From Oscillospiraceae bacterium (GTDB taxonomy: Bacteria; Bacillota; Clostridia; Oscillospirales; Oscillospiraceae), in the NCBI GenBank assembly GCA_017444665.1, contig JAFSWC010000025.1, positions 1 to 43,628 of the forward strand: 43,628 nucleotides of DNA, written 5' to 3'. The position numbers and the translations under genes are program-made. The notes under the pieces were generated by a model. That model was not told where the DNA came from, made no database searches, and saw only the letters and a list, made by a program, of their open reading frames with translations. This document shows positions 1-43,628 of this stretch, piece by piece (positions within the stretch are counted from its first letter, which is position 1; each line of letters starts with the position of its first letter).

Positions 1-44
1 CCCTGTCCGCCGGCCAGAAGCATGGCGATGCAGGTTTTCTTCAT
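1..44 (-). CDS. glgC: Glucose-1-phosphate adenylyltransferase, N-terminus only (partial)
   Basis: Only the first 14 codons lie in the window. They read MKKTCIAMLLAGGQG, the nucleotide-binding start of bacterial ADP-glucose pyrophosphorylases (LAGGQG is the NTP-binding loop), which make ADP-glucose for glycogen synthesis. The start ATG overlaps the stop of pth by four bases (ATGA), so translation is probably coupled to it. A related sugar nucleotidyltransferase cannot be excluded from so short a piece, but the MKKxCIAMLLAGGQG form is typical of clostridial GlgC. Confidence 0.6.
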   Translation of the reverse strand, partial: MKKTCIAMLLAGGQ

Positions 45-661
45 GGGCAGCCTCCTCTGTCTGGTTCATTCTTTTGGTTGAAGCGGTTCATGGCCCGCTC
101 CGGGCCTTGCGTGACGTAAGCTTCGACGGCCTGCGCGGCGCGCGCGGCGGCGTCCTGCAGCTGCTCGGCGTCCCGGTCGTGAAACACCCCGAGCACCCAG
201 TCTGCCATGTCGTAGTCCGGGTGGGGCGGCGCGCCGACGCCGATGCGGATGCGGGGGAAGGCGTCGCTGCCGAGGGCTTCGATGATGCTCCTGAGCCCGT
301 TGTGCCCGCCCGCGGAGCCCTTGGCGCGCACGCGCAGCCGTCCGACGGGCAGACTTACTTCATCCGAGACGACGAGCACATGCTCGGGCGGGATCTTGTA
401 AAAGCGCGCGGCGGCTGCCACGGCCTCGCCGGAGAGGTTCATATAGGTCTGCGGCTTCATGACCAGCACGCGCGCATCCCCCAGCGTGAGCTCCCCGGTG
501 AGCGCGTGAAAGCGCAGGCGGTCGATGCGGATGCCCTTGTCCTTTGCCAGCGCGTCCGCCGCCATGAGGCCCGCGTTGTGCCGCGTGAGCGCATAGCGCG
601 GTCCGGGGTTGCCGAGGAACACGGCGAGCCAGGAAATGGGACCGGATGATTTGAAAAGCAT
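41..661 (-). CDS. pth: Peptidyl-tRNA hydrolase
   Basis: A 206-residue Pth1-family enzyme that recycles tRNA by cleaving peptidyl-tRNA dropped from stalled ribosomes in the cytoplasm. Visible family motifs are FLGNPGPRYALTRHNAG with the catalytic His at about residue 28 (His20 in E. coli), the MKPQTYMNLSGEAV segment, the VVSDEVSLPVGRLRVR region with the conserved Asp, and GSAGGHNGLRSI. The length is close to the family norm of about 190-205. The open frame continues upstream into prs, but the ATG giving MLFKSSG lies 5 nt after the prs stop, so I chose it. No strong ribosome binding site precedes it, which suggests coupling to prs translation. Confidence 0.95.
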   Translation of the reverse strand: MLFKSSGPISWLAVFLGNPGPRYALTRHNAGLMAADALAKDKGIRIDRLRFHALTGELTLGDARVLVMKPQTYMNLSGEAVAAAARFYKIPPEHVLVVSDEVSLPVGRLRVRAKGSAGGHNGLRSIIEALGSDAFPRIRIGVGAPPHPDYDMADWVLGVFHDRDAEQLQDAAARAAQAVEAYVTQGPERAMNRFNQKNEPDRGGCP

Positions 662-666
662 CGGAA

Positions 667-1629
667 TCAGTCGAACAGGTTGGAGATTGAGACCTCCTCG
701 TAGATCCGGCGGATGGCCTCGGCGAAGACGCCGGCGGCGCTCAGATAGCGGATCTTGGCGCAGGCGGGGGCGTCGGCGGGATAGGGGATGGTGTCGAGCA
801 GAAGCAGCTCCTTGATGCAGCTTTCCTCGATGCGGCCCAGCGCGGGGCCGGAGAGCACGCCGTGGGTCGCGCAGGCGTAGACCTCCTTCGCGCCGCCGAT
901 GTCCTTGATGGCCTTGGCCGCGCCGCACAGCGAGCCCGCGGTGTCCACGATGTCGTCGAGCAGGATGCAGATCTTGCCCGAGACGTCGCCGATGATGTTC
1001 ATGACCTCGGACTGGTTGGCGCGCTCACGCCGCTTGTCCACGATGGCCATGTTGACGCCCAGCTTCATGGCGAAGGAGCGGGCGCGGGCCGTGCTGCCCA
1101 CGTCCGGGGAGACGACCATAAAGTCCTCGTTGCCCTTTCCGTACTGCTTGATGTAGTGCTTGGCAAACAGATGCGCGCCCATGAGATTGTCCACGGGGAT
1201 GTCGAAAAAGCCCTGGATCTGAGCGGCGTGGAGGTCCATCGTCAGGACGCGGTCCGCGCCGGCGGCGGTAATGAGGTTCGCCACCAGCTTTGCGGAGATG
1301 GGATCGCGGCTTTTGGCCTTGCGGTCCTGCCGGGCGTAGCCGAAATAGGGGATCACAGCCGTGATGCGTCCGGCGGAGGCGCGGCGCATGGCGTCGGTCA
1401 TGACCAAAAGCTCCATCAGATGGTCGTTGACGGGATTGCAGGTGGACTGGACAATGAACACGTCCTTGCCGCGGACCGCCTCGCCGACGGAGATGGAACA
1501 CTCGCCGTCCGCGAACTGGGAGACCGTGGCCTCGCCGAGGCGCGTAAAGAGCTGGCTGCAGATATCTTCGGCCAGCGAGGGATTGGAGTTGCCGCAGAAA
1601 ACTTTGATTTCCTTGCCGTGTGCGATCAT
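667..1629 (-). CDS. prs: Ribose-phosphate pyrophosphokinase (PRPP synthetase)
   Basis: A 320-residue class I PRPP synthetase that makes phosphoribosyl pyrophosphate from ribose 5-phosphate and ATP for nucleotide, His and Trp synthesis. Clear motifs are the N-terminal [11 protein letters not shown] segment, [20 protein letters not shown], the [11 protein letters not shown] segment, the catalytic-loop region [10 protein letters not shown] and the PRPP-binding loop [11 protein letters not shown]. The start MIAHGKE is preceded by GAGGAG at good spacing; the upstream in-frame Met overlaps that site and is unlikely. It is the first gene of a prs-pth-glgC cluster, with its own promoter divergent from prfB. 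Confidence 0.96.
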
Positions 1630-1698
1630 GTTTTTTCTCCTCATCCATTCATTTCCCGCCGCTGTCTCCGCGGCGGAAGGACGCAAAGATACACAATA

Positions 1699-1727
1699 AT
1701 ATTATCATACTTTCCCTCTCTTGAAAA
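1699..1727 (-). promoter_or_regulatory. Candidate sigma-A promoter of prs
   Basis: On the minus strand TTTTCA (-35) is followed after 17 bp by TAATAT (-10). It lies about 70 bp upstream of the prs start codon. The -35 box is weak, so the exact placement is tentative. Confidence 0.45.
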
Positions 1728-1774
1728 GAGAAAAGGCTGAAATGTGCGCGGAAAAAAGCAGATAAAAATAGCGA

Positions 1775-1803
1775 TTTACAAGGCGGGGCTTTTTGTATAT
1801 AAT
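1775..1803 (+). promoter_or_regulatory. Sigma-A promoter of prfB
   Basis: TTTACA, a 17-bp spacer and a perfect TATAAT. It lies about 85 bp upstream of the prfB start, which identifies the long in-frame N-terminal extension of the open frame as untranslated leader. Confidence 0.8.
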
Positions 1804-1887
1804 AGTAAAGTCGACGTCGGCGCGATCAGCCTCGCCGAGACAAGTCTGCAAAGACGCATCAATCGTCATTTGAAAGTGGTTATGACT

Positions 1888-2994
1888 ATGCTGGAATTTG
1901 AAGAATACAAGGCCAAACTGAACGCCGCCAAGCCGACCCTGGAGGTGCTGCGCGGCGCGCTGAAGCTCGAGGCCGCCTCGAAGGAGATCGAGGAGCTGGA
2001 GGCCATGAGTGCGCGCGACGGCTTCTGGAACGACGTGGAGAATTCCCAGAAGGTGCAGAAGCGCCTGAAAACGCTCAAAAGCAAGGTCGAGAGCTATGAA
2101 AAGCTCTGCGCCTCGTGGGACGACCTCTATGCCCTGTGCGAGATGGCCATCGAGGAGAACGACGCCTCGATGCTCGAAGAGCTGCAGAGCGAATTCGCCG
2201 CCTTTTCCGAGAAGGCCGAGGCGATGCGCCTGTCCACGCTGCTCACGGGCGAGTACGACGCGAACAACGCGATCCTGACCTTCCACGCCGGCGCGGGCGG
2301 CACCGAGGCGCAGGACTGGGCCTCGATGCTCTACCGCATGTACAACATGTGGGCAGAGCGCCACGGCTACAAGGTCAAGCTGCTCGACTATCTCGACGGC
2401 GACGAGGCCGGCATCAAGAGCGCCACGATCATGATCGAGGGCGAGAACGCCTACGGCTTCCTCAAGAGCGAGCACGGCGTGCACAGGCTGGTGCGCGTAT
2501 CCCCCTTCGACGCGGCCGGGCGGCGGCACACCTCCTTCGCCGCGGTCGAGGTCATGCCCGAGATCGCCGATGCAGGCGAGATCGAGCTGCGCGAGGAGGA
2601 CATCAAGATGGACGTGTACCGCTCCTCCGGCGCGGGCGGGCAGAAAGTCAACAAGACCTCCTCGGCCGTGAGACTGACCCATATCCCCACGGGCATCGTT
2701 GTGTCCAGCCAGGTCGAGCGCAGCCATTTCCAGAACCTCGAGAACTGCCGCAACATGCTGCGCGCGAGGCTGGCCGAGATCAAAGAGCGCGAGCATCTCG
2801 AGAAGATCAGCGACATCAAGGGCGTGCAGATGAAGATCGAGTGGGGCAGCCAGATCCGTTCCTACGTCTTCATGCCCTACCAGCTCGTCAAGGACCTGCG
2901 CACCGAGTACGAGACCGGCAACATCCAGAACGTCATGGACGGCGATCTCGACGGCTTCATCAACGCCTTCCTCTCGATGAAGGCCGCCGGCTGA
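1888..2994 (+). CDS. prfB: Peptide chain release factor 2, no programmed frameshift
   Basis: A 368-residue RF2 that reads UGA/UAA stop codons and triggers peptide release. The codon-recognition tripeptide SPF is present (VRVSPFDAAGRRHTSF), and the catalytic GGQ occurs in SSGAGGQKVNKTSS. The start at MLEFEEY was chosen because an AAAGTGG-like site sits 8 nt upstream and the promoter lies just before the frame; ATG six bases earlier is possible. In most bacteria RF2 contains an in-frame UGA near codon 25 with +1 frameshift autoregulation. Here the equivalent stretch (LEVLRGALKLEAA) is uninterrupted, so that feedback is absent. Confidence 0.96.
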   Translation: MLEFEEYKAKLNAAKPTLEVLRGALKLEAASKEIEELEAMSARDGFWNDVENSQKVQKRLKTLKSKVESYEKLCASWDDLYALCEMAIEENDASMLEELQSEFAAFSEKAEAMRLSTLLTGEYDANNAILTFHAGAGGTEAQDWASMLYRMYNMWAERHGYKVKLLDYLDGDEAGIKSATIMIEGENAYGFLKSEHGVHRLVRVSPFDAAGRRHTSFAAVEVMPEIADAGEIELREEDIKMDVYRSSGAGGQKVNKTSSAVRLTHIPTGIVVSSQVERSHFQNLENCRNMLRARLAEIKEREHLEKISDIKGVQMKIEWGSQIRSYVFMPYQLVKDLRTEYETGNIQNVMDGDLDGFINAFLSMKAAG

Positions 2995-3045
2995 TTGCCC
3001 GAAGCGGTCAGATCCCGTTGTCCGCTGTCTGAAGGATTCAATAAG

Positions 3046-3080
3046 AAACCGGGGGAGCCGCGTGCTCCCCCGGTTTATTT
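3046..3080. terminator. Rho-independent terminator after prfB (bidirectional)
   Basis: A perfect 13-bp stem (AAACCGGGGGAGC and its complement) around a 5-nt loop, with T-rich sequence on both strands. It ends prfB and overlaps the end of the convergent 20-codon ORF. Bases 2995-3045 hold nothing recognisable. Confidence 0.8.
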
Positions 3081-3137
3081 CGCACTGATATACGACTCGC
3101 AGTCCTCAAAAATGAAATCGTCGACGTCTTTTTCCAT
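3075..3137 (-). CDS. 20-codon micro-ORF, copy 1 (unknown)
   Basis: A minus-strand ORF with a good Shine-Dalgarno sequence (GGGAGG, 7 nt before ATG). The product begins MEKDVDDFIFEDCES, then continues YISAK: acidic, one Cys, no signal peptide. The same first 15 residues are encoded in the second copy of the surrounding repeat (4821-4883), with one synonymous difference, while the last five residues differ. A TACAAT box lies about 33 nt upstream inside a CATAC-N7-GTATG palindrome. I do not recognise the peptide. It may be a real small protein or chance coding inside a conserved regulatory sequence. Confidence 0.35.
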   Translation of the reverse strand: MEKDVDDFIFEDCESYISAK

Positions 3138-3359
3138 GTTTCGACCTCCCGTTTGCTCAACATACCCTCATTGTATGCCCGCGGCGCGGCGGATATGCGT
3201 CGTCTATTTGTATCTTTTCTCTTGAATCGCGCCGTGCTTTGCGTTATAATATTTCAGCTTGTTTCCCGTTCGTCTGCGGCGGACCGCCCTCCGGCGGGAG
3301 ACGGGCCATGTATCACACGGAAAAAGGATGAATACCAATGAGCGCATCGACTGAAAGAA
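3093..3359 (+). repeat. Duplicated upstream cassette, copy 1
   Basis: About 267 bp repeated directly at 4839-5103. From the promoter through the leader, the start codon and the first seven codons (MSASTER) the copies differ at about one base. The part upstream of the promoter has several small indels. The cassette holds a divergent micro-ORF, a CATAC/GTATG palindrome (3161-3177), a sigma-A promoter, a G+C-rich leader hairpin (about 3262-3306) and two tiny overlapping upstream ORFs. Confidence 0.9.
3222..3250 (+). promoter_or_regulatory. Sigma-A promoter of the duplicated cassette, copy 1
   Basis: TTGAAT, 17-bp spacer, perfect TATAAT; drives the lipoprotein gene that starts at 3338. The leader of about 80 nt contains a G+C-rich hairpin and the short ORFs MYHTEKG (3308-3331) and MNTNERID (3328-3354). 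The second starts on the stop of the first and overlaps the main start. Confidence 0.8.
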
Positions 3360-4690
3360 GGACCCGTTTTTGCCGCGCGCTATGCCTGTGCCTCGCGCTC
3401 GCGCTGCTCGTCTCGCTGCTCGCCGCCTGCGGCCGGCGGGAGACCGCGTCCGGGGCCGCTTCGAAGAACGCGGAGAGCGCCGCGCCTTCGTCCTCCCCCT
3501 TCGAGCTCTCGGCGGACGCGATCGCGGGCTTCGCCCTCGACGACTGGCTCCCGGGCGAGTGCCTCGTCGCGGTCTTCGAGCGCGGCGGGCAGCTTCTCCT
3601 CGCCTACGGGCTCGCCGAGCCGGTCGACGGCGAGGACCGCTTCACGTTCACCGAGCTGTTCACCGGTACGCCGCTGTTTCGCTTTGAGGGCCGATACGAC
3701 GGGGGATCAAGCTATTACCGTTACGACGCGCCGATCGATTTTGAGCCGCTTGACCCCGTCATGGAGGGACGGGTCACGCTCCTCGAGGTCAATAACTTCG
3801 GCTGCGACGAGAACTATTTCGGCTGGGTCGACAGCCCGTACGATCAAGGGGTCGACAGCTCGTACGATCACGGGGTCGCTACGCTCCGCGACGCGGGTGA
3901 CCGTTATTTCAACCTGATCCCCGCGGAGCTGCGGCTCGTCACGCTTGCCCCGGACGCCGGGGAGATCGTCTGGGGCGAGACGCCCTATGAGCTCCTGTAT
4001 CCCGAAGAGGCGGGCGGCGGCACGGAGCCGGAGCCGGATCCGGACCTTCGGATGCGCCGGCTGTCCGCGGAGGAAGAGGCCGCCGCGGTCGAGGCGCTGG
4101 GCGTCGTCGACCCGGACGGCGTGTTTTACGACGACAGCTATGAACGCGCCAGCAAATCCTTTGACCGCATCGTTTCTCCCCCGGCCCTCGCCGCCTGCTT
4201 TTTGAAGGACGGCCGCCCGCACGTCATGTGGGGAACGCCGGAGCCCGATCCGGAGACGGAATCCTTCGTTTTCTGCGATTTCTTCACCCGCGTCCCGCTG
4301 TTCCGCTACGAGCCGTACGAGGTCATATCTGACGGCGAGATCTTTTTTGCCGCGACGCCGATGTTTGTCAATTACGGCTGGGAATCCATCGGGATCACGC
4401 CGCTCCACGCCTATTTTGACGATCCGGGCGTCGAAATGCGCGTCGTGCTGAACTGGCGGGTCGTAGTGAATTATTTCAACGAACTGGACATTCCGTGGGA
4501 CGAAGAAACCATGGCCCTCGTTTATGAAATGACCGAGGAGACCGACCCGGACACCGGGGAGACCGTATACCGCGATCCGGCCTCGATCGAGTGCTCCCGG
4601 CTGGACATGGCGCGGAAATACGTCACGCTCACCCCCCGGGCCCTGTGGGTCACGGCCGCGGATCTGGCCGCCGCGGAAGCCGCGGGATAA
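3338..4690 (+). CDS. Lipoprotein with two tandem copies of an unknown domain
   Basis: 450 residues. Signal peptide of lipoprotein type with lipobox LLAAC at about residues 27-31, so it is probably anchored on the outer face of the membrane. Two related halves are visible. Residues near 65-115 contain CLVAVFERGGQLLLAYG ending PLFRFE; residues near 285-330 contain ALAACFLKDGRPHVMWG ending PLFRYE. Between them is an acidic Pro/Glu linker. I do not recognise the fold. Its promoter, leader and first codons duplicate those of the foldase gene downstream, and recombination between the repeats would delete the gene. Start supported by AAGGA 10 nt upstream and identity with the other copy. Confidence 0.8.
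   Translation: MSASTERRTRFCRALCLCLALALLVSLLAACGRRETASGAASKNAESAAPSSSPFELSADAIAGFALDDWLPGECLVAVFERGGQLLLAYGLAEPVDGEDRFTFTELFTGTPLFRFEGRYDGGSSYYRYDAPIDFEPLDPVMEGRVTLLEVNNFGCDENYFGWVDSPYDQGVDSSYDHGVATLRDAGDRYFNLIPAELRLVTLAPDAGEIVWGETPYELLYPEEAGGGTEPEPDPDLRMRRLSAEEEAAAVEALGVVDPDGVFYDDSYERASKSFDRIVSPPALAACFLKDGRPHVMWGTPEPDPETESFVFCDFFTRVPLFRYEPYEVISDGEIFFAATPMFVNYGWESIGITPLHAYFDDPGVEMRVVLNWRVVVNYFNELDIPWDEETMALVYEMTEETDPDTGETVYRDPASIECSRLDMARKYVTLTPRALWVTAADLAAAEAAG
3827..3874 (+). repeat. 24-bp tandem duplication inside the lipoprotein gene
   Basis: Two adjacent 24-bp units with two mismatches, encoding DSPYDQGV and DSSYDHGV. It keeps frame and adds eight residues to the first domain copy. Confidence 0.8.
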
Positions 4691-4705
4691 AACCGCATAA
4701 AGCGA

Positions 4706-4747
4706 GGAAGCGCATCCCCTTCTCGGGGATGCGCTTCCCTGCGTTTT
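4706..4747 (+). terminator. Terminator of the lipoprotein gene
   Basis: A perfect 14-bp stem (GGAAGCGCATCCCC and complement), 5-nt loop TTCTC, followed by CTGCGTTTTG. Confidence 0.75.
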
Positions 4748-4754
4748 GTATGTG

Positions 4755-4811
4755 AAAAAGCACGGAACGCCGGGGCGCGAAGGGAGCGCCGTCCCTTCTC
4801 CGCTCCCGGCG
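4755..4811 (-). terminator. Possible terminator of micro-ORF copy 2
   Basis: Minus-strand two-part hairpin (outer CGCCGGG/CCCGGCG, inner GAAGGGA/TCCCTTC), with a T5 run eight bases beyond. Imperfect, so tentative. Confidence 0.3.
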
Positions 4812-4820
4812 CGCGTTTTT

Positions 4821-4883
4821 CTATCGGCTGCTCACGGCCGACTCGCAGTCCTCAAAAATGAAATCGTCGACGTCCTTTTCCAT
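4821..4883 (-). CDS. 20-codon micro-ORF, copy 2 (unknown)
   Basis: Counterpart of the ORF at 3075-3137, with the same ribosome binding site. The product begins MEKDVDDFIFEDCES and ends AVSSR. The shared 15 codons differ by one silent change (AAA/AAG), while the upstream sequence has indels and the C-terminal codons have diverged. That pattern would suit selection on the peptide, but 45 bp is too little to prove it. The TACAAT box and flanking palindrome (4906-4922) are also kept. Confidence 0.35.
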   Translation of the reverse strand: MEKDVDDFIFEDCESAVSSR

Positions 4884-5103
4884 GCTTCGACCTCCCGTTT
4901 CTCAACATACCCGCATTGTATGCGCCCGGCGCGACGGATATGCGGCGTTTTTTGTATCTTTTCTCTTGAATCGCGCCGCGCTTTGCGTTATAATATTTCA
5001 GCTTGTTTCCCGTTCGTCTGCGGCGGACCGCCCTCCGGCGGGAGACGGGCCATGTATCACACGGAAAAAGGATGAATACCAATGAGCGCATCGACTGAAA
5101 GAA
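4839..5103 (+). repeat. Duplicated upstream cassette, copy 2
   Basis: Direct repeat of 3093-3359. This is probably the ancestral copy, because the MSASTERK-type N-terminus is expected for the foldase that follows and not for a lipoprotein. Confidence 0.9.
4966..4994 (+). promoter_or_regulatory. Sigma-A promoter of the duplicated cassette, copy 2
   Basis: TTGAAT, 17-bp spacer differing by one base from copy 1, TATAAT; drives the foldase gene starting at 5082. The same two micro-ORFs occur in the leader (5052-5075 and 5072-5098). Confidence 0.8.
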
Positions 5104-6650
5104 AGAACCGCGTTGCCGCGCGCGAAGCCGGCACCGACAAGAAAATGCTCGCCCGCCAGGAGGCCGACAAGAAGGCCGCCAAGAGCAGGCGCCAGTGGAC
5201 GATCGGATCGATCCTCGTCGCCGTTCTGCTGATCGTGATCCTTCTGCTCAACACGGGCTTTGTTTACAAGCACACCACCGCGGCGACCGTGGGCGACACC
5301 AAATACTCCCCCGCGGAGCTGAGCTATTACTACGTCAACCAGTATTCCAACTTCGTCAGCCAGTACGGCTCCTATGCCAGCCTCTTCGGCCTTGACACCA
5401 CGCAGGGCATCGCCTCGCTCGGCAAGCAGGAGTGCTCGATGCTCGGCGAGGGCCAGACCTGGCGCGATTACTTCATGCAGGGCGCGCTCGGCGCGATGCA
5501 GCAGATCACCGCGCTCAAGGACTACGCCGCCGGGAACGGCGTCGCCCTGGACGAGAGCGAGCTTGCCGCGATCGACGCCGACCTGGAAAGCGCCGCGGCC
5601 TCCGCGAAGCAGGCCGGCTTTTCCAATCTCAACAACTTCTTTGCCGCCCAGTTCGGCACCGGCGTGAACACCGCCGTCGTGCGCCGTCTCACGGCGGACA
5701 GCCAGCTTGCCTCCAAGGTGCTGCAGCAGTATGCCGATTCTATCGAGCACACGCCCGAGGAGCTGGAGGAGTACTACGCCTCGCTCGAGGGCAGCAGCGA
5801 CCTTTTTGATTACGCCTATTACTTTGTCGCGGCCGCGACCGTCCCGGCGGAAGGCGCCGAGGGCGAAGAGGCCGAGGAGACCGTTACCGAGCAGACTCTG
5901 CTTGAGGCCCGCATGACCGCCCAGGCGATCGAGATGGCCTACAACGACGGCGCGGACATCGCCGATCCGACCGAGCGTCTCAATGCCGCGATCGAGGCGG
6001 AATCCGACACCGACTCCGCGACCGAGCGCAGCGGCGTTTCCGGCGGCAGTCTCGGCGATATGAGCGACTGGCTGCGCGACGGCGCCCGCAAGGCCGGCGA
6101 CGTCTCCGTGGTCGAAAGCGCGGCGGGCGACGGCTATTACGTCGTCGTGTTCCTCGCGCGCGAGGACAACCATTATCCCACCGTCTCGGTCCGCCACATC
6201 CTGATCCAGGCGCAGGCCGACGCCGAGGGCAACTACACCGACGAGGCCAAGCAGGCCGCGCTGGAGCGCATCAACGAGATCAAGGCCGAGTTTGAAAGCG
6301 GCGACAAGAGCGAAGAGAGCTTTGCCGCCCTGGCCGAGCAGTATTCCGAGGACGCCGGTTCGAACACCAACGGCGGCCTGTATGAGAACATCTACAAGGG
6401 TCAGATGGTCGAGGCCTTTGACGCCTTCTGCTTCGGCGACCGCAAGGCGGGCGACGTCGACGTCGTCTACGGCGAGAGCGGCAGCTATGCCGGCTATCAT
6501 CTGGTCTACTTCGTCGGCGAGGGCGATCTTTACAGCAATGTGATCGCGGACAACGCGCTGACCACCGACGCGGTCAACGAATTTGTCGACGCGCAGATGG
6601 AGGGCTATGAGCCCGTGCTGCGCTTCTGGTCGCGCTACGCCGGCCGCTGA
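5082..6650 (+). CDS. Membrane-anchored PpiC-type peptidyl-prolyl isomerase (foldase)
   Basis: 522 residues. A basic cytoplasmic N-terminus of about 40 residues precedes one membrane segment (about 44-62, IGSILVAVLLIVILLLNTGF). A large extracellular part follows with a SurA/PrsA-like helical region. The parvulin domain lies near residues 365-480: it begins VSVRHILIQA, includes FAALAEQYSEDAGSNTNGG and ends near YHLVYFVGEGD. It probably helps fold exported proteins at the membrane-wall interface. Unlike PrsA it has no lipobox and is held by a transmembrane helix. An acidic stretch of about 15 residues (EGAEGEEAEETV) interrupts the middle. It is monocistronic between its own promoter and a strong terminator. 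Confidence 0.88.
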   Translation: MSASTERKNRVAAREAGTDKKMLARQEADKKAAKSRRQWTIGSILVAVLLIVILLLNTGFVYKHTTAATVGDTKYSPAELSYYYVNQYSNFVSQYGSYASLFGLDTTQGIASLGKQECSMLGEGQTWRDYFMQGALGAMQQITALKDYAAGNGVALDESELAAIDADLESAAASAKQAGFSNLNNFFAAQFGTGVNTAVVRRLTADSQLASKVLQQYADSIEHTPEELEEYYASLEGSSDLFDYAYYFVAAATVPAEGAEGEEAEETVTEQTLLEARMTAQAIEMAYNDGADIADPTERLNAAIEAESDTDSATERSGVSGGSLGDMSDWLRDGARKAGDVSVVESAAGDGYYVVVFLAREDNHYPTVSVRHILIQAQADAEGNYTDEAKQAALERINEIKAEFESGDKSEESFAALAEQYSEDAGSNTNGGLYENIYKGQMVEAFDAFCFGDRKAGDVDVVYGESGSYAGYHLVYFVGEGDLYSNVIADNALTTDAVNEFVDAQMEGYEPVLRFWSRYAGR

Positions 6651-6668
6651 TTTCCCCTTTTTGTATGC

Positions 6669-6702
6669 AAAACGCCGTCCCTTTTTCCGGGACGGCGTTT
6701 TT
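6669..6702 (+). terminator. Terminator of the foldase gene
   Basis: 13-bp stem AAAACGCCGTCCC with its complement, 7-nt loop, ending in T5. Confidence 0.88.
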
Positions 6703-6732
6703 CCCGACTTTTAAGGCGAAAGGAGTTTTCAT

Positions 6733-7641
6733 ATGAACGAAGGAACCAACAACGTCCAGCCTGTCGTCTGGACGACGCCGGAGCCGCAGGCGCCCCGAAA
6801 GAAGATCCGCCACATGATCTGGGCGGTCGTCCTGATCGCGCTGGCGCTGATGTTTGTCGGTCAGCTTCTGGGCGAGCTCGGCGTCTATGCGCTTGCCGGG
6901 GCTTTTGACATCACAGACGGACCCACGCTGTTTCTCTTTATGTACCTTTCCTTTATCGGGATCGACCTTGTCGTGCTGCTCTACACGCTGATCTGCGAGC
7001 GGCCGATCCTCCGCTCGTTCGGCCTTCGCGGGCCGAACGGCGGCCGCGGCAACACCTGGAAGCTTTTCGGCCTCGGTCTGCTCGTCGGCTTCGGGCTCAA
7101 CGCGCTGTGCATCCTCGCGGCGTATCTCCACGGCGATCTGGACTTTTCCGCCGGCCGTTTCGACCCGCTGTATCTGCTTGCCGCCCTCGTGTGCGTCTGC
7201 ATCCAGTCCGGCGCGGAGGAGCTGCTCTGCCGCGGCTATATGATCGGCGCGCTGCGCGAGCGCTATAACGTATGGGTCGGCGCGGCGGTCAACACGCTGC
7301 TCTTCGGCGCGCTGCATCTGTCCAATCCCGGCGTCACGGTGTTTTCCGTCGTCAACATCGTTGCGTTCGGTCTTGCGATGAGCGTGGCGATGATCAAGCT
7401 TGAAAGCCTGTGGTTCTGCATCGCCGTCCACACGGCCTGGAACTATTCGCAGAGCATTTTCTTCGGTCTGCCCAACTCCGGCGTCGTGTCCAAGGGCTCG
7501 TTCCTGCACCTCGAGGCCGCGACGGACAGCGCGCTGTACAGCACCGCCTTCGGTGTGGAGGGCGCGATCACAACGACGCTCGTGATGCTCGTTTTCTCCC
7601 TTGCGGTGCTGCTTATCGCCCGCCGCAAAGCCGTCGGATAA
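6733..7641 (+). CDS. CPBP-family intramembrane metalloprotease
   Basis: 302 residues with about eight hydrophobic segments. The CAAX-protease/bacteriocin-processing (ABI) signature is complete: EELLCRG (Glu162, Glu163, Arg167), FGALH (His195) and HTAWN (His233), the residues that hold the metal and catalytic water inside the membrane. Substrates of such bacterial enzymes are mostly unknown; some process or protect against peptides. AAAGGAG lies 7 nt before the ATG. No promoter is obvious between the preceding terminator and this gene, so expression may depend on read-through or an atypical promoter. Confidence 0.9.
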   Translation: MNEGTNNVQPVVWTTPEPQAPRKKIRHMIWAVVLIALALMFVGQLLGELGVYALAGAFDITDGPTLFLFMYLSFIGIDLVVLLYTLICERPILRSFGLRGPNGGRGNTWKLFGLGLLVGFGLNALCILAAYLHGDLDFSAGRFDPLYLLAALVCVCIQSGAEELLCRGYMIGALRERYNVWVGAAVNTLLFGALHLSNPGVTVFSVVNIVAFGLAMSVAMIKLESLWFCIAVHTAWNYSQSIFFGLPNSGVVSKGSFLHLEAATDSALYSTAFGVEGAITTTLVMLVFSLAVLLIARRKAVG

Positions 7642-7651
7642 GGCTTCTCGT

Positions 7652-7688
7652 AAACGCCCGGCCGCTCGCTCGGCCGGGGCGTTTTTTG
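7652..7688 (+). terminator. Terminator of the CPBP gene
   Basis: Stem AACGCCCGGCCG with its near-complement around CTCGCT, then T6. A second hairpin (CCCGCCCG/CGGGCGGG, 7696-7729) with an 18-nt loop follows in the leader of the next gene. Confidence 0.85.
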
Positions 7689-7796
7689 TATCTTTCCCGC
7701 CCGAGAGCAAATTCTTTTTTCCGGGCGGGAACTTTTTTCCCTCCCCGCCGTCTTATGGGGTGAAAGCCAACAGGCATTCGATGAGGAGGATAAAAA

Positions 7797-8828
7797 ATGA
7801 AAATGAAAAAGATCGCCGCGCTTGCGCTTGCCGTGTTGACGCTCCTTTCGCTGTGCGCCTGCGGCAGCAGCGCCCCCAAGGGGCAGAGCAGCTATGCCGT
7901 CGCCGCGCCGAGCGAGAGCTACGTCAGCTATGACTCCGCCGCCTATGAAAAGGAAGAGCCGATGGCCGCCGAGGAGGCCGCTTACGGCGGCTTCTCCGCA
8001 AACGGCGCGCCCGTGCCCGCGCCCGACGAGTCGGCCGAAACTCAGGCCGCGGCTCCCTCCGCCGGCGAGATCGCCGTGGACAAGATCATCTATTCGGCCA
8101 GCGCGACGGTGGAGACCACCGCCTTTGACGAGACGCTGGAAAAGCTGGAGGCGCTTATCGCCCATTACGGCGGCTTTGTTGAGCAGAGCAGCATCGGCGG
8201 CAACAACTATTACACGACCTCGCACGGCTATGCTTCCAACCGCAGCGCCACTTACCGCATCCGCATCCCCAGCGGAGACTTTTCCGCGGTGATGAACAGT
8301 CTCTCCACGCTGGGCAACATCCCCTACAGCAACACCTACACTGAAAACATCACCAGCCAGTACTATGACGTGCAGGCGCGCCTGAACGCCTTCCGCACCC
8401 AGGAGCAGAGCCTGCTTGCCATGATGGAAAAGGCCGAGAAGGTATCTGATCTGCTGGAGATCCAGTCCCAGCTTTCCGACGTGCGCTATCACATCGAAAG
8501 CCTGCAGTCGACGCTGACCAACTGGGACCGCCAGGTCAGCTACAGCACGATCACCCTCTCCGTCGAAGAGGTCACCGAGTACACGCCCGAGGCCAAGCTC
8601 TCCTTCGGCCGCCAGCTCGCGCTTGCCTTTTCGCGCGGTCTGAAGGGCATCGGCGCCTTCTTCCGCGACCTGCTTTTGTTTGTGATCGAGGCGCTGCCCG
8701 CGCTGGTGATCCTGGCCGTCGCCGCCGTCCTTGTCGTGCTGCTGATCCGCCGCATCCGCCGCGGCCGCGCCGCGAAGCGGGCGCAAAAGGCCGACGGGCA
8801 GAACGGCGCCGTTCCGCCGCAGCAGTAA
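7797..8828 (+). CDS. DUF4349-domain lipoprotein with C-terminal membrane helix
   Basis: 343 residues. The lipoprotein signal peptide ends LSLCAC (lipid Cys at about residue 22). A low-complexity Ala/Glu/Ser linker follows, then a DUF4349 domain from about residue 95: KIIYSASATVETTAFDETL, GGFVEQSSIGG, ATYRIRIPSGDFSAVMNSL and a coiled-coil core with LLEIQSQLSDVRYHIESLQSTL and YSTITLSVEE. A C-terminal transmembrane helix (about 297-321) ends in a basic tail. The family is common in Firmicutes and of unproven function. The protein would be tethered to the membrane at both ends. GAGGAGG precedes the ATG. Confidence 0.88.
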   Translation: MKMKKIAALALAVLTLLSLCACGSSAPKGQSSYAVAAPSESYVSYDSAAYEKEEPMAAEEAAYGGFSANGAPVPAPDESAETQAAAPSAGEIAVDKIIYSASATVETTAFDETLEKLEALIAHYGGFVEQSSIGGNNYYTTSHGYASNRSATYRIRIPSGDFSAVMNSLSTLGNIPYSNTYTENITSQYYDVQARLNAFRTQEQSLLAMMEKAEKVSDLLEIQSQLSDVRYHIESLQSTLTNWDRQVSYSTITLSVEEVTEYTPEAKLSFGRQLALAFSRGLKGIGAFFRDLLLFVIEALPALVILAVAAVLVVLLIRRIRRGRAAKRAQKADGQNGAVPPQQ

Positions 8829-8830
8829 AC

Positions 8831-8870
8831 CTGTTTTCTGATTAAAAGAAGACTTTGTCTGCTTTTAATC
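8831..8870 (+). repeat. Short, internally deleted copy of a MITE-like repeat
   Basis: The first 18 bases equal the reverse complement of 33948-33965, and the last 22 equal the reverse complement of the inner left end of the long copy at about 33.77 kb. The two ends are thus joined with about 150 bp missing. It forms a hairpin (GATTAAAAG and CTTTTAATC). The following ATAAGTTGCC also resembles an internal part of the long copy. Confidence 0.75.
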
Positions 8871-8885
8871 GGAGTGCAGCATAAG

Positions 8886-8914
8886 TTGCCAATTCCGTTT
8901 CCCCGTGGTATAGT
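8886..8914 (+). promoter_or_regulatory. Sigma-A promoter
   Basis: TTGCCA, 17-bp spacer, TATAGT, about 30 bp before the start of the next gene. The -35 box directly follows the short MITE-like repeat, which may have supplied part of this upstream region. Confidence 0.7.
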
Positions 8915-8945
8915 GGTACCAATCAAACGAAACGGAGGAATGACC

Positions 8946-9551
8946 ATGAGCAAATGGAAAGTGATCGCTCCCCTCGGCTTGCTGGCCGCCGCCGGCGCCG
9001 CCGCGGCCGCCGTGCTGCTGAAGAAAAAGGACGGCGGGAGCGCACCGAAGGGCGCATCCCCGGCCGCCGCGAAAAAGGCCGCGCCGAAGGAGACGCTGAT
9101 GAAGACGGGCGAATACAGCTTTGTCTCCGGCTTCAAAGACGCCCGCACGGTCGAGGTAAAGCTCGACTACGACGCGCTGCGCTTCGGCTTCGACGTGATC
9201 GGCGAGGACTTCTTGACCTATTCCAGCGACTCCCACGTCGCCGTCGTCTCCGGCGAGGATTTCTCGTTCCAGATGGAGTACGCCTCCTTCTACAAGGGCG
9301 AGGACTTTGCGCTCGTCACCGAAACGGCCGCGCAGAAATACGCCGGCTTTGCGTCTGTCCGCTTCGGCGGCGTCGAGGGCTTTTCCTACCGCGAAGGCGA
9401 CAGCGTCTGCTTCTGCCTGCCGGTGGACGAGTACAGCTATCTGCTGCTGACGCTCCTGAAGGCCGAGGGCTGCGACAAGACGCTCGAGGAGCTTGCCGGG
9501 GGCGAGGAGCTCAAGGCCCTTCTCTCCACCCTGCGCATCGAGACGAAATGA
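8946..9551 (+). CDS. Small membrane-anchored protein of unknown function
   Basis: 201 residues. After MSKWK comes an Ala-rich hydrophobic segment (about 6-25), then a KKKDGG boundary and an Ala/Lys linker. The soluble domain (about 55-200) is predicted outside the cell if the helix acts as an uncleaved signal. No lipobox and no family I recognise; it contains aromatic and acidic patches such as FDVIGEDFLTYSS and VCFCLPVDEYSYLLLTLL. The start was placed at the second ATG because GGAGG is 7 nt before it and too close to the first. Single gene between its promoter and terminator. Confidence 0.75.
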   Translation: MSKWKVIAPLGLLAAAGAAAAAVLLKKKDGGSAPKGASPAAAKKAAPKETLMKTGEYSFVSGFKDARTVEVKLDYDALRFGFDVIGEDFLTYSSDSHVAVVSGEDFSFQMEYASFYKGEDFALVTETAAQKYAGFASVRFGGVEGFSYREGDSVCFCLPVDEYSYLLLTLLKAEGCDKTLEELAGGEELKALLSTLRIETK

Positions 9552-9564
9552 TCCAAAAACGCCA

Positions 9565-9605
9565 AAAAGATCCCGGTTCCTGTCGGAACCGGGATCTTTT
9601 TTCTT
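9565..9605. terminator. Bidirectional terminator between convergent genes
   Basis: Perfect 16-bp stem AAAAGATCCCGGTTCC and complement with a TGTC loop, T-rich on both sides. It serves the gene ending at 9551 and the MATE gene ending at 9622 on the other strand. Confidence 0.9.
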
Positions 9606-9621
9606 TCCTCCCGCAAAGGCG

Positions 9622-10989
9622 TCACGCCCGAGCTTCGCTCTGTCTGATCCAGCCGGAGCGGAAGTAATACACCGTCAGCGCGATCGCCGTGATCGTCCAG
9701 GAGACGGGGTAGGAATAGCTGATGCAGCGGATGCCGGGATAATGCGGCACGACGAGCGTGATCCACAGGATGCGCATCAGGCACACGCCGATCGTCACGA
9801 TCAGCATCGGGCGCACGGCGTCGCCGACGCCGCGCAGCGTGTTCGACACGATCTCGATGACGATCCACACGGCGTAATACGGCACGAAAAAGCGCATGAT
9901 CTGCGCCGCAAGAGAGATGACCTGCCGATCCGCCGTCACCAGGCGCAGCAGCGGGCGGGCAAAGCCGATCAGCCCCGCGCTCATCACCGCCGCGGTGCCG
10001 AGCGCCATCAGAAAGCACACCCGCACGCTCTTGCGCATCCGCTCGATCTTGCCGGCGCCGTAGCACTGGCCGACAAAGGAGCAGATCGCGATGCCGAAGG
10101 CGTTGCTGGTCACCCAGAAAACGCCGTCGATCTTGCCCGTGGCCGTCCAGGCCGCGACGATCGTCGTGCCCAGGTCGTTGACCGCCGCCTGGATGATGAT
10201 GTTGGAAAGCGAATACATAGCGCTTTGGATGCCGGCGGATACGCCGATGCCCAGCGTGCTGCGCAGCGCCGGCCGGTCGATGCGAAGCTCTGCGGGGCGC
10301 AGCTTTTCCGGCCCGTCGGCGCGCATCAGGCAGCGCATGACGAGCACGGCGCTCATCAGCTGGGCCAGCACCGTGGCCCACGCGACGCCCGCCACGCCCA
10401 TCCGCAGCACCACGACGAACACGACGTCAAGGGCGATGTTGCTCAGACAGCAGACGATCAGATAGCGCAGCGGCCGCTGCGAATCGCCGATCGCGCGCAG
10501 GATGCCCGAGCCGATGTTGAAGAGCATCAGCGGGATCGTGCCGGCAAAATAGATGCGCAGATATAAAACCGAATCGGCCATCGTCTCGGCCGGGTTGCGC
10601 ACAAGGCGCAGCGCCCACGGCGAAAGAAAATACGCCGCGGCGGAGACGATCGCGCCGCCGATCAGACAGAAGCAGACGATCGTGTGCGCCGTACGGGACA
10701 GCCGCTCGTCGTCGTGCGCGCCGTAGCACTGCGAAATGACGACAGACGCGCCGGAGGCAAGCCCGGCGAAAAAGCCGATGACCAGATTAATGATCACGCT
10801 TGCGCTGCCGCCGACCGCGGCCAGCGCCGCGGTGCCGACAAACTGGCCGACGATGATCGCGTCGGCGGTATTGTAAAGCTGCTGAAACAGCATGCCGAAG
10901 AGGATGGGTAAGAAAAAGCCGAGCAGCTTTTTCCAGATCACGCCCTCGGTCAGATCGCCGCTTGCCGCAGTCCTTTTTGTTTTAACCAT
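9622..10989 (-). CDS. MATE-family multidrug/organic cation exporter
   Basis: 455 residues with about twelve hydrophobic segments in two homologous halves. Family marks include the N-terminal PILFGMLFQQLYNTADAIIVGQFVG, with the mirrored motif in the second half (SNIIIQAAVNDLGTTIVAAWTATGKID), GNTLRG-like NTLRGVGDA and the duplicated GQCYGA element. It would export cationic drugs or metabolites using a Na+ or H+ gradient; the substrate is not readable. GGGGGA precedes the ATG and a clear promoter lies just upstream. Confidence 0.93.
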   Translation of the reverse strand: MVKTKRTAASGDLTEGVIWKKLLGFFLPILFGMLFQQLYNTADAIIVGQFVGTAALAAVGGSASVIINLVIGFFAGLASGASVVISQCYGAHDDERLSRTAHTIVCFCLIGGAIVSAAAYFLSPWALRLVRNPAETMADSVLYLRIYFAGTIPLMLFNIGSGILRAIGDSQRPLRYLIVCCLSNIALDVVFVVVLRMGVAGVAWATVLAQLMSAVLVMRCLMRADGPEKLRPAELRIDRPALRSTLGIGVSAGIQSAMYSLSNIIIQAAVNDLGTTIVAAWTATGKIDGVFWVTSNAFGIAICSFVGQCYGAGKIERMRKSVRVCFLMALGTAAVMSAGLIGFARPLLRLVTADRQVISLAAQIMRFFVPYYAVWIVIEIVSNTLRGVGDAVRPMLIVTIGVCLMRILWITLVVPHYPGIRCISYSYPVSWTITAIALTVYYFRSGWIRQSEARA

Positions 10990-11013
10990 CTCGATTCCCC
11001 CAAAGCACAGCGA

Positions 11014-11042
11014 ATTATACGACGCGCCACGGAAGAAATCAA
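11014..11042 (-). promoter_or_regulatory. Sigma-A promoter of the MATE gene
   Basis: Minus strand: TTGATT, 17-bp spacer, perfect TATAAT, about 25 bp before the start codon. Confidence 0.75.
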
Positions 11043-11057
11043 TCGCGCGAAATCAAC

Positions 11058-11096
11058 AAAAAAAACAGCGGAAGAATCAGCTTCTTCCGCTGTTTT
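11058..11096 (-). terminator. Terminator of the C11-PrsW operon
   Basis: 15-bp perfect stem (AAAACAGCGGAAGAA and complement), 5-nt loop, continuing into eight T on the minus strand. Confidence 0.9.
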
Positions 11097-11110
11097 GCTT
11101 TGTTTTTCCG

Positions 11111-11851
11111 TCAGATGAACCGGTCTCGCCGCGACAGGCGCCGCAGCAGCGCCGCGGCCGAGAGGAACACCAGCGCCACGAAGAGAAAGAAGGCCCCGCC
11201 GTTCTCCTCGCTTCTGACGATGGCGATATAGTCGTAGCCGCCGTGGATCGCCGCGGGCAGCAGGACGGACAGCCATTGCCAGAAACGGCTTGCCTCGTGC
11301 TCTCCCTGGTTTTCGTTCTGTCTTGCCAGCCCGTAGCACGCGCCCATGAACACGCCGAAGCTGGCGTGGCCGGGGACGGCCGTAAGCGCACGCGCCACCG
11401 CCGCGTCAAGCCCGTAGAGCGTCACATAGCCGATGTTTTCCCACAGCGCAAAGCCCAGCGAGACGTACGCCGCGTACACCACGCCGTCAAAGCGGCAGTT
11501 GAAGTGCGCCGAGTTCCAGGTGCGCCAGCGCAGCACGAGATACTTGAAGCCCTCCTCCGACAGCGCGACGACCACGAAGAACATCCAGAAGCCGTAGGCC
11601 GGGTTTTCCTCGCCGCCCGGCAGGAAGAAGGCCAGCGCCGCGGCGCCGACGGATTCGCTGACGACGGCGAGAAAGGTCGACACGATGCCCCACAGAAGCA
11701 GCCGCGCCAGCAGGCGGTTCGGCTCTTTTTCGATGTGGTCCTTGCGATAGACGTAGACCAGCAGCACCAGCGCCGGCACGACCGCCGCGGCGATCAGCAA
11801 GAGGTTCGGGCTTGCGAGCCTGTAGGTAAAAAGCAGCGTGGCAATCTTCAT
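11111..11851 (-). CDS. PrsW-family intramembrane metalloprotease
   Basis: 246 residues with about seven membrane segments. PrsW signatures are all present: SEEGFKY (Glu-Glu pair), FDGVVYAAYVSLGFALWENIGY, HASFGVFMGACYGLA and IHGGYDY. PrsW of Bacillus performs site-1 cleavage of an anti-sigma factor; relatives elsewhere have other substrates. No sigma/anti-sigma pair is in this window. The start follows the C11 protease stop by 3 nt, with GAGGGA inside the upstream coding end. The two proteases are therefore translated together and may act on the same process. Confidence 0.9.
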   Translation of the reverse strand: MKIATLLFTYRLASPNLLLIAAAVVPALVLLVYVYRKDHIEKEPNRLLARLLLWGIVSTFLAVVSESVGAAALAFFLPGGEENPAYGFWMFFVVVALSEEGFKYLVLRWRTWNSAHFNCRFDGVVYAAYVSLGFALWENIGYVTLYGLDAAVARALTAVPGHASFGVFMGACYGLARQNENQGEHEASRFWQWLSVLLPAAIHGGYDYIAIVRSEENGGAFFLFVALVFLSAAALLRRLSRRDRFI

Positions 11852-11854
11852 GTC

Positions 11855-14470
11855 TTATCCCTCGATCGGCAGCGACCAGTAGTGCTGGGCAAAAAGGTCG
11901 GTAAAGCGGTAGGACATCAGCGTGCGCGTGCCCGCGGGCAGGTAGGAAACGGTGACCTTCGGCGCGCCGTTGACGGTCAGCTGTCTGCCGAAGAGATAGC
12001 TGTTGTCATACGCGCCGTCATAGCTGTAATAGTCGCAGATGAAGTCCAGCGTGTCGCCGTTCTGCAGCTGGCCGACCGCGCCGGTCTCCTCGGCGGGCGG
12101 GGCGGCAAAGTCGACCTCCGCGCCGGAAAGGACCTGGCTCTTGGCGACGGTTTCGGTCTCGCCGTCCGTGTAGACATAGCGCACGCCCGTGACGGCGCCG
12201 TAGCCCTCGGCGTCAAAGCTGATCAGCAGCTCGGCGCGCGTACCGTTGAGCAGCACGGGCACATAGCCGGTGTCCACGCGCTCTCCGCCGCGGCCGGTCG
12301 TGTACTCGTGATAATACGGGACGACCTGACCGTCGATCGCGACCCAGGCGTTCTCCGCGGGGGCCAGCAGCGCGCCGTCGTCGTCAAAGTCAAAGACGTT
12401 GTCCAGACCGAGATCCACGTAGCCCGTGCCGTCGTCGAAGAACAGGTTCAGCTCAAGCGCGTTGACAAGCGCCCACTGGTCCTCGCCCAGGACGATCACG
12501 TCCTCGCCCGCGGCGTTTTTCGACCATACGAGCGCGGCGGGATCGAAGAGATTGTCCGCAATATACGAAGCGGTATCTTCGGTGTTCAGCGAGCGGCCGA
12601 AGAGGAAGTCCATCGAGCCGTAGGGCGACGAGGACGAAGCCGCCGACGAGGACGACGAGCCGCCGAGGAAGGCCTCGAGCAGCGAGCCGATCAGCTCGGT
12701 GCTGTCCATCGAGCCGTAGGAGCCGCCGTAGCCCGACGAACCCGACGAGCCGCCGTAGCCGGAAGAGCCGCCGTACCCGGAGGCGCCGGACGAGCCGTAA
12801 AGCCCGTACTGGCTCAGATCGCCGAAGAGCGAGGCATAGGGGTTGGTGCTGTAGCCGCCGGTCGAGTACTGGCCCGCGCCTTCAAGCGAGGCAAATTCGC
12901 GGATGCACTGCGAATAGCTCTCGTCCAGGCCGATGGCGTCATAGGTGCGGATAGCCTTGTCGACGTTCGACAGCTTGCGGTAGGGGAAGTAGATCGACAC
13001 GCCGTAGGAGTTGTTCATGTTCGAGGAGGTGCGGTTGTACTTGACCGCGCCGAGCACGGCCTTGGAAAGGGCCTTGCCCTCGGCGTTGCCGATGTTGCCG
13101 GCAAAGTGGACGAGGTCGATCTGGTCGATCGCGGTCGAGCGCGCAAATTCGCGCGTGTTGCTGCGCGCGGTGGAGATCTGGCTGTATTCCTTGTCGGCGA
13201 TCATGCCGCTGATCGACTCGCTGAAGGCCTTGAAGGCGGGCGGCACGGTGTGGGACAGCTCCGCCAGGTCGACCACGGAAAGCGTGGCGGACTGGCCCGG
13301 CGTGCCCTGCGCGCAGGCCGCGACGAAGTCGTCGACGATCGTCTTGCCGATCTCCAGCGTCGAAAGCGAGGTGTTCTGCGAAAGCTTGTTCAGCCAGTTG
13401 GTGTAATACCAGCCGGTGCCGGGCTCGGTCTCCTCCGAGGCGATCAGATAGTCCGCGCGGTTCGACAGCATCAGGCCGTTTTCCAGCGTGCCCATCAAAC
13501 AGGCGTCAAAGCCGATAAAGTCAAAGGTCACGTCCGCCTTGTCCAGCGCCTGCTTGATCCCCGCCAGCGTCATCGAGCCGGAGGAGGAGAATTTCTGGTC
13601 ATAGCCGTAGCCGCTGACAGACCCGCCGCCGTGATCCCAGAAGATCAGCTCGTAGCGGTTGGCCTCAAAGTTTTTCGCGCAGTAGGAGATAAAGCCCGCC
13701 AGCGTGTTCGGATCGGTCATCGAGACGTTGCCGGCGTCCCGATCCAGCACCTTCAGGTTGCCGCTGACGACCTGGTAGATCTGGTTGGTGCGGGCGCTGA
13801 CAACGTTGTTGTTCCAGCGCGTGCAGCCGCCGGTATAGACGATCACGTTCACCTTGTCGGCGATCGTGGCGCGCGTCATCTCCAAAAGGTCCTTGGTGGC
13901 CATGCCGCCCTTTGCCTCCAGGTCGGTGCCGCACATATAGACCATCACCGTCACGACGTCCCGGCCCTTGCCGCGGATCGCCGTAAACTTGTCGCGCGCG
14001 CCGGAGGCGACGGTGCTGCTGACGGTCTGGACGTTTGCGGGCTCTTTCCAGTCGCTCTGGACCGAGCCGCCGCCGAGGCCCTGCTGCAGAATGGCGCCGA
14101 GCCCGCCGGACGGCGCGGGCGTCTGCACCGCGGCGCTGGGCTTGGGCGAGGGGGTGACGTAGACGATCTGCTCCTGGCTCTGCGTGGACGAGCCGCCGCC
14201 CAGCAGCCCGGACAGCGCGCCGCCGCCACCGCCGAAGAGCAGAAGCAGGATGATCGCAATGATGCCGATGCCGCCGCCTCCGCCGCGCTTGCCGCGGTAG
14301 TTGCCGCCTCCGCCGCCGTTTTCGGTAAACTGCTGCCCGCTCTTTCGCGGCGCAAAGCTGTTCCCCTTTCCGACCGGGCCGGTGTTCAGTCCGTCGCCGC
14401 GGCGGTACATGCCGCCGCCGGTGCCCTCGATCCGTCTTTTTCTGCCCTCGGGGCGATTGTTGTTATCCAT
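11855..14470 (-). CDS. Clostripain-family (C11) cysteine peptidase with Gly/Tyr/Ser-rich region
   Basis: 871 residues. A Gly-rich cytoplasmic N-terminus of about 65 residues leads into a membrane segment (about 67-92, GIGIIAIILLLLFGGGGG), then a Thr/Pro/Ser linker. The caspase-like C11 domain starts near residue 170 (VVTVMVYMCGTDLE). The catalytic pair is His at about 280 (IFWDHGGGSVSGYGYD) and Cys at about 324 (GFDACLMG). From about 533 to 623 there is low-complexity GYGGSSGYGG/SSSS sequence, followed by a C-terminal region of about 250 residues that I do not recognise. Such enzymes cut after Arg or Lys and often self-process. Start supported by GTGAGG upstream. First gene of an operon with the PrsW-like protease. 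Confidence 0.9.
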   Translation of the reverse strand: MDNNNRPEGRKRRIEGTGGGMYRRGDGLNTGPVGKGNSFAPRKSGQQFTENGGGGGNYRGKRGGGGGIGIIAIILLLLFGGGGGALSGLLGGGSSTQSQEQIVYVTPSPKPSAAVQTPAPSGGLGAILQQGLGGGSVQSDWKEPANVQTVSSTVASGARDKFTAIRGKGRDVVTVMVYMCGTDLEAKGGMATKDLLEMTRATIADKVNVIVYTGGCTRWNNNVVSARTNQIYQVVSGNLKVLDRDAGNVSMTDPNTLAGFISYCAKNFEANRYELIFWDHGGGSVSGYGYDQKFSSSGSMTLAGIKQALDKADVTFDFIGFDACLMGTLENGLMLSNRADYLIASEETEPGTGWYYTNWLNKLSQNTSLSTLEIGKTIVDDFVAACAQGTPGQSATLSVVDLAELSHTVPPAFKAFSESISGMIADKEYSQISTARSNTREFARSTAIDQIDLVHFAGNIGNAEGKALSKAVLGAVKYNRTSSNMNNSYGVSIYFPYRKLSNVDKAIRTYDAIGLDESYSQCIREFASLEGAGQYSTGGYSTNPYASLFGDLSQYGLYGSSGASGYGGSSGYGGSSGSSGYGGSYGSMDSTELIGSLLEAFLGGSSSSSAASSSSPYGSMDFLFGRSLNTEDTASYIADNLFDPAALVWSKNAAGEDVIVLGEDQWALVNALELNLFFDDGTGYVDLGLDNVFDFDDDGALLAPAENAWVAIDGQVVPYYHEYTTGRGGERVDTGYVPVLLNGTRAELLISFDAEGYGAVTGVRYVYTDGETETVAKSQVLSGAEVDFAAPPAEETGAVGQLQNGDTLDFICDYYSYDGAYDNSYLFGRQLTVNGAPKVTVSYLPAGTRTLMSYRFTDLFAQHYWSLPIEG

Positions 14471-14550
14471 GCGCTTGCCTCACTTTCCGTACAAAAAGCT
14501 CCTGAAAACCACCCTGACACGGGCGGTGAAACAACAAACCTTATTAGATT

Positions 14551-14559
14551 ACTATATCA
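14551..14559 (-). promoter_or_regulatory. Possible extended -10 promoter of the C11 operon
   Basis: Minus strand TGATATAGT fits an extended -10 element about 80 bp upstream of the start. No good -35 is visible. Confidence 0.35.
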
Positions 14560-14618
14560 GAAACCGCGTAAAATAGCTATACCCGCCGCGTATTTTTTCT
14601 CACGTTCCCTTTTGCAGG

Positions 14619-14647
14619 TTGCGAACGGCCGTCCGTTCTGCTATAAT
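14619..14647 (+). promoter_or_regulatory. Sigma-A promoter of the DivIVA-like gene
   Basis: TTGCGA, 17-bp spacer, perfect TATAAT, 35 bp before the start codon; divergent from the C11 operon. Confidence 0.8.
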
Positions 14648-14681
14648 CCAGTCAGAAAGAAACGGATAAGGCGGTGGGCGC

Positions 14682-15326
14682 ATGGCGCTGGATCGGAATT
14701 ATCTCTCCTCCCTCGGGCTGGAGATCGCGAAGAAAAAATACTATAACGCCGCAAAGGTCGAGGACGTGCTGGAAAGCTTTCAGCTTGACGCCGCGCGGCT
14801 GGCGCAGGAAAACAGCGCGCTTGGCCGGGAAAACAGCGATCTGCGCGCCAAGCTCGACTCGCTCTCCTACGGGCGCGAGGAGATCGGCGACGCGATCCTG
14901 TCGGCCAAGACGATCGCCCAGCAGCTGATCGCCGACGCGCAGCAGCGTGCCGAGGCGCTCACGGCCGAATCGATCGAAAACGCCGACGCGCTGATCACCG
15001 CCGCCCAGGAAAAGGCCGAGCGCATCGTCGCCGAGGCGCGCGAGCGGGCGACGGCCCTTGTCTCCGACGCGGAGGCCAAGCGCGACGCGATCCTGGCCGA
15101 AAGGGAAAAGCGCGAGCATGACGCCGCCGAAAGCGCAAGCCGCCTCTATCAGCAGCTCCGCGCCCGGGCCGATGACAACATCAAGCTGCTTGACCGCGCA
15201 TGGCAGGAGTTCCTTTGCTCGCTCGGCGACGAGGACGCCGCCGCCCCCGAAGCGCTGCCCGAGGGGCTGAGCGAAAAGCTCGGCGCGCTGGCCGAAAGCC
15301 TGTCCTCTCTTGACGACGAGGACTGA
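14682..15326 (+). CDS. DivIVA-like coiled-coil protein
   Basis: 214 residues, almost entirely charged helix. The N-terminal part (GLEIAKKKYYNAAKVEDVLESFQLDAARLAQENSAL) resembles the DivIVA/GpsB membrane-binding and dimerisation motif, followed by a long Ala/Glu/Arg coiled coil (about 60-160) and an acidic tail. DivIVA-type proteins gather at curved membranes and poles and organise division, elongation or chromosome anchoring. No membrane segment. It is transcribed alone. AAGGCGG upstream supports the ATG. Confidence 0.75.
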   Translation: MALDRNYLSSLGLEIAKKKYYNAAKVEDVLESFQLDAARLAQENSALGRENSDLRAKLDSLSYGREEIGDAILSAKTIAQQLIADAQQRAEALTAESIENADALITAAQEKAERIVAEARERATALVSDAEAKRDAILAEREKREHDAAESASRLYQQLRARADDNIKLLDRAWQEFLCSLGDEDAAAPEALPEGLSEKLGALAESLSSLDDED

Positions 15327-15338
15327 CGGATACAACAA

Positions 15339-15385
15339 GAAAAAAGGCTGTGAAAACCGACAGTTTTCACAGCCTTTCTTTTTTA
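15339..15385. terminator. Bidirectional terminator
   Basis: Perfect 15-bp stem AAAGGCTGTGAAAAC and complement, 5-nt loop, A/T-rich on both sides. It separates the DivIVA-like gene from the convergent phosphatase gene, whose stop codon lies at its edge. Confidence 0.9.
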
Positions 15386-16078
15386 TTCGCTCAGCTTGCC
15401 GGCCTCGCGGAAGGTCTCGCGCACGAGATTGGCATACGGCGCGATCTCCGCGTCCGGCGGCGGCATGACAAGCCGGAAGCGCGAGCCGCGGTGCTCCAGC
15501 CCCGTCAGCACGTCCCACAGCGCGTCGAGATTGCTGCCGTACCAGTCCTGCCATTCCATCTCCCGGCGCAGCACGGCGTAGATCCCCGCCCGGTCGCGGC
15601 AGGCGGAGAGATCAAGCGTCAGCTCGCCGGAGAGCGCCTGCAGCATCGCCTCGCAGCCCGCGGTGATTTCGCGCAGGGCGGTTTCGAAGTCGCGGGTGTA
15701 CCACGGGTCGTCGATCTCCTCGCCCGTACGGCCGGCATAGTCGAGCAGGTTTTTCACCTTGCCCTCCGGGTCGCCGCCGAAGAAGCGCCGCGTCCGGCCG
15801 ATCGTGGCCTCGTCCATGCAGACCAGCAGATCAAAGGCCTCATAGTCGTCGGGGCGGATCCTGCGCGCGGTCTTGCCCGCGCAGTCGATGCCCCGCGCCG
15901 CAAGTAGACGGCGCATCGGCGGATAGACGCCGTTGCCCTCCTCCTCGTCGCTGACGCCGGCGGAGGCGGCGAAAAAGTTCGCTTCCTCTCCCCTTTGCCG
16001 CGCCAGGTCGGAAAACACGAATTCCGCGGCGGGGCTGCGGCAGATATTGCCCCAGCAGATAAAAAGCACATTTATCAT
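15383..16078 (-). CDS. Low-molecular-weight protein tyrosine phosphatase fused to a barstar-like domain
   Basis: 231 residues in one uninterrupted frame. Residues 1-148 are an LMW-PTP: P-loop C8-WGNIC-R14-S and the general-acid motif DDPWYTRDF (Asp124). Residues from about 152 match barstar, the barnase inhibitor: LTLDLSACRDRAGIYAVLRR and WYGSNLDALWDVLTG, keeping the two Asp (185, 189) that correspond to barstar Asp35 and Asp39. There is almost no linker. The first codons (MINVL) come from the integrated element, because the attachment core lies inside the P-loop codons. The backbone version of the N-terminus (MTKIL) is stranded at 30530. Only a weak AAAGGG site precedes this ATG, so expression probably changed on insertion. 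Confidence 0.88.
   Translation of the reverse strand: MINVLFICWGNICRSPAAEFVFSDLARQRGEEANFFAASAGVSDEEEGNGVYPPMRRLLAARGIDCAGKTARRIRPDDYEAFDLLVCMDEATIGRTRRFFGGDPEGKVKNLLDYAGRTGEEIDDPWYTRDFETALREITAGCEAMLQALSGELTLDLSACRDRAGIYAVLRREMEWQDWYGSNLDALWDVLTGLEHRGSRFRLVMPPPDAEIAPYANLVRETFREAGKLSE
16040..16063 (+). other. attL core (24-bp direct repeat)
   Basis: Begins GCAGATATTGCCCCAGC and ends AGATAAA. On the minus strand it encodes FICWGNIC of the phosphatase P-loop. Sequence to the left is backbone, to the right is element. Confidence 0.85.
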
Positions 16079-16180
16079 ATATTTATAACCCTTTATAAGT
16101 ATTTATTTCAAATTTTAAGAACTTTTTGCAAACATTGATTTTTTATAAATCTACGAAAAACTACGTTTTTTCACTGCAAT

Positions 16181-16198
16181 TGGTGTAAAAATGGTGTA
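16181..16198 (+). repeat. Left pair of TGGTGTA repeats (candidate integrase arm sites)
   Basis: TGGTGTA twice with an 11-bp period, preceded by CACTGC, between attL and the integrase gene. The same arrangement, also after CACTGC, occurs at 30417-30434. Tn916-type integrases have an N-terminal domain that binds direct repeats of this kind inside the ends; that these are the sites is inference. The rest of 16064-16207 is A+T-rich with no gene. Confidence 0.55.
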
Positions 16199-16207
16199 CG
16201 ATTTTTC

Positions 16208-17377
16208 TTATCCGATACGGGTCAATGCACTGTATTTCTGGAACGACCTTTCAGCCGCATCATAGTCCATATGGGTATAGATGCGCAGGGTCGTTTCAAC
16301 ATCGGAATGGCCCATCAGATACTGCAGTTCCTTCACAGGCATCCCTGCCCTGGCAAGTTTCGTGCAGAAAGTGTGGCGCAAAACATGCGGCGTAACGACA
16401 AGCTGTTCGCAATGCTCTGCGTTGTACTTCTCTACGATCCGCTTGAGTGCATGCTCGAAGTGTCCGGCGACCTTCGGTTTCATGTCCTTGTCAAGGAACA
16501 GGAAACCGCTCTTTCCGTCAACGGCAACCTCGATCTTGGGCTTCGGCCGGTTCCGCAACACCCGCTTGAGTGCATTCAGCACCTCGTCGCTCATGGGGAT
16601 CGTGCGCTTCCCTCTCTCTGTTTTCGGCTTCTGCAGATAGTACTCGCAGTGCTTCGTCCGCACAAGCTGACGTTCCACATGGATGCATCGGCGGGAAAAA
16701 TCCAGATCCGAAACGGTAAGGCCGCAAAGCTCGCTGATTCGCATCCCGGTCCCAAGCAAAATGATAACCGGGTCATAATAGCGGGCGCGGCAGAGGTCGG
16801 TCTGAAGGTATTCCAGGAAAGCCATTTCCTGTGCTTCCGTCAAAGGTTTGCGCTCGACCGTGTCATCCGGAACAACTTTGGTCAACGGAAAAGAAAACGG
16901 GTTCTTGCCGAGAATTTCTTCTTCCACCGCCATATCAAACGCAGGCTTCACGACGCCGCGGATACTCTGGATCGTGCTGTAGCGTCTGCCCCCGCAATTG
17001 AGCCTGATAAACCACTCCTTGGCATCCGAGGTTTTAATCGTCCTGATCTGTCGGTAGGAAAAGTCTTCCCCCTTCAGGACGCCTAGGACGAAATCATAGC
17101 TTAAGCGTGTGTTGTAACGCATTCCCTGCTTAAGGCCAAGGTATTTCTCTACCAGTGCCAATACCGTGATCTCGCCGGCACAGTAATCAAGTCCCTTGTC
17201 GAAGACGTTTCTTTGGATTTGGATCTCTTTTTCACGCAGCTCAAGAAGCGTCTTTGCATAGATATACTTCCGTTTGCCTTTTATGTCGGTGTATCGGTAC
17301 TGGTACCGGCCGTCTGGACGCTGGCTCTCGCCGTCCTTTAATACGATTCCTTTGTTGTCTTTGCGCTTTTCTGACAT
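16208..17377 (-). CDS. Tyrosine-type integrase, Tn916 Int family
   Basis: 389 residues. N-terminal arm-binding domain (KRKDNKGIVLKDGESQRPDGRYQYRYTD), SAM-like core-binding domain (about 70-175) and catalytic domain. Catalytic residues visible: Arg in GTGMRISELCG, HVLRHTF (His-x-x-Arg), GHSDVETT (His), and the nucleophile Tyr in LRIYTHMD near residue 369. It would integrate and excise the element between the 24-bp cores. Strong AAGGAGG 5 nt before the ATG and its own promoter. Full length, so probably active. Confidence 0.95.
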   Translation of the reverse strand: MSEKRKDNKGIVLKDGESQRPDGRYQYRYTDIKGKRKYIYAKTLLELREKEIQIQRNVFDKGLDYCAGEITVLALVEKYLGLKQGMRYNTRLSYDFVLGVLKGEDFSYRQIRTIKTSDAKEWFIRLNCGGRRYSTIQSIRGVVKPAFDMAVEEEILGKNPFSFPLTKVVPDDTVERKPLTEAQEMAFLEYLQTDLCRARYYDPVIILLGTGMRISELCGLTVSDLDFSRRCIHVERQLVRTKHCEYYLQKPKTERGKRTIPMSDEVLNALKRVLRNRPKPKIEVAVDGKSGFLFLDKDMKPKVAGHFEHALKRIVEKYNAEHCEQLVVTPHVLRHTFCTKLARAGMPVKELQYLMGHSDVETTLRIYTHMDYDAAERSFQKYSALTRIG

Positions 17378-17422
17378 AAAAACCTCCTTCTTCTTCGAAA
17401 AGCGCTTGATATGACGGTAACG

Positions 17423-17451
17423 AGTATATCATACTTTAGCGCTCGTGGAAA
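17423..17451 (-). promoter_or_regulatory. Candidate promoter of the integrase gene
   Basis: Minus strand: TTTCCA, 17-bp spacer, TATACT, in the 86-bp gap between xis and int. AAGCGCTTG palindromes lie nearby (17400-17408, also 17714-17722). Confidence 0.5.
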
Positions 17452-17463
17452 GAGATAGGTGTT

Positions 17464-17649
17464 TTATACGGAATAACTTTTTTCGAGGAACGCCTCGAAA
17501 GCCTTTCGTTTAATCAGCCGCTTGCTCCCGACCCATAATACAAACGGGCAGTTTTTATCGTCGCTGATTTCCCGCAGCCGATTGATCCCGATGTTGCTGA
17601 ACGCAGCCGCTTCCTCCAAAGTAAGAAACGTTAACTCGGCGCTCTTCAA
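17464..17649 (-). CDS. Xis-like excisionase
   Basis: 61 residues resembling Tn916 Xis: a winged-helix start TLEEAAAFSNIGINRLREI and the C-terminal SKRLIKRKAFEAFLE, which matches the RIQIKRKQFE segment of Tn916 Xis as I remember it. Such proteins bend attachment-site DNA and favour excision. The only available start is TTG at 17649, with no clear Shine-Dalgarno sequence and lying against the base of the upstream terminator hairpin. Translation may therefore depend on read-through or RNA folding. Located directly upstream of int. Confidence 0.75.
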   Translation of the reverse strand: MKSAELTFLTLEEAAAFSNIGINRLREISDDKNCPFVLWVGSKRLIKRKAFEAFLEKSYSV

Positions 17650-17651
17650 AA

Positions 17652-17703
17652 CAACAAGAGGACGTCCGGTCGGTTTTCTATCCGTCCGGTCGTCCTCTTG
17701 TTG
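17652..17703 (-). terminator. Terminator between the cargo operon and xis
   Basis: Outer 12-bp stem CAACAAGAGGAC/GTCCTCTTGTTG with a partly paired interior, leading into TTTT on the minus strand. It would stop the six-gene cargo transcript just before xis. Confidence 0.7.
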
Positions 17704-17713
17704 TCTCTCTGTT

Positions 17714-17730
17714 AAGCGCTTGCGGGCACT
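17714..17730 (+). repeat. Left copy of a 17-bp repeat bracketing the cargo
   Basis: AAGCGCTTGCGGGCACT, matching 30398-30414 at 16 of 17 bases in the same orientation. The cargo genes lie between the copies; int and xis lie outside. Confidence 0.6.
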
Positions 17731-17735
17731 ACTTT

Positions 17736-18788
17736 CTATGGTTTTTCTCTTTTTCCTGTCGCTGCGCTCAAAGAAGCTGTTTCGATTATTTTCAGAACGT
17801 TCACGGCGTCTGTCGGATCAATCAACTGCCTGACGCCGCAGCAGAGGACCTCATAGACATTGTCATAAAATCTCCCGTAGTTGCCTTGTTCGGTTTCGAT
17901 TTTTTCTGTCTTTACCAGACCGTCCTCGACTCTTGACAGGGTTCCGTACTGCTCCGGCCGATCGCTCCCCCAGTCCGCACTTCCCGGTCGTTCCCACCGC
18001 ATTAACGCCTCTTCCTGCGGGTCCATCCCGTACTTCACAAAACTTCCGTTCCTGCCATAAACCACGTAATGAGGCGCCGGATTCAGCGCAACTTCTGATG
18101 CAGAAAGAACAGCCTTGGTCTTTTCATAGTATAGGATCACTTCAAAAGCGTCAAACCCGGTCGACTCCGCACGTTCTTTTCGAAAATCCGCATAGATCTC
18201 ATCGGGCATCCCAAACAGGCAATAGGCCTGATCGATCAGGTGTACGCCGAGGTCATAAAGAATATTAACGCCTCTGCCGCCTTTTGCCTTCCACGCTCTG
18301 TTGCTGCCCCCCGAAACGAAGCGATCGTAACGCGCGTAGTATTCCAGAATTTCGCCCAGGATTCCGTCCGCAGCAAGTCTTTGAACCGTAAGATAATCTC
18401 CGTCAAATCTGCGGTTTTGGAAAGGGCTGTAGAACACTCCCTTCTTTTTCGCAAGGGCAAGCAGTTCCTGCGCTTCCTCCGCCGTCGCTGTGACAGGCTT
18501 TTCGACGACCACATTTTTCCCGGCAAGGATCGCTTCTTTTGCCATCGGAAAATGTAAGGGATTGGGCGTGCAGATGACCACCAGGTCGATGTCCGCGCCC
18601 AACAGATCTTCAAACTCTCTCACGCTCTCCGTTCCGGGATATGCCTCTTTTGCACGTCCCGCGTTTCGCTCGAGGATCTTTCTCAGCCGGAAATGCGGAT
18701 TGCTGCTGATAAAAGGTGTATGGAATAATTGCGCCGACATCCCGAAACCGGCCACTCCGACCTGAATGATTCTGTCCTTTTCCGGCAT
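17736..18788 (-). CDS. Gfo/Idh/MocA-family oxidoreductase (1 of 3)
   Basis: 350 residues. Rossmann NAD(P)-binding start VGVAGFGMSAQLFHTPF, the conserved VVVEKPVTAT (catalytic Lys) and the D-x-x-x-H active-site motif in ILYDLGVHLIDQAYCLFG. The FHxPFI form of the N-terminus is typical of the IolW/YvaA-like inositol and glycoside dehydrogenase branch. It would oxidise or reduce a sugar or cyclitol hydroxyl. Last gene of the leftward cargo operon, 99 bp after the M81 gene; AAAGGAG precedes the ATG and the operon terminator follows. Confidence 0.9.
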   Translation of the reverse strand: MPEKDRIIQVGVAGFGMSAQLFHTPFISSNPHFRLRKILERNAGRAKEAYPGTESVREFEDLLGADIDLVVICTPNPLHFPMAKEAILAGKNVVVEKPVTATAEEAQELLALAKKKGVFYSPFQNRRFDGDYLTVQRLAADGILGEILEYYARYDRFVSGGSNRAWKAKGGRGVNILYDLGVHLIDQAYCLFGMPDEIYADFRKERAESTGFDAFEVILYYEKTKAVLSASEVALNPAPHYVVYGRNGSFVKYGMDPQEEALMRWERPGSADWGSDRPEQYGTLSRVEDGLVKTEKIETEQGNYGRFYDNVYEVLCCGVRQLIDPTDAVNVLKIIETASLSAATGKREKP

Positions 18789-18887
18789 CTTTTCAACTCC
18801 TTTATAGATAAGAGCATTCTTATCTTTTTGTCCCTTGCGCTGCTCTATGTCAGCGCTAGGCAGTGTGGTTCGGTCTGGCGTTTCCCG

Positions 18888-20345
18888 TCACCACAGCGTG
18901 CTCTTCGCGTCATAAGGAAAATCGTCCTCAAACGGATACAGCGGCCTGCGCTGATTCCGGTAAAGAAACTTGCCGATCGTGAGCATGGCGTTGCCCTCGG
19001 TCAAGGCGATATAGCTGTCATCGGCGATGGCAGAGAGTCCCGGGAAAAGATAGCCCAGCTTTACAACGATTACATGATAATCGTGATAGGAAACGCCGTA
19101 ATCAATTAAATCCTGTTCGCCGGTGAATGAACAGCGCACTGAGTTGACAATGACCGTAATGCCTCCCGTGCGCAGTACGACGCCGTCTGCGCGTCCCTGC
19201 ACATCTCTGTGGAGGGACAGAATGCGTGCGTTTTCAAGCAGGACGCTCTGACTGTTCCGATCATGGCGGCCGCCGAGATAAAGCGTCAGCTCCGCTCCAT
19301 CGCCTGCTTCGGCGCACAGGTTCACCGCCGCCTCGTCCCAGATCCCGGCGACCAGCGTATGCTCCGCGGCCACCCGGAGCAGAAGACCAAGCATCAGCGC
19401 GTTGTCTCCCACAGCTCCCGCGGTGACATTGTCTCCGGAATCGCTGAGAAGGACTGTTTTTCCGGGGCTGGATAAGGCTTTGCGGATTGCCTCCTCCGGC
19501 GGAAGGGAATTGTCGCTCAAGCAGAACGCGTGACGCATTTCCCAGATTTCCTGCGCGTTTTGTATCAACGCGGCTTCCAGATCAGATCTGTTTTGACCTG
19601 TCCCGCTCACCACGAGGGTGGATCCGTTATGGGGACAGTCGATCCAGGACATGCCGGTAAAGTAGGAGCTGCGCCATACCCCGTCCCTTCTATCGAGTGC
19701 GTCGAGCATCTCCATAATTCTCCGGACGTGCGGCATATCCGTCGTAGCGGCTTCCCCAGGCTGCAGCATGGGGACGCGGACAAGTGTGTTCTGCGGGAGG
19801 ATATCATCCTTTGCCGCCCGGCATACAAGCTCTGCGGCGATCTGCTGGGTTTGCGCGATATCTGTGTGAGGGGCAGTTCGATAGCCGACAATAATGTTTG
19901 CGCAGCGGGCAAGCGTGTGACTCATGTTTCCGTGAAAATCCATCGCTACGGCGATGGGAATGGAAGGGCCTACTCTCTCTCGTATGGCGGACACCAGAAA
20001 GGCTTCTCCGCTGCCGATAAATTCGACCTGCATGGAGCCGTGAAGATAAAGCCACACGCCATCCACGTTGCCGTCCAGAGGAACATCGGCGATAATCCGC
20101 TCGGCAATGCTTCGATAACTGGCTAATTCCAGCACGCCCGCCGCCACGCAGAGTGACTCTGCATAGATGGAAGGAAGGACCTCGCAGCCGGCGTTTGTTA
20201 TGGCAGAAACCGCATCCGGAAAGTGCAGGAGCAACTCGGAAGGAGAAAGGATTCGAAAATCCGCTTCCGTAACGGGGACGGGATTGGAAGTGTTGCTCTC
20301 CAGATGAAACCCTGCCATTAAGATTCGTTTCCTTTGGTTTTTCAT
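18888..20345 (-). CDS. M81-family metallohydrolase (MlrC-like)
   Basis: 485 residues across the DUF1485 and MlrC C-terminal domains. Zinc-site motifs are visible: AMDFHGNMS, GYRTAPHTD and LLSDSGDNVTAGAVGDN. The family is named after a microcystin-degrading peptidase, but most members sit in sugar or small-molecule clusters with unknown substrates. Inside an importer-dehydrogenase operon it probably cleaves an amide or related bond in the transported compound or an intermediate; that is inference. AAGGAGG lies 6 nt before the ATG; 44 bp after the second permease gene. Confidence 0.9.
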   Translation of the reverse strand: MKNQRKRILMAGFHLESNTSNPVPVTEADFRILSPSELLLHFPDAVSAITNAGCEVLPSIYAESLCVAAGVLELASYRSIAERIIADVPLDGNVDGVWLYLHGSMQVEFIGSGEAFLVSAIRERVGPSIPIAVAMDFHGNMSHTLARCANIIVGYRTAPHTDIAQTQQIAAELVCRAAKDDILPQNTLVRVPMLQPGEAATTDMPHVRRIMEMLDALDRRDGVWRSSYFTGMSWIDCPHNGSTLVVSGTGQNRSDLEAALIQNAQEIWEMRHAFCLSDNSLPPEEAIRKALSSPGKTVLLSDSGDNVTAGAVGDNALMLGLLLRVAAEHTLVAGIWDEAAVNLCAEAGDGAELTLYLGGRHDRNSQSVLLENARILSLHRDVQGRADGVVLRTGGITVIVNSVRCSFTGEQDLIDYGVSYHDYHVIVVKLGYLFPGLSAIADDSYIALTEGNAMLTIGKFLYRNQRRPLYPFEDDFPYDAKSTLW

Positions 20346-20389
20346 TCTGCCCTCCTTGTTATGCTAAGAAATGCTGCCCTATGCAGGAT

Positions 20390-21232
20390 TTATCCTTTCA
20401 ATCCGGTCGTGGCAATACCTTCTACGAGGTACTTTTGGAAGCTTACAAACAGAATGCAGGCCGGGACGACGGACAACGTCGCCATCGCAAACATGGCGCC
20501 GAAATCGGACGAAGAGGAGGGATCGCTGAACAGCTTCAGCGCAAGACTTGCGGTATACAACTCCGGCTTATTCAGATAGAGGAAGGGACCTAGGAAATCT
20601 TCCCAGCGCCAAATAAACGAGAAAATCGCCGATGTGCAGATTACCGGCACGCACAGCGGAAGCATGATGTGCCAAAAAACACCGAAGCGGCTGCAGCCGT
20701 CGATCATGGCGGCTTCGTCCAATTCTTTGGGAATGCTGCGCATAAACTGCACGTCCATATAAATAAAGAACGCCTGTCCGCAGAAGAAAGGAACTATCAA
20801 CGGCAGATAGGTGCCTGTCCAGCCGAGTTTGGTGAACAGCAGAAATTGCGGCACCATGATTACCTGGAACGGCAGCATCAACGTTACCATCATACAGGCA
20901 AACCAAAAGTCGGAACCGCGGAATTTGATACGGGCAAAACCATAGGCAATCAACACGCTGGAGAACACGGCACCGATAGTGGAGAGCCCGGCCACCAGGA
21001 GAGAATTTCGGAAGAAAGTCCCGAAGCTGTGGCCGGCAAAGCCCTTCCATCCGTTAATAAAGTTCTGAACCGTCCACTGGGTCGGCAGCAGCTTGTCTGC
21101 TTCGCGCATGACAGTGCTGGAGACCTTAAAGGAACTGAACAGCATCCACAGCAGAGGATAGAGCATGATGACAGCGACACATACGCAGGTAAAGTGGAAA
21201 AGAGCCTTTCTGGCTCGTTTTTGCTGGGTCAT
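20390..21232 (-). CDS. ABC sugar transporter permease, MalG type
   Basis: 280 residues with six membrane segments. The ATPase-contact EAA loop reads ELDEAAMIDGCSRFGVFWHIMLPL. It pairs with the MalF-type permease upstream, whose stop is separated from this start by one base, so the two are translationally coupled. The pair would carry a sugar or glycoside delivered by the binding protein encoded at 23588-24964. No ATPase gene is present in the island. Confidence 0.93.
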   Translation of the reverse strand: MTQQKRARKALFHFTCVCVAVIMLYPLLWMLFSSFKVSSTVMREADKLLPTQWTVQNFINGWKGFAGHSFGTFFRNSLLVAGLSTIGAVFSSVLIAYGFARIKFRGSDFWFACMMVTLMLPFQVIMVPQFLLFTKLGWTGTYLPLIVPFFCGQAFFIYMDVQFMRSIPKELDEAAMIDGCSRFGVFWHIMLPLCVPVICTSAIFSFIWRWEDFLGPFLYLNKPELYTASLALKLFSDPSSSSDFGAMFAMATLSVVPACILFVSFQKYLVEGIATTGLKG

Positions 21233-21233
21233 C

Positions 21234-22148
21234 TTATTTTTCCTCCTTTACGTCAGTTTCATAATAGACCCAGTATCTCTGCGATCTGAAAAGGACGATC
21301 GTAATGGTCGCAATAAGAACCAAAAGAACCCAGGCCTGCGCGCAGCCATAGCCCATCTTGCTGTACTTGAATGACGTTTCGTACATATAGACGGCGGAGA
21401 ACTTCGTCAATCCCATCGGTTCGCCGCGTGTAATAAGCAGACTTTGGGTAAAGCAAGTCAGCGCCAGAATAATCTGCATCACGAGATTGAAGAAGATCGT
21501 GGGCGTCAGCAGCGGAAGCGTAATCCGGAAGAAACGCTGGATCGGGCTTGCTCCGTCGATGCTAGCCGCCTCATAATAGGTCGGCGGGATCTGTTTAAGC
21601 CCGGAAAGGAAGTTCAGCATGGACGAGCCATACTGCCAGACAGACAGAATGATAAGCGTCCATATAGCCGTGTCTGGGCTTCCTATCCAGCTTTTTTTTA
21701 AATCTGCGCCGAAGATGGAGTTGAAAAGGGTATTCAACATGCCGTCTCCCGAAAAGACCTGACGCCAGACGATCGCGATCGCGACGCTCCCCCCGATGAT
21801 CGAAGGGAGGTAAAACGCCGCGCGGTAGAAAGCGGTGACTCTGTTCGTCTTATAGAGAAGCATGGCAATCGCCAGAGAAAAAAGCAGCTTCAATGGCACA
21901 GAGAAAACGACGTACTTGCTGGTAACCTTCAGGGCAAGCCAAAACTTGGTGTCGCTAATCAGGGTCTGATAGTTTTTCAGCCCTGCAAATTTGGGAGGCG
22001 TAATAACATTATAGTTGCAGAAAGAATAGACGAGGGACGATAGAATCGGGATGATGGTAAATGCAATGAACCCGATGCAAAACAGGCCGATAAACAGATA
22101 GCCGTCTCGCGTGTTCTGCAGCGTTTTTTTAGACCAGCGTTTGTTCAT
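21234..22148 (-). CDS. ABC sugar transporter permease, MalF type
   Basis: 304 residues from MNKRWSKK, chosen over an upstream in-frame Met because AAGGAGGG sits 5-6 nt before it. Six membrane segments; EAA motif YYEAASIDGASPIQRFFRITLPLL. Partner of the MalG-type permease in a carbohydrate uptake (CUT1) importer. Confidence 0.93.
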   Translation of the reverse strand: MNKRWSKKTLQNTRDGYLFIGLFCIGFIAFTIIPILSSLVYSFCNYNVITPPKFAGLKNYQTLISDTKFWLALKVTSKYVVFSVPLKLLFSLAIAMLLYKTNRVTAFYRAAFYLPSIIGGSVAIAIVWRQVFSGDGMLNTLFNSIFGADLKKSWIGSPDTAIWTLIILSVWQYGSSMLNFLSGLKQIPPTYYEAASIDGASPIQRFFRITLPLLTPTIFFNLVMQIILALTCFTQSLLITRGEPMGLTKFSAVYMYETSFKYSKMGYGCAQAWVLLVLIATITIVLFRSQRYWVYYETDVKEEK

Positions 22149-22238
22149 GTTTCCCTCCTTTCTTGCGACCCCGGCCCAGCGCTCACTCAGCCGCAAGGTC
22201 TCCAATAGAACCAGTGGTTTTGCAGGCAAAAAGATAAC

Positions 22239-23423
22239 TCAGGATTTCGATGCCGTCACATCCATGTCGATCTCGCGGGCGACCTTGGTCCGGGAGGCAT
22301 TGGTGCGCTTTTCGTTCAGCATCGACAGATACCGATCCTTATCGACCGGAAGCTCTGCCCAGTTATCCGTCCAGGCGGAGGTGTTGATGGCATTGATAAG
22401 CTGCACGGCATTCAATCCTTCTTCGCCGGGGGCGATCAACGGCTCACCGTGACGGATAGCAGCGACAAAATTGCGTATAATCTTTTTGTGCCCGTCCCAA
22501 TAAGGAACCACCTCGTCGGGCACATATTCAAACATCTCGGCTGCCGGCTCGCCGAATCCTCCTGTGAAAGTTGCGTTGAACTCCCGTTCGGATGGAGAGA
22601 ACTTCCAGTATCGGAAGCGGAATTCGTTCTCGGCAGTCTCTTCAATGATGACCTTTCCCTTGTCGGCTGTCAGCTCGATCCGGTTCGTACCGCAAGGTTC
22701 GCCGGTGGTGGTGATAAACTGCGCGGTCATGCCGTTTTTGTATTCGGCATAAATTGTGGCGGAGTCCTCCACATCAATGGTGTGGTACCGGCCGTACTGG
22801 CAGAAAGCACGCACTCTGACGGGCAGGCCGCACACCAGCTGCCACATGTCGATGTTGTGAGGGCACTGGTTGATGAGAACGCCGCCGCCCTCTCCGTCCC
22901 AGGTGGCGCGCCAGTCACTAGAATCATAATAGCTTTGAGAGCGATACCAGTTCGTAATGATCCAGGTAAAGCGTCTCAGTTCCCCCAGTTCGCCAGAGGA
23001 AACCATTTCTCGCAGCTTTAGGTAATAAGGGTTTGTTCTTTGATTGTACATCAAGCTGAACACCTTACCGCTTTTTTTCGCGGCGGCGTTCATTTCCTCC
23101 ACTTGGGCCGCATAGACGCCGGCAGGCTTTTCGCAGATGACGTGAAGCCCTCTTTCAAAAGCATAGATCGAATAATCGGTGTGTAGATAATGCGGAACGG
23201 CAACAAGAACCGCATCCACCAGCCCACTATCAATCAGATCCTCAGCACGTTCAAAACGGGCGACCTTGTCGCCAAACTGAGCTTCCGCCCAGGCAAGGCG
23301 ACCGGGTTTAATATCGCACACAGCCGTCAGGACCATGCCATCTATATCGCCGGCGAAAATCGATGAAGCGTGACGGGATCCCATAACACCGATCCCGATA
23401 AGTCCCATCCTGATATCCTGCAT
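22239..23423 (-). CDS. Gfo/Idh/MocA-family oxidoreductase (2 of 3)
   Basis: 394 residues. Dinucleotide loop GLIGIGVMGSRHA, ICEKPAGV with the conserved Lys, and the catalytic-site motif GGGVLINQCPHNIDMWQLV, which places it in the NQxxHxxD branch that includes glucoside and keto-sugar dehydrogenases. It sits between the binding-protein and permease genes, behind a terminator hairpin that would lower its level relative to the binding protein. AAAAGGAGAGG before the ATG. Active-site residues are intact. Confidence 0.92.
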   Translation of the reverse strand: MQDIRMGLIGIGVMGSRHASSIFAGDIDGMVLTAVCDIKPGRLAWAEAQFGDKVARFERAEDLIDSGLVDAVLVAVPHYLHTDYSIYAFERGLHVICEKPAGVYAAQVEEMNAAAKKSGKVFSLMYNQRTNPYYLKLREMVSSGELGELRRFTWIITNWYRSQSYYDSSDWRATWDGEGGGVLINQCPHNIDMWQLVCGLPVRVRAFCQYGRYHTIDVEDSATIYAEYKNGMTAQFITTTGEPCGTNRIELTADKGKVIIEETAENEFRFRYWKFSPSEREFNATFTGGFGEPAAEMFEYVPDEVVPYWDGHKKIIRNFVAAIRHGEPLIAPGEEGLNAVQLINAINTSAWTDNWAELPVDKDRYLSMLNEKRTNASRTKVAREIDMDVTASKS

Positions 23424-23510
23424 GTTTATCCTCTCCTTTTCAGTTGATTACGTGGCCTCCTGTGTTTTGAGTAACACAAAGTCTCGGCTTCCTGCCGCAC
23501 TCCGGATGAT

Positions 23511-23562
23511 ATAAAAGGAAGAGCCGGTAAAGAAGGGATTCCGGCTCTTTATCGGCTCTTCC
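23511..23562 (-). terminator. Intra-operon terminator/attenuator after the binding-protein gene
   Basis: Minus-strand stem GGAAGAGCCG/CGGCTCTTCC (an alternative register pairs GAGCCGG/CCGGCTC) followed by TTTTAT. It probably allows partial read-through, giving much more binding protein than the downstream proteins, as in other CUT1 operons. Confidence 0.7.
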
Positions 23563-23587
23563 GCGTTACGCGGTAATATTGGCTTTT

Positions 23588-24964
23588 TTAGCCGGCATAC
23601 TCTGCGAGGATCGCATTCGCCTGCGCGACAAACTGCGCAGCGGCGTCTTCTGCGGTCATGCTGCCGAACAGAACGGCGGCGCGCATGTCTTTGTCCACAT
23701 CAAAGATCTGCTGGCCGCAGCCGGGCTCAAGCGCTGGGGCAGGCGCTCCATGCTCAGAAATATAGGTCACATAGTCCGCAATACGGACCGAGATGGGAGC
23801 AAGATCATCGGAGAGGGCTTCGCATACCTTGGCGTTCATGGAAACACCGCGCTCCATCAAGAGAACCTTGTTGGCGTCAATATCGTTGATGATGTAGCTC
23901 AGGAACGCCGCGGAGGCCTCCTTGTCGGCGTCAGAGCCGATATTGCCCAGACCCGTCAGCTGAGAGGGCTGAATGTTGCAGGGCTGGCGGACACAATCTG
24001 CGAAGATCGGGGTAGCGCACAGGTCAAGGCTGATATCATCGCCGGCTGCTGCTTGGAGACCGACACCCATGTTGCTGGTGAAGAAGCTGTTCCATGTCTT
24101 GCCGGTCGTGATGGGATCGACCTCAGCGCCGGTCACGGCAGCATACTCGGCCGGATCCTGAACCCAATCCTGCTGTCCGAGCTCGGCCAGCAGCTCGTAG
24201 CATTTCACTGCGACGGTCTCGTCAAATCCGAGGGACGAATAATCGTCGGTGTAGAACTCATAGCCGTATCCGCGGACAACACTGCGCAGCAGTTCGGCAT
24301 AGGAAATGCTCCAGCAAAGGCTGGTCTGAACACCGGTCTGCTCGTAAATGGTCTTGCCAAGCTCAATGAACTCGTCCCAGGTGGGTTCCATGCTGATGCT
24401 CAGGCCGAGACTATCAAGCAACGTGGCGTTGTAGAACATGGAGCGGGCGTTGTTGCCCATGCTCAAGGCATAGAGACTTCCATCGACGGTACCGGCCGCG
24501 ATCGTGTTGGGGTCGCAGTCCGAGATGTCAAGGATACCGGCTTCCACATAGGGATCCAGAGGAATAAGCAGGCCGGCCTCCGCCCATTCGGGAACCCAGT
24601 ACCAGTCAGTCTGAAGAACATTGGGCAGCGCGCCGCCGGCAGAACGGGTTTTTACCAGATCCTCGTAAGAACCGCCGTCGGTAAATTCGGGATTGATTGT
24701 AACATTTTGATTGGCAGCCATGAACATTTCAACGACCTTGGTCGTGCGCTCGGCACGTACCTGATTGCCCCACCAGGTATAGCTCAACGTGACGTTGGGA
24801 ACCTCTGCGGGAGTGGTTTCGGAGGCAGGAGCCTCAGCGGCTGGAGCTTCAGCGGCGGGGGCGGGAGCGGAGGCATTGCTGCTGGAGCCGCAGCCTGATA
24901 AGACGGCAACCAGCATTGTCAGAACCAGCAACAATGCAAGAGTTCTCTTCTTCATCGTAATCAT
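23588..24964 (-). CDS. ABC transporter sugar-binding lipoprotein
   Basis: 458 residues from MITMKKRT, chosen because AAAAGGAGG sits 4-5 nt upstream. Lipoprotein signal peptide with lipobox LSGC, an Ala/Pro/Glu-rich tether, then an extracellular solute-binding protein family 1 fold: VTLSYTWWGNQVRAERTTKV, PNVLQTDWYWVPEW, GSLYALSMGNNARSMFYN. Many exposed Trp and Tyr residues suit a carbohydrate ligand. First gene of the leftward cargo operon. Confidence 0.93.
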   Translation of the reverse strand: MITMKKRTLALLLVLTMLVAVLSGCGSSSNASAPAPAAEAPAAEAPASETTPAEVPNVTLSYTWWGNQVRAERTTKVVEMFMAANQNVTINPEFTDGGSYEDLVKTRSAGGALPNVLQTDWYWVPEWAEAGLLIPLDPYVEAGILDISDCDPNTIAAGTVDGSLYALSMGNNARSMFYNATLLDSLGLSISMEPTWDEFIELGKTIYEQTGVQTSLCWSISYAELLRSVVRGYGYEFYTDDYSSLGFDETVAVKCYELLAELGQQDWVQDPAEYAAVTGAEVDPITTGKTWNSFFTSNMGVGLQAAAGDDISLDLCATPIFADCVRQPCNIQPSQLTGLGNIGSDADKEASAAFLSYIINDIDANKVLLMERGVSMNAKVCEALSDDLAPISVRIADYVTYISEHGAPAPALEPGCGQQIFDVDKDMRAAVLFGSMTAEDAAAQFVAQANAILAEYAG

Positions 24965-25065
24965 AGTCCTCCTTTTTTCTTTGTTTTGTTTCTTGTTATT
25001 TCGCTTCAAAGGCCTCTGTAAAGCGCCGGAGTGTACTGAACGATCTCTGAAGCAAATCTATTTTT

Positions 25066-25093
25066 AGAATAACATGTTTGCCTCTCTCCGCAA
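25066..25093 (-). promoter_or_regulatory. Promoter of the transporter operon
   Basis: Minus strand: TTGCGG, 16-bp spacer, TATTCT with TG extension (TGTTATTCT). The AraC-type operator ends exactly 8 bp upstream of the -35 box. Confidence 0.6.
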
Positions 25094-25101
25094 TATCAAC
25101 G

Positions 25102-25128
25102 ATTGCGCCCTTTGTTTCAAAACTTGCG
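25102..25128 (-). promoter_or_regulatory. Candidate AraC operator 1 (21-bp-period direct repeat)
   Basis: In promoter direction: CGCAAG, 15 bp beginning TTTTGAAA, CGCAAT, then 8 bp to the -35. The same geometry is found at 27460-27486 and 30208-30234. It lies between the divergent araC-type gene and the transporter operon. An extra CTTGTG half-site is at 25138-25143. Confidence 0.6.
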
Positions 25129-25156
25129 ATTTCATTTCTTGTGAAAATGCAACACC

Positions 25157-25185
25157 TTGCTTTTTGGGCTTTCCCGTTTTAATAT
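25157..25185 (+). promoter_or_regulatory. Candidate promoter of the AraC-type regulator
   Basis: TTGCTT, 17-bp spacer, TAATAT, about 80 bp before the start. Distance from the shared operator suggests weaker or different control from the transporter operon. Confidence 0.5.
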
Positions 25186-25263
25186 CAAAATATACCGCTT
25201 TTCCGAAAAAAAAGAGTCTTTTTTGAGCAGATTTCGTCACTTGTCTCAGGGAGGGGCAGCCGC

Positions 25264-26247
25264 ATGAAAGACATGAAAAAAACAAGCCCATCATTCCGTC
25301 AGGCAAATTACGCCGCTTCGGAAGATGTCGCCATGCAGCCTGTCCTTTACAAAAACCAGGTGATTTATGAGCAGCAGTTCTATCAGAGCAAAAGCCCGGA
25401 TACGCTTTGGTATCTTGCATACGATACGCAGCCGCTCCAACCGGACTTTCCGCTGCACATCCACTCGTTCACTGAGATCTACATGCTGATTGCCGGAGAA
25501 GTGGACTATCTTGTCAACACGGAGATCTATCATCTTCAGCCCGGTGACATCATGATTATCCCGATCAACTGCCCACATCAGACAATCGTTCACCAGCCGG
25601 GCTTGCCGTATGAACGCATCAATCTGTGGATCAAGCCGGAAGCGTTGGAAAAGCTGAGCAGCAACGCGCCGGATCTTTCCAGATGCCTGGATATGGACGT
25701 GATAAGTCCCAACCATCTCATCCCCTGCGCAACACGTGAGAACGAGGTGATATGTACCGCCATCGAGCAGCTGGCCATCCTGCAGAACGAAAAAAAGTTT
25801 GCCGGTGACATACTGGCTGAGGGCTTCCTGCGCCAGATTGTAGTCTATGCATATGAATACTGTCGAACGGACATGAGCCGGCCCCCCCAGGATCGCGTGT
25901 TGAGGAACCATCTGATCACATCCGCTATTGACGAGATCTCCCGTCATTTGGCCGAGCCGATCACGCTCGAGTCGATTGCGTCGTCGCTGTTCGTCAGTAA
26001 GTACCATCTTGCCCACACCTTCAAGCAGTACATGGGTGTTTCCGTGCATCAATTTGTTATCAACCGTCGCCTTGCCAAAGCCAGAGAGATGGTAAACGCC
26101 GGCTTCCCTCTAAAAAATGTCAGTGCGGAGTGTGGCTTCAGCAACTATTCCAATTTCTACAAGATTTTTCGCACCCATGTCGGGATGAGCCCCACAGAAT
26201 ATCGCGCTGCGGGAAAAAAGCATGCGGAAAAAGGAAAAGCGCCATAA
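25264..26247 (+). CDS. Cupin-AraC transcriptional regulator
   Basis: 327 residues. An N-terminal cupin sensor (about 50-130: PDFPLHIHSFTEIYMLIAGEVDYLV, LQPGDIMIIPINCPHQ) should bind the inducing sugar. The C-terminal AraC DNA-binding domain (about 215-315) has two helix-turn-helices: TLESIASSLFVSKYHLAHTFKQYMG and FPLKNVSAECGFSNYSNFYKIFRTHVGMSPTEYR. It is divergent from the transporter operon and is the only regulator in the island, so it is the likely activator acting at the three matching operators. GGGAGGGG before the ATG. Confidence 0.92.
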   Translation: MKDMKKTSPSFRQANYAASEDVAMQPVLYKNQVIYEQQFYQSKSPDTLWYLAYDTQPLQPDFPLHIHSFTEIYMLIAGEVDYLVNTEIYHLQPGDIMIIPINCPHQTIVHQPGLPYERINLWIKPEALEKLSSNAPDLSRCLDMDVISPNHLIPCATRENEVICTAIEQLAILQNEKKFAGDILAEGFLRQIVVYAYEYCRTDMSRPPQDRVLRNHLITSAIDEISRHLAEPITLESIASSLFVSKYHLAHTFKQYMGVSVHQFVINRRLAKAREMVNAGFPLKNVSAECGFSNYSNFYKIFRTHVGMSPTEYRAAGKKHAEKGKAP

Positions 26248-26249
26248 AT

Positions 26250-26297
26250 AAATCGGGATATCGTCTTGCCGCGATATCCCGATTTGTTTTTCTTTTT
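26250..26297. terminator. Terminator between convergent genes
   Basis: 14-bp stem AAATCGGGATATCG and complement with an 8-nt loop, then T-rich sequence; separates the regulator from the convergent dehydrogenase gene. Confidence 0.88.
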
Positions 26298-26334
26298 GTC
26301 TGCCTATGCAGGGGAATCCTTCGGATCAAAAGAA

Positions 26335-27420
26335 TCAGGAGTCGTCCGCGCCGAAGTCCGAACGAAAGGCGAGGGCAGAGCCCTTGAGAAGCGGAAGGGA
26401 AATCGGTTGCCCCTGTTGTGCGGAGGCATAAATCGCTAGGACCAGCTCCAGCGCTCGCCGGCCGGCCTGTCCGTCGATTGCGGGGGATCTGTCCTCCGCA
26501 ACCGCCTGCAGCATGTCGGCGTAGACGAGATCATGGCCGCTCCCGTATACATTTTCGCTTTCCTGGCTGTTTTCCCGGCAGACAGCGTCAGCATCCGTTT
26601 CGCCCCGGACGTGCCAGGTCTCCATCCGATTCGTGGCCAGGCCGCCGACACAGACGGTGCCTTCCGTGCCGAACAAGCAGAGGCGCTCTTCAAAATCATC
26701 GTCGTAACAGTTTACGGTCCCTTCGATCATTCCGTATCCGCCGTTGGCAAAGCGGACGATGGCCAGACCAAGGTCTTCCCCTTCAATATACGGGTGCCTC
26801 TGCCGGGCGGTAACAGCTGTAACGTCGATCACGTCGTTTCCCATCATCCAGCGAAGCAGATCGATGCCGTGAATGCACTGATTCATCAGACATCCACCAT
26901 CATCCGCCCAGGTGCCCCGCCAAGCAGCCTGGCGATAGTATGCCTCGCCACGGCTCCAGCGAACCTGTATGGTTCCATAGAGCATTCTGCCCAACGCCTG
27001 GTCCTCAACTGCTTGGTGCATTTTCTGGATCGCTTTATTAAAGCGGTTTTGATGGCACACGCCGAGCTTCACCTTTTTGAGCGCTGCGCGGCGAATCATT
27101 TCATCCGCATCCTCCAACGACATGGCCATCGGCTTTTCGACAAGGACATTTGCGCCGCTGTCGATACAGTCCAGCGCGATCTGTGCGTGCGCTCCCGAAC
27201 TCGTCGCCACCGCCACCAATTCCGGAGCACACTCCGAAAGCAGGCGGCGGTGGTCGGTGTATGCCCGCACCTTGGAATGATCCAACTCGAGACGTTTCAT
27301 GGCCAGCCGTAATTCTTCCGGATCCCGACAACAAACGGCGACGATCTCAAGCCCGTTGCTTTTTGCCGCGCGAATGTGGTTCGGAGCGATCCTGCCCAGT
27401 CCGATCAGTGCATAACGCAT
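26335..27420 (-). CDS. Gfo/Idh/MocA-family oxidoreductase (3 of 3)
   Basis: 361 residues. NAD(P) loop ALIGLGRIAPNHIRAA, NVLVEKPMAMS (catalytic Lys) and GGCLMNQCIHGIDLLRWMMG (active-site His and Asp). Intact and in the same NQxxHxxD branch as the enzyme at 22239, but clearly a different paralogue. It is transcribed alone, divergent from the two TIM-barrel genes; its -35 box overlaps the AraC operator between them. GGGGGG lies 8 nt before the ATG. Confidence 0.92.
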   Translation of the reverse strand: MRYALIGLGRIAPNHIRAAKSNGLEIVAVCCRDPEELRLAMKRLELDHSKVRAYTDHRRLLSECAPELVAVATSSGAHAQIALDCIDSGANVLVEKPMAMSLEDADEMIRRAALKKVKLGVCHQNRFNKAIQKMHQAVEDQALGRMLYGTIQVRWSRGEAYYRQAAWRGTWADDGGCLMNQCIHGIDLLRWMMGNDVIDVTAVTARQRHPYIEGEDLGLAIVRFANGGYGMIEGTVNCYDDDFEERLCLFGTEGTVCVGGLATNRMETWHVRGETDADAVCRENSQESENVYGSGHDLVYADMLQAVAEDRSPAIDGQAGRRALELVLAIYASAQQGQPISLPLLKGSALAFRSDFGADDS

Positions 27421-27444
27421 CGTCTTTTCCCCCCTATATTTAGT

Positions 27445-27473
27445 ATCGTAATGGAAGCTAACAAGTTTGGCAA
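27445..27473 (-). promoter_or_regulatory. Promoter of the third dehydrogenase gene
   Basis: Minus strand: TTGCCA, 17-bp spacer, TACGAT. The -35 lies inside the operator used by the divergent promoter, so the regulator may repress or compete here while activating the other side. Confidence 0.55.
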
Positions 27474-27486
27474 TTTTATTCGCAAG
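27460..27486 (+). promoter_or_regulatory. Candidate AraC operator 2
   Basis: AACAAG, 15 bp beginning TTTGGCAA, CGCAAG, then exactly 8 bp to the -35 box of the rightward promoter. Confidence 0.6.
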
Positions 27487-27494
27487 TTCTTACA

Positions 27495-27523
27495 TTGAGT
27501 TTGAAGACTCCCTTTGTTAAGAT
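27495..27523 (+). promoter_or_regulatory. Promoter of the two TIM-barrel genes
   Basis: TTGAGT, 17-bp spacer, TAAGAT, about 90 bp before the first start codon. Confidence 0.65.
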
Positions 27524-27614
27524 AAATTGTAAGAGTTGTCCGTCAGAAGCCAGTACCGCACAGGCAGCCCTGCGGAACAACCTGCGGCCGCCTGCCAAAA
27601 GAAGGAGAGCGTGT

Positions 27615-28427
27615 ATGAAAAATCTTATCCCAGCTGTACAGATGTTTACATTGCGCGAATTTACGCAAACACCGGAAGGCTTGGAAACCTGTTTTAAGCG
27701 GATCCGGGAAGAGATGGAATGCGGCGCAGTCCAGATCTCCTGCATTGGCCGCGACATTCCTGCGGATTTTATTGCGGGAATCTGCAGCGAGTACGATATC
27801 AAGATCTGCATCACGCATGCGCCTCCCGACGAGGTGTTCAGCGGCGATCTTGACGTATACCGCAAACTGATCCGCAACCACAAGACATATCACTGTGATA
27901 TCCTTGGCGTCGGGAATTCTCTGCCTCGCTATATTGACGACGGTTACGACGGATTTAAGCGCATGCTGCGGGATATCCAACCTCTGCTCGATATGATCCG
28001 TGACAACGGCATGACCTTTGCCTATCACAGCCATACGTATGAGTTCTACAAGGATCCATATGCCGGACGCAGTCTGTATGATATGCTCGTTGAGGACACG
28101 GACCCGGAGATATTCCACTTTATCCAGGACTCCTTCTGGATCCGTTACGGAGGGCTGAATCAGGCAAAATGGCTTGATAAAGTAAAGGGAAGGATCCCGG
28201 TCCTCCATGTGAAGGATTCTACGCCGCGAGAGTCTTTTACCGGAGAGGCCGAGCCGTATTTTGGCACGATCGGCGAAGGCAATATCTGCTATGCTCCGAT
28301 CCTGGATGCCTGCGAAAAGGCAGGCGTCCGATACCTCGCCATCGAGCAGGACGTCTGCCAGAGAGATCCCTTTGAAAGCTTGAAGGCCGCTATGGTCGAG
28401 CTGAAAAAGGCAATTGCCGAAAGCTGA
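27615..28427 (+). CDS. Sugar phosphate isomerase/epimerase-like TIM-barrel protein, metal site intact
   Basis: 270 residues from MKNLIPAVQ, with AAGGAG before the ATG; the open frame extends upstream over the promoter and is not used. Xylose-isomerase-like (AP2Ec) fold with a full set of metal ligands: AYHSHTYEF (Glu), FIQDSFWI (Asp), VLHVKDS (His) and LAIEQD (Glu). Family members epimerise or isomerise sugars and keto-sugars; YcjR-like enzymes work beside Gfo/Idh dehydrogenases in glycoside oxidation pathways. First of two tandem genes, 14 bp before the second. Confidence 0.9.
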   Translation: MKNLIPAVQMFTLREFTQTPEGLETCFKRIREEMECGAVQISCIGRDIPADFIAGICSEYDIKICITHAPPDEVFSGDLDVYRKLIRNHKTYHCDILGVGNSLPRYIDDGYDGFKRMLRDIQPLLDMIRDNGMTFAYHSHTYEFYKDPYAGRSLYDMLVEDTDPEIFHFIQDSFWIRYGGLNQAKWLDKVKGRIPVLHVKDSTPRESFTGEAEPYFGTIGEGNICYAPILDACEKAGVRYLAIEQDVCQRDPFESLKAAMVELKKAIAES

Positions 28428-28441
28428 AAGGAGGAAGGATC

Positions 28442-29266
28442 ATGGCTACATTCAAAATCGCAGCACAGCTTTACACCCTTCGGGATTATTGTCTGACAAA
28501 AGATGATCTGTTTGAAACCTTGCGTCGGCTGTGTGACATGGGTTATGACGGCGTGGAACTGGAGGATACGCACAAAGCTGCAGATCCGGCGGAGCTAGCC
28601 TCTTTCCTGAAGAAAATTGGCTTCCAAGTCTGCTGCACCAGAAACAAATACGGCCGTACAGAATTTGATTTGGACGGAATGCTTCGGGAGGCAGAGCTCT
28701 ATGGCACGCCTTTTATGGGCGTAGGCACCACAAGCTGTGAGCAAACAATCCACGCCGGTCCGGACGGTCCTCTCAACTATGGCGCTTACATGACACAGTT
28801 GACAGAGAAAGCGAGAGCAAGGGGCATCATCCCCCAGTATGACCTTCGCTCACATGAGTTTTTGCGTGACAAGGAAAACGGGCTTGCCTTTCTTCGCAGC
28901 CCCGGAACGCCCTTTCCCATTGAAAAAATACTGGCCTCTACACCGCAGGACTTTCATTTTACGGCAGACAGCTGGTATGTTCGCTGCGCCAGTCTGACGG
29001 TCCCGGAGGTCTTGAATCTGCTGAAGGGGCGTTGCGACATCTTCCGCTTCCGGGACAACAAGATCACACTCAACGAGCTGGATTTCTATCGTGCCCAGCT
29101 GGATCCCTGCGAATGCGGAGAGGGCGTCATGGATTTTGAATCCTGGCTTCCCAGTTTGGAAACGGCCGGCGTGAAGTGGATCGCGCTGGGCCAGGAATTC
29201 TGCACCAAAGATCCCTTCCGCTGCATGGAGATCAGCCTGAAAAATGTCCATGCGATGTTGAATTGA
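28442..29266 (+). CDS. TIM-barrel paralogue lacking two metal ligands (possible pseudoenzyme)
   Basis: 274 residues; same fold as the preceding gene over its whole length (KIAAQLYTLRDYCLTKDDLFETLRRL). Aligned by eye, YHSHTYEF becomes YDLRSHEF, VLHVKD becomes IFRFRD (His to Arg) and IEQD becomes LGQE (Glu to Gly); the Asp of ADSW is kept. Two of four expected metal ligands are therefore missing, although GEG and flanking residues remain. It may be a structural partner of the first protein, a binding protein, or an enzyme with altered chemistry. AAGGAGGAAGG before the ATG. Confidence 0.85.
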   Translation: MATFKIAAQLYTLRDYCLTKDDLFETLRRLCDMGYDGVELEDTHKAADPAELASFLKKIGFQVCCTRNKYGRTEFDLDGMLREAELYGTPFMGVGTTSCEQTIHAGPDGPLNYGAYMTQLTEKARARGIIPQYDLRSHEFLRDKENGLAFLRSPGTPFPIEKILASTPQDFHFTADSWYVRCASLTVPEVLNLLKGRCDIFRFRDNKITLNELDFYRAQLDPCECGEGVMDFESWLPSLETAGVKWIALGQEFCTKDPFRCMEISLKNVHAMLN

Positions 29267-29288
29267 TAACTCCTGTTCGCATACAAAC

Positions 29289-29329
29289 GCGATCTGCTGT
29301 GAGGTGTTTTCGCAGCAGATCGCTTTTTT
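29289..29329 (+). terminator. Terminator of the TIM-barrel pair
   Basis: Perfect 11-bp stem GCGATCTGCTG and complement, then T6. Confidence 0.9.
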
Positions 29330-29353
29330 GAAGAAAACGCCCAAGAAAGGGGC

Positions 29354-30136
29354 TCACAGGTACTTTCTGAACAAAGGTAGGCTTTTTTTGATGCCTGCAT
29401 CGATGTTCATATCGAAGCATTCCAGTGTGATACGGTCGTCATAGCCGATGCTTTTCAATGCCGAGAAGAACGGGCCGTAATCAAATCCGTCGCCGAGCGC
29501 CGGGTATCCCCGCGCCTCGTCCACTGCCGAAATATGGGCATGCCGAATCCAGCCTCCGGCATCAACAATGTTGGACATCGGTTCGTTTTCATAGTACATG
29601 TGATACAAATCACACAGCGCGAACAGATGAGGATCTGCCACATCTTTCGCCAATTGGATTGCATCCGGCACAATTTTGATGGGATTGCTGAGGCCTTCCC
29701 TGCCGCACACAGGCTCGATGACGACAGAAATGTCAAAATGGTCGGCATATTCCATCATCAGCCGCATGAACGACACCAACTCCTGATGCGCCTGCTCCGG
29801 GCTGTACCCATCGGGGACAGACCTAGCACGGGCACTGCCAAATACCATCATATCCGCACCCATCCGGCACGCACGGGGAAAGGCTCGGGAGAAATACTCT
29901 CTTTGCTGCGCCTCATCCGCCGCGGGACCGATAAGCGGGATGCTTCCATCCAATGGAAAAAGAAGATTAAATACTTCGATTTTGATCGGGGCTGCATCGA
30001 TCCTTCGGGCAAAGCGTTCAAAGTCCTCATCTGGCAGCTCCATCAAACGGCAGAGATTCATTTCGATGAAATCCAATTGATGTTGAATGACCACCTCAGC
30101 CTGAGCGGCATCCCGTACATTACAGCCGATTCGCAT
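29354..30136 (-). CDS. Sugar isomerase/epimerase-like TIM-barrel protein (third)
   Basis: 260 residues, more distant from the other two. Metal ligands appear intact: VVIEPVCGREGLSN (Glu), FALCDLYHMYYEN (Asp), RHAHISAVDEARGYP (His) and ITLECFDMN (Glu). This resembles the IolI/tagatose-3-epimerase-like branch. It is transcribed alone from an operator-bearing promoter at the right end of the island. GGAGG before the ATG. Confidence 0.9.
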   Translation of the reverse strand: MRIGCNVRDAAQAEVVIQHQLDFIEMNLCRLMELPDEDFERFARRIDAAPIKIEVFNLLFPLDGSIPLIGPAADEAQQREYFSRAFPRACRMGADMMVFGSARARSVPDGYSPEQAHQELVSFMRLMMEYADHFDISVVIEPVCGREGLSNPIKIVPDAIQLAKDVADPHLFALCDLYHMYYENEPMSNIVDAGGWIRHAHISAVDEARGYPALGDGFDYGPFFSALKSIGYDDRITLECFDMNIDAGIKKSLPLFRKYL

Positions 30137-30170
30137 GATTTATCCTCCTTTTTTTCTTCATTTTTTCTTC

Positions 30171-30199
30171 ATCATAGCATTTGAAAGAAAACGGAACAA
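30171..30199 (-). promoter_or_regulatory. Promoter of the third TIM-barrel gene
   Basis: Minus strand: TTGTTC, 17-bp spacer, TATGAT; the AraC-type operator ends 8 bp upstream of the -35. Confidence 0.65.
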
Positions 30200-30207
30200 G
30201 TTAGTAT

Positions 30208-30234
30208 CTTGTGGAAAAGATTTCAAAACTTGTG
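30208..30234 (-). promoter_or_regulatory. Candidate AraC operator 3
   Basis: In promoter direction CACAAG, 15 bp beginning TTTTGAAA, CACAAG. The shared TTTCAAAACTTGYG (plus strand) is also present in operator 1. Confidence 0.6.
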
Positions 30235-30343
30235 CTCTGGTTGCGGAGAAAGCTCTGTCCTTGAGTTCAAAGACACCGCTTTTCTCCGAATCATTTCTGC
30301 CGAGATGTTATGCGAAGGACGGTCTCTTGCTCATCTACCCAAG

Positions 30344-30386
30344 AAAAAAGGACCGGCAAGAGAAGACTCCTGCCTGTCCTTTTTTT
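30344..30386. terminator. Bidirectional terminator near the right end of the element
   Basis: Stem AAAAGGAC-C-GGCA with TGCC-T-GTCCTTTT around a loop of about 12 nt, flanked by A6 and T7 runs. On the minus strand it would block transcription entering from the displaced backbone promoter. The rest of 30235-30485 holds the repeats listed next and no gene. Confidence 0.7.
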
Positions 30387-30397
30387 CTTGTCATACC

Positions 30398-30414
30398 AAG
30401 CGTTTGCGGGCACT
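30398..30414 (+). repeat. Right copy of the 17-bp repeat bracketing the cargo
   Basis: AAGCGTTTGCGGGCACT, 16 of 17 bases as at 17714-17730. It is followed immediately by the TGGTGTA arm repeats. Confidence 0.6.
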
Positions 30415-30416
30415 GC

Positions 30417-30434
30417 TGGTGTAAAATTGGTGTA
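30417..30434 (+). repeat. Right pair of TGGTGTA repeats (candidate integrase arm sites)
   Basis: TGGTGTA twice with an 11-bp period, preceded by CACTGC, matching the left pair at 16181-16198. Confidence 0.55.
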
Positions 30435-30485
30435 AAACGTGTTTTTGAAGGTGAAAAAATCCAGTGTTTGCAATGATTTCAGGGT

Positions 30486-30530
30486 TTATGTGCAGATATT
30501 GCCCCAGCAGATAAACAAGATCTTTGTCAT
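30486..30530 (-). pseudogene. Displaced 5' stub of the phosphatase gene
   Basis: Encodes MTKILFICWGNICT then stop. The first 13 residues are a perfect LMW-PTP start; the frame ends as soon as it enters the element. AGGGGAG precedes the ATG, a better ribosome binding site than the one now serving the intact gene at 16078. This is the original backbone N-terminus, separated from its body by about 14.4 kb. Confidence 0.8.
30492..30515 (+). other. attR core (24-bp direct repeat)
   Basis: Identical to 16040-16063 over 24 bp, then diverging. To its right lie the original start codon and promoter of the phosphatase gene. Confidence 0.85.
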
Positions 30531-30605
30531 ATTTCAAAACTCCCCTGCAGGCCTGTCGGTCGTTTTCCTGTCCGCCTCCGTCCGCTGTCGGCGGGGGCTG
30601 AGAGT

Positions 30606-30634
30606 ATCATATCAAATCGGCGCGAGAAACGCAA
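30606..30634 (-). promoter_or_regulatory. Displaced original promoter of the phosphatase gene
   Basis: Minus strand: TTGCGT, 17-bp spacer, TATGAT, about 75 bp upstream of the stub. It now points into the right end of the element. Confidence 0.7.
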
Positions 30635-30677
30635 TCCGAAAGCGTATATCCCCGCAAGAGCGGCGCGCCGCTTCCTC

Positions 30678-30706
30678 TTGCATTTGCGCGGCGCGGGTGA
30701 TATGAT
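30678..30706 (+). promoter_or_regulatory. Sigma-A promoter of the repeat-containing lipoprotein gene
   Basis: TTGCAT, 17-bp spacer, TATGAT with TG extension. Confidence 0.7.
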
Positions 30707-30771
30707 TTGCCTGTCCGGTGCTTTTGTCCCCTTCCCCTCATAGCTTTGCCGGACAGAAGGAGCATTGAACC

Positions 30772-31611
30772 ATGAAAACGACCTCGAAACGTCTTGTCAG
30801 ACTTTTATGCGCCGTGCTGATCGGCGCCATGCTGCTCGGTTTGGGCGGCTGCTCGTTCGTCCGCCCGAATCTCGCGGAGCCGACGCCGGAGCCGACCGTG
30901 GAGCCGACGCCCGCGCCCACCCCGGAGCCGACGCCCGAGCCCACGCCTGAACCGACGCCCGAGCCGACGCCCGAGCCGACGCCGGAGCCCACCCCGGAGC
31001 CGACGCCCGAGCCCACGCCCGAGCCCACGCCCGACCCGAAGCAGTTTATCGACATCTCCACGTCCAAGCTCATCCGGATCTACAAGCAGCCCACCGCCGA
31101 AACGGTGTTCAAGGGCGCGAACATCCTGATGATCGCCCGCGCCGAGGGCGCCTCTTCGCTGGAATGGCGCTTTGTCGCGCCGGACAAGAGCCGCGAAGTG
31201 CTGTGGAACTCGCCGGATCTGCAAAAGGAATTCCCGGGTCTGAGCTGCCGTGACGGCGACAAGGAGATCTTTTACATCGACAACGTCTGCGCCGAGCTCA
31301 ACGGCTGGACGGCCGTCTGCCTGTTCACCGACAAGGACGGCGGGATGCTGGCCTCGAAGGGGGCCGCGATCAACGTCAACGGCGCCCCGGTCTACACGCC
31401 GCCGAGCGACACGCCGTCTCCCGAGCCGACCGACGACGGCACCATCGATTATGTTGTGGGCGGCCAGACCACGCCCACGCCCTCGCCGTCCGAAAGTCCT
31501 TCGCCGAGCGAGAGCCCCGCTCCGTCCGAGAGCCCGACTCCGTCCGAGAGCCCCGCTCCGTCCGAAAGCCCGTCTCCTTCCGCCGACCCCTCCGGGACCG
31601 AGAATCACTGA
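30772..31611 (+). CDS. Lipoprotein with Glu-Pro-Thr-Pro repeat stalk
   Basis: 279 residues. Lipobox LGLGGC (Cys at about 27). From about residue 36 to 86 there is an uninterrupted series of TPEP units, a rigid stalk that would lift the next domain through the wall. A globular domain (about 90-210: QFIDISTSKLIRIYKQPTAETV, ASSLEWRFVAPDKSREVLWNS, LNGWTAVCLFTDKDGG) looks beta-rich and Ig-like, though I do not recognise its family. The C-terminus is a second low-complexity tail of SESPSP units. AAGGAG before the ATG. Repeat number in such stalks often varies between strains. Confidence 0.85.
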   Translation: MKTTSKRLVRLLCAVLIGAMLLGLGGCSFVRPNLAEPTPEPTVEPTPAPTPEPTPEPTPEPTPEPTPEPTPEPTPEPTPEPTPEPTPDPKQFIDISTSKLIRIYKQPTAETVFKGANILMIARAEGASSLEWRFVAPDKSREVLWNSPDLQKEFPGLSCRDGDKEIFYIDNVCAELNGWTAVCLFTDKDGGMLASKGAAINVNGAPVYTPPSDTPSPEPTDDGTIDYVVGGQTTPTPSPSESPSPSESPAPSESPTPSESPAPSESPSPSADPSGTENH

Positions 31612-31637
31612 GCGGACGCGATCCTCACACACAGGCG

Positions 31638-31673
31638 AAAAAAGCAGAGAGCAACAGGCTCTCTGCTTTTTTT
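31638..31673. terminator. Bidirectional terminator
   Basis: 15-bp stem AAAAAAGCAGAGAGC and complement with a short loop; T-rich on both strands, serving the lipoprotein gene and the convergent membrane-protein gene. Confidence 0.9.
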
Positions 31674-31698
31674 ATTCTTATAAGGGGAAAGCGCTTTG

Positions 31699-32526
31699 TC
31701 AGACGCGCTCGAAGCCGCCCTCCTCCACCGCGGCCTCGGCGATCGGGTCGACCTTGCGGTGGCGCATGTTTTTGATCAGGATCCAGTTGTACAGCATCAG
31801 CATGCCCGCCGTGGCAAGCAGCATCAGCTGCTGGCCCATATAGCGGCCGTCCGCCAGACACACGATTGCGAGGAAAGCGCCGAACATGCAGAAAAACAGG
31901 CTGTTCCAGCCGTCGGCCGCGGAATAGATGAAGCCCGCGACGCGGAAGAACGCCAGCAGCAGCACGCAGCAGGCAATGGTCTCGATCGCATAGGCCCACA
32001 ACACGCCGTTAATCGAGTTGATCTTATAGCAGGTCACCAGCCAGAACGCATAAAGCAGCATCGGGGCGAGGGAGGCGATGCAGACGAGCTTGCGGCGCGG
32101 CTCTTCCTGATTGGCCTCGCCCAGGATATAGGGGAAGGCGCCGCCGGCCAGCAGCCCCAGCACGGCCAGCACGCGATAAAAGCCGACGTTCCGGTCCGCC
32201 TCACTGGAGGCAAAGAGCAGGATCGCGCCGATGGCCATCAGCGCGCCGAGGAACCAGCGCAGGATCGAATAGAGCAGCCCGTCGTTTTCCAGCGCCTTTT
32301 CAAAAGCGGAGGGAAGATAATAATTCCGCTCGCGCCAGCGCCGGATAAAGACGAAGAACAGCACGCCCGCGGTCAGGATGGCGATCGGGACGAGGGCGTT
32401 GAAAAAGCTCGCATCCGGCAGGCCCTCGTCGTTATAGGCGATCTGCGTCTGCAGCCAGCGGATGAACACACCGAAAGCGCCCGCTCCGCCGACGTAACAG
32501 GTTTTTTCCAAAGCATCTTTTTGCAT
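31699..32526 (-). CDS. Multi-pass membrane protein of unknown function
   Basis: 275 residues from MQKDALEK, chosen over an upstream Met because GAGAGGG sits 4-5 nt before it and the promoter lies between. About seven hydrophobic segments, a short acidic C-terminus and no catalytic or transport motif that I recognise. Single gene with a strong promoter, divergent from spoIID. Confidence 0.78.
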   Translation of the reverse strand: MQKDALEKTCYVGGAGAFGVFIRWLQTQIAYNDEGLPDASFFNALVPIAILTAGVLFFVFIRRWRERNYYLPSAFEKALENDGLLYSILRWFLGALMAIGAILLFASSEADRNVGFYRVLAVLGLLAGGAFPYILGEANQEEPRRKLVCIASLAPMLLYAFWLVTCYKINSINGVLWAYAIETIACCVLLLAFFRVAGFIYSAADGWNSLFFCMFGAFLAIVCLADGRYMGQQLMLLATAGMLMLYNWILIKNMRHRKVDPIAEAAVEEGGFERV

Positions 32527-32563
32527 ATTTTCCCTCTCGCTCAAATAGAATAGTAACAGTAAG

Positions 32564-32592
32564 ATTGTACCCTTTTTTGTTATTACAGTCAA
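32564..32592 (-). promoter_or_regulatory. Sigma-A promoter of the membrane-protein gene
   Basis: Minus strand: TTGACT, 17-bp spacer, TACAAT, close to consensus. Confidence 0.85.
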
Positions 32593-32630
32593 GTATCCGC
32601 CCCTCTCGGGCGGACAAGCGGGAGAGAAGC

Positions 32631-33689
32631 ATGAAACGAACGATCCTCTACGCCTACATCGCGCTTATGGTCGCGGTGGGGCTGCCCTTCCTTGCCAACC
32701 TGGGCGAAGGCGGCGCGCAGGCCGCGCCCGCCGGGCACAACGCGGTAAATCCGACGCCGCTTCCCGCGGTGGACGAGGCGCCGCCTGCGCCCTCCGCAAG
32801 CCCGGAGACGGAGACGCTCTCCCCCGCGCCGGCAGCGTTGTCGGCCGCGCCCTTCCCCGCGCCGGCGCAGCTGCGGGTGCTGCTGCCGGACGGCACGGCG
32901 GCGGCGATGGACACGCAGGACTATCTCACCGGCGTCGTGTCCGCCGAGATGCCGCCCGGCTTCCACGATGAAGCGCTCAGGGCCCAGGCCGTGGCGGCTA
33001 GGACCTATGCGCTGTACTGCGCCGCCTTTTCCAAACACGGCGAGGCGCAGGTGTGCACCGATTACCGCTGCTGCCAGGCCTGGCAGAGCGACGCGCAATT
33101 ACGGGAAAAATGGGGAGAGGATTACGATGCGAATTACGAAAAAATTCGTTCAGCCGTCGAGGATACATACGGGGAATATCTTGCCGCCGGAGGGCAGCCG
33201 GTCTTTGCCGCTTTTCACTCGTCCTCCGCCTCGGCGACGGAGAACAGCGCCGCCGTGTGGAGCGCGGTGCCGTATCTCGTCAGCGTTCCGAGTCCGGAAA
33301 CGGCCGACGACGTTCCGAATTACATAAGCACGCTGCGCTGCAGCCCTATCGATTTCCGTGACACGGTGCTCTCCGCGCATCCCGGGGCAGACTTCTCCGG
33401 GCCGGAGGATCAATGGATAGGCGAGCTGCGGCGCGACGAAAGCGGGCGCGTGGCTTCGGTCGTTCTCGGCGGAGAAGAGGTGAGCGGTACGGAACTCCGC
33501 TCGCTGTTCTCCCTTCGCTCCACGGCCTTTGAACTGAGCTATTCCTCCTCGGCCTTCACCTTTACCGTGACCGGCTTCGGCCACGGCGTGGGGATGAGTC
33601 AATACGGTGCGGATAAGATGGCGCGTCTGGGCGCGGATTACAGGCAGATCCTGGCACATTACTATCCCGGCACGACTTTGGTGAAGTAA
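32631..33689 (+). CDS. spoIID: Stage II sporulation protein D (SpoIID/LytB domain)
   Basis: 352 residues with an uncleaved N-terminal membrane helix, then a Pro/Ala-rich spacer and the SpoIID domain. It shows the signatures DYLTGVVSAEMPPGFHDEALRAQAVAARTYALY and GFGHGVGMSQYGADKMA. SpoIID is a lytic transglycosylase that works with SpoIIM and SpoIIP to thin septal peptidoglycan during engulfment. Start placed at ATG after GGGAGAG; the longer open frame overlaps the divergent promoter. A sigma-E promoter would be expected but I could not place one convincingly. A CCGCCC/GGGCGG hairpin (about 32597-32612) sits in the leader. Confidence 0.92.
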   Translation: MKRTILYAYIALMVAVGLPFLANLGEGGAQAAPAGHNAVNPTPLPAVDEAPPAPSASPETETLSPAPAALSAAPFPAPAQLRVLLPDGTAAAMDTQDYLTGVVSAEMPPGFHDEALRAQAVAARTYALYCAAFSKHGEAQVCTDYRCCQAWQSDAQLREKWGEDYDANYEKIRSAVEDTYGEYLAAGGQPVFAAFHSSSASATENSAAVWSAVPYLVSVPSPETADDVPNYISTLRCSPIDFRDTVLSAHPGADFSGPEDQWIGELRRDESGRVASVVLGGEEVSGTELRSLFSLRSTAFELSYSSSAFTFTVTGFGHGVGMSQYGADKMARLGADYRQILAHYYPGTTLVK

Positions 33690-33707
33690 ATTTTGTGTAT
33701 CGACGAT

Positions 33708-33750
33708 AAAAAAAGCAGTGAAACCTAAAAGGCTTCACTGCTTTTTGTTT
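33708..33750 (+). terminator. Terminator of spoIID
   Basis: Stem AAAAGCAGTGAA and complement, 11-nt loop, ending in T5. Confidence 0.88.
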
Positions 33751-33762
33751 TGTGTGTCATAC

Positions 33763-33965
33763 CAGACTTCGATTAAAAGCAGACAAAGTCTTTTTTTAAT
33801 AGCGCGCGAGCGCGTCGAAGTCTGCATGATAAGTGAGGCTCGAAATCTTTGATTTCGTATGCCGAACTTATGCACCGCAGACGTCATCTGTGCTTTTGCA
33901 CAGATGGGAGACGCGTTAAGCGGCGCCTTTCTGATTAAAAGTGTCTGCTTTTAATCAGAAAACAG
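33763..33965. repeat. MITE-like palindromic repeat element
   Basis: About 200 bp with inverted ends: GATTAAAAGCAGACA at 33771-33785 and its complement at 33942-33956. Inside are several hairpins: a 10-bp inverted repeat 33763-33772/33815-33824; CGAAATC-TTT-GATTTCG nested in ATAAGT/ACTTAT; ATCTGTGC-TTTT-GCACAGAT; and a perfect 13-bp terminal hairpin. It has no ORF and no clear target duplication. A deleted copy lies at 8831-8870. It fills the gap between spoIID and the convergent DHFR-aminopeptidase gene. Confidence 0.7.
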
Positions 33966-33967
33966 TA

Positions 33968-35689
33968 TCAGAACGTAAAGTTGCCGTTTTCGAACACTGC
34001 GATCTCTTCCCCGTCCGCCGTCGTGCCGACGATGGAAAGATCCCGCGTGCCGATCATAAAGTCCACGTGCGTGTCCGAGTGGTTCAGTCCCGCCGCGTCA
34101 AGTTCTTCCCTGCTCATCTCCTCGCCGCCGCGCACGCACTCGGGATACGCGTCGCCGAAGGCCAGATGGCAGGCGGCGTTTTCGTCGAAGAGCGTGTCGT
34201 AGAAGAGGATCTCCTGGCTGCGGATCGGGCTGTCATAGGGCACGAGCGCCGCCTCGCCGAAGTGCGTGGCGCCCTCGTCCACCGAGAGCTCGGCCTTCAG
34301 CACGTCCTCGCCGCTGTCGGCGTGCGCCTCGACGATCTTGCCCCCGCGGACGACGAAGCGGATCCCCTCGACAAGGTTGCCGTTGAGTACCAGCGGCATC
34401 GCGGCGCAGACCACGCCGTCCACCCCGTCGCGCAGCGGCGCGGTGAAGATCTCCTCGGTGGGCATGTTGGCGATGAAGCGCTGCCCCTCGGGCGTGGCGC
34501 TGCTGCCGCCGGCCCAGAGATGATCCTTCGGCAGGCGCACGATCAGATCCGTCCCCAGCGCGTTGCGGTAGTGCAGGCTTTCAAAGCGCCAGGCGTTGAG
34601 CTTTTCGACGCGTGCGCGCAGCATCGCCTCGTGTGCGCGCCATCTCTCCACGGCGTCGCCCGCGCCGGTGATACGCACGGATTTGAACACCGCGTCCCAC
34701 AGCTTCCCGAGCGCCTCTTCGCCGTCCAGCCCGGGAAAGACCTTTTTGGCCCAGCTCTCCACCGGGATCGCGCCGATCGACCAGACGTTGCGGTTGGCCA
34801 TCAGGCGGGAGCGGAAGGGCTCCATCGCCTTTCCGTAGGCGCGGCTGCTGCGCAGCATGCGTTCGGGATCGACGTCCTTGAAGATCTCGGGGTCGCCGCT
34901 GCTGAGAGAAAGGAACAGGGCGCCGGCCTCGGCATAGCCGTTGCTGAGCGTCTTTTTCCATTCCGGCACCTCATCGAACAGCTCGTCCGCGGCGTGCAGA
35001 TAGTGCAGACGCGTGATCTGCTCGTCGCTCCAGTCCACGACGACCTCGCGCGCGCCGGCGGCGTAGGCGGCCTCGGCGCACAGGCGCGCAAACGGCGCGC
35101 AGTCCGCCTGCGAGCGGATCACCAGCGTCTGGCCCTTTTGAAGATTCACGCCCACCTCGACAAGCAGGCGCGCGTATTCGCGCAGTTTTTCTTCCATGAC
35201 TTTTTTCCTGTCCTTTCTTTCATAGGTGCAGAAGCAGAATCGGATCCCGTTCTCCTCCTGCCAGGGGCCCTGCCCGGCGCAGACCCATTCCGGGTCGGCG
35301 TCAAGGTCGGGAAAATAACTGTCGGAGTGCGGCGCAAGATCGATCTTCGTGATCTCGACGCGGTCGAGATACGGGAAGAACTGGCGGAACACGCTGGCCC
35401 CGCCGATGACAAAGCATTTTTCGTATCCCGCCGCGAGCGCAAGCGCCTCCTCGGTCGAGTGGGCGACCTCCGCGCCCTCGATCGCGGCGTTCCGGCGCGT
35501 CACGACGATGTTGTGCCGCCCTTTCAGCGGCCGGCCGCCGGGAAAGTCCTCCATCGTTCTGCGCCCGACGATCACCGCCGCGCCGGCGGTGTATTCACGG
35601 AAATGCGCGCGGTCGGCGTGCAGCACGACGGGCTGTGTTCCGCCGTCGCCGATGCCCCAGTCGGAATAGACCGCAACAATTGCGTCCAT
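33968..35689 (-). CDS. Dihydrofolate reductase fused to M29-family aminopeptidase
   Basis: 573 residues in one frame. Residues 1-158 are a DHFR: LHADRAHF with the catalytic Asp26, VIVGRRTMEDFPGGRPLKGRHNIVVTR, CFVIGGASVFRQFF and the usual C-terminal strand FCFCTYERK. With no stop, DRKKV leads to MEEKLREYARLL (Met165), the normal start of M29 (AmpS/PepS) aminopeptidases. Their metal ligands are visible in PTEEIFTAP, GEAALVPYDSPI, ENAACHLAFGDAYPECV and LNHSDTHVDFMIGT. AAGGACAGG lies before Met165, so the peptidase may also be made separately by internal initiation. Second gene of the thyA operon; AGAGGA precedes the DHFR ATG. Confidence 0.87.
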   Translation of the reverse strand: MDAIVAVYSDWGIGDGGTQPVVLHADRAHFREYTAGAAVIVGRRTMEDFPGGRPLKGRHNIVVTRRNAAIEGAEVAHSTEEALALAAGYEKCFVIGGASVFRQFFPYLDRVEITKIDLAPHSDSYFPDLDADPEWVCAGQGPWQEENGIRFCFCTYERKDRKKVMEEKLREYARLLVEVGVNLQKGQTLVIRSQADCAPFARLCAEAAYAAGAREVVVDWSDEQITRLHYLHAADELFDEVPEWKKTLSNGYAEAGALFLSLSSGDPEIFKDVDPERMLRSSRAYGKAMEPFRSRLMANRNVWSIGAIPVESWAKKVFPGLDGEEALGKLWDAVFKSVRITGAGDAVERWRAHEAMLRARVEKLNAWRFESLHYRNALGTDLIVRLPKDHLWAGGSSATPEGQRFIANMPTEEIFTAPLRDGVDGVVCAAMPLVLNGNLVEGIRFVVRGGKIVEAHADSGEDVLKAELSVDEGATHFGEAALVPYDSPIRSQEILFYDTLFDENAACHLAFGDAYPECVRGGEEMSREELDAAGLNHSDTHVDFMIGTRDLSIVGTTADGEEIAVFENGNFTF

Positions 35690-35705
35690 GCTGTCCTCTC
35701 CCCTC

Positions 35706-36536
35706 TCACACCGCGACCGGGATCTTGCCGGTGAACTCCGAATACTCATAGCCCTCCATGCGGAAGCTGTCGCGTGTAAAAGCGTAAAAGTCCCTGACCG
35801 AGGGGTCGATGATAAACTTCGGGGCGGGCTTGGGCTCGTGCGCGATGATCTCCTCGATGGCGGGCACATGGCGGTCGTAGATGTGCGCGTCCGCGATCAC
35901 GTGGATGAATTCGCCCGGCTCAAAGCCGGAGATCTGCGCCATCATCATCGTCAGCACGGCGTACTGCACGACGTTCCAGTTGTTCGCCGCCAGCATGTCC
36001 TGCGAGCGCTGGTTCAAAATCGCGTTGAGACGGTTGCCGCTGACGTTGAAGGTCATCGAATACGCGCAGGGATAGAGCGCCATTTCGCTCAGGTCCGCAA
36101 AGGTGTAGATGTTCGTCATGATCCGGCGCGAGGCGGGGTTGTGCCGGAGGTCCCAGATGACCTTGTCCACCTGGTCCATGTCCCCCTCGGGATAGTGGTG
36201 CTTCACGCCCAGCTGATAGCCGTAGGCCTTGCCGATCGAGCCGTTCTCGTCCGCCCAGGCGTCCCAGACGCGGGTGCGCAGGTCGTGGACGTTGTTGCTC
36301 TTCTGCTGCCAGATCCACAGCAGCTCGTCGATCGCGCTCTTCCAATAGGTGCGGCGAAGCGTCAGGATCGGGAACTCCGAAGAGAGGTCATAGCGGTTGA
36401 CGATGCCGAATTTCTTGACCGTGTGAGCGGGCGCGCCGTCCTCCCAGCGGGGGCGCACCTCGCGGTCGGTGTCCCACACGCCGTTTTCCAGGATATCTCT
36501 GCAGTTGGCAATAAAGATCTCGTCTGCTCTGCTCAT
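35706..36536 (-). CDS. thyA: Thymidylate synthase
   Basis: 276 residues. It converts dUMP to dTMP using methylene-tetrahydrofolate, yielding dihydrofolate that the DHFR encoded 16 bp downstream recycles. Motifs: RPRWEDGAPAHTVKKFGIVNRYDL, LTLRRTYWKSAIDELLWIWQ, the nucleophile Cys in LYPCAYSMTFNV, LNQRSQDMLAANNWNVVQYA and HVIADAHIYDRH. The PCA in place of the E. coli PCH motif is a known-looking variant in Firmicutes. Start at MSRADEIF, with GGAAAGGG upstream. Confidence 0.95.
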   Translation of the reverse strand: MSRADEIFIANCRDILENGVWDTDREVRPRWEDGAPAHTVKKFGIVNRYDLSSEFPILTLRRTYWKSAIDELLWIWQQKSNNVHDLRTRVWDAWADENGSIGKAYGYQLGVKHHYPEGDMDQVDKVIWDLRHNPASRRIMTNIYTFADLSEMALYPCAYSMTFNVSGNRLNAILNQRSQDMLAANNWNVVQYAVLTMMMAQISGFEPGEFIHVIADAHIYDRHVPAIEEIIAHEPKPAPKFIIDPSVRDFYAFTRDSFRMEGYEYSEFTGKIPVAV

Positions 36537-36574
36537 CGTTTCATTCGCCCTTTCCTGTTGTTTTTCTTCTTTAT

Positions 36575-36603
36575 AATCTACCATAAGAGCCGAAAAATGT
36601 AAA
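36575..36603 (-). promoter_or_regulatory. Promoter of the thyA operon
   Basis: Minus strand: TTTACA, 17-bp spacer, TAGATT. Only about 45 bp separate it from the dpaA region on the other strand. Confidence 0.6.
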
Positions 36604-36660
36604 CAGACGAAACACCGCGCCGAGGAGAGCGGAATATGATGAAATGCGGAGGTGATGCGT

Positions 36661-37518
36661 TTGAAATTTGCGATCGTCGGCGGGGATGCGCGGCTTGCTT
36701 TTCTCGCCGGGCTGCTGTGGCGGGACGGCCACCGGGTCTGTACATACGCGCTCGAGCGCGCGGAGCTGCCCCGGGAGATCCCAAAGGCGGGCTGCATCCA
36801 GGGCTGTGTCTACGGCGCGGACTGCGTGGTGCTGCCGACGCCCGCCGAGACGGGCGGCTTTCTCAGCGCCCCGCTCTCGAATGAGCATCTGCGCGCCGAG
36901 GAGGTCGTCTCCTCGCTCTGGCAGGGGCAGCGGCTGTTCGGCGGGCGGCTGGGCGATACGCTGTGTCTCTCGGCGCTGCGGCAGGGGCTGAGCGTCGAGG
37001 ATCTGACGCGGCGGCAGGATTTTGCCGCGCTCAATGCGGCCGTCACGGCCGAGGGCGCGATCGGCGAACTGATGGCAAACACCGACAAAACGCTCTGGCG
37101 CAGCCGCGTGCTCGTCTGCGGCTGGGGGCGGATCGCCAAGCTGCTTACGCTGCGGCTGCTGGGGCTGGGCGCCGAAGTCTGCGTGGCGGCGAGACGGGCG
37201 GACGCGCGCGTCACGGCCCGCGCGGTCGGGGCGGAGAGCTGCGATTTTTCCGAGCTGGAGAGCGTGATCGGCAGCTTTGATTTCATCGTCAACACCGTGC
37301 CGGCCCGCATCCTGGACGACGCGCTGCTGTGCGCCGCGGCCGATGACGCGCTGCTGCTCGAGCTGGCCTCGGCCCCGGGAGGCTTTGAACGGACGCTGGC
37401 CGAAAACATCGGGCTGCGCGTCCTCAGCGCGCCGGGTCTGCCCGGACGGTATGCGCCGCGCCGCGCGGCAGAGGTCATGTGCGAGGCGATTTACGCCGCG
37501 CTGGAAGAGGAGGAGTAA
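36661..37518 (+). CDS. dpaA: Dipicolinate synthase subunit A
   Basis: 285 residues. With DpaB it makes dipicolinic acid in the mother cell for spore-core dehydration. Features: KFAIVGGDARLAFLAGLL Rossmann-like start, SNEHLRAEEVV, then a second dinucleotide-binding domain VLVCGWGRIAKLLTLRLLGLGAEV, VNTVPARILDD and LSAPGLPGRYAPRRAAEVM. The complete Shine-Dalgarno sequence GGAGGTGAT ends only 3 nt before TTG at 36661 (8 nt from GGAGG). The ATG six bases earlier overlaps that site, so I chose the TTG start. No sigma-K promoter could be placed with confidence. Confidence 0.9.
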   Translation: MKFAIVGGDARLAFLAGLLWRDGHRVCTYALERAELPREIPKAGCIQGCVYGADCVVLPTPAETGGFLSAPLSNEHLRAEEVVSSLWQGQRLFGGRLGDTLCLSALRQGLSVEDLTRRQDFAALNAAVTAEGAIGELMANTDKTLWRSRVLVCGWGRIAKLLTLRLLGLGAEVCVAARRADARVTARAVGAESCDFSELESVIGSFDFIVNTVPARILDDALLCAAADDALLLELASAPGGFERTLAENIGLRVLSAPGLPGRYAPRRAAEVMCEAIYAALEEEE

Positions 37519-37520
37519 GA

Positions 37521-38090
37521 ATGGAAAAGAAAAAGCTGGGGCTGGCGCTGTGCGGCTCTTACTGCACCTATGAAAAGCTGTTTGCAAATGCGGGCGCGCT
37601 CGCGCGGGACTATGAACTCTATCCGATCATGAGCGACACCGCCGCCGAGACCGACACGCGCTTCGGCACGGCAGCGGCGCATATCCGCACGCTGATGGAT
37701 CTCACCGGCAAAAAGGTCATCACGACGATCGCGGAGGCCGAGCCGCTCGGCCCCGCGGTCGGTCTTGACGCGCTGCTGATCGCGCCCTGCACGGGCAACA
37801 CGCTCTCCAAGCTTGCCCACGGCATCACCGACAGCGCCGTCACGATGGCCGCCAAGGCGCATCTGCGCAACGGCCGGCCGCTCATCATCGCCTTTTCGAC
37901 GAACGACGCGCTCTCCGGTTCGGCCGAGTCGATCGCGCGGCTTCTAAACCGCAAAAACGTGTACTTTGTTCCCTTCGGGCAGGACGACCCGGTCAAAAAG
38001 CCCTGCTCGCTGCAGGCGGATTTCTCCCTGCTCGGCGAGACGGTGGCCGCCGCGCTTGCGGGCCGTCAGCTCCAGCCGCTGCTGCGCTGA
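37521..38090 (+). CDS. dpaB: Dipicolinate synthase subunit B (flavoprotein)
   Basis: 189 residues of the flavoprotein (UbiX/Pad-like) fold: GLALCGSYCTYEKLF, PIMSDTAAETDTRFG, LLIAPCTGNTLSKLAHGITDSAVTMAAKAHLRNGRP and VPFGQDDPVKKPCSL. This matches SpoVFB/DpaB. The start lies 2 nt after the dpaA stop, with GGAGG inside the end of dpaA, so the two subunits are translationally coupled. Confidence 0.94.
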   Translation: MEKKKLGLALCGSYCTYEKLFANAGALARDYELYPIMSDTAAETDTRFGTAAAHIRTLMDLTGKKVITTIAEAEPLGPAVGLDALLIAPCTGNTLSKLAHGITDSAVTMAAKAHLRNGRPLIIAFSTNDALSGSAESIARLLNRKNVYFVPFGQDDPVKKPCSLQADFSLLGETVAAALAGRQLQPLLR

Positions 38091-38094
38091 GGGC

Positions 38095-38228
38095 GGAAAA
38101 GAAACAGCAACACCCCCGGGGAAACCCGGGGGTGTTGTTGCCTGAGGCGGCGGCCGCAGAGGGACCCGATCGCTTCACTTGCCGGAGTGACGCTGTTAGG
38201 AAACGGCCGGACGTCTCAAGCGCCGCTC
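38095..38228 (-). ncRNA. Candidate small RNA gene between dpaB and psuG
   Basis: On the minus strand an extended -10 (TGCTATAAT, 38229-38237) is followed by about 85 nt with no ORF and then a strong hairpin ending in a T-rich tail. The body can close with GCTTGAG (38215-38221) pairing to CTCAGGC (38140-38146), and contains an inner hairpin around GTCACT-CCGGCA-AGTGA. No -35 box is convincing. It lacks the GGAA-loop domain of SRP RNA and no riboswitch class was recognised. Simple intergenic structure remains possible. Confidence 0.3.
38108..38137 (-). terminator. Strong hairpin terminator, T-tail on the minus strand
   Basis: Perfect 13-bp stem CAACACCCCCGGG and complement. On the minus strand CTGTTTCTTTT follows; on the plus strand there is no T run, so as a terminator for dpaAB it is weaker. 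Confidence 0.65.
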
Positions 38229-38299
38229 ATTATAGCACAATATTTTTCCAGGACACGCCGCATGTCAAAACTCGCAGCTTTCCTGTCACGAAATGCACG

Positions 38300-39211
<912 letters not shown>

Positions 39212-39244
39212 TCTGTACTCCTGTTATTTGCTTTTTCCGCGAAC

Positions 39245-39275
39245 AAAGGATATGGAGCGTTTCTCCATATCCTTT
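39245..39275 (-). terminator. Intra-operon hairpin between permease and psuG genes
   Basis: Perfect 13-bp stem AAAGGATATGGAG and complement, 5-nt loop, followed by only TTTG. Probably a partial terminator or RNA-processing hairpin that sets psuG level. Confidence 0.5.
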
Positions 39276-39306
39276 GCTCTGCGTCCTGTTGAAAACGAAC
39301 GAAAGG

Positions 39307-40251
39307 TTATTTGGCCTTGACAAAGGGCTTGCCGTTGGCGCTCGGCACGCGGGACTTGCCCACGAAGAGGATCAGCACGATGACCGTGACCACATAGGGG
39401 ATCATGGAGATCAGCTGCATGTTGATGCCGGACGAGCCGCCGAGCACGACCTTGAGACCCGAGCAGAAGCCGAACAGCAGGCACCCGAGCAGCGCGCCGT
39501 GCGGGCGGAACTTGCCGAAGATGACCGCCGCGATGGCGATGAAGCCCTGGCCGACGATGGAGATCGGACGGAACTGGGTGGAGATGGCCATCGTGACGCA
39601 CGCGCCGCCGAGTCCGGCCAGAAAGCCGGAGATGCACACGCAGGCAAAGCGCATTTTAATCACGTCGATGCCCAGCGTCTCGCAGGCCTGGGGATGCTCG
39701 CCGCAGGCGCGCAGACGCAGGCCGAAGCGCGTCTTGTAGAACACGAACCACACGATCGCCACCGCAATGAACACCAGATAGGTCGAGGCGTAGTTGGCAA
39801 AAACGTTGTCCATGAAGCGGCCGAAGACCGTGGTGGTGTCGAACACGCCGCGGAACAGGCGCGGGATCTTCATGCTCGCCTCAAGCGGGATCGTGTCGGT
39901 GGAGTTGAACATGACCTTGGCGATCATGATGACGATGCCGGGGCCGAGCATGTTGATGGCCGTGCCGGCAATGGTCTGGTCGGCGCCGAGGTTGACCGTG
40001 GCAATCGCGTGCAGCATGCCGAAGAAGGCGCCTGCAAGGCCGCCGCAGATAAAGCCGATCCAGGGATTGCCCGTAAAGTAGGCCACGACCGTGCCGGTAA
40101 AGGCGCCGGCGGTCATCATGCCCTCGATGCCGATGTTGACGACGCCGGAGACTTCAGAAAAGCAGGAGCCCAGCGCTGCGTACAGCAGAGGCGTGGTGTA
40201 GATCAAGGTGGCATAGAGAATAATGCCGAGATTGTTGACAAAGTTGGTCAT
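39307..40251 (-). CDS. Nucleoside ABC transporter permease (NupQ/YufQ-like)
   Basis: 314 residues with about nine hydrophobic segments. Branched-chain-type permease of the BMP-dependent nucleoside family: SEVSGVVNIGIEGMMTAGAFTG, RACGEHPQACETLGIDVIKMRFACVCISGFLAGLGGA and GQGFIAIAAVIFGKFRPHGALLG. Its start overlaps the stop of the other permease by four bases. Confidence 0.93.
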   Translation of the reverse strand: MTNFVNNLGIILYATLIYTTPLLYAALGSCFSEVSGVVNIGIEGMMTAGAFTGTVVAYFTGNPWIGFICGGLAGAFFGMLHAIATVNLGADQTIAGTAINMLGPGIVIMIAKVMFNSTDTIPLEASMKIPRLFRGVFDTTTVFGRFMDNVFANYASTYLVFIAVAIVWFVFYKTRFGLRLRACGEHPQACETLGIDVIKMRFACVCISGFLAGLGGACVTMAISTQFRPISIVGQGFIAIAAVIFGKFRPHGALLGCLLFGFCSGLKVVLGGSSGINMQLISMIPYVVTVIVLILFVGKSRVPSANGKPFVKAK

Positions 40252-41381
40252 TTCTTCTCCTCCTTCTGTTCGTCCGCCTTTTTGATCGCGCGAGCCTCCG
40301 CGTTGCGGTTTGCCCGGGAGCGGATACGCTTGAGGTTTTCAAAGATCACGGAGATGGCAATGAAGAACACGACCGTGCCGACGATGACGTTGATCAGCTG
40401 CGTCGGAGCGCCGACGAGGTTGAGCTTGCTGCCGCCGTACATCAGCGCGCCGTAGAAGACGCCCGCGATCAAAACGCCGAAGGGATTGGAGCAACCGATC
40501 AGCGCCACGACGATGCCCGCGAAGCCGAAGCCCTCCTGCGAGGAGAAGATAGAGATGCGGCTGCCCATGCCCATGAGCTGCAGCGCGCCGCCCAGGCCCG
40601 CCAGCGCGCCGGAGATGGCCAGCGCCGTAAGGATCGAGCGGTTGACGTTGATGCCGCCGTACTCGGCCGCGAACTTGTTCGCGCCGACCGCCTTGAGCTC
40701 ATAGCCAAGGGTGGTCTTTTCAATCACGAACCAGACCAGCACCGTCGCCGCGATGGCAACCAGGATGCCCCAGTTGGCCGTCGGGCACAGGCCGAGCGAG
40801 TTGATGAAGTCCTTGCTCAGCAGCGTGCTGGCGTTGGCGGAGATGTTCTTGGTCGCCTCGGCGGTGCCGTCGGAGTGGATGGCGGGGATGCCGGCGATGA
40901 AGTTGGACAGATAGAAGGCGACCCAGTTGAACATGATCATCGAGAGGACCTCGTTGATGCCCCACTTGGTCTTGAGGAAGCCGACGATAATGCCCCAGAT
41001 CGCGCCGGCCGCCATCGAGGCGAGGAAGCACAGCGGGATCAGCAGCGGCTTGGGAAGCGCCGCGCCCAGGATGCCGACCACGGCCGCCGCCATCGAGCCG
41101 ACCACGAACTGGCCCTCGGCGCCGATGTTGAACACGCCCGTCTTGAACGAGAACGCCACCGACAGTCCGACGACGATATACGGGATCGCATAGACGACCA
41201 CATAGGAAAAGCCCTTGAGAGAGGTGACGCTGGAGATCAGCCGCCCGTAGGCCTCGCCCACGGACAGGCCCATGACCGCAAGGAAGATCGCGCCCACAAG
41301 GAAGCCCAGCAGGATGGACAGCAGGATGTGGATAAAGCGATTTTCCGAGACAAATTCCAAAAAGCCTTTTTTCTTTGTCAT
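40248..41381 (-). CDS. Nucleoside ABC transporter permease (NupP/YufP-like)
   Basis: 377 residues. KTGVFNIGAEGQFVVGSMAAAVVG, KTKWGINEVLSMIMFNWVAFYLSN and AVGANKFAAEYGGINVNRSILTALAISGALAGLGGALQ are the usual family segments. A basic C-terminal tail follows the last helix. It overlaps the ATPase gene by four bases and the second permease gene by four, so all three are translationally coupled. Confidence 0.93.
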   Translation of the reverse strand: MTKKKGFLEFVSENRFIHILLSILLGFLVGAIFLAVMGLSVGEAYGRLISSVTSLKGFSYVVVYAIPYIVVGLSVAFSFKTGVFNIGAEGQFVVGSMAAAVVGILGAALPKPLLIPLCFLASMAAGAIWGIIVGFLKTKWGINEVLSMIMFNWVAFYLSNFIAGIPAIHSDGTAEATKNISANASTLLSKDFINSLGLCPTANWGILVAIAATVLVWFVIEKTTLGYELKAVGANKFAAEYGGINVNRSILTALAISGALAGLGGALQLMGMGSRISIFSSQEGFGFAGIVVALIGCSNPFGVLIAGVFYGALMYGGSKLNLVGAPTQLINVIVGTVVFFIAISVIFENLKRIRSRANRNAEARAIKKADEQKEEKK

Positions 41382-42916
41382 TCCTTTTTCCCTCCTGCCA
41401 TCATCAGGCCGAGATCGTTCTCGTTGGCATCCTTGCCGGGGATGGAGGCGACGATCTTGCCGTCAAAGATAACGTCAATGATATCGGACAGGCTCATGAT
41501 CTCGTCAAGCTCAAAGCTGACAAGCAGCACGGCCTTGCCCTTGTTGCGCTGATCAACGATGTATTTGTGCACATACTCGATCGCGCCGACGTCCAGACCG
41601 CGCGTCGGATTGACGGCGATCAGCAGGTCCTTGTCGTTCTGCACCTCGCGGGCGATGATGACCTTCTGCTGGTTGCCGCCGGAGAGCGTGCCGGCCGGGC
41701 GTTTTTCGCTGTTGCCGGGGCGGATGTCATATTTTTCGATCGACTGGCTTGCGTGCTTGAAGATCGGATCACGCTGGAGGATGTTCTTGTCGGAAAACGG
41801 TTCCTTGCCGTAGTTCTGCAGGATCAGGTTGTCCTCGATCGAGAAGTCCAGCACCAGGCCGTGCTTCTGCCGGTCTGCGGGGATGGAGGACACGCCGTGG
41901 CGAAAGCCGAAGTTCGGGGATTTGTTGAACACGTCCACACCGTTGACCAGCACCTTGCCCGAGGTGCCCTTGCGCAGTCCGGTGATGACCTCGACCAGCT
42001 CGGTCTGGCCGTTGCCGTCGATGCCCGCGATGCCGATGATCTCGCCGCGGCGCACCTGGAGGTCGAGTCCGCGGACGATCTCGACGCCGCGGTAGTCGAG
42101 GCAGTGCAGATCCTGCACGTCCAGCACGACCTCGCCCGGCTCCTGCGCGGGCTTGTCCACCTTGAAGGTGACGTTGCGGCCGACCATCATGCTGGCCAGG
42201 TCGTTTTCCGTCACGGTCTCCACGTCGACGGTGCCGATGTACTTGCCCAGACGGATGATCGTGCAGAAGTCGGCCGACTCCTTGATCTCCTTGAGCTTGT
42301 GAGTGATGATGATAATGCTCTTTCCGTCCTTGACGAGGTTGTGCATGATATCGATCAGCTCGACGATCTCCTGCGGGGTCAGAGAGGAGGTCGGCTCGTC
42401 CAGGATCAGGATGTCCGCGCCGCGGTAGAGCGCCTTGAGGATCTCGACGCGCTGCTGCATGCCGACGGAGATGTCCTCGATCCTGGCGTCCGGGTCGATG
42501 GACAGGCCGTAACGCTCCGAGATTTCGACAACGTTCTTGCGCGCCGTCACCATATCGAGCGAGAGACCCTTGGTCGGCTCGGTGCCGAGGACGATGTTTT
42601 CCGTGACGGTAAAGGGCTGGACCAGCATGAAGTGCTGGTGCACCATGCCGATGCCGGCCGCGATCGCGTCGCGCGGGTTGTTCATTTCGATCTTTTTGCC
42701 GTTTACCAGAATGTCGCCGGAGGTGGGCTTGAGCAGGCCGTAGAGCTGGTTCATCAGCGTCGATTTGCCTGCGCCGTTTTCGCCCAGGATCGCGTGGATC
42801 TCGCCTTTGTGGACCGTGAGGTTGATGCCGTCATTGGCCGTGAAATCGCCGAACTTTTTGACGATGTTGCGCATTTCAATGACGGGCGTGTTCATGTCCA
42901 CATACTGTTTTGCCAA
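41378..42916 (-). CDS. Nucleoside ABC transporter ATPase (NupO/YufO-like)
   Basis: 512 residues, two ABC domains. Domain 1: Walker A GENGAGKST, Q-loop region VHQHFMLVQPFTV, signature ISVGMQQRVEILKAL, Walker B ILILDEPTSSL. Domain 2: degenerate Walker A GIDGNGQTE, signature LSGGNQQKVIIARE, and AVNPTRGLD in place of a catalytic-Glu Walker B, as normal for this family. The start is TTG at 42916 with AGGGGGC 8 nt upstream; the in-frame ATG seven codons later has no ribosome binding site. Confidence 0.94.
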   Translation of the reverse strand: MAKQYVDMNTPVIEMRNIVKKFGDFTANDGINLTVHKGEIHAILGENGAGKSTLMNQLYGLLKPTSGDILVNGKKIEMNNPRDAIAAGIGMVHQHFMLVQPFTVTENIVLGTEPTKGLSLDMVTARKNVVEISERYGLSIDPDARIEDISVGMQQRVEILKALYRGADILILDEPTSSLTPQEIVELIDIMHNLVKDGKSIIIITHKLKEIKESADFCTIIRLGKYIGTVDVETVTENDLASMMVGRNVTFKVDKPAQEPGEVVLDVQDLHCLDYRGVEIVRGLDLQVRRGEIIGIAGIDGNGQTELVEVITGLRKGTSGKVLVNGVDVFNKSPNFGFRHGVSSIPADRQKHGLVLDFSIEDNLILQNYGKEPFSDKNILQRDPIFKHASQSIEKYDIRPGNSEKRPAGTLSGGNQQKVIIAREVQNDKDLLIAVNPTRGLDVGAIEYVHKYIVDQRNKGKAVLLVSFELDEIMSLSDIIDVIFDGKIVASIPGKDANENDLGLMMAGGKKE

Positions 42917-42961
42917 AGTGACCGCCCCCTGTATCAGAAATTTTCTTTTCTTGCGCGTTGA

Positions 42962-43036
42962 TCAGGCGGAAAAACGCTGCAGCTTCTCCTCGCCGATCTG
43001 GGAAAGAGGGCTGCGGATCTGATAAAAACCGATCAT
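42962..43036 (-). CDS. 24-codon ORF in the transporter operon (unknown)
   Basis: Between the binding-protein and ATPase genes. AGGAGA lies 9 nt before the ATG. The product starts MIGFYQIRSPLSQIGEEKL and ends QRFSA. It has no signal peptide or membrane segment. It may be a leader peptide for the ATPase gene or a chance ORF. The gap 42917-43238 otherwise holds the terminator of the binding-protein gene and no clear promoter. Confidence 0.3.
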   Translation of the reverse strand: MIGFYQIRSPLSQIGEEKLQRFSA

Positions 43037-43130
43037 GTGACGTTCTCTCCTGCACTATCGAAGATACTCTATTCTATCATACGCTTTGCCATATTTCTAC
43101 TGTTTCTTAGCGGAAAAAACCGGGAAAGGC

Positions 43131-43205
43131 TCAAAAAAAGAACACGGCTCCCCCGCTGCTCTATTGGCTGGCGTTCTTTCGCGTATCAAAAAAAGAACAC
43201 GGCTC
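43131..43205 (+). repeat. 20-bp direct repeat around a terminator arm
   Basis: TCAAAAAAAGAACACGGCTC occurs at 43131-43150 and 43186-43205. The second copy forms the left arm of the terminator; the first has lost its partner arm, as if the terminator had been partly duplicated. Confidence 0.7.
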
Positions 43206-43222
43206 AAATGAGCCGTGTTCTT
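43188..43222 (-). terminator. Terminator/attenuator after the binding-protein gene
   Basis: Perfect 13-bp stem AAGAACACGGCTC and complement, AAAT loop, running into T7 on the minus strand. Partial read-through would set the ratio of binding protein to transporter. Confidence 0.88.
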
Positions 43223-43238
43223 AAAATGCTTTGTCGGA

Positions 43239-43628
43239 TCAGCCGAGCTCAAAAGCGGGGCAGTCGGCGGTGGTGGTGGGAACGGTCTTCTCACCGGCGA
43301 TGATCGCAGCCTTGGCAGCCTCGACAACTTCGAGAACCTCAGCCGGGATATGATCGCGGGTCGGGGCGAGGTCAACGCCGCCGTTGGACAGGTCGTACAT
43401 ATGGACGCCGGCGGTGAAGCTGCCGTCCTTAACGGCCTTGGAGATGTCCTGAGAAGCAACGTCAACGCGCTTCATGGCGGAGGTGATGACGTGGTCGGGA
43501 GCAAGGATGCTCTGGTCGGTGTCAACGCCGATGGCCCAGATGCCTTCCTCGTTGCAGGCCTCGATGACGCCCATGCCGGTGCCGCCGGCAGCGTGGTAGA
43601 TGACGTCGGCGCCCTTGGTGATCATGTC
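43239..43628 (-). CDS. BMP-family nucleoside-binding lipoprotein, C-terminal part (partial)
   Basis: The final ~130 residues of a PnrA/BmpA-type solute-binding protein; the start lies beyond the window. Family segments: GADVIYHAAGGTGMGVIEACNEEGIWAIGVDTDQSILAP and VHMYDLSNGGVDLAPT. The Gly-Gly-Thr-Gly and Asp-Thr-Asp positions line the nucleoside pocket in this family. Partner of the ATPase and permeases downstream. Confidence 0.93.
   Translation of the reverse strand, partial: DMITKGADVIYHAAGGTGMGVIEACNEEGIWAIGVDTDQSILAPDHVITSAMKRVDVASQDISKAVKDGSFTAGVHMYDLSNGGVDLAPTRDHIPAEVLEVVEAAKAAIIAGEKTVPTTTADCPAFELG

Follow-up and report, generated by a model that had tools for sequence, protein, structure and literature searches.

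A site-specific integrating element with a Tn916-type integrase very probably targets the codons for the P-loop in a host LMW phosphatase gene, bringing its own first codons, in the 43,628-nucleotide stretch of Oscillospiraceae DNA analysed here (the window). The sequence itself shows the position of the element between two core copies, the first codons that it carries, and the presence of related integrases at the same core in many other genomes.

Ends, empty site and gene content

Features of the locus, in window coordinates, are as follows.

15383..16078, minus strand: target gene, LMW protein tyrosine phosphatase with C-terminal Barstar (LMWPc 9.4e-30, Barstar 2.3e-13)
16040..16063, minus strand: attL core, codons FICWGNIC including Cys8 (exact 24-bp repeat)
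16064..16207, minus strand: left arm of the element, supplying ATG and INVL codons (comparison with congener G181, arm scans)
16178..16198, plus strand: direct repeat pair AATTGGTGTA / AAATGGTGTA, spacing 11, candidate integrase arm-binding sites
16208..17377, minus strand: tyrosine integrase of Tn916 type, reading toward the phosphatase (PF00589 1.6e-40, PF02920 3.7e-22)
17464..17649, minus strand: excisionase-like protein, 61 aa (phrog_16129 excisionase 5.7e-17)
17736..25009, minus strand: Gfo/Idh oxidoreductase, M81/MlrC-type protein, two ABC permeases, second Gfo/Idh, extracellular solute-binding protein (cargo)
25264..26247, plus strand: AraC-type regulator (cargo)
26335..27420, minus strand: third Gfo/Idh oxidoreductase (cargo)
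29354..30136, minus strand: xylose-isomerase-like TIM barrel (cargo; PF01261 1.3e-27)
30344..30385, minus strand: strong hairpin followed by a T run (-31.3 kcal/mol, z -5.3; inverted repeat)
30417..30437, plus strand: direct repeat pair TGGTGTAAAA, spacing 11, motif shared with the left end
30492..30515, minus strand: attR core (exact 24-bp repeat)
30516..30620, minus strand: stranded native 5' end, first base of start codon at 30530

The initial annotation rested on a perfect 24-bp direct repeat at 16040-16063 and 30492-30515. The repeat is present, is exact, and coincides with the maximal exact match; a looser match extends over 41 bp at 85% identity because the element has its own imperfect copy of the phosphatase 5' end. 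The chance expected for a 24-bp repeat in 43.6 kb is ~3e-6 (arithmetic on uniform bases), and a chance duplication is ruled out by the exact 24 bp together with the empty site described below. The DNA between the repeats (14,452 bp) is GC-poor, GC content falling from ~63% outside to ~52% inside the element.

On the minus strand the repeat encodes FICWGNIC, assigned in the initial annotation to the catalytic loop of an LMW phosphatase. The assignment agrees with the LMWPc match of the gene, and Cys8 is presumably the catalytic residue, as in the motif of the family. The left copy reads MINVLFICWGNICRSPAAEF... and continues into the open 231-aa gene (15383-16078), codons 1-13 of which (MINVL plus FICWGNIC) are made of element arm and att core; the element was correctly said to give the ATG and INVL codons and to leave the phosphatase frame open. 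In a conservation scan of the gene the core window ranked 8 of 424, and the top-ranked windows overlap the core. Few stretches of the gene are as conserved as the P-loop codons.

An uninterrupted phosphatase gene, to be sought in relatives according to the initial annotation, was found at the same locus in congener G181, with synteny on both sides. Window positions 7402-16080 align to G181 at 85% identity, 30492-30565 at 87%, and 30808-39150 in pieces at 82-90%, the two flanks being adjacent in G181. The native 5' form of the gene at this empty site is MTKILFICWGNICRSP. Junction and comparison with G181 both show an element origin for the start codon, for the codons next to it and for the DNA before them, as had been proposed; the phosphatase promoter would be replaced as well. 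In the element arm the promoter scan gave no match of sigma-70 type.

At the right end the native start (30530) soon meets a stop, as the annotation had it, the minus strand reading MTKILFICWGNICT-stop. The sequence TTGCGT-17-TATGAT was noticed by eye upstream of the stranded start, and also before the empty-site gene in G181; the promoter scan did not return it at the native 5' end. The hairpin at 30344..30385 is a minus-strand terminator-like site, although the scan total of 2 is close to the shuffle mean of 1.3, and would stop transcription entering from the stranded native 5' end. In divergent elements the letters shared by the two ends shrink to about TGYCAYGG. Strand exchange may tolerate mismatch, since the ends of the element in G039 differ even within these letters (CAT/CAC); strand exchange by Tn916 does tolerate mismatch.

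The integrase has both the Tn916 N-terminal DNA-binding domain and the phage integrase catalytic domain. Residues R213, H331, R334, H357 and Y367, which we take to be catalytic from the tyrosine recombinase motif, are invariant across 22 aligned sequences. The best solved relatives are the 'Int protein' entries 6emy/6emz/6en0, presumably Tn1549 Int, and 1b69/1tn9, presumably the Tn916 N-terminal domain. The excisionase-like protein also matched TIGR01764 at 5.1e-5, under the cut-off of that model. The cargo looks like a sugar-catabolism cluster, the TIM-barrel protein giving sub-cut-off matches to sugar epimerase/isomerase models. No relaxase was found in ORFs of the element scanned against Pfam, and ten ORFs each against NCBIfam and PHROGs, small ORFs being covered in part; mobilization in trans would thus be needed. 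A prophage was ruled out, as the ten ORFs gave no phage structural or lysis genes in PHROGs. Integrase and excisionase matched there, permease and AraC protein hit families of unknown function or regulation, and ~40 N-terminal residues of the solute-binding protein gave an Rz-like match (5e-4).

Recurrence at the phosphatase core

The further elements that the annotation suggested looking for, with a related integrase at the phosphatase core, were found in number. Among 130 distinct pooled integrase loci, the phosphatase lies downstream on the same strand in 84, and neither phosphatase nor core is found downstream of 34; the pool is biased to this clade, 80 loci having been fetched using an alignment of phosphatase-adjacent integrases. 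Of 91 cores found by pattern, 90 have an in-frame start. Integrase and phosphatase adjoin on one strand in 20 of 101 genomes of the genus of the window (20 of the 81 with a phosphatase match) and in 11 of 150 genomes of the family, and adjoin in 61 of 80 named loci. In viral-contig loci (n=80) they adjoin in two (L254 and L259) and are 2.3 kb apart in L266. None of the integrase relatives in the phage (16 records) and plasmid (39 records) collections reaches 60% identity. Hosts of elements at the phosphatase core are mostly Clostridia. Recurrence across genus, named and pooled loci rules out a single insertion event.

Both ends were located for the element of the window, for 8 other single elements and for a tandem pair in G005; many other elements sit on contigs too short for the search. 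For thirteen further elements the stretches searched did not contain the other end: G061 (~57 kb past the integrase), G072 and G036:C12 (to contig ends), and, searched by patterns, G247, G195, G172, G236, G215, G190, Blautia XA-2221, Parablautia muri, Faecalicatena faecalis and R. torques. Arrays and remnants of such elements occur. A second integrase lies past a core junction in G005, G256, G257 and G260. Eight genomes have a core junction with no phosphatase match downstream: in 3 the phosphatase is farther along the contig, after a second integrase, in 2 it is on another contig, and 3 have no match. The junction in G214 has no in-frame start and that in G118 carries a frameshift at the core; therefore the phosphatase gene is not always kept. 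G246 has 6.8 kb of extra DNA upstream of a phosphatase whose arm appears native; no integrase match was found in these 6.8 kb.

Relaxases were found in relatives at the same site: MobA_MobL (1.3e-89) in G070, Relaxase (5.8e-14) in the second element of G005, and Mob_Pre (1.5e-18) in G104. G101 has a Mob_Pre match only, below cut-off, and G118 has Rep and FtsK types; no relaxase was among the three ORFs scanned in G116. In some relatives the relaxases are accompanied by CHC2 zinc finger and VapE-like proteins.

Relatedness of the 5' arm tracks the integrase, not the phosphatase body. Over 74 loci, arm identity correlates with integrase identity (rho 0.40; 0/500 permutations as high), body with integrase identity at rho 0.14 (15/500), and arm with body identity at rho 0.06 (97/500). 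G070 and a Blautia share a common element, 96-97% identical over 8.3 kb, next to phosphatase bodies 47.5% identical. In listed pairs with integrases 97-98% identical, bodies are 48-92% identical.

Mechanism and alternative readings

The Tn916-type integrase would act on a circular form, whose attP mimics the start of the phosphatase gene, and recombine it with attB, the P-loop codons in the chromosome. Wide host range would follow, since these codons are highly conserved. In the integrated state the phosphatase would be read from the start codon of the element. Since the gene then follows int immediately on one strand, its transcription probably starts from element DNA. The native start would end up at the other side of the element, shut off by an early stop codon and a terminator, until Int and Xis excised the element and so made the native gene whole again.

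Tentatively, the picture may be extended to a widespread integrase clade for which the catalytic-loop codons of a signalling phosphatase are a shared landing site in Clostridia and some neighbours. Each arrival would swap control region and N-terminus, making the 5' end a mosaic of arms, with expression set by the last arrival and flipping on excision.

Integration may, somewhat doubtfully, act as a switch, the element taking over phosphatase expression through co-transcription with int and excision returning it. The two genes are co-directional, the terminator scan found no minus-strand terminator-like site between them, many arms have GGAG-like stretches before the start, and the stranded native promoter-like sequence faces the terminator-like hairpin; the same layout, however, results simply from int adjoining attP.

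It is rather unlikely that the insertion is a fossil, with integrase and cargo stuck and a new 5' end which merely let the host gene survive. The lack of a relaxase in the scanned ORFs is consistent with it, as are decayed relatives, such as that in G166, with an integrase reduced to a 66-bp piece. Yet the integrase and Xis frames are open, catalytic residues are kept, the two att cores are still identical across 24 bp, and other members of the family, 96-99.5% identical between hosts, have moved recently.

It is most improbable that the phosphatase is cargo travelling with the integrase, as their adjacency in 84 of the 130 loci might suggest, rather than a targeted host gene: the empty site of G181, with the same flanking genes, refutes this for the window, in the five listed pairs whose integrases share 99% identity or more the bodies match at only 47-61%, and near-identical elements stop near the core, beside differing bodies.

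Comparison with known systems

The initial annotation held the target to be new and 5'-end reconstitution to be known. No paper describing an LMW phosphatase as integration site was among the open-access matches listed; the passages checked of PMC2605562, PMC10763512, PMC12479173, PMC12904643 and PMC9092696 do not describe it, and the precedent for reconstitution is dusA (PMC4482086). A listing of the phosphatase target in some island catalogue is possible. As this locus indicates, an attachment site can be made of catalytic-motif codons when the element has a coding mimic. The locus also adds a common integration hotspot, one that could be overlooked in annotation since the host phosphatase gene appears intact. 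The ends of many unlabelled elements in Clostridia can be found by a direct rule, which is to look downstream of a Tn916-type integrase for the phosphatase P-loop codons. It further becomes testable whether a host tyrosine phosphatase has its expression set by mobile elements.

Replacement of a 5' end by an integrating island is described for dusA (PMC4482086). As here, dusA-specific islands and prophages have a tyrosine integrase family tied to one conserved gene, insert at its 5' end and supply a new one; semiconserved 21-bp att repeats and varied islands are a further likeness. In contrast, the target here is the LMW phosphatase, with exchange within the catalytic loop, the integrase is of Tn916 type and hosts are mostly Clostridia. 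The affected region of dusA includes a structural strand but, according to PMC4482086, no residue with a known role in binding FMN or tRNA.

Tn916/Tn1549-type elements share with this one Xis and an integrase with the Tn916 N-terminal DNA-binding domain. Tn916 sensu stricto selects its targets, AT-rich regions, with low specificity (PMC12479173), whereas one coding site is used here; no transfer genes were seen in the element of the window. Some relatives at the phosphatase core resemble integrative mobilizable elements of Firmicutes in carrying relaxases, here of MobA/MobL, VirD2 or Mob_Pre type, unlike the element of the window, in which none was found. FirmiData left elements with an integrase and no relaxase unannotated (PMC9092696). 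The skin, gin and yin elements of sporulation genes also insert within coding sequences; there the gene is restored by excision, whereas here the frame stays open while the site is occupied.

Anatomy of the element and its junctions

The 24-bp perfect direct repeat described in the initial annotation is present at 16040-16063 and 30492-30515, exact and maximal at 24 bp, and delimits an element of 14,452 bp (16040 to 30491). A looser match of 41 bp (85% identity) surrounds it, because the left copy sits in an element-borne imperfect copy of the 5' end of the gene. GC content is ~52% inside 16040-30491 and ~63% outside, and a scan of the window with ARAGORN gave no tRNA gene. The left junction opens, on the minus strand, an intact 231-aa frame, MINVLFICWGNICRSPAAEF..., and the right junction reads MTKILFICWGNICT followed by a stop, both as had been claimed. 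Profile matches identify the 231-aa product as an LMW tyrosine phosphatase (LMWPc, 9.4e-30) whose C-terminus is a Barstar domain (2.3e-13). Cys8 and Arg14 belong to what we take to be the catalytic motif CX5RS; in the window, the 24-bp repeat stops just short of the Arg codon. The Barstar fusion is featured by the phosphatase (15383-16078) and its congeners. By hand count, a single match reaches at least residue 220 in 64 of 81 matching genomes of the genus, hence the fusion looks genus-typical.

Features of the element:
16178-16198 and 30417-30437, just inside each end: TGGTGTA-type direct repeat pairs, 11-bp spacing
16208-17377, left end, reading toward the phosphatase: tyrosine integrase with Tn916-type N-terminal domain (PF00589 1.6e-40, PF02920 3.7e-22)
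upstream of the integrase: excisionase-like protein, 61 aa (phrog_16129 5.7e-17; TIGR01764 under cut-off)
30344-30385, minus strand, inside the right end: strong hairpin with a T run (-31.3 kcal/mol, z -5.3)

Among solved structures, the Int chains 6emy, 6emz and 6en0 are closest to the integrase in sequence, and the repeat pairs are, by analogy, candidate arm-binding sites. The hairpin would block transcription running in from the native 5' end that the insertion left stranded. Three Gfo/Idh oxidoreductases, an M81/MlrC-type protein, two ABC permeases, a solute-binding protein, an AraC regulator and a TIM-barrel isomerase make up the cargo, which looks like a sugar-catabolism cluster. Neither relaxase nor phage structural genes were found among the ORFs scanned. 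Unless a relaxase escaped notice by being small or divergent, this copy would count as a non-autonomous cargo island.

An uninterrupted gene, MTKILFICWGNICRSPAAEFIFSDL, resides in G181, a congener with an empty site. Identity to G181 is 85% over 7402-16080, 87% over the right junction (30492-30565), and 82-90% in pieces over the far side (30808-39150); in G181, the counterparts of both flanks adjoin each other. In G174, G226, G154, G225 and G175, the phosphatase adjoins a relative of the window gene 31699-32592; the element is absent there, and the lipoprotein gene 30772-31611 has no match. The version CWGNIC, with Trp where most relatives carry His, was found in all 8 nearest congeners examined, and the core of the element is identical to it over the full 24 bp. 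G181 and the right flank of the window share, by eye, TTGCGT-17-TATGAT before the native start, a promoter-like sequence parted from its gene by the insertion; it was absent from promoter-scan results. At L145 (G246:C9), 6.8 kb of extra DNA upstream of the phosphatase separate it from the next syntenic gene; the arm looks native, and no integrase match of this type was found in the extra DNA.

Recurrence at the phosphatase site

Many related integrases reside just upstream of the phosphatase, and the search suggested at the outset, for other elements pairing with this core, gave positive results. Comparing match positions place by place, an integrase lies directly upstream of the gene, on the same strand, in 20 of 101 genomes of the genus. 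These 20 are among the 81 genomes that match the phosphatase and among the 29 whose integrase match reaches E <= 1e-60. Compared likewise, a family sample of 150 genomes has 11 such cases, out of 25 whose integrase match reaches E <= 1e-40; 92 of the 150 match the fused protein, Barstar-only matches included. Named genomes provided at least 80 integrase loci, and in 61 of those 80 the phosphatase is directly downstream, as in [Ruminococcus] torques ATCC 27756, Blautia hansenii, Parablautia muri, Faecalicatena faecalis, and MAGs labelled Selenomonas and Veillonellaceae. The integrases of Parablautia muri and of a Gastranaerophilales-labelled match are 94% identical, and the contig of the latter may be mis-binned. 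L259 (IMGVR_UViG_2882369103_000005), from a viral collection, carries an integrase at the phosphatase site and a neighbour resembling, by eye, a MobA/MobL-type relaxase; it may be a mobilizable element, not a virus.

Pooling gave 137 loci, reduced to 130 by removing 7 that repeated an integrase start already counted. In 91 of the 130, a P-loop core follows the integrase at a distance of up to 450 bp (79 with a phosphatase match, 12 without, including L186, which terminates within the core). The pool is biased to this phosphatase-adjacent integrase clade, the 80 named loci having been retrieved with an alignment of such integrases. Five more loci have a variant core and phosphatase (84/130 with phosphatase in total), and 34 have neither. 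The in-frame start preceding the 91 cores is ATG in 89, GTG in 1, and missing in 1 (G214), and is placed 4 codons ahead of the core in 84. G118 is tallied as start-bearing, yet its frame breaks at the core.

A second core and a stranded native start were found for the window and 8 other single elements. For 13 further elements, no second core was found within the flanking stretches examined.

Other single elements with both ends found (genome; size; proteins encoded)
G104; 25.4 kb; Mob_Pre relaxase
G167; 17.9 kb
G251 (Lachnospiraceae bacterium 10-1); 16.4 kb
G039; 12.2 kb
G070; 10.5 kb; MobA/MobL relaxase, CHC2 zinc finger, VapE-like protein
G101; 9.4 kb; only a Mob_Pre match, under cut-off
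G116; 9.3 kb; no relaxase in three ORFs scanned
G118; ~7 kb; Rep- and FtsK-like proteins

In G005, a tandem pair occupies the phosphatase site, and the second element encodes a VirD2-type relaxase. The integration module is common to differing backbones. The first G005 element carries a NACHT-domain protein (L077 15142-17046; PF05729 1.4e-11), possibly a defence gene. The outer G005 junction, where 18 bp of integrase start lie beside a 68-bp arm (96% identical), resembles a decayed element. Eight genomes with a core junction and no phosphatase match downstream were traced. A second integrase has the phosphatase immediately behind it in G256 and G257, and lies 1.7 kb ahead of it in G260; these three are element arrays at one site, G260 being less clear. 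In the others, the phosphatase is on a separate contig (2) or has no match (3). Tandem arrays map at G005:C19 54848-77681 (L076, L077, L167), G256:C6, G257:C40 and G260:C21.

In G166, an arm (the element DNA between integrase and core) lies beside an open phosphatase frame, and the integrase is reduced to a 66-bp piece identical to that of the window. Among 40 phosphatase loci with no integrase match in the available stretch, 8 feature upstream similarity to an element arm (E <= 1e-4), extending to the gene start in L004 (contig edge), L009 (35 bp only), L012, L016, L023 and L102, and stopping short of it in L020 and L109. Arms can therefore outlive their elements.

Exchange of the 5' end and choice of the site

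Over 74 loci, arm identity (60 bases before the core) correlates with integrase identity (rho 0.40; 0/500 permutations as high). Identity of the phosphatase body does so more weakly (rho 0.14; 15/500), and arm and body have no detectable relation (rho 0.06; 97/500). Where arms are at least 80% identical (98 pairs), integrases have a median identity of 90% and bodies one of 56%. G070 and Blautia sp. XA-2221 have integrases 99.2% identical, arms matching at 59/60 bases, and bodies 47.5% identical; their elements share three pieces (8.3 kb in total) at 95.7-97.4%, plus 0.4 kb at 89%. G039 and G190 have 9.6 kb in common at 99.5%. The 5' end of the gene travels with the integrase, and recent transfer of elements between hosts is the simplest reading. 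That the phosphatase is itself element cargo is ruled out by near-identical elements and arms lying beside divergent bodies.

In the best-supported mechanism, attP, the site of the circular element, would act as a coding mimic of the 5' end of the gene and recombine with the P-loop codons. We infer excision, a circular form, the promoter from which the phosphatase is read once the element has integrated, an active MINVL form (with element-supplied first codons), and the regulatory or fitness effect, if any, of integration. When 424 windows of 24 nt were ranked by conservation in 47 phosphatase genes (7 with an integrase in the locus), P-loop windows came on top, the exact core window being 8th; the DPWY loop is the sole other stretch among the top twelve. 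Targeting conserved codons would make for a broad host range.

On a quick tree of 124 integrases, short-match rows and identical proteins omitted, four target labels require 20 changes, against a shuffle mean of 40.6 (0/200 shuffles as low). In a separate supported clade of 13 rows, 11 carry downstream a GGCGGCATGTA-type sequence in place of the P-loop core. For the most part, then, target choice goes with clade; finer claims are limited by the quick model, by near-copies and by several long branches. In this sister clade, GGCGGCATGTA(C/T)T follows the integrase at L036, L039, L058, L117, L127, L175, L176, L177, L182, L184 and L120; it could encode a C-terminus, GGMY-stop, and mark a second, different target, perhaps, as a guess, the 3' end of groEL.

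Relation to dusA-specific islands

The target, called new at the outset, is not the subject of any open-access article among the matches listed; 5'-end replacement is known. In the family of dusA-specific islands (PMC4482086), the closest described system, the 5' end of the gene is likewise replaced, and the authors report no known FMN- or tRNA-binding residues in the affected region. The phosphatase-site elements differ from these islands in target, in integrase type and hosts, and in that the exchange takes place within catalytic codons.
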